DNA from: Aliikangiella sp. G2MR2-5
Lineage (GTDB): Bacteria > Pseudomonadota > Gammaproteobacteria > Enterobacterales > Kangiellaceae
DNA length: 64,000 bases
NCBI RefSeq assembly: GCF_015687155.1
Contig: NZ_JADPQF010000001.1
Coordinates: 434,001 to 498,000, forward strand
Direction: 5' to 3'
The notes under the pieces are model-generated. The model saw nothing but the letters and a program-made list of their open reading frames with translations, was not told the origin of the DNA and made no database searches. The stretch's first letter is position 1. Every line of letters begins with the position of its first letter. The position numbers and the translations under genes were made by a program. Below are positions 1 through 64,000 of the stretch, one piece after another.

Positions 1-480
1 GTGCTTTTTGAGTCCGTGAGCATAGTGATAATAGGCTCGGTTAATGTTTTCCTCTCGAAGATTGAGCTTTAACTCGGTTACATTACTAGGAAGAATTTTC
101 ATTATGTCCGTTTTGATGGTGTCAGCGATTGACTGCGGAGTAATCTGCTCGTCATCAATCAGACAAACCGCTTGATGCGGGCTAATATGTCCATAGTGAT
201 CATCATTTTCGGTCCTTAATTGTAAGGTCAGCTCTTGTGGAGTAGCTATTTGAGAAACGTGCGGATGCTGAATAGGTACTAAAAATTTATGATCAACCAG
301 CTCATCTACACATGATTTGATACGCTTCTTGACATAGCTAAAATCAAATAGCATACCCTCGTCATTTAACTCGCCGAAAAGCTCGACGTCCAAAATAAGG
401 CTTTCTCCAACTATTCCTCGCAGCGGATGAAAGTATGCGAAATCTATAACGGTTAAATTATCGACAAAAAGGGCTTGCAT
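1..480 (-). CDS. 6-pyruvoyl-tetrahydropterin synthase family protein (3' end outside window)
   Basis: The frame is open for 160 codons from an ATG at 480 and runs off the left edge without a stop. The translation resembles the PTPS/QueD (6-carboxytetrahydropterin synthase) family: a DF-x-x-VK segment near residue 52 and a later VDHKFLVP segment similar to the family's LDH region. The usual zinc-binding HGH motif is not visible; the matching place reads HPLRGIVGES. It may therefore belong to the divergent PTPS-like branch common in gammaproteobacteria rather than being a true queuosine-pathway QueD. It is divergent from the adenosine kinase gene, with about 125 bases between them. The family call is fairly safe; the activity is not. 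Confidence 0.75.
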   Translation of the reverse strand, partial: MQALFVDNLTVIDFAYFHPLRGIVGESLILDVELFGELNDEGMLFDFSYVKKRIKSCVDELVDHKFLVPIQHPHVSQIATPQELTLQLRTENDDHYGHISPHQAVCLIDDEQITPQSIADTIKTDIMKILPSNVTELKLNLREENINRAYYHYAHGLKKH

Positions 481-606
481 GAAAGGTTTTGATTAAATTT
501 CTACTGGTTTGTGCAATTTTAGCACACTATTCTGGTAGAATTCTCCCACTTCTAAAATAGATGAATTATTGTTGGTAAATGGACTAACCGGGTTACAGAG
601 GAATTT

Positions 607-1617
607 ATGAGCAGAAAATACCACATTTATGGCATAGGCAACGCGCTGGTTGATTTTGAAATAGAGACGACTCCAGATGAATTGGCCGAGTTAGGTGTTG
701 AAAAAGGAGTAATGACCTTAATCGAAGAAGAGCGTCAACAAGAGTTATCCAGGGCTTTCCATGGAAAACACCACTCCCGGGCTTGTGGCGGTTCGGCAGC
801 CAATACCATCATTGGTGCTCAAACTCTGGGCTCACAGTGCTTCTACTCATGTAAAGTAGCAAATGACGAAACAGGGAATTTTTATCGGGACGACTTGATT
901 CAACATGGGGTTCACAGCAACCTCTCCACCGAATCCCTGGCGGAAGGTAAAACCGGGAAGTGCCTGGTGATGATTACCGCTGATGCTGATCGAACAATGA
1001 ATACCTTTCTAGGCATTACCGGAGATATTGGTTTCGAGCAAATCAACGAAGATGCCTTGGTGAATTCCGACTATCTGTACGTAGAAGGATATCTAGCTAG
1101 CTCTCCGGTAGCTGTTGACGCGGTATTAAAAGCCAAATCTTTGGCTAAGGCGAATCAGGTTAAAGTAGCTTTTTCATTGTCTGATCCCAATATGGTAAAG
1201 TTTTGTCGTGAAGGGCTGGAGAAAATGATTGGTGAAGGCGTCGATATTCTATTCTGTAATTATGATGAAGCTACTCAATATTCTGGTACCGAAAGTCTTG
1301 AGGAAGCAGTCAAAGTGCTCAGCCTATTAGCCAAAACAGTGGTAATAACTCTGGGGCCAGACGGAGCCATGATTGTTGACGGGGAAAGTCATATCAAAGT
1401 TGAAGGGAATCCCGTAGAAGCGATTGACACCAATGGGGCTGGAGACTTGTTCGCAGGAAGTTTTTTACATGCGATTGGTCAGAGAATGCCTCTGGAATCT
1501 GCCGGCAAATTGGCTAGTTTCGCTTCATCCCAACTGGTTACCCAGTTTGGACCGAGGTTAACGGATAGTAAGCTGGCGATCGTTAAAGCATTTGCCAAAG
1601 AACTTCAACAGAGTTAA
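607..1617 (+). CDS. adenosine kinase (PfkB family)
   Basis: A 336-residue ribokinase/PfkB-family sugar kinase that most resembles bacterial adenosine kinases, which phosphorylate adenosine to AMP in purine salvage. The N-terminal GIGNALVD segment and the GGSAANT segment (about residues 61-67) are the substrate-side signatures. The C-terminal DTNGAGD motif (274-280) is PfkB signature 2; Asp280 is the expected catalytic base. The start is supported by AGAGGA just upstream of the ATG. It is the first of a same-strand run with sixA, plsC and prmB. Other PfkB substrates (inosine, ribose) cannot be excluded from sequence alone. Confidence 0.88.
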   Translation: MSRKYHIYGIGNALVDFEIETTPDELAELGVEKGVMTLIEEERQQELSRAFHGKHHSRACGGSAANTIIGAQTLGSQCFYSCKVANDETGNFYRDDLIQHGVHSNLSTESLAEGKTGKCLVMITADADRTMNTFLGITGDIGFEQINEDALVNSDYLYVEGYLASSPVAVDAVLKAKSLAKANQVKVAFSLSDPNMVKFCREGLEKMIGEGVDILFCNYDEATQYSGTESLEEAVKVLSLLAKTVVITLGPDGAMIVDGESHIKVEGNPVEAIDTNGAGDLFAGSFLHAIGQRMPLESAGKLASFASSQLVTQFGPRLTDSKLAIVKAFAKELQQS

Positions 1618-1714
1618 CTATTACCGGATTACCATTGGCAAATAGCATCTGAAACAGGCAGGGACACGAACCGTTTGGCATGCTGATTGAAAATTCTTTT
1701 CCTGGAGGATAAAA

Positions 1715-2185
1715 ATGTCTGGGCTGAATACATTGTGGATTATGCGGCATGGTTTGGCCGCTTCAGAATTTGAATCTGATTTTAATCGTGCCTTGTCTCC
1801 TGTCGGAGAAAAGCAGGCGGAAGATATCGGGCAACAGTTTTTGGCTAATGGAGAAAATCTACCAGAAAGAATGTTGGTAAGTCCATTTAGACGAACCCAG
1901 GAAACGGCGACTATCATTCATAAAAAAATTGGTCTGGAACAAGCTTTTGAAACAGAAGAAATGCTTGTTCATTTCGCAGACCATCAAGTTCTGGGCGACT
2001 ATCTGCTGACACTTGAAGAGACTAATGTGATGATTGTGAGCCATATGCCTATTGTTGCTCGTTTGACCCAATATTTGGTTCCTGGCTGTGATATTTTCGG
2101 CTTTCAAACTGCTCAGTTGGTGCGTATTGATTTTGATAGCACCGGCGAAAGTCGAGTTGCCCGAGTCTATCTACCAAAAGATTAA
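1715..2185 (+). CDS. sixA: phosphohistidine phosphatase SixA
   Basis: A 156-residue histidine-phosphatase-superfamily protein close to the usual SixA length. The catalytic RHG motif sits near residue 11 (IMRHGLA), and the second histidine is in the SHMP segment near residue 110. SixA removes phosphate from histidine residues of phosphotransfer proteins such as the HPt domain of ArcB or PTS components in the cytoplasm. A clear GGAGG lies 8 bases before the ATG. It is preceded by about 100 bases after the adenosine kinase gene and followed by plsC 45 bases later. Confidence 0.88.
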   Translation: MSGLNTLWIMRHGLAASEFESDFNRALSPVGEKQAEDIGQQFLANGENLPERMLVSPFRRTQETATIIHKKIGLEQAFETEEMLVHFADHQVLGDYLLTLEETNVMIVSHMPIVARLTQYLVPGCDIFGFQTAQLVRIDFDSTGESRVARVYLPKD

Positions 2186-2229
2186 ACGAGAATTTATAAG
2201 TTGCCATAGAAGTTTAAGGCTTAGAAAGA

Positions 2230-2985
2230 ATGAGAGCTAAGAAAGCGAGTAAACTCAGATTTTACTGGATCGCGTTTATGACCGGTGTTTATACTTTTTG
2301 GTATTGTTCCAAAGTAGTTACCGGTTCATTTATATTAAAAAATTTTCGCCCTTTTGTAACGCGTCAAATGATTGCCTGGTCAAAGCACTTGCTCGGCTTG
2401 ATTCAAGTGAGAGTTAAGGTTTTTGGAAGAGATAATCTGAAGGAAAACCTTGAGCGACCGATTATTGTTATGTGCAATCATAGTAGTCTATATGATATAC
2501 CCATTAGCGCGGTTGCTTTAAATACCAATATTAGAATGTTGGCCAAGAAAGAGCTCTTCAAGATTCCTGTTTTCTCGGCAGCTTTACGCCGGGGAGAGTT
2601 TGTATCTATTGACCGACACAACCGTGAGCAATCACTAAAAGATCTGGCTAATGCAAAACAAAAAATGCTAGATGGTATTATTCTATGGGTAGCCCCTGAA
2701 GGAACCAGATCTAAAGATGGTCAACTCGCAGAATTTAAAAAAGGGGGATTTCATTTAGCGTTAGAAACTCGCGCTTTAATTGTGCCAATAGTTGTCAAAG
2801 ATATTCATAAGGTTCAAGCGGGAAATGATTTAACCCTTTATCTAAATCAAACTATCGAGGTTGAAGTTTGTGAACCGGTAGATGTCGCTGACTATAATAA
2901 AGATTCCAGAGCTGAGCTGGTTGAAACAGTTAGAACCCGAATGTTGGATGCTTTGAGCCATTCAAAACTGGAGAACGAACAATGA
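2230..2985 (+). CDS. plsC: 1-acyl-sn-glycerol-3-phosphate acyltransferase
   Basis: A 251-residue PlsC/LPLAT-family acyltransferase that adds the second acyl chain to lysophosphatidic acid in phospholipid synthesis at the inner membrane. The NHSSLYD motif gives the catalytic HX4D pair (His84, Asp89), and the APEGTRS motif near residues 154-160 is the glycerol-3-phosphate-binding block. A hydrophobic N-terminal stretch (residues 10-35) fits a membrane anchor. The ribosome site is weak (AGAAAGA). The stop codon overlaps the ATG of prmB by four bases, indicating translational coupling. Confidence 0.88.
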   Translation: MRAKKASKLRFYWIAFMTGVYTFWYCSKVVTGSFILKNFRPFVTRQMIAWSKHLLGLIQVRVKVFGRDNLKENLERPIIVMCNHSSLYDIPISAVALNTNIRMLAKKELFKIPVFSAALRRGEFVSIDRHNREQSLKDLANAKQKMLDGIILWVAPEGTRSKDGQLAEFKKGGFHLALETRALIVPIVVKDIHKVQAGNDLTLYLNQTIEVEVCEPVDVADYNKDSRAELVETVRTRMLDALSHSKLENEQ

Positions 2986-3911
2986 CGAAAGAAGTAAGCG
3001 GTTTAGAAGAAATTCTGGTTAATGAAGCTATTGCAGACTTGTCCAGTATTCAAGATTTTATCCGTTGGGGGTATGCGAGATTTAACCAGGCCGAGCTTTT
3101 TTATGGGCACGGTACTGATAATCCTTGGGACGAAGCTGTTTCTCTGGTTTTACAAACTCTGGAATTGCCGGATGACACACCGGATGCGATTTTACAGTCG
3201 CGATTGACCACTAGTGAAAAACGTGAGTTGGCTAATCGAATTGCTAAGCGGATTAATGAGAAAAAGCCTCTGGCCTATATTACCAATAAAGCTTATTTTT
3301 GTGGAAATGAATACTACGTCGATGAACGTGTTCTGGTTCCTCGGTCGCCGATCGCTGAATTGATAGAACGTCACTTTACACCCTTTGTATTACCCGAGAA
3401 AGTCCAAAGTATTCTTGATCTTTGTACGGGGTCTGGTTGTATTGCTATTGCTTGTGCGCAGCACTTCCCCGACGCAATTGTCGATGGCAGCGATATTTCT
3501 GCTGATTGTTTGCAAGTCGCAGAAATAAATCGTCAAAGATTTGAGCAGGACAATGTCGCTTTTTATCAATCTGACCTTTTTGAGAATATTCCTGAAAAAA
3601 AATATGACATCATAGTTTCCAACCCACCCTATGTTGATGAAGAAGATTATGACGAAATACCTGAAGAATTCATTGCTGAGCCAAAACTTGGGCTTGTTTC
3701 TGGCTTTGATGGATTAGATATTACCCGAAATATTCTTTCCGAGGCCAAAAATTACCTAACTGATGGGGGCATCTTGATAGTGGAAGTCGGAAATAGTGCT
3801 GCAGCTCTGGATGCAGCCTATCCCGAAGTACCCTTTACCTGGCTGGAGTTTGAAAGAGGCGGGCTGGGCGTTTTCTTGCTAACAAAAGAACAACTTGAGG
3901 AATATTTTTAG
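2982..3911 (+). CDS. prmB: ribosomal protein L3 N5-glutamine methyltransferase PrmB
   Basis: A 309-residue class I SAM methyltransferase. The SAM-binding motif I is LDLCTGSGC near residues 143-151, and NPPY (214-217) is the signature of enzymes that methylate glutamine side-chain nitrogen. Length and an N-terminal helical region fit PrmB (modifying L3) better than PrmC (modifying release factors). The start overlaps the plsC stop as ATGA. It ends a same-strand run and is followed by a 720-base AT-rich spacer. Confidence 0.88.
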   Translation: MTKEVSGLEEILVNEAIADLSSIQDFIRWGYARFNQAELFYGHGTDNPWDEAVSLVLQTLELPDDTPDAILQSRLTTSEKRELANRIAKRINEKKPLAYITNKAYFCGNEYYVDERVLVPRSPIAELIERHFTPFVLPEKVQSILDLCTGSGCIAIACAQHFPDAIVDGSDISADCLQVAEINRQRFEQDNVAFYQSDLFENIPEKKYDIIVSNPPYVDEEDYDEIPEEFIAEPKLGLVSGFDGLDITRNILSEAKNYLTDGGILIVEVGNSAAALDAAYPEVPFTWLEFERGGLGVFLLTKEQLEEYF

Positions 3912-4634
3912 ATATAGTGATTACTATAATCACTAAGAAACAGTTCTAATCTCACTATTGCATATTCGAACCTCGCTCTTTTTTCGACATGAATTTTTGT
4001 ATCCTATATAAATTGCGAGGCTTGTTATCATCTAATAACAATGATGGAATATCTATTTAGAATAATAAAAGGCAGATAGAGATAACAACTGATAAAAGAG
4101 CAGCTTAAAAGTAAAATGAGATGTAATTGAAATTAATTATTATCCTGCTGAGATATTGAATGTTTATGGCTTGTTTTCTCCAGAACTCTTTGTTATAAAA
4201 ATTGTTCTGTCTTTAGACTTTGTATTAGTCACATCAGCTTGTAATAAAAGAGCAAAATAAAAATCATAAAGTGTACACTTTCTAAAGCAGCCAGGCACTG
4301 CATCAAAGATAATGCAATTGCACCATGTATCTTGGAGTAAGATGTTCGGAGCCATTATTGAGTTCGTTAGAATAATTATGGAATATGGTGTTTATCAAGG
4401 AAGATAAGTTACACAAGTCCTCTTGGAGCAGTTTATCTCCTTTTCAGAAAAAGTTACCGTAATCAAATTACCAGAATAATTATCAGAATTAAGTAGTTGC
4501 AAGCGGTTTTAAGGTGACGCCCGAGTTTTCGTTCTGGCGGAGGAAGTATTTTTTTATCGCAACGAAATAAGCTTTCAGGGGAAGAAGATTGTAGTAGTAG
4601 TCAGTTATATCATGAAAATTAAATGGACTGAAAA
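3912..4634. other. long AT-rich spacer, no convincing gene
   Basis: About 720 bases between prmB and the SARP-type regulator. Two weak hairpins are visible: an 8-bp stem with a 5-base loop at 3915-3935 just after the prmB stop, without a clear T-run, and a 7-bp stem at 4022-4041. A minus-strand reading frame of 63 codons at 4164-4355 has no recognisable protein features or ribosome site and is not called. The promoter of the regulator gene is presumably here, but no strong -35/-10 pair could be picked out. Confidence 0.5.
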
Positions 4635-5678
4635 ATGCTTCAAATACAATTATTCGGAACTCTTTCCATCCAATATGCTCGCGCAGATGGAAGTCATCAA
4701 GCACTACTGTTAACTAGTAAACTGGCTAATATGTTCGCATTTTTATCTCTTTATCGTGGTCGTTATTTCAGCCGGGACGAACTTGTCGCCGAGTTATGGG
4801 ATGATTTATGTGGTAATACAGTCAGTCAGGGTGCCTTCAATACTATCTTGTGGCGTTTAAGAAAAAATATTGAAAAACAGCATTTTAGAAATGGTGAATT
4901 ATTTGAGCGCGATGGCAGAGGGTTTATCTGTTTCCGAAAAGAAGCGAATGTTTACCTTGATATTGAAGAATTCAAGCAAAAGGCCAAAGCCGCTAGTGGA
5001 CGACCTGTTAATCAATTAACTGAGCAAGATATTGCGAGTCTAAACAGGGCTATTACTTTATATCAAGCCGATATACTCGGTAACTTTACCGCTGAGTGGG
5101 CAATTCGTGAGCGAGAAAAGTTGCGCAGAATATATTTTAGTGTTTTAGCAAGGCTTATTGAATACTCCAGATTATGTGGTGACTTCGATCTAAGCATTAG
5201 TTATGCGCAAATGGTTTTGGACAGCGAGCCTTTAAGAGAAGATGTTCATCGTGAACTTATGGAATTATATGAATTGAGTGGTCAGCGGGCACTTGCTTTA
5301 AAGCAATTTGAAACTTGCCGGAATTTATTGCGCAAGGAACTTGCGATCCCTCCAATGCAGCAAACAATGAAATTATATCAATCAATTACCAACACAGCAT
5401 TGCACCCGGAAGTTAATGCTAACTCGAGTCACACTTCTAAACTGTTAAATAGTTTTAGTACCTGTCTTGAGCGCGAAGATTCTGCGCTAGAAAAATTTGA
5501 TGTGCTCAGCGTAAACACTGCAGAACAAAGCGAAGGTTATTCTCAATTCAACTCTCAGTTTAACTCTCAAACTAAATCACAATCCAGAAAGCTTATGCAG
5601 AGTGCTCGTGAGCACCTGGCTATCGCAGATGAGCAATTGAAATCAGGTCTTGAGCTTTTAGATGTCGATTTCAACTAA
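4635..5678 (+). CDS. SARP-type transcriptional regulator (winged helix plus BTAD)
   Basis: A 347-residue protein. Residues 1-100 form an OmpR-like winged-helix DNA-binding domain (start LQIQLFGTLSI, then SRDELVAELW and a helix containing TILWRLRKNIE). Residues 110-255 match the bacterial transcriptional activator domain, a TPR-like bundle with LREDVHRELMELY and ALKQFETCRNLLRKELA. This is the domain order of SARP regulators, which in actinomycetes switch on secondary-metabolite clusters by binding direct repeats at 11-bp spacing. The last 90 residues are Ser/Gln-rich with a final helix and are not recognised. The gene lies immediately upstream of a twelve-gene operon whose leader carries such repeats (5968-6011), so it is the probable activator. 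The start has only a weak ribosome site. Confidence 0.85.
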   Translation: MLQIQLFGTLSIQYARADGSHQALLLTSKLANMFAFLSLYRGRYFSRDELVAELWDDLCGNTVSQGAFNTILWRLRKNIEKQHFRNGELFERDGRGFICFRKEANVYLDIEEFKQKAKAASGRPVNQLTEQDIASLNRAITLYQADILGNFTAEWAIREREKLRRIYFSVLARLIEYSRLCGDFDLSISYAQMVLDSEPLREDVHRELMELYELSGQRALALKQFETCRNLLRKELAIPPMQQTMKLYQSITNTALHPEVNANSSHTSKLLNSFSTCLEREDSALEKFDVLSVNTAEQSEGYSQFNSQFNSQTKSQSRKLMQSAREHLAIADEQLKSGLELLDVDFN

Positions 5679-5967
5679 CTGAAATTGATCTGTAAGAAAT
5701 TTGAATATTATATTCAACTCCTTGATTTTAAAATTAAAAACCATCTTTCTTCTGGCTTCTAACCAGCAGATAACTAGCCGTTTTCGTCGAACTACTCTCC
5801 GGACATTGCTACGACTTTCATAGTTTTGAATCCTTTTGCTACCAACTTTATTTCAAAAAAGAAGACTTTGAAATAGACCTAGCCCTCAGCTACATGGGGT
5901 GTCTGCTTCGCCATTTTTATCTCTCATCTCAATAGAATCACGCACTAATTTATCACTTAGCTGATTT

Positions 5968-6011
5968 TGTGATGCTCGTGTGATGCCCATGTGACTATCG
6001 TGTGATGTCCA
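5968..6011 (+). promoter_or_regulatory. four 11-bp direct repeats: probable SARP operator
   Basis: Four contiguous 11-base units start at 5968, 5979, 5990 and 6001. Units 1, 2 and 4 begin with the heptamer TGTGATG and unit 3 with TGTGACT; the remaining four bases vary. SARP regulators such as ActII-ORF4 and DnrI are known to bind heptameric direct repeats at 11-bp (one helical turn) spacing ending about 8 bp before the -10 box. Here the last heptamer ends at 6007, and a possible -10 (GATACT, 6017-6022) follows after 9 bp. The first operon gene starts at 6048. The repeats are seen directly; binding is inferred. Confidence 0.75.
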
Positions 6012-6016
6012 GGGAG

Positions 6017-6022
6017 GATACT
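6017..6022 (+). promoter_or_regulatory. candidate -10 box of the multi-peptidase operon
   Basis: GATACT matches the -10 consensus at four of six positions and sits 9 bp after the last SARP-like heptamer. No good -35 box is seen, as expected for a SARP-activated promoter where the repeats overlap the -35 region. Transcription would start near 6029, leaving a leader of about 20 bases. Confidence 0.45.
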
Positions 6023-6047
6023 AAAGATAACCAAGAGATCCAAAACG

Positions 6048-6371
6048 ATGGCATTAACCGACGAAAAATCAGCCTCTTTTATCATTCGAGTTTGGCGCGA
6101 AGGTGGACAGTCCTCTGGAGAGAAAGCTGAATGGCGAGGCTCCATCGAACAGATAGAAACAGGTGAGAAAAGTTATTTTTGTGAATTAGGAAAAATCCCA
6201 AAGTTTATGAAACCTTTTATTGAAGCGATTGGAATATCCACTCCGGAAAGCTTCTGGGAAGTAATTACTGATTCAGATATGAATATTTTGACTGAAGAAG
6301 AGCTGCAGGCTGATGCCGGTAAATATTCTCAGTTAGATAAACCGAATTTAAATAAAAGTAGCCAAAAGTAA
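6048..6371 (+). CDS. small conserved-type protein, first gene of the operon
   Basis: A 107-residue protein with no signal peptide. Residues 10-60 follow a pattern I have seen in small bacterial proteins of unknown role: FIIRVWRE, then EWRGSIEQIETGE, an aromatic pair and a helix ending in FMKPFIEAIG. This suggests a small beta-sheet domain followed by a helix. The C-terminal 30 residues are polar and probably disordered. Its stop overlaps the ATG of the large peptidase gene by one base (TAATG), so the two are probably translationally coupled. No function can be given. Confidence 0.72.
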   Translation: MALTDEKSASFIIRVWREGGQSSGEKAEWRGSIEQIETGEKSYFCELGKIPKFMKPFIEAIGISTPESFWEVITDSDMNILTEEELQADAGKYSQLDKPNLNKSSQK

Positions 6372-9300
6372 TGGCGGGAGGAATCATGCCACAGATTCGA
6401 CCAAACCGTGAGTCTATCGATGACCGGTTTAGCGTTCTCGGTTTTACCGTAAGAACTGAAAATCCCTTATTCGAAGTTGGAGTAGCCACCGATCCTATTT
6501 TATTCAACCCGGAAAACAGAGCGCTTAGAAATCGTAATAATTTCTATTCGAGTCGTGCCGCCGGGATTTTAAGAGCGAATCGCGGTGAGGCGGTCTACCT
6601 GCTACCTCCCAAGGTTATGTCCAATTTCATTGGAAACCAGCGGCTGTATTTTGGATTGGCTACCTATTCCGAAAACACTCAGGAGCGGCCCTCTCATATA
6701 CAAGTTCCAACTAGCGGAAATATGTATGTGGGAATTGCAGGGCTTACTGGAAAAGGTCTTCAAAGGCTAGTTAACAAATACTCACCACCTGGATATATAC
6801 ATCCTAATGGACAGGGCGGTAATGGGCATACAGGCCTTGAATGGGGGGGGGATAGAGCCCTTTCTGGAGTGCCAACCAATGGCGGACAAGCCTCTGCATC
6901 CAGAGATGATCAGATAAGAGTGCGAGGAAATGTTGAAGCGCCAGTATATGATGATGGTTTTGGACCACTTCCTTCGGTTGAACCTGCTTCACCAGAGGTA
7001 AACAATGCTGCAAATTCAAACGGTGGTAACGGCTCGGCCGTTGTAAACCCTATTGAAGTGAACAACTCAGCTAGTGTGGACGCTTCAAATGTCGATACCA
7101 CTCTTCCGAACTCATCAGTTCAAAATGGAGCCAACTCAGAAGGCATTGCCGGCTCCGCTAATACCAGTCAGCCCTTAGAGTTGATAGAGCCCTTTTATGA
7201 CCCGCAAGATCCAATTTCGGCACTCACCTGTCAGGATAATGCGTTCAGTGCGGAGGCTGAAGAGTGGTTTGCCGGGGTACCTAATACGCAGTTGTTTCCC
7301 CATTCAGCCATTTGTCAGTTAAGAATGACGGCACCGGATGGTAAGCGTTATCGTGGCACTGGCTTTTATATTAGTAACAACAGAATTTTAACTTGTGCGC
7401 ACAATCTTAATGGAATGTCTTCGGTCACCATAATACCTGGCAGAAATGGTGAATCCAGCAAGCCATTCGGGGAAACTACAGTCCAATCATCCTCTTGGAG
7501 AATAGCTCCAAATTACAGTGGTTCTGGGGACTGGGCAAATGATTTGGCAGTTATTGATAATGTTCCACTAACAGCACCAAATGGTCATTATTTTGAGTTC
7601 TTACACCAGACACCCTCCAACAGAATGCGAGTTATTGTCTGTGGCTACTCATCAAGTTCACGTGTGCTTCCCGAAATGAGACGTGCCATTGATGGTCATA
7701 AGCAACATTTACATGGTGGACTGGTTCATGGGCAAAGTGCGCCACAAGTGATTGAATATCCAATCCTGACTTTAAGGGGCGCAAGTGGCTCGCCTGTTTA
7801 CAAAATTGATCATGCAAGCGGTCAACCCAAAGCATTAATTACTGCAGTTCATGTTACTGGTGAGCCGGCGAGTGATGGATTGAATAGAGGCTGTTTTTTA
7901 ACGCCTTCTAAAATTGACTGGATTGAGGGACGAGCTCAGTCATTCTCTCTAGGTGCCGAAGCAAGCAGCAACACGAGCTTTCGTAATGATATGAACCTGC
8001 CTTGTGGACAACGAGTTCCTCAGGGAGCTGGTCATAGTCAGGCCATGGCCATTCCTCTAGATCCCGGGCAGGGCGGGCGCTCAATTGGTCTCGATGCATT
8101 GCAACAAGGCGATATTATTGTTACCACTGCGCGACATCCGGTGTCCTACGCTATCCGAGTAGGTACACTATCAGCTGTTAGCCACGCTATGCTGTATGTC
8201 GGCAATGGAAACATTATAGAAGCGGTCGGAGATGGCGTAAGAGAAATTCCGCTTGCGCAAGCGATTGAAGGCGCACTTATTGCCGTTGCCTATCGTGATC
8301 CCAGAGTTAACCCAGGCATTGCTTCACAGATTGCGAACTATGCGCGGACTCGAGTCGGAAATCCTTATAATTATGCAGGTGTTGCCTATGTTGGCTATAG
8401 CATTCTCAACCCCGGAAAATCAGCATTAATAAATGCTATAGCGGACAGGCTGGGTATTCGAATTGGTCAAGCGGGGGCAACCTATTGTTCTGAGCTGGTT
8501 TTTGATGCATACGAACAGGCGAATGTTTCGCTTGGCGTAAGACCATCAACAAGTACACCCGACGATATTGTCGATTTGTTTCAGGATAAACTGAACTACG
8601 TTGGGCATCTTCTAGCGGCGGATGTACCCTTTGGTATTCCGTTGTCGCTAGGACAAGAGTCGAGCCGCTTTTCTGCGCGCGGACAAAACTATCAAGCTCA
8701 ATCTTTTTCAAATTCCAGCTTTGCCGTTCATTGGGATACGGTTCCATTCCAGGCACAAAGTAGTAATCGCTCCTGTTGGGCTGCCTGTGCTGCAATGATT
8801 GTAGGTTGGCGTGACAGCATATCAATTCCTGACAGTGAAATTGCTGCCAAGGTTCCTGTTATTGATGCTTATAAAAATGGACTTTGGCCGAGAGAGCGGC
8901 AAGTACTTGCGGATAGTTGGAATCTGGTTGCTGAAGCTCCTGCATCGTACACTATTGAGGCGTGGCGCCATATGTTGGAATCATATGGCCCGCTTTATGT
9001 AGATATGAATTTTTCTCCCAATAGTGGTGGACATGCTCGCGTGTTAGTCGGTATGGAGAGTGATGGTGCGGCCGATGGATCGGATACCACCATGTTTATG
9101 TATGATCCCTGGCCGGGCTCTAAAGGTAAACTTAAACTCAGTTTTGCAGATTTCCTAAACCTTTACGAAGGGCGTACTGATAATTCCGGAGGATATCTTG
9201 AGTATCAAATTCTTCACGCTGCAGCAATTCCCGGTGGATTACAGCCGGCTCTAGCTTCAGCATTTAGCGCTCAGTCTGATGGTCAGACAAACGGACAAAA

Positions 9301-10009
9301 CATCCAGTCCAATCAAGAGCTATCACAGAATTACAGTCCAAATCTCGAGCAAGCAGCACATCAAAACCAAAATTCATCGAGCTCTCTCGCGCCAAAAAAT
9401 AATAGTCAACTACAGCAACAAGAGCCTGTGCTCGCTCCATCACCTGAGCCAATTAGCCAGCAGCCAATCCAAGGGCAAATTGTTAAAGCGATGGATGGTG
9501 GTGCGACGGTCGCAATAGCTTCTGTAGTTGCTGGTGCAGCGATGGAAAGGATCGTGAACAACCAGGGAGATATTACCTGGGAATTAGATCAGCTTCGCGG
9601 AATGAAACATCCAAATGATACAGCCCCAACGCCAATGCCTGGAGCACATAATGGAGAAGTTATTCGTCTGACGGATTGGCCGGAAGTTGTAAACCTTGCT
9701 GGAGATCAAATTAGTGCTGGTTTCGAAATTAACTGGCAATACAACGGAAAAAGTGTCGGTAACGTTTTGATTAGCAATGTAGCAACTAATGATGCGATAG
9801 GTTGGGGTTTAACCGTTAAGGCCAAAATTATGGATGACAACATTGTTTATCCACAAAACGCGCCTGAATTTGCAGCATTGCGGATCAGATTCGAGTATCG
9901 GTTTACCCGAGCTATTGGTAGTGACCACATCGCAATTAGAGACGTGCACCTGTTTGGTAACGGACGATATAACATTAGCGGTCGATGGGAACAGGCTGAT
10001 ACGCTTTAA
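6371..10009 (+). CDS. 1212-residue protein with trypsin-like, NlpC/YiiX-like and C70/C39-like peptidase domains
   Basis: An unusual multi-peptidase protein. Residues 1-165 are an unrecognised beta-rich domain, then a low-complexity linker rich in Asn, Ser and Gly (about 170-285). Residues 310-520 form a trypsin-like serine protease: TCAHN gives His344, NDLAVI gives Asp391 and GASGSP gives Ser472. Residues 575-740 resemble the permuted NlpC/P60 (YiiX-type) papain fold, with SHAML (His605) and TYCSELV (Cys706). Residues 785-930 resemble C70/C39-like papain peptidases: SCWAACAAM (Cys802), GGHARVL (His888), YDPWPG (Asp912). After a Gln-rich linker (970-1050), residues 1070-1212 form a beta-rich unrecognised domain. 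No signal peptide or membrane segment is evident. The ATG at 6371 overlaps the upstream stop; an alternative ATG at 6386 follows GGGAGGA. Confidence 0.85.
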   Translation: MAGGIMPQIRPNRESIDDRFSVLGFTVRTENPLFEVGVATDPILFNPENRALRNRNNFYSSRAAGILRANRGEAVYLLPPKVMSNFIGNQRLYFGLATYSENTQERPSHIQVPTSGNMYVGIAGLTGKGLQRLVNKYSPPGYIHPNGQGGNGHTGLEWGGDRALSGVPTNGGQASASRDDQIRVRGNVEAPVYDDGFGPLPSVEPASPEVNNAANSNGGNGSAVVNPIEVNNSASVDASNVDTTLPNSSVQNGANSEGIAGSANTSQPLELIEPFYDPQDPISALTCQDNAFSAEAEEWFAGVPNTQLFPHSAICQLRMTAPDGKRYRGTGFYISNNRILTCAHNLNGMSSVTIIPGRNGESSKPFGETTVQSSSWRIAPNYSGSGDWANDLAVIDNVPLTAPNGHYFEFLHQTPSNRMRVIVCGYSSSSRVLPEMRRAIDGHKQHLHGGLVHGQSAPQVIEYPILTLRGASGSPVYKIDHASGQPKALITAVHVTGEPASDGLNRGCFLTPSKIDWIEGRAQSFSLGAEASSNTSFRNDMNLPCGQRVPQGAGHSQAMAIPLDPGQGGRSIGLDALQQGDIIVTTARHPVSYAIRVGTLSAVSHAMLYVGNGNIIEAVGDGVREIPLAQAIEGALIAVAYRDPRVNPGIASQIANYARTRVGNPYNYAGVAYVGYSILNPGKSALINAIADRLGIRIGQAGATYCSELVFDAYEQANVSLGVRPSTSTPDDIVDLFQDKLNYVGHLLAADVPFGIPLSLGQESSRFSARGQNYQAQSFSNSSFAVHWDTVPFQAQSSNRSCWAACAAMIVGWRDSISIPDSEIAAKVPVIDAYKNGLWPRERQVLADSWNLVAEAPASYTIEAWRHMLESYGPLYVDMNFSPNSGGHARVLVGMESDGAADGSDTTMFMYDPWPGSKGKLKLSFADFLNLYEGRTDNSGGYLEYQILHAAAIPGGLQPALASAFSAQSDGQTNGQNIQSNQELSQNYSPNLEQAAHQNQNSSSSLAPKNNSQLQQQEPVLAPSPEPISQQPIQGQIVKAMDGGATVAIASVVAGAAMERIVNNQGDITWELDQLRGMKHPNDTAPTPMPGAHNGEVIRLTDWPEVVNLAGDQISAGFEINWQYNGKSVGNVLISNVATNDAIGWGLTVKAKIMDDNIVYPQNAPEFAALRIRFEYRFTRAIGSDHIAIRDVHLFGNGRYNISGRWEQADTL

Positions 10010-10022
10010 GTAGGAACCAGAC

Positions 10023-11186
10023 ATGAATGACGTTCGCCTTTCTGCTCCACCTCCGCCCATTGTCGGGTTTGCCAATACGATTTCGGCAGACAACTCTTCA
10101 TTGAGCGAAGGGAGTCACCAGAACCTGGAGAGCCGTTCAAATGGGTTAGGTAATGATGGTATCAATCATAGCGCCAACAATGAGATCGAGTATCGAAATA
10201 CAGGTTCCGCAAATGTTGGCAGTTCTCAAATGAATAACCAAAAGAATGTCAGTCAGCCCGTCAGAGCAAGAGCGCTGGCAGAAGAAGTAGAACAACAGCA
10301 GGTACCCAAAGTTAAGAAGCAGGCGACCGATACAATCGCAGCGAAAGCTGGAGCCATGGTTAATGAATTAGACTTTCCCGGGTTTGTCTCTTCATTAGTC
10401 AATGGAACATTTGATGCTGTAGTGGATGCCTCTATCCGCCAGCTCGAAAGCTACAGTGATTTAGTGGCAGCGATCAGTAAAAGTGTTGACCAGTTTACTG
10501 CTGAAAATGTAACGGACAATCAAGCAAGGGACTGGCTCGCACAAAAATATACAGGTGACGTTTCTTTGGTTTTACCTTCTACACCTGGAAGTGGTCAACC
10601 GCAACTTTTTCCCAAAAGTGACGGCTTAAGTCCTGACTGGCTTGCTGATTTTGATATGCAGGGAGAGGAGCTTACCAGCGAAATTTTGGAAAGAGAACTA
10701 TTGCCTAGAGTTAGAAATAAAGTTGGTGCCGAAAGACAACAGCTGCTAGCCAGTATGGTGATGCTGGGGATAAATCGTATAGCCGTTAAAGATGGCTCGA
10801 TTACCGCCAAAGTAATGTTTAGAGCGAACGCTCAAGATACGGCGAAGGTTGACTACGCTACAGGAAGCGATCCGCAACAAGCACTTACCCAGGACTGGGG
10901 ACAAAGAGGGAGCAGAACCTACAACCAGGCCAGTACGATGGTATCGACGCTGGCGGTAAATGCGCAAAATGAGTCGAGCGTAAGAGCCGACTTATTTGGC
11001 GAAGTTAAGCTCAACTTCGTAAGCGAAGCGTTGCCAATAGATCAATTGACCGGTGCTGAAACTATTGCATTAATACAAGGTTTAACCCCTGCCATAAGTC
11101 GTCAAAATCTGACTCAGCAAAACGCACCGCAAAATTCTCAGTCGATAAATCAACAGCCCTCCATTGTTAATGGAGGACAGAACTAA
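10023..11186 (+). CDS. paralogous family protein 1 (unrecognised family)
   Basis: A 387-residue protein, one of four related proteins in this operon (others at 17016, 18455 and 20789). Shared block A (about residues 115-180) has FPGFVSSLVNGTFDAVV, a helix with SIRQLESY, then VDQF, EN and ARDWL. Block B (about 238-275) has RQQLLASMVMLGINRI followed by DGSITAKVMF. Block C (about 315-350) has GEVKLNF and an LPIDQL segment. This copy lacks the N-terminal helical block present in the other three and instead starts with a Pro/Asn/Ser-rich stretch. No signal peptide. AGGA lies 8 bases before the ATG. Its stop overlaps the next start by one base. Function unknown. Confidence 0.8.
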   Translation: MNDVRLSAPPPPIVGFANTISADNSSLSEGSHQNLESRSNGLGNDGINHSANNEIEYRNTGSANVGSSQMNNQKNVSQPVRARALAEEVEQQQVPKVKKQATDTIAAKAGAMVNELDFPGFVSSLVNGTFDAVVDASIRQLESYSDLVAAISKSVDQFTAENVTDNQARDWLAQKYTGDVSLVLPSTPGSGQPQLFPKSDGLSPDWLADFDMQGEELTSEILERELLPRVRNKVGAERQQLLASMVMLGINRIAVKDGSITAKVMFRANAQDTAKVDYATGSDPQQALTQDWGQRGSRTYNQASTMVSTLAVNAQNESSVRADLFGEVKLNFVSEALPIDQLTGAETIALIQGLTPAISRQNLTQQNAPQNSQSINQQPSIVNGGQN

Positions 11187-11536
11187 TGCTTAGAGATTTT
11201 TCGACAGTTCTGATCGATCTTCAACAGGCTTTGGTTGAAGCTAGTGAAAAATCGAAAGGAATGATTTCCGTACTAGATGCTGAAATGAAAATTCCAATTG
11301 ATATGCGCGTAATTTTCAGAGATGGCGAAGCTGTGTTGTTAGGAGATGTTCCTCGCTCGATTGAAGATGCCAATTGGTTTGACGAGCTTTCTAGTTTGAA
11401 AATCTGTTGGCAGCAAACAGATATGTCGGAGCAAGCTTGTACTAGAAATTCGAAAAATATTAGAGCAGATGACGAACCAGTTCTAACTCGAGAAAATGCT
11501 TCAACAAGTTCTCAGGAGGAAAATAATGGCTTCTGA
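11186..11536 (+). CDS. small hypothetical protein, translationally coupled
   Basis: A 116-residue acidic protein. Residues 1-90 appear globular: a helix (DFSTVLIDLQQALVEA), then strands around MRVIFRDGEAVLLGD and a short helix; the tail is Ser/Glu-rich. Start and stop both overlap neighbouring genes (TAATG at the front, 11 bases shared with the next gene at the back), which supports it being translated. A GGAGGA sits about 10 bases before the ATG. Not recognised. It may partner the Trypco2-like protein encoded immediately after it. Confidence 0.68.
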   Translation: MLRDFSTVLIDLQQALVEASEKSKGMISVLDAEMKIPIDMRVIFRDGEAVLLGDVPRSIEDANWFDELSSLKICWQQTDMSEQACTRNSKNIRADDEPVLTRENASTSSQEENNGF

Positions 11537-12617
11537 TATACCTCCTTTTATTCAGGAGAACGGTGTTCCATTTGACCTGTTTATTCAGTCTCTGACAGAT
11601 CAATTGGATCGTGCCCAGGCGGCAATGGCACTTAAGTCCAGAGTTGGAAAACTTCCGTTGACATTTGCCGTTAAAAATATCGAGTTGGACCTAAAGGCTG
11701 ATATTCAAATGATGGATGATGAAGTTTATATCCAACCTGCGAGACCCGGGGTTTCCAATGCAAGTACAATTAAGCTTGGTTTGACAACTATTACCAAACC
11801 AATGATCGAAGAGAATGCCATCGACTTTGAAGCAGAAGAGCCAGAAGTATCATTGAGAGATGCTTTAGGAGGGGATCAGGAAAGTGAGGATTTGCAAAGA
11901 CGCCTGGAAAAAATAGGCGTAAGAAGTGTTAATCAGCTAGTTGAATTACGAAAAACTGCAGGCTCTGATGTTATCGCAAGATTGGCTCGACTACCTCAAA
12001 ATCGAATGCAGCGTCTTTTGCAAGTCGCTGATGCACCGAAAGTTGATCGCGTTGACTATTCTGGTTTTCAACCAGATAACTTTGAAAATCCGTCACAAAA
12101 TAAATTTGACTCCGTTAGGCCAAATGGCTTTGAACAAGATTCTCATTTGCAAAATGGTCAATATATACAGCCAGGGCTTAGAGAAAATTTATCTCCAGGA
12201 AAACTTCCTTCAGGTCCGAGTCACCCCACACGAAATTTGAAGGATAGCTTGCGAACGAGCAATATCGATTTACAAGCAAATTCATCTCGTCAGAATCAAT
12301 CGGGTGCAAGTCAGCAACAGTTACCCACTAGATTGAGAGTAAAGACTCCGCTGATTAGTCATAAAAGAATGCCTAAAGTGATTGCTGATGGACGACCTGT
12401 CCCAATTGTTAAGCTTAAGACTGGTGAACTATTGTTAGAGCCGTTGGCTTCTCAGTTGGGTTGTGAGGCAACACTTGAGTTAGTTGGTGGCGAAAAGGTG
12501 AATCTGACCCTGGTTGATGGCTACGATGGAACTCGCCATTTTGTCGCTAATGGCAACCCCATCAAGCCTGATGGAGCATCAAATGATATTCATAATGCCG
12601 AGGAGAGTTCAAAATGA
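11526..12617 (+). CDS. Trypco2-like (trypsin-co-occurring domain) protein with C-terminal beta domain
   Basis: A 363-residue protein. The start at 11526 (MASDIPPF) is chosen because AGGAGG at 11514-11519 is 6 bases upstream; an in-frame ATG 30 bases earlier has none. Residues 5-95 look like the trypsin-co-occurring domain 2 pattern: FDLFIQSLTDQLDRAQ helix, then LPLTFAVKNIELDLK and a final strand IKLGLTTI. These domains are known from predicted conflict and signalling loci that contain trypsin-like peptidases, which fits the trypsin domain three genes upstream. Residues 120-170 (LEKIGVRSVNQLVEL, LARLPQNRMQRLLQ) look like a helix-hairpin-helix-type bundle. A disordered linker and a beta-rich C-terminal 80 residues follow. 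Confidence 0.7.
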   Translation: MASDIPPFIQENGVPFDLFIQSLTDQLDRAQAAMALKSRVGKLPLTFAVKNIELDLKADIQMMDDEVYIQPARPGVSNASTIKLGLTTITKPMIEENAIDFEAEEPEVSLRDALGGDQESEDLQRRLEKIGVRSVNQLVELRKTAGSDVIARLARLPQNRMQRLLQVADAPKVDRVDYSGFQPDNFENPSQNKFDSVRPNGFEQDSHLQNGQYIQPGLRENLSPGKLPSGPSHPTRNLKDSLRTSNIDLQANSSRQNQSGASQQQLPTRLRVKTPLISHKRMPKVIADGRPVPIVKLKTGELLLEPLASQLGCEATLELVGGEKVNLTLVDGYDGTRHFVANGNPIKPDGASNDIHNAEESSK

Positions 12618-14050
12618 TTGCTCCTTTGTCTTCTGGTTATGCTTTAACTTCTACGATACCTAATCGTTTGCTGTTAACGCTTAGTCTGGGAGAGATGCCA
12701 GAAGCTATACCTAGCTTACGAGCATGCAAAAAATATGGAGTACATCAATGCGCAAACATTGATGGCGGACCTATTGATCGAATTCTCCGATCTTTTGCTG
12801 GAGGAGCCAGAGCATGTCGATTACATAACTCGAGAACTCGAGTGAGCGAAAGGCCACATGTGTGTGGCGCAAGACGTTATGACGAGGCAGAGCAAATTTC
12901 AGGGGTAGCGCGTGTTTTAAGAATTGAAATTCAGGATTCAAGCAAATTACAGCATTTACTGAATGCTTTGGAGCAAGTGCCAATTGTTGAAAGCGTGAGT
13001 CCGGATCAAATTTGTATTTCACCATTTTATTCGGAAGATTTAACTCCACTTGAGAGTGTCGATAACAGGGTTAACGAAGTTCAGTCCTGGCGCTCTCGTG
13101 AATTAGTCCGCCTACCTCAAGCACTGGGATTTGAACCCGGTGATCCATCGGTTGTAATCGGCCTGGCTGATACCGGAGTTTTTTCAACCCACAATGAGTT
13201 TACGCAAGGATTACGTCGTGGCTTTGATACAGTTGATTTAACCCAGGCGATGGTTGGTAGTTTGCAGCTGGTAGGAGATAACCGCCGCTTCGATGAGTCG
13301 CCTGCAGACGAAGTGGGGCATGGTACCGGTTGTGCCGGAATTTTAAGTGCATACGGATTTCAACTTCCGCCCGGTGTCGGAGGCAACTGTGGATTAACAC
13401 CGGTGAGAGTTTTAGGCGCAGGTCTATCTAATCGTCGACGTATTGGGATAGGGGCTTTATCGAATATTGATGCTGGTATGAAGCGTTTAATCGATCTCAA
13501 TGTAAAAGTTATCAATATGAGTTTTGGTACTGCCAAATCTTCCCTACATGACAACGCACCTACACCACATAAAGAAGTCGTTGATTATGCATTGTCACGA
13601 GATGTGATTTTAGTCGCCGCAAGTGGAAATTCGGGCATTGAAGAAGAATATTTTCCAGCTGCCCATCCCGGCGTGATCGCTGTAGGTGCTGTCGATGATT
13701 TAGGAAATCCATGCCAGTTTAGTACTCGAGGAAAACACGTAACTTTGTCTGCTCCAGGGAAAAAGATCTGGACATCAGGCATCGACGGATATCAACAAGT
13801 TTCAGGGACAAGTTTCGCAGCACCTTTTGTCGCAGGCGTTTGTGCGCTGATGGCCTCTTTCGCGTTAAAAAGGGCTTTGCCGTTTAATTCGTTTGATGCG
13901 GCACAAGTCCTGAGAGAATCAGCGAGACCTTTTGCACAGCCGAAAGTTCAAGGTTATGGCGCTGGTGTACTGGATGCACTGAGTGCGTTGCAAACCTTAT
14001 CAGGTAAATTGAATAGTCACCGATATTTGCAACAGTCAATCGGTTTTTAG
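12614..14050 (+). CDS. S8 family serine peptidase (subtilase)
   Basis: A 478-residue subtilisin-family protease with an intact catalytic triad: LADTGV (Asp186), GHGTGCAG (His236) and SGTSFAAP (Ser400), plus the oxyanion-hole Asn in AASGNSG. Residues 1-150 resemble an inhibitor-I9-type prodomain, with a strand VARVLRIEIQD and a segment VPIVESVSPDQI. There is no signal peptide, unusual for a subtilase, so it may act inside the cell or on neighbouring operon products. The ATG overlaps the upstream stop (ATGA) and follows GAGGAG by 8 bases. It is separated from the next gene by about 125 bases, the largest gap in the operon. Confidence 0.88.
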   Translation: MIAPLSSGYALTSTIPNRLLLTLSLGEMPEAIPSLRACKKYGVHQCANIDGGPIDRILRSFAGGARACRLHNSRTRVSERPHVCGARRYDEAEQISGVARVLRIEIQDSSKLQHLLNALEQVPIVESVSPDQICISPFYSEDLTPLESVDNRVNEVQSWRSRELVRLPQALGFEPGDPSVVIGLADTGVFSTHNEFTQGLRRGFDTVDLTQAMVGSLQLVGDNRRFDESPADEVGHGTGCAGILSAYGFQLPPGVGGNCGLTPVRVLGAGLSNRRRIGIGALSNIDAGMKRLIDLNVKVINMSFGTAKSSLHDNAPTPHKEVVDYALSRDVILVAASGNSGIEEEYFPAAHPGVIAVGAVDDLGNPCQFSTRGKHVTLSAPGKKIWTSGIDGYQQVSGTSFAAPFVAGVCALMASFALKRALPFNSFDAAQVLRESARPFAQPKVQGYGAGVLDALSALQTLSGKLNSHRYLQQSIGF

Positions 14051-14177
14051 CTAGTTGTAAATTTTTGGAAAGAAATTGAGAAGTAAGTCGAGAAGCTTTT
14101 ATCAAGTAACTCAAAGCACGGTAGAAACCGTAAACGATAGATACAGTTAAACTAAATGCCTTAGAGGAGGTAACATC

Positions 14178-15911
14178 ATGACCCGCAAAGTGTTAGTGGA
14201 TCTGGGCGAACGGGACTACCGTGTTCGGATTGAACTGGAAGAAAAAGCCCAAAATATTCGGGTGTTAGATAAACCGACAGCTCAGCAACTCAAGGAGTTG
14301 GAAACTATTGAGCGTGCTCTAGACCGAGATGTCGTAATTGATCCTTTTTACAGAGAAGTTCTTTCTACTTATCTGCAAAAAGATGAAGACCAAATCAAAA
14401 AATATTTGCATGAATATGGCTTGATGGGAACGCAAAAAAGTGCTGTAGGTAACGACTTGTCTCCGCGAGAAATAGAGGTGGCATCGATTTGCGGTCTTAT
14501 GCAACTTGATGGGATTACTGATCCTAAAAGAGCCCACTTTCAGAAAAAAGTAAGTGAGGCTCAGGGAGAGTATCGAACTAATCCTGAGGTATTCTTAAAG
14601 GTTTTCAAATGGCTGGCAGAACGTCACAAAGTTACTGTCGAGAGTCAAATTAAGCAGAATCTGATATATGAAGGAATTGTTGGGTGTGTCCGCCCGGGAG
14701 GCGCAATAAGTTCTCGTCGAGATCCCGAAACTGGAGAGATGAGAGAAACTTATGGAGATGATAAAAAAACGAATAAATCTGTTCTGGTAAGAGCCGATGA
14801 AATAAACGTAATTTCAACTAAACTTGCCGCGAGCGTCGTTAGAAAACTGGTGGCAGACAGAGTTTCTGCGAATGACGCTTTTCTTGATACTAAAATCGAA
14901 GCAACCTTTGAAAATACCGCAGGATATCAGGATGGTGGACCGCTTTCTTCAATGGAAATAATGCTGCCAGATTTAGAAGATGCAGTTGATATAGAAATCA
15001 TTAAAGATAATTTGTACGCGGTACAATCGATGTACTTTTTTATGATGCTTGAAGAAGCGCGCTTGCCTCAAGTTGTTGAGTATATTTCTGAGGCATGGCG
15101 ACGTGGCGCTATCACTTTAGGTAAAGGCCCTGCTGGCGATGCTTTATACGAACATCACCGTCAGGCGAATGAAAGGCTAAGTGAAATTGAAAGGCGAAAC
15201 TTCTTTATGGGGACTTTTGGAACTCCTGGAGGTGATCCTGAGTACGGTAAAGAAAACTCTATGTTTCATGAGCTGATGTTAAGAACAACGTCTTCAGTGT
15301 CGCAATACTTTAGAGAGTTTTCTACTCACAATGTTTTTCTATCTCAGGAAGGAATCAGAAAAGCTTGTCGAGAACTTGCTGCCAACTTATCTGTACATGG
15401 CTATGGTATGGCTCACTATACAGCAATTGAATTGCAACAGACGATCCTTGAGTATCGAGACCTTCTTTCTGATCCTGAAATTTTGCGAGCTTTCGGAGCG
15501 AGGGATATGTGGCAAGTTGTTGATCAGGTAAATGCAAATTATCTGAATGGATTGCGTAATACCTATCGATATCGAATCCAGGCGCATTCTGGTGCAATTA
15601 TTATTCGATGGCTAGCCAACAATCATCAAAAACTTGTTGGACGCACAGGACTAGATGTCATTTCAACTGAAATATTGTCGAATCCTAATTTGCGCAGTTT
15701 ACATACTCATCGTCCACTGGTTAATCCAACTGATTGGGATTTTATTAATGCTTGTGAGCAATGGCTTGCTGTTGGTGGAGTGCATGATGATAGAGTTGAT
15801 TTATATTCGCAACCAATTGAATCTCCAGCAATATCTACAAGGCCAACATCTATGCCCAGAGTAGCGAGAGATGTTTTAGATAGTGTCGGTATTGAGCTTC
15901 CCGGAATGTAG
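14178..15911 (+). CDS. 577-residue hypothetical protein sharing a C-terminal domain with the 354-residue operon protein
   Basis: Not recognised. A perfect AGGAGG ribosome site precedes the ATG. Residues 1-60 are charged, with a short strand (KVLVDLGERDYRVRI). The middle is mostly helical. Residues 400-480 align by eye with residues 195-275 of the protein at 19725: a GM-x-x-Y start, a long helix, an L-x-x-P-x-x-L-x-AF segment, then R-x-x-W and an IxWLA-type end. This suggests two diverged copies of one helical domain, with about 325 extra N-terminal residues here. No signal peptide, membrane helix or catalytic motif is visible. A structural or scaffold role is possible but unsupported. Confidence 0.75.
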   Translation: MTRKVLVDLGERDYRVRIELEEKAQNIRVLDKPTAQQLKELETIERALDRDVVIDPFYREVLSTYLQKDEDQIKKYLHEYGLMGTQKSAVGNDLSPREIEVASICGLMQLDGITDPKRAHFQKKVSEAQGEYRTNPEVFLKVFKWLAERHKVTVESQIKQNLIYEGIVGCVRPGGAISSRRDPETGEMRETYGDDKKTNKSVLVRADEINVISTKLAASVVRKLVADRVSANDAFLDTKIEATFENTAGYQDGGPLSSMEIMLPDLEDAVDIEIIKDNLYAVQSMYFFMMLEEARLPQVVEYISEAWRRGAITLGKGPAGDALYEHHRQANERLSEIERRNFFMGTFGTPGGDPEYGKENSMFHELMLRTTSSVSQYFREFSTHNVFLSQEGIRKACRELAANLSVHGYGMAHYTAIELQQTILEYRDLLSDPEILRAFGARDMWQVVDQVNANYLNGLRNTYRYRIQAHSGAIIIRWLANNHQKLVGRTGLDVISTEILSNPNLRSLHTHRPLVNPTDWDFINACEQWLAVGGVHDDRVDLYSQPIESPAISTRPTSMPRVARDVLDSVGIELPGM

Positions 15912-15945
15912 AACTGGTACAACTTTTTAGAGGACGGAGTTTGTT

Positions 15946-17001
15946 ATGCAACACCATCATAAAAGAACAACTCGACCTATGTCTGATTATGTGAAGCACT
16001 CACTGAATTCTGCTTCGCGAGTACTAGGAATCAAGTCGCCAACCGATTATATGGATGACTTTATTAATAGGTCTTTCAGTTTGCCCGAAAATGACATTGC
16101 CTATGCAAACAATGAACTAGCACCTGGCGCGGTTCCTTACGAACCGTCATTTTCGGAAACCGAGCCCAACAAATTAAGGTTCACTATTCAGCCATTAGGG
16201 CCAGGGGCGCCACCTATCGCAAGGCGTGATGATGCCACCCGTGAAATGCGAAGGATGATTCTACCGACTTTTGGTCGAGATACCTTGCATTGGTTTGACG
16301 CGCTAAGTGAAGAATGGCGAGGCTTTAATGGCTTGGGCTGGATGTCTTACGGTGCATGGTTTGGTAGCGCGTTTGACGAAGACGGGTTATATGCCACCAA
16401 AATCTATTATGAATTATTGCCTTCACAGATTGATGCTTTGTCACCACAACTGGCTCAAACCAGCAAACTGGTAATGGCTGAAATGCCAACTTTGTATCCC
16501 ATTTTTACTTCGATAGGTTGTAAGCGTGACTTGGCAAGTCAACGACTTACATTTATGCACAGGGGTCCACTCAATGTGAGTAATTTAGGACCTTTGATGA
16601 ACCGGTTGGGAATCGGCCATCGGTTGCCGAGCTTAATGCGAGTCGTTGGTTTGGCTTTGGGGGGGCGGTTTGAGTTACCGCAAGGTGGTGCATTGATCGG
16701 TTTACGTCATACGCCTGAGGGAGTCGAGTTAAAGCTTGAAATCTTATTGGCATCTTTACCCGATTTGCCTGGTCGATTTATTGAATTGTTACGACTTGGT
16801 TTAGCCGAACGACCACGGCAACTCAGCGCAATGGATAGATGGCTTGCAGCTTTTGGTGTCGATAATGCTTCTGAACAAGGACATTTCTCAGTGTTAAGTG
16901 TGAGAGTTAGTCCAAAGAGGGAAGCGAGCATAAGTCTTTACGTTCGTCCGATAGAGTTCGAACTTAAAGATACAATTGAAGAAGCCAGGGCGCTAGCCTG
17001 A
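15946..17001 (+). CDS. 351-residue hypothetical protein with repeated strand-helix units
   Basis: Not recognised with confidence. The first 90 residues are polar; from residue 100 onward, beta-strand pairs alternate with helices, with strands at LYATKIYYEL, QRLTFMH, ALIGLRHTPEGVELKLEIL and FSVLSVRVS plus ASISLYVRP. Repeated alpha-beta-beta-alpha units with a final LYVRP-like strand loosely recall ABBA-type aromatic prenyltransferases. This is a pattern impression only, and no diphosphate-binding residues can be assigned. Cotranscribed with neighbours: 34 bases after the previous stop, GAGGA-type ribosome site, 14 bases before the next gene. Confidence 0.72.
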   Translation: MQHHHKRTTRPMSDYVKHSLNSASRVLGIKSPTDYMDDFINRSFSLPENDIAYANNELAPGAVPYEPSFSETEPNKLRFTIQPLGPGAPPIARRDDATREMRRMILPTFGRDTLHWFDALSEEWRGFNGLGWMSYGAWFGSAFDEDGLYATKIYYELLPSQIDALSPQLAQTSKLVMAEMPTLYPIFTSIGCKRDLASQRLTFMHRGPLNVSNLGPLMNRLGIGHRLPSLMRVVGLALGGRFELPQGGALIGLRHTPEGVELKLEILLASLPDLPGRFIELLRLGLAERPRQLSAMDRWLAAFGVDNASEQGHFSVLSVRVSPKREASISLYVRPIEFELKDTIEEARALA

Positions 17002-17015
17002 TAGAGGAGAAGCCA

Positions 17016-18380
17016 ATGTCTGCTAATGTGTCAAATTTGCCAGGTGGTCATTCTGCGCTTAATGGTAACAACATACAAAGCGGTAGCCACAACCAGGGAG
17101 GTTCCAATCAGGGAAATTTGCGACCTGTAGCGAGCCAGGAGAATATTGATTCAACTCGGCATGCTGTTCATAAACTGCTGAATAAAAGCGAAGCATTTAA
17201 TGCGCTAGACGAAAATAAACGTCGAGCACTAGCGAATGACTTGGTTCATATTGGCACTTATCTGGCAGAGCCGGATGGAATGCGGATTAATCCGAATAAA
17301 CAGAGTGAACCAGTAAGAGCAATGGCAGAGGATGGCGTAAGAAGGAATAGCCAACAGTCGGGTGACGGTACATTCAATGCGCAAGCTGCGCGAGAAGGTG
17401 CCGCTGTAGCGGGTGCTCTATTAGAAGCTGTAAATTTTCCTGAGTTTGTTTCCGGATTAATTGACGGAGTTTTTCATTCGATCGTTTCCAGTTCAATCGA
17501 ACAGATGGAAGCTTACGCAAAACTGGTCGCCGATGTTTCCAAAAGTATCAACCAGTTTAGAGATGAAAACACTACTCAGAATCAAGGGAGAGATCATCTG
17601 GTAGACAGCTTTCCAGATATATTTGAACTCAGCGTTGATACCGGAGAGTTTGGTTCAGATTTTGGAAATTTTGACGGTGAGGGTGAAAGTCAAAGACCGG
17701 GGCCTCGCGTAGTTTTACGGGATGGAGTTAATCAAAGAGATGCAGTTGAAAGAATTAATAACGAACTGCCGTTGGAAGAGCCGTTAACAAGAATTGATGA
17801 TAATTTAGTGGAGGCTTTACTTGTTCCTGCGGCCAGAACCCAGCTGGCAACCAGCAGACAACAGCTATTGGCTACAACGATAATGATGGGAATTAATCGG
17901 GTGGTCGTAACTGATGGTAGAATTGCTGCCAAGGTTATGTATGACTTCCGAGCAAGAGATAACATGAAATATCGTAATAGCGCTCAACAGTTTGATTACG
18001 GTGATCAGCGAATCACAACAAGTGAAGGAGCTTACGAATCGGATAGTGCCTACAATAGTCAAGGGGCAAGTATGAGTTCCGATGGTGACTACAATGGCGG
18101 CAGGCGAAGTGGTAGCTATTACTCGAAAGGGCAGTATAAAAATACGTCTCAGCCGGTACTTAAGCTTGCATCAGCTTCACAAACCGATATTGACGCGGAC
18201 TTGTCTACCAAAGCTTCATTATCCGGGACAGTGGAAGTTAATTTCAAAAGTGACTACCTGCCACTCGAAAAGTTAGCCAACCCTGAGTCTATTGCGGCGA
18301 TCCAAATGAATGCTCAACCAGGAATGGTAAAAAATCTGGCAAATCGGCCACAAAATTCAAGCGGGAGTTCCGGTTCTTAA
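17016..18380 (+). CDS. paralogous family protein 2 (unrecognised family)
   Basis: A 454-residue member of the four-copy family. An N-terminal Gly/Asn/Ser-rich stretch leads into a helical block (about residues 45-90) with VHKLL, SEAFNAL, NKRRALA and LVHIGTYLA, shared with copies 3 and 4 but not copy 1. Block A (about 142-205) has FPEFVSGLIDGVFHSIV and SIEQMEAYAKL. Block B (about 280-320) has RQQLLATTIMMGINRV and DGRIAAKVMY. Block C (about 400-430) has GTVEVNFKSDYLPLEKLA. A Tyr/Ser/Gly-rich insert separates B and C. AGAGGAG lies 6 bases before the ATG. No signal peptide. Function unknown. Confidence 0.8.
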   Translation: MSANVSNLPGGHSALNGNNIQSGSHNQGGSNQGNLRPVASQENIDSTRHAVHKLLNKSEAFNALDENKRRALANDLVHIGTYLAEPDGMRINPNKQSEPVRAMAEDGVRRNSQQSGDGTFNAQAAREGAAVAGALLEAVNFPEFVSGLIDGVFHSIVSSSIEQMEAYAKLVADVSKSINQFRDENTTQNQGRDHLVDSFPDIFELSVDTGEFGSDFGNFDGEGESQRPGPRVVLRDGVNQRDAVERINNELPLEEPLTRIDDNLVEALLVPAARTQLATSRQQLLATTIMMGINRVVVTDGRIAAKVMYDFRARDNMKYRNSAQQFDYGDQRITTSEGAYESDSAYNSQGASMSSDGDYNGGRRSGSYYSKGQYKNTSQPVLKLASASQTDIDADLSTKASLSGTVEVNFKSDYLPLEKLANPESIAAIQMNAQPGMVKNLANRPQNSSGSSGS

Positions 18381-18454
18381 GGCTTTAATCAGACTAGATT
18401 AAGTCGATTTACAAAACCTTAGGTTAGAGAAATTTTTTCGATAGGACTTTGCAG

Positions 18455-19690
18455 ATGTCACAGAATAACCTGGCGCTAGCCGCTCAAAAAAATGATGAGA
18501 ATGAACCTGCTTGGTTAGCTGATTCAACTTTGTCTGCCGTACGTCCACATGTTAAACGGTTGCTTCAACAATCTCCTGGATTTAGAGAGCTGGCTCCGGA
18601 TAAACAACGTGAGATTGCAAAAAATATGGTTCATGTTGCTGCATATATGAGTAATCCTCAGGGATTAGCGGAACAGGAACTGACGCCGGGGCAAAGTATA
18701 CTATCTCACGCGCAAGCGGACGGTGTTAAACAAGCCAAAAATAAGGCTTCCGATAAAATTGGAACTTTTGCTGGGTCAGACTTTGAAGCGGGGGCGTTAA
18801 AGCAAGGAGTTGAACAATACAAAGAACTGATAGGTGCTGTTGACTTTCCAATGTTCGTTGGAGGCTTAATAGAGAATGTCTTTCAGGCGATAGTTAATGC
18901 ATCGATTCAGCAAATGGAAGCTTATGCTGAAATGCTAAAAGCTGTCGCGCAAACTGTTGATCAATTTGCACAGGAAAATATTAGCCTGAATAATGCGCGA
19001 GATTGGTTAACGGATAAATTTCCGGGACAGCTCACATTAAGCGAAGAAAATATCGAAGATACAGGCAGTCCACAACTTGCTGTTGCAACAGAAGATGAAG
19101 ATGCCTTTTATTCGCAAATTAATCAGGAAATGGAGCTGGCTCGTCCGGTGAGTGATTTGTCAGATCCTGAAGAAGAATCTCGCCTGGTTCAGGCTGCTCG
19201 TCTTCAAATGGCCAAGTCGAGACAACAAATGCTCGCTTCTATGGTTGTTCTAGGCATAAACAGGATTGTCGTTACTGACGGTGCAATAAAAGCAAAGGTG
19301 GTTTTTCAGCTAAAAGCAAAAGACAGCGCGAAACGCGAAGCCAAAGCGTCACTCTATGACAGAGATTCAAGCTACAACAGAAATACTTCTTACGCTGGCG
19401 CGCATTTTGGCTGGGGAGGCGCAGCTTCAAAAAATACTAATGTTCAAAGTCATATGACTGCAGTTTCTTCGGCAGTAGATGAAGACTCAGAATCAAAAGC
19501 AGAATTAAAAAGTAAGCTTACCGGCGAAGTGAACGTTAATTTTAAATCGGATTATTTCCCGATGGAAAAACTTGCGTCCCCGGGTATGATTTCTGCAATT
19601 CAAGGCAATGCTACTCCTTATGATCCTAATTATTTGCCGGGTAAAAGAGAGGCTCAAACTTCCAATAGTGGCGATACCAGTTCGTCTTAA
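18455..19690 (+). CDS. paralogous family protein 3 (unrecognised family)
   Basis: A 411-residue member of the four-copy family and the cleanest example of its layout. The N-terminal helical block (about 20-70) has VKRLLQQ, FREL, KQREIA and MVHVAAYM. Block A (about 128-195) has FPMFVGGLIENVFQAIV, SIQQMEAYAEM, VDQF and ARDWL. Block B (about 255-295) has RQQMLASMVVLGINRI and DGAIKAKVVF. Block C (about 350-385) has GEVNVNFKSDYFPMEKLA. The ATG at 18455 is preferred over a TTG at 18449 because AGGA sits 8 bases before it. Closest by eye to copy 2, which lies directly upstream, consistent with local duplication. Confidence 0.8.
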   Translation: MSQNNLALAAQKNDENEPAWLADSTLSAVRPHVKRLLQQSPGFRELAPDKQREIAKNMVHVAAYMSNPQGLAEQELTPGQSILSHAQADGVKQAKNKASDKIGTFAGSDFEAGALKQGVEQYKELIGAVDFPMFVGGLIENVFQAIVNASIQQMEAYAEMLKAVAQTVDQFAQENISLNNARDWLTDKFPGQLTLSEENIEDTGSPQLAVATEDEDAFYSQINQEMELARPVSDLSDPEEESRLVQAARLQMAKSRQQMLASMVVLGINRIVVTDGAIKAKVVFQLKAKDSAKREAKASLYDRDSSYNRNTSYAGAHFGWGGAASKNTNVQSHMTAVSSAVDEDSESKAELKSKLTGEVNVNFKSDYFPMEKLASPGMISAIQGNATPYDPNYLPGKREAQTSNSGDTSSS

Positions 19691-19724
19691 AGTTTAGGGG
19701 TTGTTAGATAAGGAGTTGATGACT

Positions 19725-20789
19725 ATGGATAATAAATTAGCATTCAAAGAATTTTCAGCAATTGAAGCTGCTGATTCTGGTTTCAGTGATTCTACTATCC
19801 GTAGTACTCCCCCAATTAATGTTGAGCAGCTACAACTGGCGGTGAGCTTTGCTCATGGCCTGGTGATTGACAACGCATCGAGTCTTGCAATGAGCATGCA
19901 AGAAGTCGGTGACGTAGCATTGCCAGACCTTAATATTGATGGCAACTCTGCCGCGCGTGACTATTCCGCACTCAAAACATTGTCACCACTATATCTGGCC
20001 TTCGAGTTAGAGCAGGCTGGGGTACTCAAGACTGCAGAGAGAATTTCTGGTTTGTTTTTTAGCGGTGCGATAACCCAGCCTCTTGGGGAAGCTGAATCAT
20101 TGATTAGAGAGTTCTGGCAAAACAGGCGTCAACGTTTGAACAGGCAAGAGAGAGAATCCCTATTTCAACAGACTTTTGAATATCGATATTTTTACCCTCA
20201 ATTTAGTCGACTGTGTCAGGCTATCGTCGCATTAGCGGATAATACTCACAGGGATATTCAAGAGGAGGTACAGCTGGATTTCGCATTGCAAAATTTACGA
20301 GAATACTTGTTTTCTCGTTCGTTTGGTATGGTCACTTATGTTGCGGAAGATATTCTCTCTGCCATTACATCCGCACTGACTTTTCTCAAACAACCTCATG
20401 TTCTAGGAGCATTTCATGTAAGAAGTCTATGGGAATTACTTTCGGTCAGTACAAGTGAAAACCAGTATAAGATACGACAATACGCAGAAATGGCGAGTGC
20501 AGGAATGTATTTAATAAACTGGGTTTCATCTCCGCAGGCTGGTCAGCTACAACTTCAGAATAAGGATATTTCGCAGCGAATTTTTTCAGCAGCCCATCGC
20601 TGGCTTTTGGCATTCTCAGCTCTGGAGTCTATTCAGCACAAAAGTCTTGGTCAAAATTCTCGAAATCAATTAGGGGCGACTCCTTTTAGCACTTCAACAT
20701 TTGAGTCGACTGAATATGAATCTGTGACCTATAGCCGTGCAGCTCGAGATCAGGCAAACAGTCAAATGTTGTCAAGCTGGATAAGTTAA
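19725..20789 (+). CDS. 354-residue hypothetical protein sharing a domain with the 577-residue operon protein
   Basis: Not recognised. Predominantly helical. Residues 195-275 align by eye with residues 400-480 of the protein at 14178 (GM-x-x-Y, L-x-x-P-x-x-L-x-AF, R-x-x-W, then an INW/IRW segment), so the two appear to be distant paralogs. The start at 19725 is chosen because AGGAG at 19711-19715 is 9 bases upstream; ATG 19719 is too close and a TTG at 19701 is poorer. The stop codon overlaps the next ATG by one base (TAATG). No signal peptide or membrane helix. Confidence 0.72.
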   Translation: MDNKLAFKEFSAIEAADSGFSDSTIRSTPPINVEQLQLAVSFAHGLVIDNASSLAMSMQEVGDVALPDLNIDGNSAARDYSALKTLSPLYLAFELEQAGVLKTAERISGLFFSGAITQPLGEAESLIREFWQNRRQRLNRQERESLFQQTFEYRYFYPQFSRLCQAIVALADNTHRDIQEEVQLDFALQNLREYLFSRSFGMVTYVAEDILSAITSALTFLKQPHVLGAFHVRSLWELLSVSTSENQYKIRQYAEMASAGMYLINWVSSPQAGQLQLQNKDISQRIFSAAHRWLLAFSALESIQHKSLGQNSRNQLGATPFSTSTFESTEYESVTYSRAARDQANSQMLSSWIS

Positions 20790-22531
20790 TGGGTCAACTA
20801 GCCAGAGCGCAGAAGCTTTATAGTGAAGAGCAGGGGGCTCCTCCAATATGGTTGCGTTCAGCTGTTCGCGAAGTGCTTGACAAGTCAGATGGTTTTCATC
20901 AGTTAGAACCTGAGAAGAAGAGAAGCCTGGCGCAAGCCATGGTCAAGGTTTCTTCAATGGCAGCAAAGTTAATCGCAGAGGAAAGCCTGGCTGAACAAAA
21001 AGTCAATCAATCGGAAATTTCGCGCGATGGAACTTTTGAGTCAGGGCTGTCAGAGCTAAAAGATGCACCGGTATTGGCTTACGCTCAAAGTCAACCTGAG
21101 TTTGGTGAATCCGCTAATCGAATTGCCGGCGTAACGAGAAACGTGCTAAATGCTGTGTCCTTTCCAAGGTTTGTAACCGACCTGGTAAACGGGGTATTCG
21201 AAGCAATGTTAAATTCGACATCACAACAAATGCAAATGTATGTTGAGCTGCTTAACAATGTTTCTGCATCAGTAGAAGGGTTTGAGCAGACCCAATTTTC
21301 GGCACATGGTATTCGAGTGTGGCTTACTGAACAGTTTCCTGATGCCTTTGTATTGCAAGGGGGGGATGACGATTTCGGTTTTGACGATGAGGATGATGAG
21401 CCTGACGAGGATGCCGAACCACCAAGGCTTGCTCTGCGCAATGGTGGTAGTATGCCGAGTCAGGATGCTATGAGGGCTGTCTTTGGCTTGACTCCGGGAG
21501 AAAATATTTCAGCTAGCAATCCTGAGCAGCTGGTTCCCTATGCTAGAAGACAGGTTGCTCGACAGCGCCAGCAGATGCTCGCCACAATGGTGCAAATGGG
21601 AATGCAGCGCATTGTTATTGATAGCGGTAAAATTAATGCCTCGATGCGTTTTCACATTGATACGCGTAGCGCTGCAAATCAGGATCGCGGCAGAGAGTTT
21701 GGCATGCAGAACAGAGTTAAGGCTGCCGGAAGATTTGGCATGGGACCCTGGGGAGCATCGGCCGAAGTTGAAAATAATATCAGTTATGTTTCAACTCAGA
21801 GGAGCCAACGTACCGAAGAAATTAATACTGATCTGGAGTTAAATTCGTCAGTTGAATTGAATTTTAGAACTGATTATTTGCCGCTAAATGAGATGGCGGC
21901 TGAAGCGCAAGCGGACAGAATACGTCGGGCATCTCTAAATCCTTCAGCCGCCAATGATACGAGTGCTGGAGACAGAGCAACGAGGCAAAGAGAACAGAGA
22001 GCTGCTGAGAGAGAAAGGGCGAATCGAATGCAACTTAATCAGCCTAATACTGCCTCCACTCCACTCACCCCTCCTGCCTCAGGTTCTGTTAGCTCTAATA
22101 ACCAAAGCCAAAACAGGCAGTCCGCCAGCAGTGGTACTTCTAGCAGTAGCCGTTCTTCACCCAGAAATGCGTCTGGCGGCAGTACATCCAGCGGCAGTAC
22201 ATCCAGCGGCAGTACATCCAGCGGCAGTACATCCAGCGGCAGTACATCCAGCGGCAGTACATCCAGCGGCAGTACATCCAGCGGCAGTACATCCAGCGGC
22301 AGTACATCAAGTGGCAGTACATCCAGCGGCAGTACATCCAGCGGCAGTACATCCAGCGGCAGTACATCAAGTGGCAGTACATCAAGTGGCAGTACATCCA
22401 GCGGCAGTACATCCAGCGGCAGTACATCAAGTGGCAGTACATCAAGTGGCAGTACATCAAGTGGCAGTACATCCAGTGGCAGTACATCCAGTGGCAGTAC
22501 ATCAAGTGGCAGAACATCCAGTCGACGTTGA
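20789..22531 (+). CDS. paralogous family protein 4 with C-terminal GSTSS repeat tail
   Basis: A 580-residue member of the four-copy family. The N-terminal helical block (about 15-60) has VREVLDKSDGF, LEPEKKRSLA and MVKVSSMAA. Block A (about 124-190) has FPRFVTDLVNGVFEAML and QQMQMYVEL. An acidic stretch (about 195-215) is followed by block B (about 255-295, RQQMLATMVQMGMQRI) and block C (about 350-375, SSVELNFRTDYLPLNEMA). It diverges more than copies 2 and 3, for example GM-QR for GINR. After block C comes an Arg/Glu-rich helix, a Ser/Asn-rich linker, and residues 464-578 consisting of GSTSS pentapeptides. It is coupled to the previous gene (TAATG) and ends the operon. Confidence 0.8.
   Translation: MGQLARAQKLYSEEQGAPPIWLRSAVREVLDKSDGFHQLEPEKKRSLAQAMVKVSSMAAKLIAEESLAEQKVNQSEISRDGTFESGLSELKDAPVLAYAQSQPEFGESANRIAGVTRNVLNAVSFPRFVTDLVNGVFEAMLNSTSQQMQMYVELLNNVSASVEGFEQTQFSAHGIRVWLTEQFPDAFVLQGGDDDFGFDDEDDEPDEDAEPPRLALRNGGSMPSQDAMRAVFGLTPGENISASNPEQLVPYARRQVARQRQQMLATMVQMGMQRIVIDSGKINASMRFHIDTRSAANQDRGREFGMQNRVKAAGRFGMGPWGASAEVENNISYVSTQRSQRTEEINTDLELNSSVELNFRTDYLPLNEMAAEAQADRIRRASLNPSAANDTSAGDRATRQREQRAAERERANRMQLNQPNTASTPLTPPASGSVSSNNQSQNRQSASSGTSSSSRSSPRNASGGSTSSGSTSSGSTSSGSTSSGSTSSGSTSSGSTSSGSTSSGSTSSGSTSSGSTSSGSTSSGSTSSGSTSSGSTSSGSTSSGSTSSGSTSSGSTSSGSTSSGSTSSGSTSSGRTSSRR
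22178..22522 (+). repeat. 15-bp in-frame minisatellite encoding (GSTSS)22 plus one variant unit
   Basis: Twenty-two uninterrupted 15-base units encode Gly-Ser-Thr-Ser-Ser, followed by one altered unit (GRTSS) and two arginines before the stop. The last two codons of each unit vary between TCCAGC, TCAAGT and TCCAGT, while the GGCAGTACA part is constant. Variants fall in blocks, as expected from slippage or unequal exchange. Because the unit is a multiple of three with no stops in other frames, long spurious reading frames open here on both strands. Confidence 0.97.
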
Positions 22532-22848
22532 TTGATGTAAGCCTGCCTGTCCCAAAAATGATAGGTTGATCGCGGTTGACTTTTAATTTTTCTCTTTACC
22601 TTTACTATCTAAACCGAAAACTATTTTGCACCTTAAACTTATCTTTCAGTCGGTGCAGTTGAAATACTCATTTCTTGCTTACGACTATATCCATCATTGA
22701 AAATGATTTAAGATACTTATACAAAAACAGGAGCAAAATATCGCGCCTGGAGAATAAGAATGAGTAAGTTTGAAGCTTGAATAAGTATGCAATTAGATGA
22801 TTAACCTGCTCATCTCAGCTGTAAACTACCAACTAAGGGAAATGAATA
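22532..22848. other. intergenic region after the multi-peptidase operon
   Basis: About 317 bases. No clear intrinsic terminator for the operon was found. A possible promoter for the following gene has TTGAAA at 22697-22702 and a TATACA at 22718-22723, but the 15-bp spacing is short, so this is weak. Nothing else recognisable. Confidence 0.4.
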
Positions 22849-23319
22849 ATGAAGAAAACTCTTAACTTGATCCTGTTAATACTTTTTTGCTCATCGGTTT
22901 ACGCTCAGGAAGAGCGTTCTTTTGGCGAAGGAGCCAAGATGGACAAGCTCGTACCTATTTCAACAGTTCTGGCGTCCCCGAATAATTATTTAGAGAAAGA
23001 AATTACAGTGGCAGGAACAATTGTTTCTGTATGTAGTAAAAGAGGATGTTGGATGAAACTGGCATCAGATAAAAAGTTTCAGACAATGAGAATTAAGGTC
23101 AGAGATGGTGATATGGTGTTTCCATTTAATGCAAAAGGACAGACAGCATACGCAACTGGCATATTAAAGCCGATTGAATTAACGAAAGAAAAGGCTATTG
23201 CCTATTTGTCTCATCTGGCACAAGAAGCTAAAGAGAAGTTTGATCCTGAGAGTGTCACCGGTGGAATGACCATCTACCAGCTTTCGCCTAATGGTGTGAC
23301 TATCAAGTACGCTAATTAA
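22849..23319 (+). CDS. DUF4920 family exported protein
   Basis: A 156-residue protein with a typical signal peptide (MKKTLNLILLILFCSSVYA, cleavage near residue 19). The mature part resembles DUF4920: an OB-like small domain with ITVAGTIVSVCSKRGCWMKL and a later IRVKDGDMVFPF-type strand. The CxxxxCWM segment is the characteristic cysteine motif and may bind a metal or be redox-active; the role is not established. Probably periplasmic. A PepSY-associated membrane protein gene follows about 50 bases later. Confidence 0.78.
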   Translation: MKKTLNLILLILFCSSVYAQEERSFGEGAKMDKLVPISTVLASPNNYLEKEITVAGTIVSVCSKRGCWMKLASDKKFQTMRIKVRDGDMVFPFNAKGQTAYATGILKPIELTKEKAIAYLSHLAQEAKEKFDPESVTGGMTIYQLSPNGVTIKYAN

Positions 23320-23370
23320 TTGTTTATTGACGTGGCCAGCATTTTTTCATTACGTCCAGTAGAATCCACC

Positions 23371-24003
23371 ATGAATCAATCAGAAATTATACAACAAGGC
23401 GATTCTCGTTCAATCGAATTTACAAAAATACGATTGGGCGTGAATAAGAGTAAGGGAAACGCTCGCAGGATTATCAGAGCCTTACACAGAGATATTGGTT
23501 ATTTCTGCGTCGGAATGACTATTGTGTTTGCCATTTCTGGATTGGCAGTGAATCATATTGACGACTGGAATCCAAATTACGAAGTTAGCCGTCTAACCAA
23601 ATCAATAGAAATATTGCCTCAGTTGAAAGAAAGTGAACAACTTAATTCGATCCTGTTGAAGCAATTAGAACTGGATATTGAGTTGCGAGCAGAGTTCTGG
23701 GAGTCGGAAAATCGATATAAGCTTTTTGCCCAGAAAGATATGACTATAGACGTAGATTTTTCGAAGCAGCTTGCGGTTATCGAGTCTGTAAAACCTCGAC
23801 CAGTGTTAAGCCTTTTTAATCGACTACACCTTAATGATGCTCACAAAGCATGGGTTATTTTTTCCGATATTTTTGCTGTCCTTTTATTGTTTTTAGCCAT
23901 TTCTTCGTTCTTTATGCTAAAAGGCAAAAAAGGCGTACAGGGGCCAAAAGGACTTTGGGTGTTGGCAGGGTTGATGGTGCCGGGTATATTTTTCTTTATC
24001 TAG
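23371..24003 (+). CDS. PepSY-associated transmembrane protein
   Basis: A 210-residue membrane protein from the ATG at 23371; an upstream TTG at 23320 would add 17 residues with no ribosome site. RALHRDIGYFCVGMTIVFAISGLAVNH is the usual first helix of PepSY-associated TM proteins (about residues 35-62 of this start). A periplasmic domain of about 90 residues follows, then HLNDAHKAWVIFSDIFAVLLLFLAISSFFML and a last hydrophobic segment. Such proteins are often linked to iron or metal reductases. Paired with the DUF4920 gene upstream, it may serve a common envelope function. Confidence 0.75.
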   Translation: MNQSEIIQQGDSRSIEFTKIRLGVNKSKGNARRIIRALHRDIGYFCVGMTIVFAISGLAVNHIDDWNPNYEVSRLTKSIEILPQLKESEQLNSILLKQLELDIELRAEFWESENRYKLFAQKDMTIDVDFSKQLAVIESVKPRPVLSLFNRLHLNDAHKAWVIFSDIFAVLLLFLAISSFFMLKGKKGVQGPKGLWVLAGLMVPGIFFFI

Positions 24004-24030
24004 ACTATCTTAATAGAGACAGAACAATCG

Positions 24031-24060
24031 GGAGCCCAGGTAAGGGCTCCAGTTAGTTTG
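24031..24060. terminator. possible bidirectional terminator hairpin
   Basis: A 7-bp GC-rich inverted repeat (GGAGCCC / GGGCTCC, 24031-24037 and 24044-24050) with a 6-base loop, between the convergent PepSY-type and desaturase genes. The T-runs on either side are short, so efficiency is uncertain. Confidence 0.45.
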
Positions 24061-24064
24061 CTAA

Positions 24065-25249
24065 TCAAGCATATTGGTGAACAAGGTTTTTCCATACTCT
24101 TTGTTGTTGTAGCAGGTTTAGTTTAAATTCCTTATAGCGTTGATTAAGTTGGCTTAACTCTGCTTTTTCCATTAGCTGTGTCCTGGTTGATTCGAGCCAG
24201 TCCTTTTTTATTTTATAGTAGTCATTCATTTTCAAAATCAATGACTCGTATTCTATTTGTAATCTTTCAATCAGCTCTTCTTTTTCGGGCAAGCTAAGTT
24301 GTGTTAGTTTTTTAGTGGTCTTTGCTAGTTGTTGTGCTGCAATAGCCTTGGCGATCTTTGCTTCCGGAATACGTTTCAGATTTTTAGCCAGGCCAAGAAA
24401 AGCGAGACATCGGATAAACCACTTGGTTGGATCGAACTGCCACCATTTAATCGCATTTCGATAATCATATTGAAACGCATGATGAAAATTGTGATACCCC
24501 TCGCCGTAAGTAAGTAGTGCAACAAGGGGATTATCCTTTGCAGTATTTTCAGCATTATAAGGTTGTGAGCCCCACATATGAGCAAGCGAGTTAATAAAAA
24601 AAGTGACATGGTGGCTGATTACGAGTCGCACAAAGCCAACAAGAATTATGCTACCCAGAACATTGCCATTGATTAGCCCGAAAAGAAGCGGAAAACCAAA
24701 GTTTGTCAGAAGTACCAGCAATAGATAATTACGGTGCTGCCACATTACGACTGGATCTCTCTGAAGATCTTTGACGTTGCTGTAATCAGTGTAACGGTGC
24801 GCCTGATACTCCCTTAGCATCCAGCCAATATGTGAATACCAGAATCCCATCTTGGCTGAGTAGGGATCTTTGTCATTATCATCGACATAGCGGTGATGTA
24901 TTCGATGATCTGAACTCCAGTGCAGTGCGCTGTTTTGAATAGCAAATGCGCCACCAATCGCATAAATTATCCTAATCCAGCTCTGCGTTTCATAAGCTCG
25001 GTGAGACCATAGGCGATGATAGCCTGCAGTTATGGACATACCACAAAACCCTGTTGCCAGTATGAAAATCAGCCAGGTTTGCCAGTCAAGATCATAAAAT
25101 GCAAGATAGACTGGCAGACCAACTATCGCAATCAAGAAAGTTAAACTGAATACCGCAACATTTAGCCAAATGATCGGTGGCCGGGTATTGTGTGGAGAAT
25201 GATTAAAAGAGTTTTGCTGGGACTTTGTATCTGAATGATCTTTCTGCAT
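24065..25249 (-). CDS. acyl-CoA delta-9 desaturase, DesB-like
   Basis: A 394-residue membrane fatty-acid desaturase. Three histidine boxes are intact: HRLWSH near residue 78, HRIHH near 115 and HNFHH near 255, which bind the di-iron centre. Four hydrophobic segments flank them. It introduces a cis double bond into saturated acyl-CoA using oxygen. The last 100 residues are charged and coiled-coil-like, as in the longer DesB-type desaturases of Pseudomonas. The gene is divergent from a FabR/DesT-type regulator, with a perfect palindrome between (25344-25361), indicating control by membrane lipid state. Confidence 0.9.
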   Translation of the reverse strand: MQKDHSDTKSQQNSFNHSPHNTRPPIIWLNVAVFSLTFLIAIVGLPVYLAFYDLDWQTWLIFILATGFCGMSITAGYHRLWSHRAYETQSWIRIIYAIGGAFAIQNSALHWSSDHRIHHRYVDDNDKDPYSAKMGFWYSHIGWMLREYQAHRYTDYSNVKDLQRDPVVMWQHRNYLLLVLLTNFGFPLLFGLINGNVLGSIILVGFVRLVISHHVTFFINSLAHMWGSQPYNAENTAKDNPLVALLTYGEGYHNFHHAFQYDYRNAIKWWQFDPTKWFIRCLAFLGLAKNLKRIPEAKIAKAIAAQQLAKTTKKLTQLSLPEKEELIERLQIEYESLILKMNDYYKIKKDWLESTRTQLMEKAELSQLNQRYKEFKLNLLQQQRVWKNLVHQYA

Positions 25250-25343
25250 TGATAAAACCGTTACTATCTATTTTTAATTCGAAAATGCGATTCGATTAAA
25301 ATCTGAATTCGCTTTTTGATTATAGCTAATCAAATTTTATTTC

Positions 25344-25361
25344 AGCGTACAAGTGTACGCT
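25344..25361. promoter_or_regulatory. FabR/DesT-type operator between desaturase and regulator genes
   Basis: AGCGTACA and its exact reverse complement TGTACGCT are separated by two bases (AG). This resembles the FabR operator of E. coli fabA/fabB as I recall it. It lies between the divergently transcribed desaturase (start 25249) and TetR-type regulator (start 25493), and a near-identical site occurs upstream of fabA in this same window (45527-45544). Repression of the desaturase and autoregulation are inferred. Confidence 0.82.
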
Positions 25362-25492
25362 TATTTGTCGCGCAAGTATATCGAGTCAGTCACAACAAGG
25401 CAATGCCCAAAACATATGTTAGCTAAAACTGAATTTTAATGAGTTTTTGTGTAAACTCCCTATATTCAATGAGTTACTAGAAAATATTCTCT

Positions 25493-26113
25493 ATGACCCT
25501 GTCCAGAGCAGAGCAAAAAGAAAAGACCAGAAGAGCCATTATTGACGCTGCTCTCAGGCAATTAAGTGCCGGCAAGTCCTTTGATGCCCTAAGTTTGCGA
25601 GAAGTCGCACGAGAAGCAGATATCGCTCCAACCTCTTTTTATCGTCATTTTAAAGATATGGAGGAGTTGGGGCTGACACTGGTAGATGAGTGTGGTTTGG
25701 CACTCAGGCAAATAATGCGTAAAGGCAGAAAGCGAATTGAAAATGCAGGTAGTGTAATTGGTACTTCAGTGGATACTTTTATGGAGTTTACCGAGGCAAA
25801 CCCTAATATATTTCGCTTGCTGTTTCATGAACGCTCAGGAACAAGCCATGGGTTGCGGACTGCAGTAGCCCGTGAAATACAGTATTTTATTGTGGAACTC
25901 AGCGATTATATCGAAACTGTCGGCTATGAAGCCGAGTCCGCGTATGCTCAAGCTGAAGCAATGGTTGCAATCGTTTTTAACGCTGGAGCAGAGTCTCTGG
26001 ATGCCAAGCCTGCTCAGCGCAAGGAGATTGCAAGAAGAGCGAAAATGCAGCTACGCTTCATTGCATCGGGGGCGGCACAGCAGTTAAAACCTTTTAAAGG
26101 AAAAGATCAATAA
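25493..26113 (+). CDS. fabR: TetR-family regulator of unsaturated fatty acid synthesis (FabR/DesT type)
   Basis: A 206-residue TetR-family repressor. The N-terminal helix-turn-helix covers residues 12-58, with [21 protein letters not shown] typical of FabR. The C-terminal ligand domain contains [21 protein letters not shown], also as in FabR. FabR senses the saturated/unsaturated balance of acyl-ACP or acyl-CoA and represses fabA/fabB; DesT does so for desB in Pseudomonas. Here the gene is divergent from the desaturase and the matching operator also lies upstream of fabA, so it probably controls both routes. FabR versus DesT naming is not certain. Confidence 0.82.
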
Positions 26114-26144
26114 TACCTGGCCTAGCTCTGTCTTATTGGTAGCT

Positions 26145-26393
26145 TTAGAGCTTGTAACGCAGATGTTTGTATTGTGGTGAATAGGAAATGGCTTTCAACA
26201 GTGAAACAACTCTCTGAGGCGCCGGAGCAAATGATGGAAGTCTGTACCAATGATCGCCATGCCCCTTGTATACAACCAGTCTGGGCTTGTTGGTGCGCCA
26301 GAATTGATATTTTTTAGGCAGATGTCGCAAAGTAATCTGGATACATCCCTCATCTTTAGGATCGGATTCCACTTTAACGATTTGTTCACTCAT
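26145..26393 (-). CDS. small hypothetical protein
   Basis: An 82-residue basic protein (many His, Lys, Tyr, Trp), convergent with the TetR-type regulator gene. It reads as a compact beta-rich sequence: IQITLRHLPKKYQFW, then PRLVVYKGHGDHWYRLP. No signal peptide or known motif. The ribosome site is weak. It is called because the composition looks protein-like and no other gene covers the interval; it could still be spurious. Confidence 0.5.
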   Translation of the reverse strand: MSEQIVKVESDPKDEGCIQITLRHLPKKYQFWRTNKPRLVVYKGHGDHWYRLPSFAPAPQRVVSLLKAISYSPQYKHLRYKL

Positions 26394-26542
26394 ATCAAAT
26401 TCTAATAACAGGGTGTAGATAAAGCTTCAGGGTAACCAGTATAATCCCCTGATTACCGATATAATTATAGTCAATTTAGCTGACATCGGCAGCGAAAATA
26501 GTCCTATTTAGAAGGCAAAAGCCGACAATATTTCCAAAAAAT

Positions 26543-27082
26543 ATGTTAAATGAAGTAAATAAGCTGAATACGCTGGTAGAAATTTTTAATAAACTATTCC
26601 AGAACACTGAAAATACCGTTTTGCAACCCGGTGCCGATGAACCTTTTTATCAGGCTCCCAGTAACAATAAAGGGGCGGTTATTTACTCAAGAGAAGATTA
26701 CTTTTCCAGTGCTCTACATGAGATAGCGCATTGGTGCATTGCCGGTAATGAACGCCGTAAAATTGATGACTTCGGATATTGGTATAAGCCTGAAGGGCGA
26801 AGTATTGAAGAGCAGCTGGCTTTTGAACAAGTGGAAGTAAAACCTCAAGCTATAGAGTGGGCGTTCCATATGGCATGTGATCATCCATTCCATTTTTCCG
26901 CTGACAATTTGAGTCAGGCAATAGAAGCTTCAGACTCTTTCAAACTCAATGTTAGTAACCAGTTAAATATCTATCTTGCTAACGGCTTACCCCGGAGAGG
27001 GCAAATATTGTTTGAAGCACTCAATTCATATTTCTGTGCTGGACGGGAAGTATCGACCATGCAGGTGAATGCTAATGTTTAA
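26543..27082 (+). CDS. epmC: elongation factor P hydroxylase EpmC
   Basis: A 179-residue protein matching the YfcM/EpmC family, which hydroxylates the lysyl-lysine modification on elongation factor P. The metal site is suggested by LHEIAHWCIAG (HEIAH near residue 65) and by EQLAFEQVEVKPQAIEW about 40 residues later. Length matches the family. The ribosome site before this ATG is weak. The stop overlaps the start of the ATP-NAD kinase gene by 8 bases. Confidence 0.88.
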   Translation: MLNEVNKLNTLVEIFNKLFQNTENTVLQPGADEPFYQAPSNNKGAVIYSREDYFSSALHEIAHWCIAGNERRKIDDFGYWYKPEGRSIEEQLAFEQVEVKPQAIEWAFHMACDHPFHFSADNLSQAIEASDSFKLNVSNQLNIYLANGLPRRGQILFEALNSYFCAGREVSTMQVNANV

Positions 27083-28193
27083 ACTAGGATTGATTATCAA
27101 CCCTTTTGCCGGTATCGGCGGAAGAGTGGGCTTTAAAGGAAGTGACGGAGCTGACATTCGTGCTAAAGCTCTGGCTATGGGAGCACCGCAATTGGCCGAG
27201 CCCAAAACCAGAATTTGTCTTGAGCATTTAGCTGAACTGCAAGGAAAATATCAGATACTGACTGTATCTGGGGATATGGGGGAGTCGCTCTGCCAGCGAA
27301 TGGCCCTCAACCACAAGGTTGTCTATCAAGCGAAATCACCATCTAATGAAGACGATACGCTTGGCGCAGTTAAAACCCTGTTAGAAGAGAAAGTTGATCT
27401 TATTTTGTTTGCTGGCGGTGACGGTACCGCGCGAAATATATTCGAGGCTTGCGACGAAAATCAGATGGTTTTGGGGATTCCTGCCGGTGTGAAAATCCAC
27501 TCAGGTGTGTACGCGATATCTCCCGACGCAGCCGGTCAAATAGTTAAGGCATTAGTTTGTGGCGAGATGATGAGTCTGCTTAATGCAGATGTTATGGACA
27601 TCGATGAAAATGCTTTTCGTGAAGGGATTGTCAAAGCTAAAAAATATGGATATCTCAATATTCCCGGAGCTTTGCAATTTGTTCAATCTACCAAAAGTGG
27701 TGGCAAGGAAGTTGAAGAGTTAGTTCTGGAGGATATTGCTGCGGAAGTTATCGAAGAAATGGAAGATGATACCTACTATGTGATTGGCTCTGGAACTACC
27801 TGTGCCGCGGTTATGGAACAGCTTGGCTTAGATAATACTCTTCTCGGCTCAGACATTGTTTTTCAGGAATCTCTTTATCTGTCAGACGCGATCGAGTCAG
27901 ATCTGTTGGCACTATTGGAAAAAGGACACAAAGTTAAATTTATCATTACGGTAATAGGAGGGCAGGGACATCTTCTTGGACGTGGCAATCATCAATTAAG
28001 TCCATCTGTGATCCGTCAAGCAGGTTGGGAAAACTTTGAAGTTATTGCAACCAAAAGCAAATTAACAGCTTTGAATGGTAGACCGCTACTTGTTGATACC
28101 GGAGACAAGGTGCTTGACCAACAGCTTAAGGGTACCAAAAAAGTTGTCACCGGATATCGAGACTTCGTACTTTACCCGGTAGGCTTAGGCTAA
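27075..28193 (+). CDS. ATP-NAD kinase family protein
   Basis: A 372-residue protein of the ATP-NAD kinase/diacylglycerol-kinase-like fold. LGLIINPFAGIGGRVG opens the protein, and the nucleotide-binding FAGGDGTARNI motif (GGDGT) is near residues 116-126. The start at 27075 (MFKLGLI) is preferred over 27069 because GCAGGTG is 8 bases upstream. It is a longer, divergent relative of the canonical NAD kinase, common in gammaproteobacteria; the true substrate is not settled. Overlaps epmC by 8 bases. About 500 bases of non-coding DNA and a CsrB-like RNA follow. Confidence 0.82.
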   Translation: MFKLGLIINPFAGIGGRVGFKGSDGADIRAKALAMGAPQLAEPKTRICLEHLAELQGKYQILTVSGDMGESLCQRMALNHKVVYQAKSPSNEDDTLGAVKTLLEEKVDLILFAGGDGTARNIFEACDENQMVLGIPAGVKIHSGVYAISPDAAGQIVKALVCGEMMSLLNADVMDIDENAFREGIVKAKKYGYLNIPGALQFVQSTKSGGKEVEELVLEDIAAEVIEEMEDDTYYVIGSGTTCAAVMEQLGLDNTLLGSDIVFQESLYLSDAIESDLLALLEKGHKVKFIITVIGGQGHLLGRGNHQLSPSVIRQAGWENFEVIATKSKLTALNGRPLLVDTGDKVLDQQLKGTKKVVTGYRDFVLYPVGLG

Positions 28194-28503
28194 GTGATGC
28201 AGGCCAATTAATGTCGCTTTTATTAATCACAAGTGAATTCATTGTTTCTGGGACCTACTTTAGTTAACCAATCATGTGTCTTCTGACTAGAAATCTTGTA
28301 ACTGGAAACTATCCTGCTACCACATATTTGATAGGTTGAATAACAAAAAATGTGAACCAAATCTCGCAATAAAAATTTTCCTTATGCTAGCCAATCAGGC
28401 GTTGTAACTTACTGAAAAATTTAAATTTTTTATACCGGAATCCAATTCAGGAATTGGTAGTGTGGTGCTGTGTTTATCTTTGTGGGATATTGACTGCATT
28501 CTT
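28194..28503. other. intergenic DNA upstream of the CsrB-like RNA gene
   Basis: About 310 bases after the ATP-NAD kinase gene. No reading frame of note and no convincing terminator for the kinase gene were seen. The regulatory palindrome of the RNA gene begins at 28501. Confidence 0.4.
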
Positions 28504-28521
28504 TGTGAGAAATATCTCACA
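28504..28521. promoter_or_regulatory. GacA/UvrY-type upstream activating palindrome
   Basis: TGTGAG and CTCACA separated by six bases, within a longer perfect inverted repeat (10-bp arms at 28501-28510 and 28515-28524). The known GacA/UvrY/VarA box upstream of csrB/rsmY/rsmZ genes is TGTAAG-N6-CTTACA, with E. coli csrB using a TGTGAG arm. It lies about 180 bp before the likely RNA start, similar to the distance in E. coli csrB. A third half-site-like GTGAGAAATA follows at 28527-28536. Confidence 0.78.
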
Positions 28522-28689
28522 AAGACGTGAGAAATAGCCGAATGTGAATTAGGATATTGGTAGTTTTTGTTTAGGGATATATCTATGTTGTTGTTTTTAA
28601 ATAATATTTTTTGTCATATCTCTATTAAAAATAACCTGTACAATTAAATTGTTATTATTTCACACTTGTTTAAATACAGTGTTAATCTA

Positions 28690-29075
28690 AACTTCATCTT
28701 GTCGCAAGGAGATGCAGACAAGGAAACACTGCTTGATGGAACAAGCGCATTGAAATGATTTCAATGAAGGACAAGCTCAAGATGAGCTGATTGTGTTGCT
28801 AAAGGAATAAGGACGAAGGAAAAGGGAACGATAAGGACGTTGAAGGATTTTGAGGACTTAGAAGGAACTAAGGACTAACGGATTGCAAATTGTCTTCAGG
28901 ATGAAGAACAAGGATGAGTCAGGGAAGAAAGGGACAAGGGTTAAGGAATAGCCCATCAAAGGAACTGAAAGGACTCGAGGGAATTATTACGGAGCCATAA
29001 GGAATAGGCAAAGGATTATTCTTGGATAGGTCGAAGAAAATTAAAAAAGGCAACCGCGAGGTTGCCTTTTTTATT
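28690..29075 (+). ncRNA. csrB: CsrB/RsmZ-type regulatory RNA (CsrA-sequestering)
   Basis: About 385 bases of purine-rich, stop-riddled DNA containing 26 GGA trinucleotides by hand count, most as AAGGA or AGGA. Some sit in clear hairpin loops: GCTTG-ATGGAA-CAAGC at 28731-28746, and TCTTC-AGGAT-GAAGA at 28893-28907. It ends in a perfect 13-bp terminator stem with T-run. E. coli CsrB is similar in length and GGA count. Such RNAs bind many copies of CsrA and relieve its translational repression. A GacA/UvrY-type box lies upstream. The 5' end is approximate: TTGTTA (28649) and TAAATA (28671) could be the promoter. No rival protein-coding interpretation is seen. Confidence 0.88.
29043..29072 (+). 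terminator. intrinsic terminator of the CsrB-like RNA
   Basis: A perfect 13-bp stem (29043-29055 with 29060-29072), GCGA tetraloop and a run of six T on the 3' arm. One of the strongest terminators in the window. Confidence 0.95.
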
Positions 29076-29282
29076 GCCCGACGGTGGAGAATTACACCAA
29101 ATTAAGACCGTGAATCAAAAGTTCTGGTTGCAATATGCCACTACATATCTTTTTATAATAAAAATCATTGCTTGCCAAACGACTGCAAAGTCATTGAAAA
29201 TAAAAGACGCTGCGCGATAAAAGCAGCAAAGTTTGAATGATAAAGACTCAAATTTAAGTAGCATAATAAATATCTGAGCAAT

Positions 29283-32108
29283 ATGCCGATAGCCATAGAT
29301 ACTTCCCAAGTAGCACACTTTTTTAAATCAATAGAAAGTACAGAGCCGGAAAGCTCTGAAAATTCTTTGATTTTAACTCCGAATGCCAGAACTCAAAGTG
29401 CTGTTATTGCCGGCTTCATGAAAGATGTTAAGCAGCATGACGTAACATATTCTCCAAACATAATGTCAATAGGCCAGTGGCGAGATGAGCTCTGGCGTAG
29501 CCTGGCTTTTACAAAGGTTTTACCGGTGGTAATTAATCAATTGGAGTTAAAGTTCTGGCTTAAAGATCTTATTGCTAAAGAAGATAACTGGCAGCTTACC
29601 AACGAACTGGGGGTAGCTGAAAAAGTTCTCGATACTTTTAAAAATCTAACTCATTGGCAAATCAGTATTAGCGATTTGCCCGAAGCTATGACTCAGGAAC
29701 AAAGGTACTTTGTCCAATGGATAGAGCAAATGTTGAGCTATCTAAGTGAAAGAAAGCTTATTCTCGATTGCCAAAAGTGGCCGATAATCTTAGAGAATCT
29801 AACCAAACTCGAGCGAGAGCTACCCAACAAAGTATTAATGATCGGCTTTAATGAAGTTACCCCTGTTGAGAATGCATTTTTAGAAAAAATACAAGAGCGT
29901 AATTGCTCCGTGGAATCATTTTATCCACAAAAGAATGAGCCCAATGTCTATAAGGCTATTTGTCAAAATAGTTCTCAGGAAATAGAATTCGCTGCAGCTA
30001 AGTCCTTAGAATGGACGAGCGCCTATCCAGATGAAAGCATTGGCGTTGTGGTACACGGCTTGTCTGGCCAGGTAGAAAAGGTTCACCAGATTTTCAGTGA
30101 TTATTTTCAAGAGGATGAAATTAAGCCATGGAGTGGGTTGGGCAAGTGTCGATACAACGTTTCTGCAGGCACTCCCATTGCGCAAATCCCAAAAGCTTCA
30201 GCTGCGCTAAAAATACTAAAGTTAAAATCATTTGAGCTGAGTCTTGAAGAGCTTAGATTTATTAAGAATACTCCTTTTATCTACTGGGGAGAGTTTGAGG
30301 GCACTATCAAAAACTTTCTCAATCAATTAAGTCTGCTCGCATTGCCAAAATACCGAGTGGACTATCTAATAGAGCAGATCAATCAGCATGAGAATGTCAA
30401 CCAGTTAAAACTTTTGCGCGCACGGATTATCGAGTTAAAAGAAAGAAGCTTTATTACCAGAGCTCTTCCGGCCTGGAGTCGCTCTTGGAAACACTGCCTG
30501 CAACAATGGGGGTGGGGGACCATTGGTGAAGCTTGTTCAGATAGCAATCAAAGTCATTTTAATCAAGGCATTGATGATTTTTCTGTAAAGGTTGAAAGTG
30601 ATTTTCTGGATTGTCTTATCGACTTTTCTAAACTCTCGATAACTGGCATTAAATATAGTCATAAAGCCGCTTTTGAACTTTTTACTCAACTAGTAAAACA
30701 ATCTGCTTTTCAGTTACCCAGTGACAGAACTAATGTTCACGTACTCGGTGTACTGGAAGCCGTTGGGCTTGAATTTGATAGAGTCATATTGATTGGATTT
30801 AATCGAGGTAACTGGCCGCAAAAAGCTTCTGCTAGTCCATTTTTGCCTTATGATTTTCAAGGAATGCATGATATGCCTGGCTCTTCTGCCGAGCGGGAGT
30901 ATCGATACGCAGAGCAGGTTTCTCGTTCACTGCTAGGAATTGCTGATGAAATATGTATTACTCAGTCTAAAACTAGCGAAAACGGAGAACAGCTTTCATC
31001 AATATTTTTTGAATCGATACCGGTCAAAGAATTCCGCTTAGATAAGCTTATTAAAGGTTCGGTAAAACTGAACACGGATTATCGGTGGAGGAGTGATTGC
31101 TCAATAGATATTCCTCAAGGAACGGTGAAAGGTGGTGCCTATCTACTCAGCGATTATGCCAAATGTCCTTTTATGGCTATAACTCGACATGTATTAAAAG
31201 TGGATGCCTCCGAAGAGTTAAAAGAAGGAATCGATCCCCGAGTGAAGGGAACCTGGTTACATAGAGCTGTTGAATTATTTTGGAATCATACTCAGAGCCA
31301 GTCCAATCTGATTTCTCTTAGCTGCGATGAATTGATAAGTAAAGTCGAGGAGTATGTAAATCAGGCAAAGGTTGAACAGGAACATAAACTTTATGCCGCT
31401 GTTGCGCCAGAAATTATTGAAATAGAAAGACGTAAAATGATAACCCTGATTTCTGAGTGGCTTGAAATCGACAAGCAGAAACCAGCATTTAGAGTGAAAA
31501 CTGAAGTCGAAAAGTCTCTCGAGCTAGCTGGGCTCAACTTTTCCTTTAAAATTGATAGAGTAGATACATTCGAAAATCAAAGTATCGAAATTATCGATTA
31601 TAAAACAGGAAAAGTTAGTGTAAAAAAATGGATGAGTGAAAGACCGGAAGAAGCACAGATGCCGGCTTACGTAATTGCATGTGAGAATGAAGCTCAAGCA
31701 ATCAACGAGCAATTGAATCTGAGTGCTTTATCTTACGCCAGGCTCCGTACCGGAGAAGTCTCCAGAGTTGGAATTGTTTTTGACTTAAAAAGCTCTTCAG
31801 AATTTCAGGTCTTTGAACAGACTGTCAATCAACCATTTAAAGTTAAAAAACTGAACAAAGAAGTATACGACACGCATCGACCTCTTAAAACTCAGTGGCG
31901 AGAAAATCTTGAAAGACTTGCTGCAAATATTGCCAGTGGAATGGCCCCTGTGTCTCCTGGAAACATTAATGAAACTTGTCAATTTTGTGAATATAGTAGT
32001 TTTTGCCGTATAAAAGAAGAGCAACCAGAAGAGAGTATCACTAACGATTTTATGAGTTTGGATGTTGCCACTGACCATAGTAATCAAGGAACGCATACCA
32101 ATGACTAG
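29283..32108 (+). CDS. AddB-like PD-(D/E)XK nuclease family DNA repair protein
   Basis: A 941-residue protein resembling AddB-type subunits of helicase-nuclease complexes (the 'probable DNA repair protein' group of gammaproteobacteria). The N-terminal 600 residues are helicase-like without an obvious Walker A, as in some AddB variants. The C-terminal nuclease has FKIDRVD then EIIDYKTGK (the D and K of PD-(D/E)XK). Four cysteines fit an iron-sulphur cluster: Cys628 (YAKCPFM) and Cys899, Cys902, Cys908 (CQFCEYSSFC). It overlaps the partner AddA-like gene by 8 bases. The pair probably processes double-strand breaks for recombination. Confidence 0.85.
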   Translation: MPIAIDTSQVAHFFKSIESTEPESSENSLILTPNARTQSAVIAGFMKDVKQHDVTYSPNIMSIGQWRDELWRSLAFTKVLPVVINQLELKFWLKDLIAKEDNWQLTNELGVAEKVLDTFKNLTHWQISISDLPEAMTQEQRYFVQWIEQMLSYLSERKLILDCQKWPIILENLTKLERELPNKVLMIGFNEVTPVENAFLEKIQERNCSVESFYPQKNEPNVYKAICQNSSQEIEFAAAKSLEWTSAYPDESIGVVVHGLSGQVEKVHQIFSDYFQEDEIKPWSGLGKCRYNVSAGTPIAQIPKASAALKILKLKSFELSLEELRFIKNTPFIYWGEFEGTIKNFLNQLSLLALPKYRVDYLIEQINQHENVNQLKLLRARIIELKERSFITRALPAWSRSWKHCLQQWGWGTIGEACSDSNQSHFNQGIDDFSVKVESDFLDCLIDFSKLSITGIKYSHKAAFELFTQLVKQSAFQLPSDRTNVHVLGVLEAVGLEFDRVILIGFNRGNWPQKASASPFLPYDFQGMHDMPGSSAEREYRYAEQVSRSLLGIADEICITQSKTSENGEQLSSIFFESIPVKEFRLDKLIKGSVKLNTDYRWRSDCSIDIPQGTVKGGAYLLSDYAKCPFMAITRHVLKVDASEELKEGIDPRVKGTWLHRAVELFWNHTQSQSNLISLSCDELISKVEEYVNQAKVEQEHKLYAAVAPEIIEIERRKMITLISEWLEIDKQKPAFRVKTEVEKSLELAGLNFSFKIDRVDTFENQSIEIIDYKTGKVSVKKWMSERPEEAQMPAYVIACENEAQAINEQLNLSALSYARLRTGEVSRVGIVFDLKSSSEFQVFEQTVNQPFKVKKLNKEVYDTHRPLKTQWRENLERLAANIASGMAPVSPGNINETCQFCEYSSFCRIKEEQPEESITNDFMSLDVATDHSNQGTHTND

Positions 32109-35100
32109 AGTCGTCGATCAATGTGTTCGCGAGGAACTACTCAATACAGAACGATCTTTTATTGTTCAGGCACCCGCAGGATCTGGAAAGACAGAGTTGT
32201 TGACTCAGCGAATTCTTGCATTACTCACCGTTGTTGAAAAGCCTGAAAATATTTTAGCTATTACCTTCACTAAAAAGGCTGCAGCAGAAATGAGAGAAAG
32301 GGTAGTCTCTGCTCTGTTGCTTGGTCAACAGGGTGAGCCTGAAGCTGCCCACGAGAAATTTCGTTGGCGTTTAGCACAAAAAGTTTTGCAACGGGATCTG
32401 AAAATGCAGTGGAAGCTTGTTGGCAACCCTGCAAGGTTAAATATCACTACAATCGATAGTTTATCCGCTAGTCTGAGTTCTGCCTTACCTTTACTATCTC
32501 AGACAGGCGCGATGCCATCGATTGCTGAAGATGCAACCAGTTATTATCGTCTGGCAGTTGAAGAGCTGATAAATAGCGTCAGTGAAGAAGGTGAAACTGC
32601 GGAAAATATCCAACAATTACTGAAGCATAAAGATAACAACTTGCCTTTGGTAATGAGTCTGCTTTCGCAAATGTTGGCAAAACGTCTTCAGTGGCTGTCG
32701 CCCTTACAGCAGCATGCAAGAACCTTCAATCAAAGTTCTTTAAGCGATGCGTTGGAAAATATTATTAGCTCTACGTTGATGGAGTTATATCACTCGATAC
32801 CGTTGAATATTACCTGTGAAATTGCAAAAATTCTGAACTTTGCTTCAGCAAATTTGAAGCGTGCAGAAAAAGTCAGTGCAGTTCGAGTTCAAGCGCTGGA
32901 TGAGGTGGGGACTATAGATTTTCCTAACATAGAAGCTCTTCCTGTCTGGAAAGCTATAGCGGAATTGTTTTTAACTGCAAAAGGAGAAATGGTTAAGTCT
33001 TTAAGAGCCGACAAAGGATTTCCAGCCAAAACGAGCGGTAAAAACAAGGATGAGAAGCAATTATTCGAACAAAGCAAAAAAGAAGCATTAGATATTGCTA
33101 AAGAGCTTGCTAACATGCCGCAAGTGGTAGAGCTTTTAAAGCAGGTTAGTTTTTTTCCGGATGATGTCCATCGAGCTACACAACAGCCTAGCCTTAAAGC
33201 TGTTGTTGCTTTACTTCCAGTTGCAGCTGCTCACTTAAAGCTGGTTTTCAGCCGATATAATGTGATTGATTTTTCAGAACTTGCTTTATCTGCTCTGGAT
33301 GCTCTAGGACATCCGGACATGCCAACCGACCTGGCATTAGCGCTGGATTATCGACTTGAGCATATTTTAATTGATGAATTTCAAGATACATCGCAACCTC
33401 AAATCGAGCTGATTGAAATGATGGTGGCTGGTTGGGAAGAAGGTGATGGTCGCTCACTATTTCTGGTTGGCGATCCGATGCAGTCAATTTATCGCTTTAG
33501 AGATGCAAACGTTAGCCTTTTTATGCAAATTCGAGAACAAGGCATTGCGCATTTACCGCTCGACTTCAGGCAACTTAAAGTTAACTTTCGATCAAGTGAA
33601 AAGATCGTTAACTGGGTGAATCAACAATTTTCAAGTGTTATGCCAAAGGAGGATAACATTGCGTTGTCTGCTGTCAGCTATGCACCTTCGGTCGCTTTTA
33701 ATCACTCCCGAAAGGATGATGAGGTGGCTTGCATATTATTTAGCGGCGCGACAGATAACCTGGCACAAGCTGAATGGGTAGTTGCGGAAGTTAAAACGCA
33801 TTTAAAGCGCAACAAGGAGTCAGGAGATAATAAAACGCTGGCTATTCTTGCAAGAAGTCGCGCTCATTTTAGGGAAATTGTCGAGAAACTAAACAGAGAA
33901 AGTATTATTTATGAAGCGATCGAACTGGATTCTCTTAGCGACAAAGTGATAGTTGCAGATCTCACCAATCTTGCATTCGCGCTTACCGATCATTTTGATG
34001 AACTAAGCTGGGCTTCGATTATGCGCTCGCCCTGGTTTGGTTTGACTTTAAATGATATCAAAAAGGTACTCACAGCTACTGATGTAAACCAGTCCTTGTT
34101 GAAAAGAATAGTTGCGGCTTCATCACAATTTCCTGATGACTCGAGGCGACGTTGTGAGAGAGTTTTACCTATTTTACAGTGTGCAATTGAATCAAAAGGA
34201 ACCAAGCCATTTAGGAAGTGGTTAGCAGGATGTTTTATTTCTCTGGGGGGAATGTCCCAATTAGATTATCAGTCAGAAAAAGATGATTTTGATGCCTGTT
34301 TAGATAAACTTAGCGAAATCAATGACGGCGGTGAATTAAATGATCGAAGGCTGGTTAAGGATTCCATCGCAAAGTTGTTTGCTGCTCCCAATCCTGAAGC
34401 CGACGGTCAAGTTCAGTTGATGACCATTCATAAGTCGAAAGGATTAGAGTTTGATACGGTTATTTTACCCTGCCTGGATAAATCCCCACCAGCAGAAGAA
34501 CAGAGCTTGTTGAAGTGGACGGATATTATTGATAATGAGGGAAATACCAATCAGCTACTTGCCGTTTCTCGCGAAGCAGGTAAAGAGTCAGACGAAGTTT
34601 ATCAGTTGATTAGTTATCTGGATAAGCGAAAGGCAGAATATGAGTTTCAACGTGTTCTCTACGTTGCCGCTACTCGAGCCAAAGAAAGGCTGTATTTGTT
34701 GGGCAATGTTAATGCTGCTGAAAATGTCCAGGGGGAAGGATTGTCAAAGGCAGCTCAGGTGGCTGATACGCAGTTTAAAATTCCGAATAAAAGATCCTAT
34801 CTCGGGATAATATGGAAGGGGATTATAGAGGAAGCAAAAGTTTGTCAGGTGGCACAATCAGAATATTTTTCCAAAACTGAAGAGTCAACACAACAGGCTT
34901 ATATAAACCGCTATACCAAATTAATTAACCTGAACAAAATTGAATTGCTTCCAGAGTCACAGACTTCATCCGGTTCGCCAAAAGTGGCTTCGAACAAAGC
35001 TGGCATATTAAATCAAACTGATAGTTCAAAAAAAATACAGCTGGATTTTTCAGAGAATTCCATTGCCAGGAGTGAAAGTACACAGGTTCGCAATGAGCAA

Positions 35101-35676
35101 GATGTGCGCTCTACGCAAGAATATGGAGAGCAATTTCATGAAAGTCAGGAGTTCAATATCGCTGTTGGAAAGGTATTGCATAGTTATCTTGAGTGGATAG
35201 CAAACCATTGGACACCGGGGTACATTTTGCCGTCGGGCTGGAAAGAAAATGCAAATGTGTTATTGAGGGCAGAAGGTATTTATAGTGATGATGATGTTGA
35301 GCGTGGAATTCGGAGAATAGAGTCTGGCCTGACTAAAACTTTACTATCTGACTTCGGAAGAAAAATTCTGGGTGCATCTACATCTGCTCGGTCTGAGCTC
35401 ACTTTGCACAAGAAACTGGAAAATGGATATTTCTTAACTCGAATCATCGATAGAACTTTTGTCGATGAAGGGGTACGCTGGATAGTAGACTATAAGTCCG
35501 CGCAGCCACAGAACAATGAATCGATAGAGGCATTTATTAAGCGAGAGTCAGCCGCTTATATGCAACAAATAACTGACTACTTCAATATGTTTATCAAGCT
35601 GGAGGAGCTGCCAGTTAAGGCCGGACTTTATTTTCCTATGCTGGACCATTTTGAGCTTTTGCTGGAGTCGCGATAG
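32101..35676 (+). CDS. AddA-like UvrD-family helicase-nuclease
   Basis: A 1191-residue superfamily 1A helicase. Walker A is APAGSGKTELL near residues 21-31; motif II is IDEFQDTSQPQ near 422-432; motif III is LVGDPMQSIYRFR; late motifs are MTIHKSKGLEFD and RVLYVAATRAKERLYL. The C-terminal region has a RecB-type nuclease fold, with HSYLEWIA and then WIVDYKSAQ giving the D-x-K pair. The start at 32101 has AAGGA about 10 bases upstream and overlaps the AddB-like stop, so the longer frame from 32062 is rejected. It is expected to form a complex with the AddB-like protein. Confidence 0.88.
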   Translation: MTRVVDQCVREELLNTERSFIVQAPAGSGKTELLTQRILALLTVVEKPENILAITFTKKAAAEMRERVVSALLLGQQGEPEAAHEKFRWRLAQKVLQRDLKMQWKLVGNPARLNITTIDSLSASLSSALPLLSQTGAMPSIAEDATSYYRLAVEELINSVSEEGETAENIQQLLKHKDNNLPLVMSLLSQMLAKRLQWLSPLQQHARTFNQSSLSDALENIISSTLMELYHSIPLNITCEIAKILNFASANLKRAEKVSAVRVQALDEVGTIDFPNIEALPVWKAIAELFLTAKGEMVKSLRADKGFPAKTSGKNKDEKQLFEQSKKEALDIAKELANMPQVVELLKQVSFFPDDVHRATQQPSLKAVVALLPVAAAHLKLVFSRYNVIDFSELALSALDALGHPDMPTDLALALDYRLEHILIDEFQDTSQPQIELIEMMVAGWEEGDGRSLFLVGDPMQSIYRFRDANVSLFMQIREQGIAHLPLDFRQLKVNFRSSEKIVNWVNQQFSSVMPKEDNIALSAVSYAPSVAFNHSRKDDEVACILFSGATDNLAQAEWVVAEVKTHLKRNKESGDNKTLAILARSRAHFREIVEKLNRESIIYEAIELDSLSDKVIVADLTNLAFALTDHFDELSWASIMRSPWFGLTLNDIKKVLTATDVNQSLLKRIVAASSQFPDDSRRRCERVLPILQCAIESKGTKPFRKWLAGCFISLGGMSQLDYQSEKDDFDACLDKLSEINDGGELNDRRLVKDSIAKLFAAPNPEADGQVQLMTIHKSKGLEFDTVILPCLDKSPPAEEQSLLKWTDIIDNEGNTNQLLAVSREAGKESDEVYQLISYLDKRKAEYEFQRVLYVAATRAKERLYLLGNVNAAENVQGEGLSKAAQVADTQFKIPNKRSYLGIIWKGIIEEAKVCQVAQSEYFSKTEESTQQAYINRYTKLINLNKIELLPESQTSSGSPKVASNKAGILNQTDSSKKIQLDFSENSIARSESTQVRNEQDVRSTQEYGEQFHESQEFNIAVGKVLHSYLEWIANHWTPGYILPSGWKENANVLLRAEGIYSDDDVERGIRRIESGLTKTLLSDFGRKILGASTSARSELTLHKKLENGYFLTRIIDRTFVDEGVRWIVDYKSAQPQNNESIEAFIKRESAAYMQQITDYFNMFIKLEELPVKAGLYFPMLDHFELLLESR

Positions 35677-35884
35677 ACGCTTTTATTCAACAGGTCCAAT
35701 TCCTGTTTGCTTTTTTCTTCCTAAAATATCTGTCTTAAACCGACTTCATCTATCTCATCAATCAATAAAAGGTGCCTGAACAGCGGGATTCTGATAGTAT
35801 TCGCGCGGTTTTTGGGTTGCTGGTGAGCTAACCGGATAATAGGCCCGAATAGAGTTTTAAGAATAAGGATTTTGGAAAGTTATT

Positions 35885-36505
35885 ATGAAGTTTAAAATTA
35901 TTACCTTGATGGTTTCTGCGTTATTTAGTGCCAACCTGAAGGCTCTGGATAGTCAAGAGTCGGTTAATAGCATGGGAAATAGACCTGATTCTTCCAATGG
36001 TTGGTCTGTCTCACTTGGACATTTGAATCTTGAAGAAAAAAATGCGTTTGCTGAAGGTATCAAAGATACCGCGTTCTATCTAAGAGGCGCATGGGAAGGG
36101 AACAAGGACCAGCTGGTTTATGGTGCAGGATTGACGATTGCCTTTTTATCCGATAATGATTCCTTTAGTGTTGTCGTCGAAGACTATTTTGGTGATGTTT
36201 CAACCGCTTCCTCTGATGCAACCGCTTTTGGTGGCTTTGGTGAAATTGGTTATAGCATGCCTTTTGAGAGTAATAATGCAAGTTTTGATATTTTAGGTGG
36301 AGTAGAGTTACTTTGGGCTGAAAGGGGTATCACTAATTGCTCCAACTGTCCGAGTGAGGATATCAATCTGGACGGCGGACTCTACTTTAAACCGCGCTTT
36401 CGATTCTTTACAAGTTCGACTATGGCTGTCTCCATTGCATATCAACATTACCTTTCAGCAGATATAGAAAACGGAATCAGCGTAGATTTCTCCTGGCATT
36501 ATTAG
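35885..36505 (+). CDS. putative outer-membrane beta-barrel protein
   Basis: A 206-residue protein with a signal peptide (MKFKIITLMVSALFSANLKA). The mature part has alternating strands (WSVSLGHLNL, AFYLRGAW, LVYGAGLTIAFL, FGEIGYSMPF, ISVDFSWHY) and ends in an aromatic residue, typical of small outer-membrane barrels recognised by BAM. A Cys pair in NCSNCPS sits in a predicted loop. GGAAAG precedes the ATG. No specific family recognised. Confidence 0.68.
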   Translation: MKFKIITLMVSALFSANLKALDSQESVNSMGNRPDSSNGWSVSLGHLNLEEKNAFAEGIKDTAFYLRGAWEGNKDQLVYGAGLTIAFLSDNDSFSVVVEDYFGDVSTASSDATAFGGFGEIGYSMPFESNNASFDILGGVELLWAERGITNCSNCPSEDINLDGGLYFKPRFRFFTSSTMAVSIAYQHYLSADIENGISVDFSWHY

Positions 36506-36741
36506 ACCAGAGTGATTAGACCGTAACAGTGGTATCTCAGTATTCAGCAATATCAGGCGTCTTAGGGTCTGCTATTGCTATTACTGAGTTCCAGATTCTT
36601 TAAGCCTTGATGCTGGTCTTTTATCTATCTGTCGCTGTTTATTATCGATTAGCATAGATGGTCAGTATCATTCGAGGAAATATTGCCTTTATCGAGCTAT
36701 ACTTTTTATCTGCTAATTATTAATTGAAGTAAGAGGCTTGG

Positions 36742-37380
36742 TTGATTGTGGGAGCTACCTGGGTAAGGCTAATTGCATTTGCGATAGTGGCATGTAGCAT
36801 GTTTGTTTTTTTTCGCTATATAGTCAACCAAACGGAGTCCGCCGATCCTTCAGCGTCCAGCCATACTGAAAACATTTCAAGGTCTGAAACAGAAAAAAAT
36901 ACCGAAGCAGTTCCGGCTATTTCTGAAGATTCTTTCGTGAATAATTCGGATCAAGAAGTTAAGAGTCGAATGTATCAATGGAAGGATGAGAAAGGCGTTA
37001 TTCAGTACACTCAGGAACCGCCTCAAGAAAGAGAGTACGAAGAAATCGAAATTGTCACTGCCAAAGGCGAAGAAAGATATTCACCTGTGACTGCTTCTCC
37101 TTATTCGAACAGTTCTTCCGGTCAAACAAAACAGAAGACCAATCGAACAACTTCAGTTTCTAATAGTCCCACCAAAATTGAATTGTCGAGCCGCTGTAAA
37201 AGAAGCTATAGCCGGGTCGAACAGTTGGAAAGAAAAGTTGCGAACTCAAAAAACATAGTTGATAGTATCTGGCTTCAGGATTATTGTTCAGCGCTATCAG
37301 AATTTATTCATGAAGGCTGTGTTCTTCCAAAAAGTGAAGTAACCTATAACAGTTACTGTCCAGTGAGATTCAGACGTTAG
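36742..37380 (+). CDS. DUF4124-like membrane-anchored protein
   Basis: A 212-residue protein starting at a TTG with AAGAGG 5 bases upstream; a GTG at 36748 is the alternative. Residues 6-27 form one transmembrane or signal-anchor helix. Residues 75-110 (MYQWKDEKGVIQYTQEPPQE) match the DUF4124 pattern, a small periplasmic domain of unknown role. The C-terminal part has four cysteines that could form disulphides. Convergent with lpxH, with only 6 bases between their ends. Confidence 0.68.
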   Translation: MIVGATWVRLIAFAIVACSMFVFFRYIVNQTESADPSASSHTENISRSETEKNTEAVPAISEDSFVNNSDQEVKSRMYQWKDEKGVIQYTQEPPQEREYEEIEIVTAKGEERYSPVTASPYSNSSSGQTKQKTNRTTSVSNSPTKIELSSRCKRSYSRVEQLERKVANSKNIVDSIWLQDYCSALSEFIHEGCVLPKSEVTYNSYCPVRFRR

Positions 37381-37386
37381 AGGCTC

Positions 37387-38154
37387 TTAATCTGTGATTG
37401 AAAAAAAATGACTCGTAGCTTTATCGTTTTTGAGTTCCAGATAATGTCCTTTTTCTCTCCAGTCACTAAGCACTATTCTTTTAACTGTTCGACTTCTAAC
37501 TGTTTCGATATTGTCTGGTTCTTCCAGATTTAATTTCAGTGTATGCTCGTCCGGTCGATGAGTATGTCCGTGAATCAGCCAGTCACAATTTAACTGGATA
37601 AACGCTTCTTCAACGGCTTTTTGATTCACATCCATAATTTCGGTTTGCTTGTCAGCTTGAGCTGCCTTACTTTGCGCTCTTACACTTGCTGCATACTCTT
37701 TCCTTTGAGCAAGGGTCATTGACAAGAATTTCTGTTGCCAATCTGCACTGCGAACCATTTTTCGAAAGTTCTGGTAATCAGTGTCATCGGTACACAAACT
37801 ATCTCCGTGCATGATACTGATATTATGATTTTGCCATGAAATATTAGCTGGGTCATCGAGTAGATTCGCGTTGCAGGCTGCAATAAACTCGGCTCCAAGA
37901 AGAAAATCACGATTTCCATGCAGGAAAAATAACTCACCACTATTTCTGGAATATTCTCTGAATAATTCGGTTACTTGGCGGGCCAGTTCACTATCATCGT
38001 CGTCTCCAATCCATACCTCAAATAAGTCTCCTAATACATACAGTTGACTGGCTTTTGGCGCGATTTCCATCATGTAGTAACGAAACAAAGCCATCAGATG
38101 GCTTTGCGGTGTTTCCAGGTGGAGGTCTGAAATGAAGTGGATAACTTGGCTCAT
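37387..38154 (-). CDS. lpxH: UDP-2,3-diacylglucosamine diphosphatase LpxH
   Basis: A 255-residue calcineurin-like phosphoesterase that cleaves UDP-2,3-diacylglucosamine to lipid X in lipid A synthesis. Metal-binding motifs are in order: FISDLHL (residues 7-13), LGDLFEVWIGDD (41-52), GNRDFLLG (81-88), HGDSLC (115-120) and HGHTHRPD (197-204). Slightly longer than E. coli LpxH (240 residues). Upstream on the same strand, ppiB lies about 155 bases away, the common lpxH-ppiB neighbourhood. Confidence 0.92.
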   Translation of the reverse strand: MSQVIHFISDLHLETPQSHLMALFRYYMMEIAPKASQLYVLGDLFEVWIGDDDDSELARQVTELFREYSRNSGELFFLHGNRDFLLGAEFIAACNANLLDDPANISWQNHNISIMHGDSLCTDDTDYQNFRKMVRSADWQQKFLSMTLAQRKEYAASVRAQSKAAQADKQTEIMDVNQKAVEEAFIQLNCDWLIHGHTHRPDEHTLKLNLEEPDNIETVRSRTVKRIVLSDWREKGHYLELKNDKATSHFFSITD

Positions 38155-38308
38155 TGGCTGATCGATTTTTAGTTGTCTTATGATTTTGCTTGACTGTGAT
38201 TTGGAGTCTGCATCCTATTCAAAGTGCTTATTTCAATTCGATAAACTGGATAAGCACTCGAATACATCTGACTCAATACAAAAAACAGGGTGAAATAAAA
38301 GCGCGCTA

Positions 38309-38803
38309 CTACTCTTCAATAGTTACCTTGTTTATCTCTACCGTTTCAGTGGGAACATCCTGCATGTTTCCTCTGAAACCTGTGTTGACTTCCTTAATCT
38401 GGTTCACCACAGTCATTCCTTCAACCACCTCTCCAAATACTGCATAACCCCAGCCTTGCATTGTTTCTGCGCTAAAATCCAGGAAGTCATTATCTTTAAC
38501 ATTAATGAAAAACTGGCAAGTTGCAGAATGCGGATCCATCGTTCTGGCCATCGCTACTGTGCCTGTCTTGTTCGACAATCCATTCTGAGATTCACAGGAG
38601 ATGGGAGATTTGGTTGGCTTTTGTTTTAAATCTGCATCAAATCCACCCCCTTGAATCATAAAATTACTGATTACTCGGTGAAAAATTGTACCGTCGTAAT
38701 GACCTTCTTTTGCATATTCCAGAAAGTTCGCTACAGACTGTGGCGCTTCTTTTTCAAACAGTTTGATTTTTATGTCACCATAGTTGGTATGTAATGTAAC
38801 CAT
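38309..38803 (-). CDS. ppiB: peptidyl-prolyl cis-trans isomerase B (cyclophilin)
   Basis: A 164-residue cytoplasmic cyclophilin with no signal peptide. Motifs: [20 protein letters not shown] (catalytic Arg in FHRV), [18 protein letters not shown], and [10 protein letters not shown]. It catalyses proline isomerisation during protein folding. In many gammaproteobacteria ppiB sits next to cysS; here a three-gene module of about 4.7 kb separates them. Confidence 0.93.
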
Positions 38804-39020
38804 TATTAAGGCCTCTGATAGTTTGTACTGAAGTCGATCTTACCTCATTACTCGTAGATTGAAAATTGAGTTTCTACTCAGAATGGTTCTTTTTACATTT
38901 ATATGTTTGAAAATAAAAGAGTTTCGTGATTGTTAGCGGTATAGATTAAATGGCAATTTAAGTGCCAGAGTCTATACTCTTATGCAAGAATCCTGTTTGT
39001 CTGACCGGAGCTTTAATCTT

Positions 39021-41015
39021 ATGAAAAAGCCTTTGGAGATGTTACTCGCAGCATTTCTGCTCTCATTCGGCTCCTCTAATGCATCAACAAATGAACCGCC
39101 AACCGCCGCGGACTTAATTGAGCTGCAGTTAGAAGATCTGGTTTCAATGGAAATTGAGATTGAAACCGCCGGAAAAAAAGATACTAAAGCACTTAACCTG
39201 CCATATGCTGCTTATGTGATCACTAAGGAAGACATCAGAGAATATCAGGTTCAAACCATTCCCGAAGCTTTAAGAATGGCGCCTGGAATTCTCGTTGAAC
39301 AGATGGGCAGTCGAGAATGGGGGGTATCAATCAGGGGAGCCGGGGGACGTTTTTCCCGATTTGTACTCGTATTAGTCAATGGACGTTCGTTAAACAATAC
39401 CATGTTTAGCGGAGTTAACTGGGATGAAATTAATCTTTCCCTTAACAATATTGAAAGAATAGAGGTCATTCGCGGGCCAAATGCTGAATCCTGGGGGGCA
39501 AATGCTGTTAATGGAATTGTCAATATAATTACCTCTAACCCGAGCGAACTTTCTACTAGCCGACTGTCATTGACAAAGAGTAACGACTCTAGCTATCGAG
39601 CCGAACTATCTCTGGGGCAGGAAATAAAAAATAACTGGTATCATTCTATTGCAATTAACTCTCATTCTGTAGAAGGATTGCAAAATCGAGATATGTCGCT
39701 CGAAGAGAACTCAACTTCCAGCTGGCGAACACAATACCACGTAGAAAAAGTTGAGAAGGCAAACCGGTTTTCAATTTCATTTGATAAAGCGTTCAATGAA
39801 TCCTCTAACTTCTGGAGCGTATACAGTCTACCCGAACGAGATATTGAATTAATTGATGAAGAAAAAAATACCGAAGTGATTCAACTGGACTGGCAACATT
39901 GGAAGTCTGACAAGACTCAGATAAAGACCAGAGTATCAGCACAAAATACAAGTAGAGACAGTTTATCTTACCGGTGGGATTCTAAAAATTATCAGGCTGA
40001 TGTGGATTTTCTACACATCTACGATCAACATCAACTTGGATTTGGTATTAATTTCAGACGTTCAATAGGGGTCCTGGCTACCAGTGACAGGTTACCTATT
40101 CATATTGAACCAGATAGAGTGGAGATTGATTATTCTGGAATATATTTTAATGGAAAATTTTCTATTCCTGACAAAAATCTGACACTGGTAACTGCGGCTC
40201 GCCTCGATCATAACTCTCAAACAGGTTATGAGTTTCAGCCATCAATGAGGCTGATGTGGAAAGCATCTGGTAAAGGGCGTGTATGGTATGCCTTGTCGCA
40301 AGCCTCTACAATACCTTCGGCTGTTGTTAACGGTGGTTCTGATGATATTTTCACCTACTTAACTCCGCAAGAAACAGGCTCACCATATCCGTTAGTAGTG
40401 TTTCGTGAAGAGCAGATAAGAAATATTGATGCAACAAGAGTCACGGCGCAGGAACTGGGCGGACGTTATGTATGGGAGCAAGCTCATATTGACGTAGCCT
40501 TATATGAATTCAGGTATAGTAATGAGTTGGCCGTTATTGAGTTAGGAGAACCTCAGATTTCTAACTGGCCTCCTGATGAAAGCTCCTTTTTGACTCAACG
40601 AGTAGAGTTGGCATCCAACTATAATTATAAGAGTCATGGTGCGGAAATAAGGTTTCTGGCCAGATTTAATCCTTCTTGGGATTTTGAGCTGGCTTACAGT
40701 TTTAATGATGTTGATGAAGAAGGTATTTATGGTGCGAAAAACCTTGCTTCGATTAGAAGTCAGTATCGTATCACGGAGGATTTTTCGGTTGCCCTTTGGT
40801 TTAGACACTCTTCAGGCAACGAGGTTTTGGCAACTGATAAATCTGATACCTATGATTTTATTTTCTCCTATCAGCTGATGAATCAATTGAAAATATTTTA
40901 CACAGCTAAAAACATTGGTGAAGAGAGGTACTTAAACGGAATTCGCGAGTTCTTTACTCATGAATATCTTTATCTTGAAGAAAATCATCTGTTAGCCGTT
41001 GAATGGGTGTTTTGA
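39021..41015 (+). CDS. TonB-dependent receptor-like outer-membrane protein
   Basis: A 664-residue outer-membrane protein from ATG 39021 (MKKPLEMLLAAFLLSF signal peptide); an in-frame ATG 39 bases earlier precedes the signal and is less likely. The plug domain covers residues 40-165: AAYVITKEDIREY, RMAPGILVEQ, SIRGAG, and VEVIRGPNAESWGANAVNGIVNI. A beta-barrel follows, ending in WVF. This TonB receptor/YfiR/diguanylate cyclase gene order recurs in marine gammaproteobacteria. The ligand is unknown. It is divergent from ppiB and followed immediately by the yfiR gene. Confidence 0.85.
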   Translation: MKKPLEMLLAAFLLSFGSSNASTNEPPTAADLIELQLEDLVSMEIEIETAGKKDTKALNLPYAAYVITKEDIREYQVQTIPEALRMAPGILVEQMGSREWGVSIRGAGGRFSRFVLVLVNGRSLNNTMFSGVNWDEINLSLNNIERIEVIRGPNAESWGANAVNGIVNIITSNPSELSTSRLSLTKSNDSSYRAELSLGQEIKNNWYHSIAINSHSVEGLQNRDMSLEENSTSSWRTQYHVEKVEKANRFSISFDKAFNESSNFWSVYSLPERDIELIDEEKNTEVIQLDWQHWKSDKTQIKTRVSAQNTSRDSLSYRWDSKNYQADVDFLHIYDQHQLGFGINFRRSIGVLATSDRLPIHIEPDRVEIDYSGIYFNGKFSIPDKNLTLVTAARLDHNSQTGYEFQPSMRLMWKASGKGRVWYALSQASTIPSAVVNGGSDDIFTYLTPQETGSPYPLVVFREEQIRNIDATRVTAQELGGRYVWEQAHIDVALYEFRYSNELAVIELGEPQISNWPPDESSFLTQRVELASNYNYKSHGAEIRFLARFNPSWDFELAYSFNDVDEEGIYGAKNLASIRSQYRITEDFSVALWFRHSSGNEVLATDKSDTYDFIFSYQLMNQLKIFYTAKNIGEERYLNGIREFFTHEYLYLEENHLLAVEWVF

Positions 41016-41016
41016 C

Positions 41017-41583
41017 GTGTCTTCTAAATTTCTTGCAAGATTTTTCGTTATTCTTTTTCTAAGCTATATTCCGGCTTTAAATGCTGCAGAGATACAGAAG
41101 ACGGAAGCTTTAAAAGTCGCTTATCTTTATTACTTTTCAAAATTCATATCCTGGCCTGAGGAAGTTCAAAGTGAAATGGAAAGTCTCAATTTGTGCGCAG
41201 GTGAAGTCAATGAAAATATCAGATTTCAACTGGGAACAATTGATGGAAAGAAGGTTGGTCAGAAAACTCTCCATGTTGTTTATCTTGAACCTGATGATGA
41301 TAGTCACTATGCGGATCGCGAGGATAAAAATGAATCCGTGATCGAAAGATGCAATATATTGTTTGTAAGTAATAATATGATTGACTGGTATCACGAGCGA
41401 CTAGCCAGAGTACCGGAGCACGCCCTGGTAGTAGCAGAGTCTGAATCTGTAGCAAGACGTGTTATTTTGCTTCATCGATCGGATAATAAGCTTAAATTTG
41501 AAATTGATAATGATATTGCAATTCAAAAGGGATTGAAGATCAGTTCGAAGCTACTCAAGCTTTCTCAGGAGAAAAGCAGATGA
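41017..41583 (+). CDS. YfiR family (DUF4154) periplasmic protein
   Basis: A 188-residue protein starting at a GTG one base after the receptor stop; a TTG at 40999 inside the receptor gene is the alternative. Signal peptide FLARFFVILFLSYIPALNAAE. The YfiR signature follows: VAYLYYFSKFISWP near residues 39-52, later ILFVSNNM and VALLxH-type strands. YfiR represses the membrane diguanylate cyclase YfiN by binding its periplasmic domain. It overlaps the GGDEF-EAL gene by four bases (ATGA), supporting such a pairing here. Confidence 0.85.
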   Translation: MSSKFLARFFVILFLSYIPALNAAEIQKTEALKVAYLYYFSKFISWPEEVQSEMESLNLCAGEVNENIRFQLGTIDGKKVGQKTLHVVYLEPDDDSHYADREDKNESVIERCNILFVSNNMIDWYHERLARVPEHALVVAESESVARRVILLHRSDNKLKFEIDNDIAIQKGLKISSKLLKLSQEKSR

Positions 41584-43670
41584 GAAAGCTTTTTCTTAAT
41601 GCTTCGATCCGAGATAAAATTATTATCATCACCTGTTTGATAAGCTTTACTGTATCTTTGATGATGACTGTCGTTTTGGCTTTTCAAGAGTACTATCGTG
41701 CACAGCAAAACTTTTACAAAAGAATAACTCTTGAAGCCCAGATTATAAGCGATAATATTGGTTCAGCAGTCCTTTTTAATGACAGGGATACACTAGCTGA
41801 AACAAGTAAGAGTTTTTTTCAGGATAGGTCAATCCTTTCTGTGTCGGTTTTTGATGAAGAAGGTGTACTTTTCTTTGAGTCTATAAGAGAGGAAAGGTTG
41901 AATGACAACCCTGCTGTCCTAAAAGACGCCTCAAGCCGAAGTCGAGGTAATCTTCATTTGGAAACAAAAGAGTCGATAACTCTGGTTGACAAGGGAATCG
42001 TTGTAGATGAAGAGAGAGTCGGTACTTTACAAATTAGTGCAATCAACTATCAGTTAGATTCAATAATACATAATATTTTTACAACAATGGCGTGGAATAT
42101 TGTGCTTTCGGTTGTACTGGCAAGTATTCTGGCCGCATTTCTACAGAAGTTGATATCTGCACCTATTTTGAATCTATACAAAACTTCAAAGTTAGTCGCA
42201 AAAACTCAAGACTACTCGGTCAGAGCCAGGCAACATAGTCAAGATGAAGTCGGGAGTCTGGCAAGTATGTTTAATCAGATGTTGGAAAAAGTTGAGCAAC
42301 GTGACGAAAAGCTGGAAAAGCTGGTTGAGCAACGAACCTTTGAACTTGAAAAGTTGGCTGAAGAGTTCAAACATAGGGCCTTTCATGACTCGTTGACAGG
42401 TTTACCAAACCGGGCATTGCTTTCGGAAAGGTTTGACCTTGCAATCGAGCATGCTAAACGAAGGCAGAATAAGTTTGCGTGCTTGTTGTTAGATTTGGAT
42501 AACTTTAAGACGATCAATGATAATAAAGGACATAGTTATGGCGACCAGCTTCTTATAGAAGTTGCCAATCGTCTTAAAAACACAATTAGAAGAGAGGATC
42601 TGGTTGCCAGATTAGGAGGCGATGAGTTTGTAATCCTTCTCAGCGACATTGAGGGAACGGAAGGTCTGTATTCCTTGCTAGAAAAAATTATTGAGGCGGT
42701 CGGTAAGGAGTTTTACGTCAATAATGAAGTGGTCAGAACCGGAGTGAGCATTGGGGCCAGTCTTTTTCCTGATCATGGATCCACAATGAATTCTATTAAA
42801 AGAAAAGCAGATGTTGCAATGTATAGAGCAAAGGATGGCGGTAAAAATTGCTTCTATATTTATACACCAGATATGCAAGAAGATGTCAGGTATCGGTTAA
42901 TGATTCAGAATGATCTGGAGACTGCGATACAAGAAGAACAGCTTCTCCTCTATTTTCAGCCAAAAATTCACAATAAGGCGAAACTAATTAAAGGTTGTGA
43001 AGTGTTAGTGAGATGGGAACATCCAAAAGAAGGTTTTCTTTCTCCTGGAGAGTTCATACCTTATATGGAAGAGAGTTCGCAAATAATATCTCTTGACTAC
43101 TATGTTGTTAAGAAAGCGTGTGAGACTATAAAAAGATGGCAATCTTCTGAATTATCTGAAATCTCTTTGGCTGTAAACCTTTCGGGACGTCATTTTACCA
43201 ACTATCGAATTGTCGATAAAATCAAGGGTTTGATTGATGATTTTTTTATCAATCCCGGATTACTTGAAATTGAAATAACCGAAGCCGTATTAATCGAAGA
43301 TCCGGAGGTTGCGCAAAGTGTAGTAAGCGCGCTAAAGAGGTTAGGGGTCCGGCTTAGCCTGGATGATTTCGGTACAGGATATTCATCCCTTAACTATCTG
43401 AGAACTTTGCCTATTGACTGTATTAAGCTGGATCAATCCTTTATTCATTCAGTCGATGTCAATGAGCAAGATAAACGACTGATTAAGGGAGTTGTTTCTT
43501 TAGGAAAAGGGCTGGGTTTGGAGCTTGTTGCCGAGGGTGTCGAAACTGCAAGTCAATTGAATATTCTGGAGTCACTTGGTTGTGACTATGTTCAAGGCTA
43601 TTATTTTCTCAAACCTGTTTCTGAAAAAGAGTTCATCCAATGGTATGAAAAATATACCAGAAGGATGTGA
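41580..43670 (+). CDS. membrane GGDEF-EAL protein (YfiN-like N-terminus)
   Basis: A 696-residue c-di-GMP enzyme. TM1 is at about residues 13-35; the periplasmic CHASE8-like domain (FQEYYRAQQNFYKRITLEAQ onward) spans 36-160; TM2 is at about 163-188; then HAMP and a coiled-coil. The GGDEF domain has an intact active site (GGDEF, 346-350) and an I-site RRED exactly five residues before it. The EAL domain reads EVL at 474-476 instead of EAL but keeps EITEAVL, DDFGTGYSSL and DCIKLDQSFI, so it may still hydrolyse c-di-GMP. Translationally coupled to the YfiR gene, its probable inhibitor. Confidence 0.9.
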   Translation: MRKLFLNASIRDKIIIITCLISFTVSLMMTVVLAFQEYYRAQQNFYKRITLEAQIISDNIGSAVLFNDRDTLAETSKSFFQDRSILSVSVFDEEGVLFFESIREERLNDNPAVLKDASSRSRGNLHLETKESITLVDKGIVVDEERVGTLQISAINYQLDSIIHNIFTTMAWNIVLSVVLASILAAFLQKLISAPILNLYKTSKLVAKTQDYSVRARQHSQDEVGSLASMFNQMLEKVEQRDEKLEKLVEQRTFELEKLAEEFKHRAFHDSLTGLPNRALLSERFDLAIEHAKRRQNKFACLLLDLDNFKTINDNKGHSYGDQLLIEVANRLKNTIRREDLVARLGGDEFVILLSDIEGTEGLYSLLEKIIEAVGKEFYVNNEVVRTGVSIGASLFPDHGSTMNSIKRKADVAMYRAKDGGKNCFYIYTPDMQEDVRYRLMIQNDLETAIQEEQLLLYFQPKIHNKAKLIKGCEVLVRWEHPKEGFLSPGEFIPYMEESSQIISLDYYVVKKACETIKRWQSSELSEISLAVNLSGRHFTNYRIVDKIKGLIDDFFINPGLLEIEITEAVLIEDPEVAQSVVSALKRLGVRLSLDDFGTGYSSLNYLRTLPIDCIKLDQSFIHSVDVNEQDKRLIKGVVSLGKGLGLELVAEGVETASQLNILESLGCDYVQGYYFLKPVSEKEFIQWYEKYTRRM

Positions 43671-43980
43671 CAATGGTGATTACACTTTCTTATTGGAATG
43701 TCTTACCTGCTGTCATTGAGCGTTTCAATTGAATTAATAGAATTTTTTTCACACTCTATTTACGTTTGGCAAATGTTTGACATAGGCATCTCAACTTCAC
43801 ATTTATTAATTTCATTGGAATAGACGTGATTTAGCATTTCAACCTATTTATAATGGAAGAAAGGCTAGGCGCTACCTGGTTAAATTTTAGACGCCTTTTG
43901 AATGCTTTATTGCATGGAGAATTCCTTCAGAATAAGAAAGGTTGATTATTCAGGATGCATTATGTTTTATGGAGCATTCC
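43671..43980. other. intergenic DNA before cysS
   Basis: About 310 bases between the GGDEF-EAL gene and the repeat upstream of cysS. No terminator with a clear stem and T-run, and no reading frame worth calling. The promoter of cysS is presumably here or in the adjoining repeat. Confidence 0.4.
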
Positions 43981-44031
43981 TGCAGTAAGAGTTTGCTTGT
44001 AGTAAGAGTTTGCCTGTAGTAAGTGTAGTCC
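43981..44031 (+). repeat. three 17-bp tandem repeats upstream of cysS
   Basis: Units at 43981, 43998 and 44015. The first two differ at only two positions (TG-C/T-AGTAAGAGTTTGC-T/C); the third keeps TGTAGTAAG and then diverges. The block ends about 45 bases before the cysS start, so it lies in the promoter or leader. Confidence 0.85.
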
Positions 44032-44075
44032 AAGTCAAGTTATAGAATATTTTCTGGTTAGGAGTAACATTGCAA

Positions 44076-45467
44076 ATGTTGCAAATATACAACAGTATCT
44101 CGCAGTCAAAACAAATTTTTAAACCTATCGAGCCCGGTAAAGTACGCATGTATGTGTGCGGGATTACTATTTATGACTACAGTCATGTAGGGCACGCAAG
44201 AACTTTCGTTGCTTTTGATGTGATGACCAGATATTTGCGTTTTTCTGGGTATGATTTAACTTTTGTCCGAAACATCACTGATATCGATGACAAGATCATA
44301 GCTAGAGCGAATGAGAATGGTGAGTCCATAAGTGAACTGACTACTCGTTTCGAGAAAATCATGCATGAAGACTTTTCTGCTTTGGGAATGTTGAAGCCTG
44401 ATGTTGAGCCCAAAGCAACCCAGTCTATTGATGAGATAATTGATATCATTGAAACCCTGGTCGATAAAGGTTACGCATATCAGGGAGATTCCGGGGATGT
44501 CTATTACCATGTTCCTAAGTTTGCGGAGTATGGAAAGCTATCCAAGCAGCACATAGAACAATTGCAGGCCGGAGAGCGCGTTGATGTTGCTACAGACAAA
44601 AAAAGCCCCCTTGATTTTGTCCTTTGGAAGAAAGCAAAGCCAGAAGAGCCTAGTTGGGACTCGCCATGGGGAGCCGGGAGACCTGGCTGGCATATTGAAT
44701 GTTCGGCTATGTCAAAAAAGTGTCTGGGTGATCATTTTGACATACATGGCGGTGGTTCTGACTTGCAGTTTCCTCATCATGAAAATGAAATAGCACAATC
44801 TGAGGCGGCAAATGGCTGCTGCTTTGCTAACACCTGGATACATACAGGTATGGTGCAGGTGGATAAGGAAAAGATGTCCAAATCTTTGAACAACTTCTTT
44901 ACTATTCGTGATGTATTAAAACAATTTCGTCCAGAAGCTGTTCGTTTTTTCATGGTAAGTAGTCACTATCGTAGTCAGCTTAATTATAGTGAAGATAACT
45001 TGAAAGCTGCTGACGCTGGTCTGGAGAGACTATATTTGTCTTTAAGAGATTTGGAGTTGACGGAGTTGCCCGTTGTTAGTGATGACAATGCTTTTCTGAA
45101 AAAATTTAAGCTGGCTATGGATGACGACTTTAACACCCCGGAAGCGATAGCAGTCCTGTTTGAATTAGCCAAAGAAATCAACCGCCTGAAGGGCGATGAT
45201 GCTGATAAAGCACGCGAAAGTGCTGCTGTTTTAATTATGCTGGGTGAAGTCCTTGGTATTTTGCAGCAAGAGCCTGAAGCGTTTCTCAAGTCTTCAGCCT
45301 CTGATGAGGAGTCTGATGCGGCGGAAATAGAGGTTTTAATTGAGCAGCGTAACATGGCTCGAGCTGAAAAGAACTGGGCGCTTGCCGATGAGATCAGAGA
45401 CAAACTATTGAAGGACGGTATTGTGCTGGAAGATAAGGGAGGAGTTACCAGTTGGCGTAGGGAGTAA
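44076..45467 (+). CDS. cysS: cysteinyl-tRNA synthetase
   Basis: A class I aminoacyl-tRNA synthetase, 463 residues from ATG 44076 ([10 protein letters not shown], the usual family start). AGGAG at 44060-44064 is 11 bases upstream; a TTG at 44070 is the alternative. Zinc ligand Cys in YVCGIT; HIGH-type motif [30 protein letters not shown]-type motif [10 protein letters not shown]. It charges tRNA-Cys in the cytoplasm. Followed by the fabA operator region. Confidence 0.95.
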
Positions 45468-45526
45468 TACCGCTTCTTGAAGAATTGCTGTTTTGGTGGT
45501 TAGGTCACGAAAAGGCTACATTAGTC

Positions 45527-45544
45527 AGCGTACACTTGTTCGCT
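45527..45544. promoter_or_regulatory. FabR-type operator upstream of fabA
   Basis: AGCGTACA and TGTTCGCT separated by CT, one mismatch from a perfect palindrome and nearly identical to the site at 25344-25361 upstream of the desaturase and fabR-like genes. It lies about 140-155 bases before the fabA start. It fits FabR repression of fabA and fabB as known in E. coli. Confidence 0.82.
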
Positions 45545-45681
45545 AAGGTCGTACCAGTTCAACATGGTAAACAAGGGATAATAGCGCGTTTTTAATCTGG
45601 GGCTATTAAGTCCGTAATTTACCAGTGATGGATCAAAGCGCTTATCGCCATAATCCCGCTGTCTTAAAAAGGTTTTTATCT

Positions 45682-46212
45682 ATGAGTCGTACTGAGTCGT
45701 TTACACGCGAAGAATTAATTGCTTGTGGAAAAGGAGAGCTGATTGGTACTGCTACCGAAGGTCGACCAATTGCTCGTTTACCGCTTCCAAATATGCTAAT
45801 GATGGACCGCATCACCTGCATCAGCGATGAGGGAGGAGCATATGGTAAGGGACAGGTTGTCGCGGAGCTTGATATTAACCCTGATCTTTGGTTTTTTGGC
45901 TGTCATTTTGAATCAGATCCTGTGATGCCTGGGTGTTTGGGCCTGGATGCAATGTGGCAATTAACTGGTTTCTTTTTGTCCTGGATGGGTTATCCAGGCA
46001 AAGGGCGAGCGCTAGGTGCGGGTGAAATAAAGTTCGTTGGACAGGTTTTGCCGACTGCTAAGTTAGTTAAATATGTGGTCGACATCAGACGAGTCCTCAG
46101 AAAAGGTTTGTCGATGGTTATTGCAGACGCCACCATGTTTGTGGACGGTAGAGAAATCTACACTGCAAAAAATCTCAGGGTCGGGTTGTTTGAATCCACT
46201 GATGATTTCTAA
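45682..46212 (+). CDS. fabA: 3-hydroxydecanoyl-ACP dehydratase/isomerase FabA
   Basis: The enzyme that dehydrates 3-hydroxydecanoyl-ACP and isomerises the trans-2 bond to cis-3, starting unsaturated fatty acid synthesis. [15 protein letters not shown] gives catalytic His75 and CLGLDAMWQ gives Asp89 (His70 and Asp84 in E. coli). The start at 45682 ([12 protein letters not shown]) gives 176 residues, close to the E. coli 172, with AAAAAGG 10 bases upstream. An upstream GTG/ATG at 45625-45628 would add 18-19 residues without a good ribosome site; it cannot be fully excluded. Followed by fabB 75 bases later. Confidence 0.92.
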
Positions 46213-46287
46213 ATTAAAATACTTTGATAGAGCTGAGTAGCTAGTTAAAGTATGGCTTAGAACAGAATTTATTAAAGAGGAATAATC

Positions 46288-47502
46288 ATGAAACGAGTAG
46301 TTGTTACCGGAATGGGAGTTGTCTCCTGCCTTGGAAATGACGTCGAGAGTGTTAAAGAGTCATTGATACAAGGTCGTTCCGGCATTCGCTTTATGGAAAA
46401 ATATCAGGAAATTGGCTTGCGTAGCAATGTGGCTGGTAGACCAGATATTAATGTCAGTGAGCATATTGATCGTAAAGTGATGCGTTTTATGGGCGATGCT
46501 GCGGCATACACTTATATTGCAATGAAGCAAGCGATAGATGATGCCGGTTTGAGCGAAGAACTGGTTTCGAATCCTCGTACCGGAATTATTACTGGTTCTG
46601 GAGGCGGCTCGCAAAAAGCACAGGTAGAATCAGTTAATATTTGTCTCGAAAAAGGTGTAAAAAGAGTGGGGCCCTACGCTGTACCCAAAACTATGGCTAG
46701 TACTACATCAGCCTGTTTGGCCACGCCATTTAAAATTAAAGGTATTAACTATTCGATCACTTCTGCTTGCGCTACCAGTGCTCATTGTATCGGCAATGCG
46801 TTTGAGCAGATTCAACTGGGTAAACAGGATATTGTGTTTGCCGGTGGTGGTGAAGAAGAAGACTGGCGTTTAACACTTTTATTTGATGCGATGGGGGCAT
46901 TGTCTTCCAAATACAATGAAACTCCTGAGACTGCTTCAAGGCCTTATGATGCGACGCGTGATGGATTTGTTATTTCATCTGGCGGTGGAATATTGGTTCT
47001 GGAAGAGCTGGAACATGCAAAAGCACGTGGAGCCAGAATCTATGCTGAAATTGTTGGCTATGGTGCAACTTCCGATGGTTATGATATGGTTGCCCCTTCT
47101 GGAGAAGGAGCTGTTAGATGTATGCAGCAGGCTATTGCAACGGTAGAAGGTGATATCGACTATATTAATGCACATGGCACCAGTACTCCGGTGGGAGATA
47201 CGCAGGAGCTAGCAGCTATTAAAGAAACTTTCGGTGATAAATTGCCTAAAATTGGCTCTACCAAATCTCTAGCGGGTCACTCTCTTGGTGCAACCGGTGT
47301 GCATGAAGCGATTTACAGCCTGATTATGATGGATAATGATTTTATTGCTGGTTCTATAAATATTAATGAGCTAGATCCAGACGCAGAAGGCTTGCCTATC
47401 GTTCAGAAAACTGAAGATGCTAAACTTAATCGAATACTATCCAATAGCTTTGGTTTTGGTGGTACCAATGCGAGTCTGGTTTTTGAGAAACTACAGGGCT
47501 AG
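46288..47502 (+). CDS. fabB: 3-oxoacyl-ACP synthase I FabB
   Basis: A 404-residue condensing enzyme that elongates the cis-3-decenoyl product of FabA. The catalytic triad is Cys161 (TSACATS), His296 (NAHGTSTP) and His331 (GHSLGATG). Length equals typical FabB (about 405). AGAGGAATA precedes the ATG. It forms a fabA-fabB operon ended by a strong terminator and probably controlled by the FabR-like site upstream of fabA. Confidence 0.95.
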
Positions 47503-47545
47503 AGTTGATTGTTTTTTGAGCAGGCTGGTTTGTTTGGTAAATAAG

Positions 47546-47570
47546 AAAAGCGCCTTAGTGGCGCTTTTTT
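47546..47570 (+). terminator. intrinsic terminator of fabA-fabB
   Basis: A 9-bp stem (AAAAGCGCC with GGCGCTTTT), a 5-base loop and a T-run, 44 bases after the fabB stop. Confidence 0.93.
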
Positions 47571-47629
47571 GCAATATCGGGTTAGAATATAACAAAATCG
47601 GATAAAACATTAATGGATCTGGGAAGCAT

Positions 47630-49669
47630 TTGGCTCGAATAAAGCAGTTTCTTATATGGGCTTTGGTGGTGGTGGTATCTCAATACTGTACAGGTATTGT
47701 GTTCGCCAGCCCGGATAATGCTATTGATTTAATCGATCCATTCGCACCAGACAAACCTACTTTCAATATTCCAGACGACTTCTATGGTCGCGTACCTTTT
47801 AAGCATATTCAGTTTTTAGCATTCCCTTCGGCCCAGTATACAGACACACAGATTCTATCGGGAATAGAAAAAGGGTGGCAGGATTTGCCGGAAAACTTTA
47901 GTCCTGATCCTAAAACAACCTATTGGTTTAGGGTAAGGATAGAAACGGCTCAGCAGCAAAAGCATTGGCTGGTTACTCCCGGCCTATGGCACAAGAGTCA
48001 GGCATTTGTTCGCAACGAGCAAGGCAAATGGAATAGTTTCAATACTAGTGTTTTCACCCCTGTATCAGAGCGACAATATCCGAGTCACTGGCCGATGCTT
48101 GTATTGGATATACCTGACGAGGGGATAACTCTGATTTTTAAGAATCAGGGGTTCAGATTCGGCCGCGATCCAATTGCACAACAAATACAGCTATTTTCCG
48201 AACCGCAATATCTTAAGCAAGTAGCCTCAGAAGAGAGAGTGCAGGGTGGCTACATGGGGTTTGCTATTGCGATTGCAGGTTTTCATCTGGTTTTATGGAT
48301 CTGGTTCAGAGAGAAAACCTATTTGTGGCTAGTTGTTGCCATGATTGGCGGTCCGGTATTTTACCATGCGCTATTGGGCTTAGGTTTTACAGATCTCTGG
48401 CCAGAGTGGCCAGTGTGGAATGAGTATTCTTCTAGTCTGCTGGCCGCAGTGATTCCAGCGCTCTATCTTAGGTTCGGTGCCAGCTACCTTAATATTGGAA
48501 CTTATTTACCTAAAGTTAACAGGATTGTAATACAGCTATTTTACCTGATATTAGCTTCTTCCCTGGCTGTGTTTTATCAGGGGATTGATTTACTGTTTAT
48601 TCAAGCGATATTAACTACTTTAGCTTCTATCCTGCTTTTAGTTTCATCCATCTATCTAGCACTAAGAGGAAAACGTTACGCTTGGTATTTTGTTGCAGGA
48701 AACGGGATCATCTTGCTGGTCTTATTCTTCTGGCCATTTCTGGAAATTGGCAATATTGCAATGGATGATTTGCCTTTTTCCATTGTGAGCCTTTCTCAAT
48801 TTGGTTCTGCCTGGCAAGGGATTTTGCTTGCGCTGGGAATGGTCGACAGGATGCAGTCTATGAAACAGACATTGTTAAAAAGGGAACTTGACTCGGAAAG
48901 GCAGGCTGTTAAACATGCGCAACAAACCAGAGCCTTGATTCAGGCACAAAATGAAGAGCTCGAATCATCCAACAAAGCGTTAAAAGAGCTCGATGATATG
49001 AAAGATGAGTTTCTTGCGCGGACTTCTCATGAACTAAATACGCCGCTAAATGGAATTATAGGGCTCTCACAGGTTTTGCTGGATGAGGAAATCGAGCTTC
49101 GTCCAAATGAACGCAAGGAATATATCGAACTGATTGCGCAAAGAAGTGAGCATTTGAAAGAGCTGGTTTCCGAGTTACTGGAGTTTGTTAAAACACGGAA
49201 AGAAGTCATCAATCTATATAAAGAAAAGATCGATATTAGTTCGCATATTGCGAAGATCGTTCTGACATTTCAGCCTCAAGCAGAAAACAAAGGCCTCTAT
49301 CTGAAGCTTTTAAACAGCATTCCCGTTATCGTTAATGCGGATCCGCGTCGAATGAGACAGGTTCTGACAATATTATTAGATAATGCATTGAAATATACCG
49401 ATCAAGGCGGGGTAAAAGTCAGTATTGAGCCGGAAGAGAGTTCGGTGGTCATTAAAGTCACTGACACCGGTATTGGTATCAGTGAAGAGCATCGTAATAC
49501 AATTTTTGAACCCTTCAAGCAGCTCAAGCAAAATAACAAAACCAGGGAAGGGGCAGGGCTTGGCCTATCTATATGCAAGCATTTAATAGAACTTCATGGC
49601 GGAAGTATGTCAATCGAGTCGAAAATAGGAAAAGGCTCTTGCTTTTCAATTTCTTTACCCAAAAAATAA
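47630..49669 (+). CDS. 7TMR-DISM sensor histidine kinase
   Basis: A 679-residue membrane kinase starting at TTG (GGGAAG just upstream; the nearby ATG at 47613 is out of frame). Signal-like N-terminus, then a periplasmic beta-sandwich (TYWFRVRIET, HWLVTPGLW) of the 7TMR-DISM extracellular type at about 50-195. About seven membrane helices follow between 205 and 405, then a coiled-coil. HisKA has phospho-acceptor His467 (RTSHELNTPLNG). The HATPase has LDNALKYTDQG, VTDTGIGI and EGAGLGLSICKHL. No response regulator is adjacent, so the partner and signal are unknown. Confidence 0.88.
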   Translation: MARIKQFLIWALVVVVSQYCTGIVFASPDNAIDLIDPFAPDKPTFNIPDDFYGRVPFKHIQFLAFPSAQYTDTQILSGIEKGWQDLPENFSPDPKTTYWFRVRIETAQQQKHWLVTPGLWHKSQAFVRNEQGKWNSFNTSVFTPVSERQYPSHWPMLVLDIPDEGITLIFKNQGFRFGRDPIAQQIQLFSEPQYLKQVASEERVQGGYMGFAIAIAGFHLVLWIWFREKTYLWLVVAMIGGPVFYHALLGLGFTDLWPEWPVWNEYSSSLLAAVIPALYLRFGASYLNIGTYLPKVNRIVIQLFYLILASSLAVFYQGIDLLFIQAILTTLASILLLVSSIYLALRGKRYAWYFVAGNGIILLVLFFWPFLEIGNIAMDDLPFSIVSLSQFGSAWQGILLALGMVDRMQSMKQTLLKRELDSERQAVKHAQQTRALIQAQNEELESSNKALKELDDMKDEFLARTSHELNTPLNGIIGLSQVLLDEEIELRPNERKEYIELIAQRSEHLKELVSELLEFVKTRKEVINLYKEKIDISSHIAKIVLTFQPQAENKGLYLKLLNSIPVIVNADPRRMRQVLTILLDNALKYTDQGGVKVSIEPEESSVVIKVTDTGIGISEEHRNTIFEPFKQLKQNNKTREGAGLGLSICKHLIELHGGSMSIESKIGKGSCFSISLPKK

Positions 49670-49782
49670 CCGACTTAATTATTTGCCTGCTTTAAGCTGA
49701 TTCACAGATATCGACAGGTTACAGAAACCCTGTGAGCAATTATTTTTTAGTAGTATATAAATACATGAACTCCGAGGAAAGA

Positions 49783-50526
49783 ATGACAGTTGAAAGTCAA
49801 CAAGATCTTGACGGAATATTGCAGGCGGGAAAAGTCGTAGCCCACGTCCGTAATGCTATGTTAGAAGCCGTAGAACCGGGAATAACAACGGCCGAACTAG
49901 ACAACTTGGGTGGCGAGCTATTGGCAAAGTTTGGAGCTTTATCTGCGCCCAAAACTGTTTACAATTTCCCCGGTGAAACCTGCATTAGTGTTAATGAAGA
50001 AGCCGCTCATGGAATACCTGGCAAAAAAGTTATACAAAAAGGAGACATTGTTAATGTGGATGTCTCAGCACAGTTGAATGGGTACTTTGCTGATACCGGC
50101 GGGACAATTGTTGTCCCGCCTGAATCCAATAATAAATTACGATTATGTAATGCGACGAGATTAGCGCTAAAAAATGCATTGACTGAGGTCAGAGCAGGTC
50201 GTTTTATCAATCAAATCGGTAAAGCTATTCAGCAGACGGCTAAAGCTCATGGTTTTAAGGTTATTAAAAACCTTGCCGGGCACGGGGTTGGTCGAAGTTT
50301 ACACGAAGAGCCGACGGATATTGTGAGCTATTTTGATAGCTCAGATAAGCGCCAGTTAAGGTTAGGCCAGGTTATCGCGATAGAACCATTTCTCTCCACT
50401 AGAAGTACCTGGGTTCGAGAAAAAGAAGATGGGTGGACCTTAGTTGGACACTCTGGAAATCTTTCTGCACAATTTGAGCATACGGTGATTGTCACCAATG
50501 GTATGCCGATAATTGCGACTCTTTAA
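49783..50526 (+). CDS. map: type I methionine aminopeptidase
   Basis: A 247-residue M24A peptidase that removes initiator methionine. The start at 49783 (MTVESQQD) has GAGGA 5-6 bases upstream, so the longer frames from 49732 and 49765 are rejected. The five metal ligands are visible in order: two Asp (VDVSAQLNGYFADTGG), His (AGHGVGRSLHEEP), Glu (AIEPFLS) and Glu (QFEHTV). It is not in the usual map-rpsB context and may be a second, accessory copy. Confidence 0.9.
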   Translation: MTVESQQDLDGILQAGKVVAHVRNAMLEAVEPGITTAELDNLGGELLAKFGALSAPKTVYNFPGETCISVNEEAAHGIPGKKVIQKGDIVNVDVSAQLNGYFADTGGTIVVPPESNNKLRLCNATRLALKNALTEVRAGRFINQIGKAIQQTAKAHGFKVIKNLAGHGVGRSLHEEPTDIVSYFDSSDKRQLRLGQVIAIEPFLSTRSTWVREKEDGWTLVGHSGNLSAQFEHTVIVTNGMPIIATL

Positions 50527-50557
50527 CGCTGATATATAAACCAGTTACACACAGGCT

Positions 50558-50791
50558 TTAATAGTGAGGTGGCGGAGTTTCCAGGTTTGCATCAATTACA
50601 TTCGGTTCCTGCAATGAATCGACCTGTGCGTTGAGTTTTTCGATCAGACTAATTAGCTTGTTAATATCTTTTTGCTGCAATATCAATGAATGATTTAACT
50701 GATCAACCAGCTCTTCCTGAAACATTAACTTGGTTTCAAGCTCTTCGATCCTTGATTCCAATAAATCTGTGGTTTCTTTATCTTGCATCAT
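50558..50791 (-). CDS. slyX: SlyX family protein
   Basis: A 77-residue coiled-coil protein typical of SlyX: LESRIEELETKLMFQEELVDQLN heptads and a short Pro-rich end, PPPHY. Function not established. Its ATG overlaps the stop of the glutathione peroxidase gene by one base, so the two are coupled. Confidence 0.88.
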   Translation of the reverse strand: MMQDKETTDLLESRIEELETKLMFQEELVDQLNHSLILQQKDINKLISLIEKLNAQVDSLQEPNVIDANLETPPPHY

Positions 50792-51306
50792 TAATTCTTC
50801 AAACTGGAGTGGTTGGTATTCTGATCTAGCAGGGCCGCGACCTCTTTTTCTATATCCTCAGGTTTGTCTTTCGGCGCGAAACGCTTAAGTACTTTTCCTG
50901 ACTGGTCAACCAGAAATTTTGTGAAATTCCATTTGATTGAACGAGAGCCTAGGATTCCGGGGGCGCTTTCTTTTAGATATTCATAGAGCGGCTCAGAATT
51001 ATTGCCGTTAACATCAATTTTTGCAAACATCGGAAAACTAACCTTGAATGTTAAATCACAGAAGGTAGAGATTTCTTCGTTGCTACCTGGCTCCTGCTTT
51101 CCAAACTGGTTACAGGGAAAGCCGAGAACAGTAAAGCCCTTATCCTTATATTTTTCATATAACGACTCAAGCCCTTTGTATTGAGGTGTAAAACCGCACT
51201 TGCTTGCGGTATTGACAATTAGCAGAACTTTTCCCTTAAAGTCCGACAGCGGACGCTCTTCGCCTTTTATATTGCGTACTTGAAAGTCATAAATACTGCT
51301 TGTCAT
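50791..51306 (-). CDS. glutathione peroxidase family protein
   Basis: A 171-residue thiol peroxidase. The catalytic Cys37 is in ASKCGFTPQY, with GFPCNQFGKQEP (including the active-site Gln and probable resolving Cys) and the WNFTKFL motif (Trp, Asn). It reduces hydroperoxides in the cytoplasm; bacterial members usually use thioredoxin rather than glutathione. No signal peptide. Operon with slyX. Confidence 0.92.
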   Translation of the reverse strand: MTSSIYDFQVRNIKGEERPLSDFKGKVLLIVNTASKCGFTPQYKGLESLYEKYKDKGFTVLGFPCNQFGKQEPGSNEEISTFCDLTFKVSFPMFAKIDVNGNNSEPLYEYLKESAPGILGSRSIKWNFTKFLVDQSGKVLKRFAPKDKPEDIEKEVAALLDQNTNHSSLKN

Positions 51307-51437
51307 CTGTATTCGCCCTGTGATTGTTTCTAATTGATAGCATATGGATATTACACTTTATCGATTGATTTGATAAGCTTTGGCTCTTGCCAGATAAAAT
51401 TGATAGTTAAACGATTACTAAAAAATAGGCTAATTCA

Positions 51438-52829
51438 ATGAAACATATAAAACGCTTTTTGGGATTTACTTGTATTGCTCTGTGTTCACTTCAAAGCTTT
51501 TCCTCTTTTGCGTATTCTGAAGAAGAGACAAAAATCGTTGCCCAGTTAAGGGATCAGGCTCTAGGGAGTAACCTTGCATATGAAATTCTGGAGTCTCTGA
51601 CTACCGAAGTCGGGCCCAGGATGGCTGGTACACCGCAAGACGCATTGGCGGTTAAATGGGGGGTAGAAAAATTCAAAGCTCTTGGTTTTGACAAGGTTTG
51701 GACAGAGCCGGTGACTTTTGACACATGGATTCGTAAATCGGAAGCTGCCGAGATTGTTGCACCATTCAAACACCAGCTGAATATTACTGCTTTGGGGTTT
51801 AGTGTTCCAACTCCTGACGAAGGTATCGAAGCTGAAGTAATTCATTTCAACACTATTGAAGATTTAATCGAAGCTGAAGAAGGTATCGCTGACGGAAAAA
51901 TTGTTTTTATCAGTCGCAAAATGGAGAGATTCCGCGATGGTAAAGGGTACGGTCCGGCTGTTAAAGCCAGAAGTACTGGCGCGGTAGAGGCTGCCAGGAA
52001 AGGGGCTGTTGCTGTAGTTATTCGTTCAATTGGTACAGACTCGCACCGATTACCCCATACCGGAATGATGCGTTATAAAGAAGGAATAAAACAGATACCG
52101 GCTGCAGCAATGTCTAATCCCGACGCAGATCTGATGTTGCGAATATTCGAGCGCGGCAAGCCAGTAACTATGAAGCTGAGTCTGAATTCTCACGCGGGAC
52201 CGGAGTATACTTCTCACAATGTTATAGGAGAAATGACAGGTTCAGAATTTCCTGATGAAAAGGTCATTATTGGTGGGCACCTGGACTCCTGGGATTTAGG
52301 TACTGGGGCCGTGGATGACGGTGCTGGAGTGGCGATTACTATGGCAGCAGCCAAAATCATAGGCGATGCAAAAGTTCGGCCAAAGAGAACTATTCGGGTT
52401 GTGCTATTTGCTAACGAAGAGCAAGGTCTAGTGGGGGCAAAGGCCTATGGTAAAGCACACGCGAATGACATCGCTAATCACGTAACAGGAGCAGAGTCAG
52501 ACTTTGGCGCAGGACCGATTTATGCCTTTTCTTCAAATGTCGCGGCAGACAACATGCCAGTCGTTCATAAAATGGCAAAATTAATGAAGCCTCTCGGAAT
52601 TGAATATGTAGACAACAATGCTGGGCCTGGACCCGATCTTTGGCCTGTCTATAATGCAGGCATGTCGGTATTTAGTTTAAAACAGGACGGTACCGACTAT
52701 TTTGATTTACACCATACAGCAGATGATACTTTGGATAAGGTAAAGCCTGAGAACTTAGCTCAGAATACGGCTGCATATGTCGTTTTCGCTTACCTGTCAG
52801 CTAATAGTGAACAAAAAATCAGCCGTTAG
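51438..52829 (+). CDS. M28 family metallopeptidase with PA domain, exported
   Basis: A 463-residue protein with a signal peptide (residues 1-25, ending SFAYS). A PA-like insert lies around residues 120-255. The M28 zinc site is intact: GGHLDSWD near residue 281 (His, Asp), GAVDDGAGV (bridging Asp), NEEQGL (catalytic and metal Glu), an ESDFG aspartate, and LHHTADD (His). Similar to plasma glutamate carboxypeptidase-like aminopeptidases; substrate specificity is not predictable. Probably periplasmic or secreted. Confidence 0.88.
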   Translation: MKHIKRFLGFTCIALCSLQSFSSFAYSEEETKIVAQLRDQALGSNLAYEILESLTTEVGPRMAGTPQDALAVKWGVEKFKALGFDKVWTEPVTFDTWIRKSEAAEIVAPFKHQLNITALGFSVPTPDEGIEAEVIHFNTIEDLIEAEEGIADGKIVFISRKMERFRDGKGYGPAVKARSTGAVEAARKGAVAVVIRSIGTDSHRLPHTGMMRYKEGIKQIPAAAMSNPDADLMLRIFERGKPVTMKLSLNSHAGPEYTSHNVIGEMTGSEFPDEKVIIGGHLDSWDLGTGAVDDGAGVAITMAAAKIIGDAKVRPKRTIRVVLFANEEQGLVGAKAYGKAHANDIANHVTGAESDFGAGPIYAFSSNVAADNMPVVHKMAKLMKPLGIEYVDNNAGPGPDLWPVYNAGMSVFSLKQDGTDYFDLHHTADDTLDKVKPENLAQNTAAYVVFAYLSANSEQKISR

Positions 52830-52863
52830 GCTCAAATTTAAATAACATTTACGGGAAGAATTT

Positions 52864-53607
52864 ATGTCAGATTTGGTTTTAGTTGAACAGCAAGGGGCTG
52901 TGCTGGAAATCCAGATTAATCGTCCGGATAAAATGAATGCATTAACTGATGCCATGTATGCCGACCTGGTTGCTGCTTTCAAAAAGGCTGAACAAAGCAA
53001 AGAAATCAACGTTGTCTATTTGCGTAGCAGTGGTCCTCACTTTAGTGCCGGTAATGATCTGGCCGATTTTTTAGAAACGGAATTTAACCTCGAGAGTAAT
53101 GTGGTTCAGTTTTTACTGACCTTGGCGCAAATGACCAAGCCGGTTGTGGCTGCAGTCAATGGTGCTGCTGTAGGAATAGGGCTGACCATGCTGTTGCATT
53201 GCGATATTGTTTTTGCATCGGCTGATGTAAAGTTATCGGTCCCATTTATTAAACTGGGTTTAACTCCTGAAGGGGGATCAAGTCAACTACTGGCTGCTCG
53301 TTGCGGTGACTTAAAAGCAAACGAGTGGCTATTAACCGGACGAAATATTCTTGCCAATGAAGCAGAGAATACAGGCCTGGTTAATCAAGTTTTTGAAAAT
53401 GTTGATACTTTGTGGGATGAAGCTGGGGCGCTGGCACAGAAAATGAGCAAAAGTTCGCAGGATGTTCTTGTTGCTTCAAAGCTTCTACTAAAAGGAGAGC
53501 AAGTGTCAGATGTCGTTCAGCTTATTAAAAAAGAAGCGACGATTTTTGGGCAAAGATTACAGAGTCAGGAAGCCAAAGCTGCATTTGATGCGTTTTTGAA
53601 TCGATAA
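52864..53607 (+). CDS. enoyl-CoA hydratase/isomerase family protein
   Basis: A 247-residue crotonase-fold protein. FSAGNDLADF (about residues 61-70) and VNGAAVGIGLTMLLHCD form the oxyanion hole, and SVPFIKLGLTPEGGSS contains the Glu used in many family members. It may act in beta-oxidation or as an isomerase. GGAAGAA precedes the ATG. Ends at a strong shared terminator. Confidence 0.88.
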   Translation: MSDLVLVEQQGAVLEIQINRPDKMNALTDAMYADLVAAFKKAEQSKEINVVYLRSSGPHFSAGNDLADFLETEFNLESNVVQFLLTLAQMTKPVVAAVNGAAVGIGLTMLLHCDIVFASADVKLSVPFIKLGLTPEGGSSQLLAARCGDLKANEWLLTGRNILANEAENTGLVNQVFENVDTLWDEAGALAQKMSKSSQDVLVASKLLLKGEQVSDVVQLIKKEATIFGQRLQSQEAKAAFDAFLNR

Positions 53608-53629
53608 TCATATCTAATTAAAAATCAGA

Positions 53630-53654
53630 AAAAGCCGCTTGCTAGCGGCTTTTT
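53630..53654. terminator. bidirectional intrinsic terminator
   Basis: A 10-bp stem (AAAAGCCGCT / AGCGGCTTTT) with a TGCT loop and flanking A- and T-runs, between the convergent enoyl-CoA hydratase and SLC13 transporter genes. Confidence 0.93.
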
Positions 53655-53657
53655 ATT

Positions 53658-55031
53658 TCAGATTAAAAAATAGCAGACTAAAGTAATCAAAAATGTTCCC
53701 AGCAGATTGAGCGCAAAGCCATTTCTCACCATTTGCTGGATTGGAACTCTTTCACTGCCATAAACAATTGCATTTGGTGCGGTGGCCACAGGAAGCATAA
53801 ATGCACAACTGGCGCTCATTGCCGCCGGCAACATTATGAGCGCCGGATCAATTTTCGCGCTTAGAGCGGCTGAAGCTAAGATGGGCATCAGTAGTGCAGT
53901 GGTTGCCGTGTTACTGGTCATCTCTGTCATAAAGGTTACGGTAAAGGCTACTGCCATGATTAACAGAAAGATTGGAAGCACTGTGACTCCCGCCAACTGA
54001 TTGCCGATTAGCTCGCTTAGTCCGCTAGCTGCAAAGGCTTTCGCAATACAGATTCCACCAGCGAATAGAAGTAGTACTCCCCACGGAATTTGATTAGCGG
54101 TTTTCCAGTCCAGCAGGCGTCCATCTTTGCCGTCTGGAATGATAAACATAGCAATACAAGCCAACATGGCGACGCTGGCATCATTTGCCGTTGTCAAACC
54201 GGTAAGTTCCCGCCAACCGCCAAAAGGTTCTGAGCGAGTGATCCAGAGTAAAGCGGTTACACCAAACACCCACATGACTCTCTTCTCTATGGTGGTCCAC
54301 TTTCCTGTATCAGGCACGCAGATCGTCTGTTCTGATTTAATGTGACGGGTGATCCATAACATCATCAGTGGTATGAATAAGATAATGAGTGGAACAGACC
54401 ATTTCATCCAGCTTAAAAAACCGAGAGACTGACCGCTGACTTCGCCATATGTAGAAAGGAACAGGGCATTTGGTGGAGTGCCAATCGGCGTGCCTATTCC
54501 GCCAACGCTTGCCGCGTAGGCTATCCCAAGTAGCAAAACGGTAGTGAGCTGTTTATCTTTTACATTCTCCATGGTGGCGAGAGCAACAGGCAGGAGCATC
54601 AATGTGGTTGCGGTATTGGAAATCCACATGCTAAGTAATGCGGAGGCTGCCATAAACCCCATTACCAGCCTGCGAGGGGAGGAGCCTCCGAATAAATTTA
54701 CCATAATCAAAGCTATTCTACGGTGGGCTCCTGAATAAGACATTGATTGTGACAAGATGAAGCCGCCAAGTAACAGCAGTATGAGATAGTGTCCATAGGC
54801 TTGAGCTACTTCTGATGGTTTGAGTACTCCGGTAAGCGGAAATATGGCTAGCGGGAGCAATGAAGTGATCGGTATTGGTATTGGCTCAAAAATCCACCAG
54901 ACGGCGCATAGTAAAGTGGTAGCGGCAACGATAGATACCGATGTACTCATATCTAGCTGGTTTAATACTAGACCCAGCAGAAGGCTAATCAGTGGAGTTG
55001 TCCAAAGGAGGTGGTTTTTAAGCTTTTGCAT
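53658..55031 (-). CDS. SLC13/DASS family anion-sodium symporter
   Basis: A 457-residue polytopic membrane protein with about 11-12 hydrophobic segments. Two SNTATT motifs (ISNTATTLMLLP and TSNTATTALLMP) are the hallmark paired re-entrant loops of the divalent-anion/sodium symporters, plus GGIGTPIGTPPN. Likely substrates are dicarboxylates (succinate, malate) or sulphate; sequence alone does not decide. Convergent with the enoyl-CoA hydratase gene and divergent from the PilZ gene. Confidence 0.9.
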   Translation of the reverse strand: MQKLKNHLLWTTPLISLLLGLVLNQLDMSTSVSIVAATTLLCAVWWIFEPIPIPITSLLPLAIFPLTGVLKPSEVAQAYGHYLILLLLGGFILSQSMSYSGAHRRIALIMVNLFGGSSPRRLVMGFMAASALLSMWISNTATTLMLLPVALATMENVKDKQLTTVLLLGIAYAASVGGIGTPIGTPPNALFLSTYGEVSGQSLGFLSWMKWSVPLIILFIPLMMLWITRHIKSEQTICVPDTGKWTTIEKRVMWVFGVTALLWITRSEPFGGWRELTGLTTANDASVAMLACIAMFIIPDGKDGRLLDWKTANQIPWGVLLLFAGGICIAKAFAASGLSELIGNQLAGVTVLPIFLLIMAVAFTVTFMTEMTSNTATTALLMPILASAALSAKIDPALIMLPAAMSASCAFMLPVATAPNAIVYGSERVPIQQMVRNGFALNLLGTFLITLVCYFLI

Positions 55032-55107
55032 TTTATTGAGGTAACAGTTAGTTTTTTTTAGTTAAATAGAGTCTACACTTAACGTATCTTAATCAACAAT
55101 AGGAATA

Positions 55108-55776
55108 TTGGACCCGCTTTCAATGAGGATAGAAGAACTAGGCTTGGCAATAGGGGACGCTATGCAGATTCAAATTGGCGACAGCGCTGAACAGCGTTAT
55201 CCTGTTAAGTATTATGGTTGCAATCCCAAGGGGAGTGTAATTGTTTCTGCGCCCAAGACTGGAGCGGACAAATTGATGTTTATCCGCGAAGGTCAGGTAG
55301 TAACAATGCGTTTCGTAGCCAAGAACGTTGCATCGGGTTTTACCACTCGAGTGCTAGTTACACGTGGTCAACCATACCCTTATTTGCACCTTGATATTCC
55401 GAAAGAGATTCAAACAGTTGAGGTGAGAAAAGAAGTTCGGGTTGCGACAGCCTTGTCTGTTACTGTGATTAACAAGACGCACAGTTCTCCCGCTTTGGGA
55501 GGTAAGGTAACTAATATGAGTTGTTCTGGATTTCGCCTTGAAAGTAGTATGAAAATGGCGCTACAGGACAACAAGCTTAACGTTACCATGAAGTTTAATA
55601 TTGAGGGCATAGAAAAACTGGTCACTATGGATACTGTGGTTACTTATGTTAAGGAAAAACCGGAAGAAGAGCTTTATATTTATGGGGTCAATATCGATGA
55701 TATTGATGATGATGATATGATTAGTTTGCGCGCATTTGTTTATCAGGAATTATTACGAAGTTTACATATGATTTGA
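55108..55776 (+). CDS. PilZ domain protein with YcgR-like N-terminal domain
   Basis: A 222-residue protein from a TTG with AGGA close upstream; ATG 55123 (MRIEELGL) is the alternative. The N-terminal domain (about 10-110) resembles the YcgR-N flagellar-brake domain. The C-terminal PilZ domain (about 105-215) has the c-di-GMP motif R-KEV-R and NMSCSG (D/N-x-S-x-x-G). It may read c-di-GMP made by enzymes such as the GGDEF-EAL protein at 41580. Ends 60 bases before a strong terminator. Confidence 0.85.
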   Translation: MDPLSMRIEELGLAIGDAMQIQIGDSAEQRYPVKYYGCNPKGSVIVSAPKTGADKLMFIREGQVVTMRFVAKNVASGFTTRVLVTRGQPYPYLHLDIPKEIQTVEVRKEVRVATALSVTVINKTHSSPALGGKVTNMSCSGFRLESSMKMALQDNKLNVTMKFNIEGIEKLVTMDTVVTYVKEKPEEELYIYGVNIDDIDDDDMISLRAFVYQELLRSLHMI

Positions 55777-55837
55777 ATTACTTTTCTTGCTATATACAAA
55801 GCTAAAATCTGATATTTTAGAATTTTAAATAGAAGAC

Positions 55838-55869
55838 AAAAAAAGGAGACAGAAAAGTCTCCTTTTTTT
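55838..55869. terminator. bidirectional intrinsic terminator
   Basis: A stem of about 13 bp (A-run plus GGAGAC paired with GTCTCC plus T-run) with a 6-base loop, between the convergent PilZ and trxB genes. Confidence 0.93.
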
Positions 55870-55892
55870 GGCTTATGAAACTTAAGTTTTGC

Positions 55893-56849
<957 letters not shown>

Positions 56850-57066
56850 TTACTCCAGATTCTTTGTTTGTTTATCCATGCTTTCTAGCAAGCAGGTTAA
56901 TTCTTTCTTTAATATTAATGACCGTAGATTCTAGGAGGCTTCTACGACCGACTCAAGTAATCTTATTTAATCCCATTCATTGCCTTAGGCAATAAGCAGT
57001 TTACTTATTCTTTTTGTTTGAAAAATGACCAGTAATTCGCTGGGAAGTCCGCAAATGCTTACTTTA

Positions 57067-57603
57067 TTACCACATTAGATCATCGGGGATCTGATAATCA
57101 GCGTAAGGATCATCTTCGTCCACTTCTTCGGTACGATCATTGATTAATACCAGATATTCCGGTGAGCGCTCGTTGATTTTGTCTGCTACGGCTTTCGGAA
57201 CCAGGTGATATTTTTCATCCATCACAGCTATCGCAAGCTGACCATTGGTCAGGTAACGGTGAACCTGATTGGATACCTCGAAGGATTTTATTGCCCCTTT
57301 ATCAGAAAAATTAAACTTTATTGCAGGTTTACCCATTGACTGGCTGTTTACCTCAATAAGTTGACGTATTTGAGCTTGGATCGCTCTTTCTTCAGCTTTA
57401 GCGTTTTTTTCCTGATTCAACTGGCGTGCTCGTTCAGCCTGTTCAGCCATCGCCTGCTGGGCTGCAAGTTTGCTTTCATCGACCGTCTCGACTTTTTGCT
57501 TACGCGCAATTTTCTTCTGTTTGCGCTTGGCACTGTTGATTTTGTTGGCTTTGTCCTTGCTGGCTAAACCGGCTTTGAGGAGTTGTTCTTGTAAAGAGGC
57601 CAT
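57067..57603 (-). CDS. DUF2058 family protein (YaiL-like)
   Basis: A 178-residue protein starting SLQEQLLKAGLASKDKANK, the usual DUF2058/YaiL opening. A very basic Lys/Arg region (about 22-45) is followed by a long charged helix, then a small C-terminal domain with IKFNFSDKGAIKSFEV and LAIAVMDEKYHLVP. Nucleic-acid association has been suggested for the family; the role is not known. It ends in an acidic tail. Confidence 0.82.
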   Translation of the reverse strand: MASLQEQLLKAGLASKDKANKINSAKRKQKKIARKQKVETVDESKLAAQQAMAEQAERARQLNQEKNAKAEERAIQAQIRQLIEVNSQSMGKPAIKFNFSDKGAIKSFEVSNQVHRYLTNGQLAIAVMDEKYHLVPKAVADKINERSPEYLVLINDRTEEVDEDDPYADYQIPDDLMW

Positions 57604-57795
57604 AATTTATACTGTAGCTTTTAAATGGATATCGCGCATATTTGGGGATTTTTAGCAGAAATTCAAGTAGCATTTTAAGTGTTTTATTTTTTTAAGTAAG
57701 ATAATCTTCGGTTAACTACTAAGTTGCGCCCGAGCTGAGCTTTGAAGCGCTTTTATCTAAATTCGCAGGGATGACTGCGGCGTAGAGAAAGGGGA

Positions 57796-58152
57796 ATGAA
57801 AGTGTCACACGAAAAAATAAGCTATGTTGAGTTTCCGTCCAGGGATCTGATTAAAACCAAAGCATTCTTTTCAAGAGTATTTGACTGGACTTTTACTGAT
57901 TACGGACCTGATTATACTGCATTTAACAACCAGGGAATTGATGGAGGCTTCTTTACCTCAGATAAGACTGTTTCCACAGCAACAGGTAGTGCCTTAGTGG
58001 TTTTCTACAGTAAAGAGCTTGAAACGACCAAAGATAAAATTATCGAAGCTGGAGGAAAGCTAATAAAGCCAATATTCAGTTTTCCCGGTGGAAGACGATT
58101 TCATTTTGCCGATCCCAATGGCAATGAGTATGCCGTTTGGTCCGATAATTAA
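57796..58152 (+). CDS. VOC (glyoxalase/bleomycin-resistance) family protein
   Basis: A 118-residue single VOC domain: ISYVEFPSRDLIKTKAFFSRVF, then PGGRRFHFADPNGNEYAVWSD. Metal-ligand residues (His near the end, Glu in the last strand) are partly present, so it may bind a metal, but the substrate is not predictable. The ATG at 57796 lies directly after GGGGA; the GTG at 57802 has better spacing and may be the true start. Confidence 0.8.
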   Translation: MKVSHEKISYVEFPSRDLIKTKAFFSRVFDWTFTDYGPDYTAFNNQGIDGGFFTSDKTVSTATGSALVVFYSKELETTKDKIIEAGGKLIKPIFSFPGGRRFHFADPNGNEYAVWSDN

Positions 58153-58508
58153 AAATTCTTTAACTATTGGCTCTAAACCAGGTTAGAGTCCTGAGTTGAC
58201 GGGCTGGAAGTTGGAATGTCAGAGGAGCTAAAAAGCAATAATAGGCTCCGGTGATAAAGCTTGCAGCCGTTGTTATAAACCTTGTAACTAAATGAAATCA
58301 TTGAATGTTTGTTTTCAATTTTCTCCAGCTCATTGTTAAGTGCTCAAAAAACCGACCATCAAACCGGTGCAATTATACTCGCAATATTCTGAGCCAAAAA
58401 TAATCTATCATTCATATCCTTAAGACGTCATTTCTATAAAACCTGGCTATTGCAAGATATTTAACTATTGAAGTGTGAAAACTGTTCACTAATTTGGAAA
58501 TAATTATT
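58153..58508. other. intergenic region, nothing convincing
   Basis: About 355 bases between the VOC gene and the GNAT-methyltransferase gene. A TATACT at 58374-58379 could be a -10 box, but no matching -35 is seen. No terminator or reading frame to report. Confidence 0.35.
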
Positions 58509-59921
58509 ATGCCTTTAGATTTATCTAAACTTTGTATTCGCTGGTTTTCCTTCAAGAACCATGAAATAGAAGTACTCAAATTTAGAAATTCCATTTATGT
58601 GGAGGAACAAGGAGTATGTGAATCCTTGACAAAAATAAGGGAAGATGAGGACGCTATTCATCTGGGCGCCTGGTATGACGGCGAACTTGTTTCTTCAATA
58701 TCGGCTTACATTCTTGACGCTAATAGCGCATTGCTGAGAGAGGAGGTGTGTAATGGCGAACTCTCCTTAAGATATGGAATGAGAATGGAGTCTTCAAGTT
58801 TTAGAGGAAGCCACTTAAACAGTTTGCTCTGTAATTGGTTATGCAAAAGTATCTTCGAATGCCTTAGACCTGTTCGAACTTATGTTGTTTTGTATCCTCA
58901 ACATTACTCACTACAGAAGTTCTATGAAAAGCGTTGGAATCACAGAGAATATAAAAAACACGAAGAACAAGTTGTATTGATGTGTGACGATGAAAAAGAC
59001 AGGTTACAGCAATATCTGGAAAGTAGAAAAAGCCTCGCAAGATTAAAGCAGAAATACTTTAGCTCAGTAGAATTGCCTGACCTGTCGGGCTTTCTGTTCC
59101 AGGAAGGGCGAGAGGACTTGATCGCTTATCAATCTTTAATGCGGGAAAATCTTTATACCGAAGGACTTGATGTTGAACTAGATTTACCTCGACTATGTGC
59201 TCAGGCTCAACAACTATATGCAACACAAAAAGTCTTTATACATAAAATTCAAAAAATAGGAAAGATTCAGCGTTGGCTGGATGTAGGTTCAGGCGCGGGA
59301 GCCTACCTTAACTTGCTTAGTCGTGACCGCGAATTAGAAAATATCGAGTTTTCAGGTGTCGAAAGCGCCTCGTTATTACATCAGATCGCTCAAAAAAAAT
59401 TCCCTGATATTAAATGGTATACAGGAAGTGCCTATCAAACTGATTTTGAACATGCATCATTTGACCTTGTTCATTGTAGTTTTCTGATGATCCACCTTTT
59501 ATGTCCGTCACTGGCATTGGCGGAATTTAACCGACTCCTAAGAACAGGGGGGGTACTCTATGTTGTAGACGTTTACGATAGTTCTTTTAGGGGCCCTGAA
59601 GCGATGAGCAAAGTCGTACAAAGGCATTGTGAAATCTATGAAGGCGATCGAAACATAATGAATCACCTGCCAGAACTCGGTCGACAACACGGGTTTAAAC
59701 CTTATCTAGAATATAATGTAATAGTTTCTTCTGAGCAGGTTGAAGTTTCCGAAGATGATTTAAATCTGGTGCTTGATAAAGATCTGTTACTGGATATGTT
59801 CGATTTTATTGCACAAAGAGAATCACTAGTGGAAGAGTACGCTTCGGCAAAAAAAAGCTGCAAAACAAGTTCTGAGCCCGTCAGTGTGAGTATTCAAACC
59901 CAGCTATTCATTAAGGTCTAA
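58509..59921 (+). CDS. fusion protein: GNAT-like domain plus class I SAM methyltransferase
   Basis: A 470-residue protein from ATG 58509 (TGGAAA 8 bases upstream; a TTG at 58494 is less likely). Residues 10-160 resemble a GNAT/acyl-homoserine-lactone-synthase-like fold: VLKFRNSIYVEEQGV, AIHLGAWYDGELVSSISAY, and a helix/strand end at FYEKRWNHREY. Residues 185-400 are a class I methyltransferase with SAM motif WLDVGSGAGAYL near 256 and FDLVHCSFLMIHL at the post-motif. The substrate is unknown. A single-gene unit ended by a terminator. The fusion may couple acylation and methylation of one small molecule. Confidence 0.75.
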   Translation: MPLDLSKLCIRWFSFKNHEIEVLKFRNSIYVEEQGVCESLTKIREDEDAIHLGAWYDGELVSSISAYILDANSALLREEVCNGELSLRYGMRMESSSFRGSHLNSLLCNWLCKSIFECLRPVRTYVVLYPQHYSLQKFYEKRWNHREYKKHEEQVVLMCDDEKDRLQQYLESRKSLARLKQKYFSSVELPDLSGFLFQEGREDLIAYQSLMRENLYTEGLDVELDLPRLCAQAQQLYATQKVFIHKIQKIGKIQRWLDVGSGAGAYLNLLSRDRELENIEFSGVESASLLHQIAQKKFPDIKWYTGSAYQTDFEHASFDLVHCSFLMIHLLCPSLALAEFNRLLRTGGVLYVVDVYDSSFRGPEAMSKVVQRHCEIYEGDRNIMNHLPELGRQHGFKPYLEYNVIVSSEQVEVSEDDLNLVLDKDLLLDMFDFIAQRESLVEEYASAKKSCKTSSEPVSVSIQTQLFIKV

Positions 59922-59949
59922 GTGCTACTCTCTATATCATATTCAATAG

Positions 59950-59973
59950 AAAAGCTCTCGTCGGGAGCTTTTT
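59950..59973 (+). terminator. intrinsic terminator after the GNAT-methyltransferase gene
   Basis: An 8-10 bp stem (AAAAGCTC with GAGCTTTT, extended by a wobble pair), short loop and T-run, about 30 bases after the stop. Confidence 0.9.
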
Positions 59974-60180
59974 GTTTTCAATGATTTGTTAAGTAAGGTT
60001 CTGTCTTCAGTTTGACTAAACCCGGATTGGTACTAACTTTGTTGAATACCTGCCTTTATGGAGCCCCATGTTGTTAGCCGCTGCTTGCATCTCCTGATGG
60101 TAGGCTCACAAGCCGCTACGACCTGTCTCTTGTAAAATATCAAATATTTCAAAATGAGTTATTGTTGCAAACAGTTGAAT

Positions 60181-60199
60181 AAGAAATTGCCAATTTCTT
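60181..60199. promoter_or_regulatory. perfect 19-bp palindrome upstream of the collar-protein cassette
   Basis: AAGAAATTG and CAATTTCTT around a single central C. It lies about 125 bases before the DUF6916 gene in a 400-base non-coding stretch (59922-60325) that is otherwise featureless apart from the terminator at its left end. It could be a repressor operator; no regulator is assigned. Confidence 0.5.
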
Positions 60200-60325
60200 G
60201 CGAAAGGGAATAAACCAGACTAGCTTAATTATGTAATATTTTAAATTGTTCTATTTATTGTATTTGATGGCTTACGAAACAGTTTAATTAAAAAAATACT
60301 AACAAACTTGTTTTAAGGATATTCC

Positions 60326-60640
60326 ATGTTAGATAGCTATAACTACAAAACTCTAAACGAGATTATTGGTCAAGCGGTTGTTGTTGAAGATAGAAAAGGA
60401 AATCAGGTTCACCTTATTATTGCTGAAGTAAATAAAGGGCAAATCGATGGGGAGCAGTGGGAAGCCTTTTCAGTAATTTATCAGGGGAAACCTGATTTTT
60501 CTGTGCCGCAGGGAACCTACAAGCTTCATCATCAAGCTTTTGGTGAAAAAGAACTGTTCTTGTCGCCAAATTCAGAAACTGAATATGAGACAGTAATTGC
60601 TCGAAGGCGAGATGCGAAATCAGATGTGGCTGTCGTATAG
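60326..60640 (+). CDS. DUF6916 family protein
   Basis: A 104-residue protein. A small beta-rich fold: IGQAVVVEDRKGNQVHLIIAEV, EAFSVIYQGKP, VPQGTYKLHHQAFGEKELFLSP. This pattern (a helix-free 'QGTY-x-x-H-x-x-LG' core) is that of DUF6916, commonly encoded beside tail-collar-domain proteins, as it is here. AAGGA lies 7 bases before the ATG. Function unknown; probably part of the same surface or exported assembly as the collar proteins. Confidence 0.72.
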   Translation: MLDSYNYKTLNEIIGQAVVVEDRKGNQVHLIIAEVNKGQIDGEQWEAFSVIYQGKPDFSVPQGTYKLHHQAFGEKELFLSPNSETEYETVIARRRDAKSDVAVV

Positions 60641-60648
60641 TGCGAACA

Positions 60649-61146
60649 CTAATTATGACAGGGACGCCATTCCATCAAAAGGTAAATTTCATTTGTCTGA
60701 GTTTTGAGTTTAAACCCCAGCCGTTCGTAAAGTTTTTTGGCTGGATTGTTGTGTTCTACATGAATGGTAACAGGTTGATTCAGCTCGCGAGCTTGTTCAA
60801 AAAGTTTCTCGAAATAATAAGATCCAATTCCCAGATTTCGGTATTCGGGCATCAAGGCGATATCAACAATTCGTATTTCGCTTTCCCAGTAGTCTACAAA
60901 AAGACGACCCACTGGCTGATTTCCAACTTCAACAATATAAAACGAGCTGGTGTCATAATGTCGAGTGTAATGCTCCAGTTGTGCGCTAAATTGTTGAGAA
61001 ATAAAGCGCTCTTTTTCTTCAACACTAAAGTTAGTCAGTGCCAGCTCGCTTTCGCGTGTCGAAGCGTACAACTGATGCATAAAGGAAATATCGTCACTTG
61101 AATATTTACGCAAAGAGATTTTGTTTTTCCAGTTTTTTATTGTCAT
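60649..61146 (-). CDS. GNAT family N-acetyltransferase
   Basis: A 165-residue single GNAT domain: SLRKYSSDDISFMHQLY at the start, FYIVEVGNQPVGRLFVDYWE, IALMPEYRNLGIGSYYFEKL (the acetyl-CoA-binding Q/R-x-x-G-x-G/A loop as YRNLGIG) and KLYERLGF. It lies on the opposite strand between DUF6916 and the collar genes, ending 8 bases from the DUF6916 stop. Substrate unknown. Confidence 0.85.
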   Translation of the reverse strand: MTIKNWKNKISLRKYSSDDISFMHQLYASTRESELALTNFSVEEKERFISQQFSAQLEHYTRHYDTSSFYIVEVGNQPVGRLFVDYWESEIRIVDIALMPEYRNLGIGSYYFEKLFEQARELNQPVTIHVEHNNPAKKLYERLGFKLKTQTNEIYLLMEWRPCHN

Positions 61147-61217
61147 GTGTAGTAGGTAGTTATTTTTAATAATTTGATTGTGGGGTGACTCACTTAATTT
61201 GTAAAGAGGAAACTGTT

Positions 61218-61754
61218 ATGGCGGAACCTTTCTTAAGCGAAATTCGAATGTGGGGGTTTAGTTGGCCTCCTAGAGGATGGCAACAATGTGATGGACAGCA
61301 AATGCCGATTACACAAAATGAAGCTTTGTTCTCACTAATTGGAACAGCATATGGTGGAAACGGAACAACTACATTCGGTTTACCCGATTTGCGAGGACGT
61401 GCGCCTATTCATGCAGAAGGTGGACAAACTCGAATGGGGGAAACCAGCGGGTTAGAGAATGTCACTTTGAACATGTCGGAAATGCCGACACACACTCATG
61501 CTCTTAGAGGAACCACTGCAAACGCGAATGTTAATAACTTCTCCAGCAAAGTACTCGCTTCTGGATACCAATACGTTGGTCGTGAATCGAGGCAGGGTCC
61601 TAAAAACATGTATGCACCACCGGAAAACTTAACAGCACTTAGTTCTCAGAGCATTTCTGTTATGGGCGGAAATCAAGCGCATAACAATATACAACCAACA
61701 TTGGTCGTTAACTTTTGTATTGCTGTTACCGGCTTATTCCCATCAAGAAATTAA
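61218..61754 (+). CDS. phage tail collar domain protein 1 (MdpB-like)
   Basis: A 178-residue protein from ATG 61218 (MAEPFLSEIRMW), with AGAGGAAA upstream; the longer frame from 61185 is rejected. The tail-collar pattern is clear: PRGWQQCDGQQMPITQNEALFSLIGTAYGG, TTFGLPDLRGRAPIH, and the end VVNFCIAVTGLFPSRN. Members of this microcystin-dependent-protein-like group occur in non-phage chromosomal cassettes of two to four copies. First of three tandem paralogs here. Confidence 0.87.
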   Translation: MAEPFLSEIRMWGFSWPPRGWQQCDGQQMPITQNEALFSLIGTAYGGNGTTTFGLPDLRGRAPIHAEGGQTRMGETSGLENVTLNMSEMPTHTHALRGTTANANVNNFSSKVLASGYQYVGRESRQGPKNMYAPPENLTALSSQSISVMGGNQAHNNIQPTLVVNFCIAVTGLFPSRN

Positions 61755-61771
61755 CTAATGGAGTTTGACTG

Positions 61772-62305
61772 ATGAGTGAACCATATATTGGCGAAATACG
61801 TATGTTCGCTGGAAATTTCACGCCGCGCTCCTGGGCTAATTGCAGCGGACAGCTTCTTTCAATTGCACAAAATAATGCTCTGTTTGCTTTGCTGGGGACT
61901 ACCTATGGTGGTGATGGTCGTACAACTTTTGCTCTGCCTGATTTTCAAGGAAGAATTCCAGTTCATCAAGGTCTGGGGCCAGGGTTAACGCCTCGAGTGA
62001 TTGGCCAAAAATTTGGATCTGAGAAGGTAACTTTAAATGTTAATCAAATACCGAATCACAATCATGCTTTCGTTGCTAGTTTGAATGATGCAGATTCCAG
62101 TAATCCTGCCAGTGACGTTTTAGCATCGCAGTCTGATGGAGATAAGCCCTATGCGGGGGCTGCCTCTGATCCGGCTAACTTTCAACAACTCAACAGCCAG
62201 ACTATCGGCTTGAGTGGTGGTGGGCTATCGCACACCAATATGATGCCTTCTTTGTGTGTGAACTTTATTATCTGCCTATTCGGGATTTTCCCGTCTCGAA
62301 GCTAA
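61772..62305 (+). CDS. phage tail collar domain protein 2 (MdpB-like)
   Basis: A 177-residue paralog of its neighbours: MSEPYIGEIRMFAGNF, PRSWANCSGQLLSIAQNNALFALLG, GGDGRTTFALPDFQGRIPVH, ending FIICLFGIFPSRS. GGAG precedes the ATG. Seventeen bases follow the previous stop and 10 precede the next gene, so the three are almost certainly cotranscribed. Confidence 0.87.
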   Translation: MSEPYIGEIRMFAGNFTPRSWANCSGQLLSIAQNNALFALLGTTYGGDGRTTFALPDFQGRIPVHQGLGPGLTPRVIGQKFGSEKVTLNVNQIPNHNHAFVASLNDADSSNPASDVLASQSDGDKPYAGAASDPANFQQLNSQTIGLSGGGLSHTNMMPSLCVNFIICLFGIFPSRS

Positions 62306-62315
62306 GGAGTCAAAA

Positions 62316-62855
62316 ATGTCTGAACCATTTATCGCAGAAATTCGTATGTGGGCTTGCAACTTCGCTCCAAGAACCTGGGCTTTTTGTAATGGCCAACTGA
62401 TGCCTATTTCTGAAAATACCGCTTTGTTTTCTCTTATCGGAAATATTTATGGAGGAGATGGTAGAACAACCATGGCCTTACCAAATTTGACAGATCGTGT
62501 ACCTATGAATCCGGGAAATGGACCAGGATTAACACCCAGACGTCTCGGCGACAAAATAGGTATTAATGACGTTACACTGACTGAATCAGAACTACCGCCA
62601 CATGACCATATCTTAAATGGTGTTGCCGAAAGTGGCAATTCTGCACAACCGAGTGAGTCTCACTTTATGGGGCAGGATGCTGACTCGGCAGCTGAAGTTA
62701 TTGCATTCACTTCGGATCAAACATCAATTAATGCGCAGTTGTCTGAAAAGGCCATTGCCAATAGCGGTTCCAGTCAACCTCACGAAAATAGGCAACCGAC
62801 TTTGGGAGTAAACTTTTGCATTGCGCTACAAGGCTTGTATCCATCTCGAAGCTAA
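62316..62855 (+). CDS. phage tail collar domain protein 3 (MdpB-like)
   Basis: A 179-residue paralog: MSEPFIAEIRMWACNF, PRTWAFCNGQLMPISENTALFSLIG, GGDGRTTMALPNLTDRVPM, ending FCIALQGLYPSRS. AAGGAG precedes the ATG. The variable middle region (about 105-150) differs most among the three copies, as expected if it is the exposed or ligand-facing part. Confidence 0.87.
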   Translation: MSEPFIAEIRMWACNFAPRTWAFCNGQLMPISENTALFSLIGNIYGGDGRTTMALPNLTDRVPMNPGNGPGLTPRRLGDKIGINDVTLTESELPPHDHILNGVAESGNSAQPSESHFMGQDADSAAEVIAFTSDQTSINAQLSEKAIANSGSSQPHENRQPTLGVNFCIALQGLYPSRS

Positions 62856-62920
62856 CCTGAAAGCCGGGCTAGTCCCGGCATGTTTTAAATTGTTGGTTAA
62901 ACAAATTCGTAAAGTGTTGT

Positions 62921-63745
62921 ATGAGTAGAAAGTATCATTTTATTTCCGGATTACCTCGTTCAGGTTCAACCCTGTTGTCCGGTCTTCTAAGACAAAATCC
63001 AAATTTTTTTGCTGCCATGTCCAGTCCGGTCGCTTCACTAATGAATGGTTGTCTGGAACAGATGGGAGCTGGCGGAGAGTTCTTTACCTTTTTCGACTCG
63101 GAAAAGCGCAAACGTATCTGTCGTTCACTATTTGAAGCCTACTATCAAGATAAAGCAGATAATACCGTTATTTTTGATACTAATCGGTTATGGAATGCTC
63201 GTCTACATCAACTCTCGGAACTGTTCTCGCAGTTTAAAGTTATTTGTTGCGTTAGAAATCCGGCCTGGATTATGGATAGCTTTGAGCGCATTTATCGGAA
63301 AAATCCGTTTGATTATAGCCGAATGTACAATTCGCAGGCTCGCCTGACTGTCTATTCGAGGTGTGAAACCTTGATTAACGCCTCCAGTGTTGTTGGTAGC
63401 GCCTGGACTGCGCTCAAGGAAGCCTACTATGGAGAGCATTCTGAGCGACTATTGTTGATCGATTATGACTTGTTGACGCAGCATCCCGAAAAAACGTTGC
63501 AGCTGCTGTATGAATTTATCGACCAATCTCCATTTGAGCATGATTTTGAAAATGTGGATTATCAGGAAGTAGAGTTTGATGAAAAGCTGGGCGCCAAAGG
63601 ATTGCATACTGTAAAGCGCAAAGTTGAATTTTCTCCGCGTCGAACTATTTTGCCTCCTGATTTGTTTGCTAAATATAACGATATGGCTTTTTGGAAAGAT
63701 AATACAGGGACTAACGCCAGCATTATTTCCCCTAAAGAGGATTAA
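62921..63745 (+). CDS. sulfotransferase family protein
   Basis: A 274-residue protein. FISGLPRSGSTLLSGLL (residues 7-23) is the PAPS-binding 5'-phosphosulphate loop; FKVICCVRNPAWIMDSFERI (about 105-124) matches the 3'-phosphate-binding motif. It is predicted to transfer sulphate from PAPS to an unknown acceptor. It follows the three collar-domain genes by 65 bases on the same strand, an association seen in similar cassettes; modification of the collar proteins or of a surface partner is a guess. Confidence 0.85.
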   Translation: MSRKYHFISGLPRSGSTLLSGLLRQNPNFFAAMSSPVASLMNGCLEQMGAGGEFFTFFDSEKRKRICRSLFEAYYQDKADNTVIFDTNRLWNARLHQLSELFSQFKVICCVRNPAWIMDSFERIYRKNPFDYSRMYNSQARLTVYSRCETLINASSVVGSAWTALKEAYYGEHSERLLLIDYDLLTQHPEKTLQLLYEFIDQSPFEHDFENVDYQEVEFDEKLGAKGLHTVKRKVEFSPRRTILPPDLFAKYNDMAFWKDNTGTNASIISPKED

Positions 63746-63895
63746 AGAGTTATTAGATAAATAAAAATAATTAAGCAAAGTCGTTCTAGAATTAATAAAG
63801 TCGGCAAGGAGTAGCCAGTTTTCTTTAGTTGATATTTGTTGACTAAAACAAAAGGCCATTGATAGAAGTTCGAACCATTAAAATCGGAACAGGAC

Positions 63896-64000
63896 ATGAA
63901 TAGAGAGTTAGTTCATCAAGTTGCAAGCAGGGTTCTTCCATTGGGTTTGGGGCTGGGGGTGGGGATGTCGCCATTAGCTTCCGCCACTTATTATGCTCGA
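63896..64000 (+). CDS. N-terminus of an exported protein (cut by window end)
   Basis: Thirty-five codons from an ATG at 63896 run off the right edge with no stop. The sequence has a positively charged start, then LPLGLGLGVGMSPLASA, which looks like a signal peptide with cleavage after ASA. AGGA sits directly before the ATG. As the next same-strand gene after the collar/sulfotransferase genes it may encode the secreted or surface partner of the cassette. Identity cannot be told from this fragment. Confidence 0.6.
   Translation, partial: MNRELVHQVASRVLPLGLGLGVGMSPLASATYYAR

What the first reader, a model, noticed from the sequence alone, without database searches (positions are those of the whole stretch)
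4635..22531. SARP-controlled operon encoding four peptidase domains and a four-copy unknown protein family: candidate undescribed system
Twelve same-strand genes with overlaps or short spacing follow a SARP-type regulator. Together they encode a trypsin-like, an NlpC/YiiX-like and a C70/C39-like peptidase domain (in one protein), a subtilase, a Trypco2-like protein, four paralogs of an unrecognised family, two proteins sharing another unrecognised domain, and three orphans. None shows a signal peptide or membrane anchor. No biosynthetic enzymes are seen, so it is not a standard SARP-controlled metabolite cluster. Trypsin/Trypco associations are known from predicted bacterial conflict systems (Aravind group), but this full set is not one I recognise. 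A protease-matured particle, an immunity device or a developmental structure are all possible.
Basis: partly seen in the sequence, partly recalled or inferred. Interest (0 to 1): 0.9.

Follow-up and report, generated by a model that had tools for sequence, protein, structure and literature searches.

The report
Travelling protease and prenyltransferase-fold operon
A block of about twelve genes, found in the same order in distantly related bacteria, encodes four related building-block proteins, a modular protein-cutting and wall-cutting protein, a second protease and an unexpected prenyl-transfer-type protein; it looks like an undescribed molecular machine whose job is still unknown.

Summary
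Twelve co-directional genes (6048-22531) follow a SARP-type regulator gene (4635-5678). The block is conserved: 16 of 16 loci found with the 577-aa protein carry neighbouring block genes in the same order, in three phyla. Six divergent sphingomonads found with another gene also carry genes 2-12, 6 of 6. Gene trees agree and show transfer between phyla.

New here. (1) The 351-aa orphan is predicted to be a PT-barrel (ABBA) protein, like the indole prenyltransferases CymD and DMATS, so "no biosynthetic enzymes" is doubtful. (2) The 1212-aa protein is modular, its hydrolase modules changing between genomes. (3) A four-fold 11-bp direct repeat, a SARP-type operator, lies just before the operon. 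It occurs once in each of 3 genomes of the genus with the block and in none of 4 without. (4) The four paralogs were found only with the block: four matches in 6 of 7 genomes, five in a fragmented seventh.

Best explanation (inferred): a regulated, horizontally moving operon that builds a protease-matured assembly carrying a modular hydrolase, probably against other cells. Function is untested. I found no matching known system.

The parts
4635..5678 (+). SARP-type regulator, 347 aa (winged helix + BTAD)
   Evidence: BTAD E 7.8e-24; 60% identical ortholog beside the block in A. coralliicola, 51-52% homologs in both Chitiniphilus genomes, not next to the block
5969..6006 (+). Putative SARP operator: four GTGAY repeats at exact 11-bp period, 41 bp before gene 1
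   Evidence: once in each of 3 genomes of the genus with the block, 0 in 4 without, reversed control 0 in 7
6048..6371 (+). gene 1, 107 aa, unknown; similar genes found only in the Aliikangiella and Chitiniphilus loci; the gene at this position in B. pyrrocinia matches DUF3467
6371..10009 (+). gene 2, 1212 aa modular hydrolase: N-terminal ~200 aa, trypsin, C92, C70, C-terminal ~150 aa
   Evidence: Pfam; modules differ between 18 copies
10023..11186 (+). gene 3, paralog A, 387 aa; invariant hairpin Trp (W292)
11186..11536 (+). gene 4, 116 aa, unknown small protein, fast-changing
   Evidence: found by blastp in 7 of 16 loci, by profile in 6 of 6 further loci
11496..12617 (+). gene 5, 373 aa, perhaps remotely Trypco2-like
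   Evidence: Trypco2 E 0.0098 in the L021 ortholog, under the cut-off; relative in the Tolypothrix variant, E 2.8e-27
12614..14050 (+). gene 6, subtilase (S8), 478 aa, no signal peptide seen
   Evidence: S8 E 2.2e-34
14178..15911 (+). gene 7, 577 aa, carries a domain shared with gene 11 (no structure predicted)
15946..17001 (+). gene 8, 351 aa, predicted PT-barrel (ABBA prenyltransferase fold)
   Evidence: AlphaFold2 pLDDT 83, pTM 0.84; Foldseek CymD E 2.5e-13, TM 0.67-0.71
17016..18380 (+). gene 9, paralog B, 454 aa; Tyr-rich hairpin, no conserved Trp
18449..19690 (+). gene 10, paralog C, 413 aa; hairpin Trp W322
19701..20789 (+). gene 11, 362 aa, shares the gene 7 domain
20789..22531 (+). 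gene 12, paralog D, 580 aa; hairpin Trp W321; SGSTS repeat tail

Best explanation
SHOWN by computation: a horizontally moving operon with an activator gene or operator of its own in several lineages (SARP in some, a sigma-54-type activator gene in others). It encodes four diverged paralogs, a subtilase, two proteins sharing a further domain, a predicted PT-barrel protein and, in every locus whose contig reaches that far, one modular protein whose hydrolase content changes while its two ends stay similar in most copies. INFERRED: the four paralogs (helical region plus a predicted beta hairpin) co-assemble with genes 7 and 11 into one hetero-oligomer in the cytoplasm. The subtilase matures it. 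Gene 2 is the cargo, docked by its conserved ends, with peptidase and peptidoglycan-amidase modules that act after release. The PT-barrel protein modifies an aromatic residue of the assembly (best candidate: the hairpin Trp of paralog C), or is a scaffold derived from such an enzyme. Release would be by cell lysis, since no signal peptides are seen. The likely use is antagonism or predation towards other cells.
For: Conserved order with differing flanks. Gene trees and identities agree between nine genes, r 0.87-0.98, with Cellulomonas grouped with Sphingomonas: the genes travel and presumably work together. Four paralogs per genome and no further copies in 6 of 7 genomes. Gene 2 modules swap: C70 17, Amidase_2 8, C92 6, DUF3238 6, Trypsin_2 5 of 18 copies scanned. 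Peptidoglycan amidase modules suit a target outside the cytoplasm. PT-barrel fold. In 6 sphingomonads gene 8 lost the presumed diphosphate-binding positions, and the same 6 lost the paralog C hairpin Trp; the Tolypothrix variant has neither gene 8 nor any Trp in its paralog. Regulator with a matching operator.
Against: No assembly, cleavage, prenylation or killing was tested. The paralog model is poor (pLDDT 61, pTM 0.40) with no significant fold match. No immunity gene, pore, secretion part or lysis gene was recognised. Hairpin amphipathicity, on stretches I chose, is only partly above shuffles: 4 of 8 at 0.05 or below, the other four at 0.053-0.19. The hairpin Trp of paralogs A and D stays in the six lineages where gene 8 looks dead, so those two are not explained by prenylation; A and D also have another invariant Trp each, so an invariant Trp is not special by itself. 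The co-loss is one evolutionary event plus one distant variant. Massilia gene 2 has no recognised peptidase module; the Gemmatimonadetes copy shows no match to the C-terminal end.
Confidence: 0.35

Rival explanations
1. Intracellular conflict or suicide device: on an internal alarm the regulator switches on the operon, and the subtilase and gene 2 peptidases cut the cell's own proteins and wall, stopping infection of the population.
For: Trypsin and Trypco2 proteins are described in predicted conflict systems (PMC7159879, passages); weak Trypco2 match in one gene 5 ortholog; no signal peptides seen; patchy distribution and horizontal transfer; a distant gene 7 relative lies near a DUF4062-NB-ARC-WD40 protein.
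Against: No NTPase, MoxR, vWA, STAND, TIR or nuclease match in the twelve proteins (Pfam). PADLOC gave only protease-domain matches for the 10 block proteins given. Peptidoglycan amidase modules fit an outer target better. Four fixed paralogs are not usual there (recalled).
Confidence: 0.2
2. A small-molecule or peptide pathway: the PT-barrel enzyme prenylates a metabolite or a short peptide cut out by the proteases, under normal SARP control of secondary metabolism.
For: SARP regulator and operator; PT-barrel enzymes were known in 2011 only from secondary metabolism (PMC3227686, passages); cyanobactin prenyltransferases share the fold and act on peptides (PMC13290415, passages).
Against: No core biosynthetic enzyme or transporter matched among the twelve proteins; very short ORFs were not searched for a precursor; the constant part is large proteins; gene 8 lost its active-site pattern in 6 of 22 copies while the block was kept.
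Confidence: 0.15
3. A domesticated virus-like or storage/developmental particle, with the subtilase acting like a capsid-maturation protease.
For: Inferred from anatomy only: fixed gene order, several structural-looking paralogs, a maturation-type protease, a single upstream operator.
Against: No PHROGs match under E 0.001 for the 10 block proteins given, no relative of gene 7 in phage records, none of the paralogs in viral contigs, no significant viral fold match for paralog C (low-confidence model).
Confidence: 0.12

Closest known systems
PT-barrel (ABBA) indole prenyltransferases: CymD, DMATS1, PriB
   Same: Gene 8 has the alpha-beta-beta-alpha x5 pattern; Foldseek: CymD best E 2.5e-13 (TM 0.67-0.71), DMATS1 best 2.8e-12, PriB best 2.3e-10; 16 of 22 copies keep the Arg, Lys-x-Tyr and Arg positions aligned with real DMATS proteins
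   Different: 12-17% identity in those matches; profile-profile comparison not significant; Trp_DMAT not listed for the window protein at E 1; not in a recognisable metabolite cluster; 6 of 22 copies lack those positions
SARP regulators of Streptomyces (PimR, AfsR type)
   Same: BTAD domain; AfsR model matches at E 6.6e-10, far below its cut-off; direct repeats at 11-bp period before the target operon, as in SARP operators (PMC5930380, abstract and passages)
   Different: In gammaproteobacteria, with a GTGAY core rather than PimR's CGGCAAG, and no antibiotic genes recognised
Trypsin/Trypco conflict systems (PMC7159879, passages)
   Same: Trypsin-type peptidase and perhaps a remotely Trypco2-like protein in one operon
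   Different: No MoxR, vWA or VMAP component; trypsin in only 5 of 18 copies of gene 2
Polymorphic toxin systems (PMC3482391, seen only in a search listing with the start of its abstract)
   Same: One protein with a conserved part and exchangeable modules
   Different: In most copies both ends are conserved and the middle varies; no immunity gene or secretion signal recognised
Tolypothrix/Microchaete plasmid operon (L023)
   Same: Subtilase, gene 7, one paralog, gene 5 and a weakly gene 4-like protein in one operon
   Different: One paralog instead of four, no gene 8 and no convincing gene 2 match in the stretch read, other proteins added

Membership tests
PT-barrel prenyltransferase superfamily | Ten-stranded barrel of five alpha-beta-beta-alpha repeats | tested here: met
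   (predicted structure only)
PT-barrel prenyltransferase superfamily | Sequence-profile relation to known members | tested here: inconclusive
   Trp_DMAT hits the Cellulomonas gene 8 at E 1e-3, 19.5 bits, under the cut-off of 25, not the window copy; hhalign not significant
PT-barrel prenyltransferase superfamily | Diphosphate-binding Arg / Lys-x-Tyr / Arg (roles recalled) | tested here: inconclusive
   kept in 16 of 22 copies including the window (one Lys to Arg, one Tyr to Phe, one Arg to Lys), lost in 6 of 22; one further fragment set aside
PT-barrel prenyltransferase superfamily | Prenyl transfer to an aromatic acceptor | not testable with these tools
   needs an enzyme assay
SARP regulator | Winged-helix DNA-binding domain plus BTAD | tested here: met
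   BTAD 85.1 bits, over its cut-off; Trans_reg_C 26.1 bits against a cut-off of 26.2
SARP regulator | Direct-repeat operator at 11-bp period in the target promoter | tested here: met
   sequence only; binding not tested
VMAP/Trypco ternary conflict system | MoxR ATPase, vWA protein and VMAP protein | tested here: not met
   no Pfam match to such domains in the twelve proteins
Contractile injection system or tailocin | Sheath, tube and baseplate proteins | tested here: not met
   no such Pfam match in the twelve proteins nor PHROGs match in the ten given
Polymorphic toxin system | Conserved trafficking part with exchangeable toxin modules | tested here: inconclusive
   modules exchange in gene 2, but between two ends conserved in most copies
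Polymorphic toxin system | Immunity gene next to the toxin | tested here: inconclusive
   none recognised; an unknown small protein (gene 1 or 4) could be one

The most novel reading that the evidence does not exclude
A new class of bacterial protein machine: four paralogs assemble into a tube- or pore-like complex whose hairpin tip is prenylated on tryptophan (W322 of paralog C) by a PT-barrel enzyme inside the same operon, so that a lipid-tipped, protease-matured assembly can enter or dock to a membrane and hand over a modular hydrolase. It moves between phyla as one cassette and plugs into either SARP or sigma-54 control.
Probability: 0.15. Interest if true: 0.93.

Novelty: categorically new. 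Interest (0 to 1): 0.78.

Why it matters
A cassette of about twelve genes kept in order across three phyla, and moving between them as a unit, must do something worth keeping, yet ten of its twelve proteins match no Pfam family above cut-off. It would put the PT-barrel fold, described in 2011 as confined to secondary metabolism, into what looks like a protein-assembly setting, and shows a putative SARP operator in proteobacteria that appears with the block within one genus. It comes with cultured hosts and a candidate activator gene, so it can be tested directly.

Tried and rejected
Phage or virus origin: no relative of gene 7 in 50,697 phage records, none of the paralog family in viral contigs, no PHROGs match under E 0.001 for ten block proteins. 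Known defence system: PADLOC gave only protease-domain matches for ten block proteins. Solved relatives by sequence: nothing convincing for genes 7, 8 and 10. Fold of the paralogs: the model is too poor and no match reached E 0.001. Sequence proof that gene 8 is a DMATS relative: hhalign failed in all three tries, so the claim rests on predicted structure. Prenylation of the Trp of all three paralogs A, C and D: rejected for A and D, which keep it where gene 8 looks dead. RNA families in 1-30000: none. Sigma-70 promoter and terminator scans at the operon ends: promoter counts near the shuffle means, no terminator. Mobility genes beside the block: looked for only as flanking genes shared between loci; none shared between lineages except regulators and one short opposite-strand frame pair beside gene 1's place in L013 and L017. 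The printed line for Chitiniphilus was overwritten by a script slip and is not used; identities to Chitiniphilus come. My first attempt at reading gene 8 from the six new loci failed and was repeated correctly.
Full report
OBSERVATION. The window lies at bases 434001-498000 of contig 1 of a 5.0-Mb genome. Its closest relatives among the gene 7 hits are a Kangiellaceae MAG and Aliikangiella coralliicola. From 4635 to 22531 there is a SARP-type regulator and twelve co-directional genes. Gaps are -41 to +127 bp between the twelve, and 369 bp separate the regulator from gene 1. Ten stop-to-stop + strand frames of 300 aa or more lie in the operon; none lie on the other strand and none appear in 50 shuffles. 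Pfam gives BTAD for the regulator, Trypsin_2, C92 and C70 for gene 2 and S8 for gene 6; the other ten proteins reach no cut-off. PHROGs (ten block proteins), NCBIfam (nine) and PADLOC (ten) add no convincing family; PADLOC gives only peptidase-domain matches for genes 2 and 6. The genes around it that I scanned are ordinary chromosomal ones, such as a PfkB kinase, an acyltransferase, a desaturase, a UvrD-type helicase and cysteinyl-tRNA synthetase.

A CONSERVED BLOCK. A scan of genome contigs with the 577-aa protein gave 16 loci in 15 genomes. All 16 carry neighbouring genes of the block in the same order, as far as their contigs reach (L005, L008, L009, L019 and L020 are cut by contig ends). 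Genes 2, 3 and 5 to 12 were found wherever the contig reaches them. Gene 4 was found by blastp in only 7 of 16 loci, and gene 1 in 3 of 16 (A. coralliicola and the two Chitiniphilus). Gene 1 was also found on another contig of the MAG genome G912. Hosts: A. coralliicola and the related MAG, Chitiniphilus (2), Burkholderia, Massilia, Sphingomonas (4), Ruegeria, Cellulomonas (2), an actinomycete MAG (two contigs), and a Gemmatimonadetes MAG. A Burkholderia pyrrocinia plasmid carries it too. As an independent test, a search of 250 Sphingomonas-genus genomes with gene 8 gave 9 hits. Six of these were strongly divergent, and I fetched those six; all six carry genes 2-12 in order, gene 4 found by profile; gene 1 was not found in them. 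The profile of the paralog family matches 4 places in each of six genomes, all on the contig of the block. In the fragmented Gemmatimonadetes MAG it matches 5, on two contigs, where two overlapping matches suggest a split gene. It matches 1 in the Tolypothrix plasmid. Against full coupling: a distant gene 7 relative on a Paraburkholderia plasmid stands without the rest of the block.

DISTRIBUTION AND MOVEMENT. The block is rare: gene 8 in 1 of 398 sampled genomes of the phylum (the window's own); gene 7 in 2 of 295 of the order, the window's own included. Gene 8 is in 3 of 7 genomes of the genus, 9 of 250 of the Sphingomonas genus and 2 of 221 of the Cellulomonas family, centre genomes included. 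Between lineages, flanking genes are not shared apart from regulators and one short opposite-strand frame pair; the two Chitiniphilus, and the two Cellulomonas, share some with each other. In A. coralliicola the neighbours left of the window's block lie on another contig. Trees of nine genes (the sixteen first loci and the window; the six divergent copies and the plasmid copy were not included) all recover Cellulomonas plus the actinomycete MAG with the four Sphingomonas, apart from the alphaproteobacterium Ruegeria; where a support value was given it is 0.37-0.91. All recover Aliikangiella with Chitiniphilus (0.975-1.0). Pairwise identities correlate at 0.87-0.98 between genes. This is a cassette moving between phyla as a unit.

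REGULATION. Just before gene 1, at 5969-6006, stand four GTGAY repeats at exact 11-bp steps. The published PimR (SARP) operator is a row of 7-bp repeats with 4-bp spacers, and 11 bp is called the classical SARP repeat unit (PMC5930380, abstract and passages). The four-fold pattern occurs once in each of the 3 genomes of the genus with the block and not at all in the 4 without (one of those is only 82% complete); the reversed pattern occurs in none of 7. It stands in the same place in A. coralliicola and both Chitiniphilus species and nowhere else in the 627,133 bases then held. The two Chitiniphilus genomes each hold one SARP 51-52% identical to the window's. In C. eburneus it lies about 80 kb from the block on the same contig; in C. 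shinanonensis it is not in the stretch held beside the block, and the distance was not determined. In Cellulomonas a BTAD gene lies upstream. In B. pyrrocinia the upstream gene is annotated as a sigma-54-dependent regulator, and relatives of that gene stand before the block in Burkholderia sp., Ruegeria, Massilia and one Sphingomonas. So the same operon was put next to two kinds of activator. With a two-mismatch pair pattern alone, the window count (3) is not above chance (mean 1.1; 15 of the shuffles reach it); the evidence is the four-fold array and its distribution.

GENE 2. Pfam was run on 18 of the 21 near-complete or complete copies held (L092, L094 and L095 not scanned; L008 and L009 are cut at the contig end): C70 in 17 (up to three copies), Amidase_2 in 8, C92 in 6, DUF3238 in 6 (three of them under the cut-off), Trypsin_2 in 5. 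Massilia has none of the peptidases and carries the C-terminal domain in several copies. The N-terminal ~200 and C-terminal ~150 residues are conserved in most copies; the Gemmatimonadetes frame shows no match to the C-terminal end. It is a protein with exchangeable hydrolase modules. The motifs read in the window copy (Cys-Trp and His-Ala of C70; His, Asp and GxSGSP of trypsin; Cys-Ser-Glu of C92) suggest active enzymes; this is my reading of the sequence, with the motifs recalled.

GENE 8. AlphaFold2 with 14 sequences gave pLDDT 83 and pTM 0.84. Its strands and helices form five alpha-beta-beta-alpha repeats. Foldseek against PDB returned CymD (E 2.5e-13, TM 0.67-0.71), DMATS1, IptA and PriB at the top, all PT-barrel prenyltransferases. 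Sequence support is weak: Trp_DMAT reaches 19.5 bits (E 1e-3, under the cut-off) on the Cellulomonas copy and is not listed for the window copy. hhalign against DMATS proteins is not significant. In a joint alignment, an Arg, a Lys-x-Tyr and a late Tyr line up with those of real DMATS proteins, and a further Arg nearly so (my reading); their diphosphate-binding role is recalled. The four positions R78, K152, Y154 and R200 are kept in 16 of 22 copies (with single Lys-Arg, Tyr-Phe and Arg-Lys changes) and replaced in all six divergent sphingomonads by Ala, Thr, Thr and Met or Trp (one fragment, L016, set aside). So gene 8 may be an active enzyme in most lineages and a pseudoenzyme in one. PMC3227686 (2011, passages) states that the fold was found only in secondary-metabolic enzymes; PMC13290415 (passages) describes cyanobactin enzymes of that fold that modify peptides.

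THE FOUR PARALOGS. A, B, C and D each have their best match to the same paralog across genomes. The model of C is poor overall (pLDDT 61, pTM 0.40) but shows helices followed by two long strands with a low-confidence stretch between them. In that stretch a Trp is invariant in A (15 of 15), C (15 of 15) and D (15 of 15), and no Trp is conserved in B. A and D have one more invariant Trp each elsewhere. In the six divergent sphingomonads A and D keep the hairpin Trp (6 of 6 each) while C has lost it (0 of 6). These are the same six in which gene 8 lost its active-site pattern. The Tolypothrix variant has no gene 8 match and no Trp at all in its paralog. This suggests that the Trp of C is a substrate of gene 8, but it rests on one lineage-level event and one distant variant. 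The strands are amphipathic above shuffles in 4 of 8 tests at 0.05 or below.

INTERPRETATION. Fixed order, shared inheritance, a common switch, four co-inherited paralogs, a subtilase without a visible signal peptide and a modular hydrolase fit one assembly with exchangeable cargo. I favour release from the producer and action on other cells, because peptidoglycan amidases are common modules; this is inference. An internal conflict device, a prenylated-product pathway and a domesticated particle remain open.

LITERATURE. Searches for the domain combination, for PT-barrel enzymes with proteases or conflict terms, for DMATS genome mining and for Aliikangiella/SARP listed no paper that by its title or the start of its abstract describes this block (search listings). 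Passages were read in PMC7159879, PMC10907252, PMC5930380, PMC3227686 and PMC13290415. The library holds no preprints and lacks most subscription journals, so absence from print is not established.

Mended: proteins without a Pfam family above cut-off (ten, not eight, of twelve), the limits on genes 1 and 4, the seventh genome, the gene 7 relative outside the block, the ranges of the fold matches, and the Trypco2 wording.

Noticed in passing
L023 (Tolypothrix plasmid) 11554-21725: A reduced or divergent variant: subtilase, gene 7, one paralog, weakly gene 4-like and gene 5 relatives, plus a peptidoglycan-binding coiled-coil protein and 721-aa and 436-aa proteins; no gene 8 match.
   Followed up: partly
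L022 (Paraburkholderia PGU19 plasmid) 7733-14918: A gene 7-like protein sits in another unknown operon with Glu-rich proteins and a protein with a HEVSH (metalloprotease-like) motif, near a DUF4062-NB-ARC-WD40 protein. It may be a second system using the same domain.
   Followed up: partly
L090-L095: Six sphingomonads keep gene 8 with its presumed diphosphate-binding positions replaced: a possible PT-barrel pseudoenzyme kept for structure.
   Followed up: partly
L016 9314-12289 (Cellulomonas humilata): Genes 7 and 8 lie in one open frame of 991 codons; the end of gene 7 looks frame-shifted against its sister strain, so it is either a fusion or a sequencing error.
   Followed up: partly
window 22176-22521: 23 copies of a 15-bp repeat give paralog D a long SGSTS tail; the related MAG contig L005 ends inside paralog D.
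   Followed up: no
L007 and L012 against the SARP loci L072 and L071: In Chitiniphilus the regulator is not beside the operon, but the operator is still there.
   Followed up: partly
L018 2266-5835: The Massilia gene 2 has no recognised peptidase and repeats the conserved C-terminal domain in several copies.
   Followed up: no
window 17016-18380, residues in the hairpin: Paralog B has a Tyr-rich stretch (Y-Y/F-x-KG-x-Y in most copies read) where the others have Trp.
   Followed up: no
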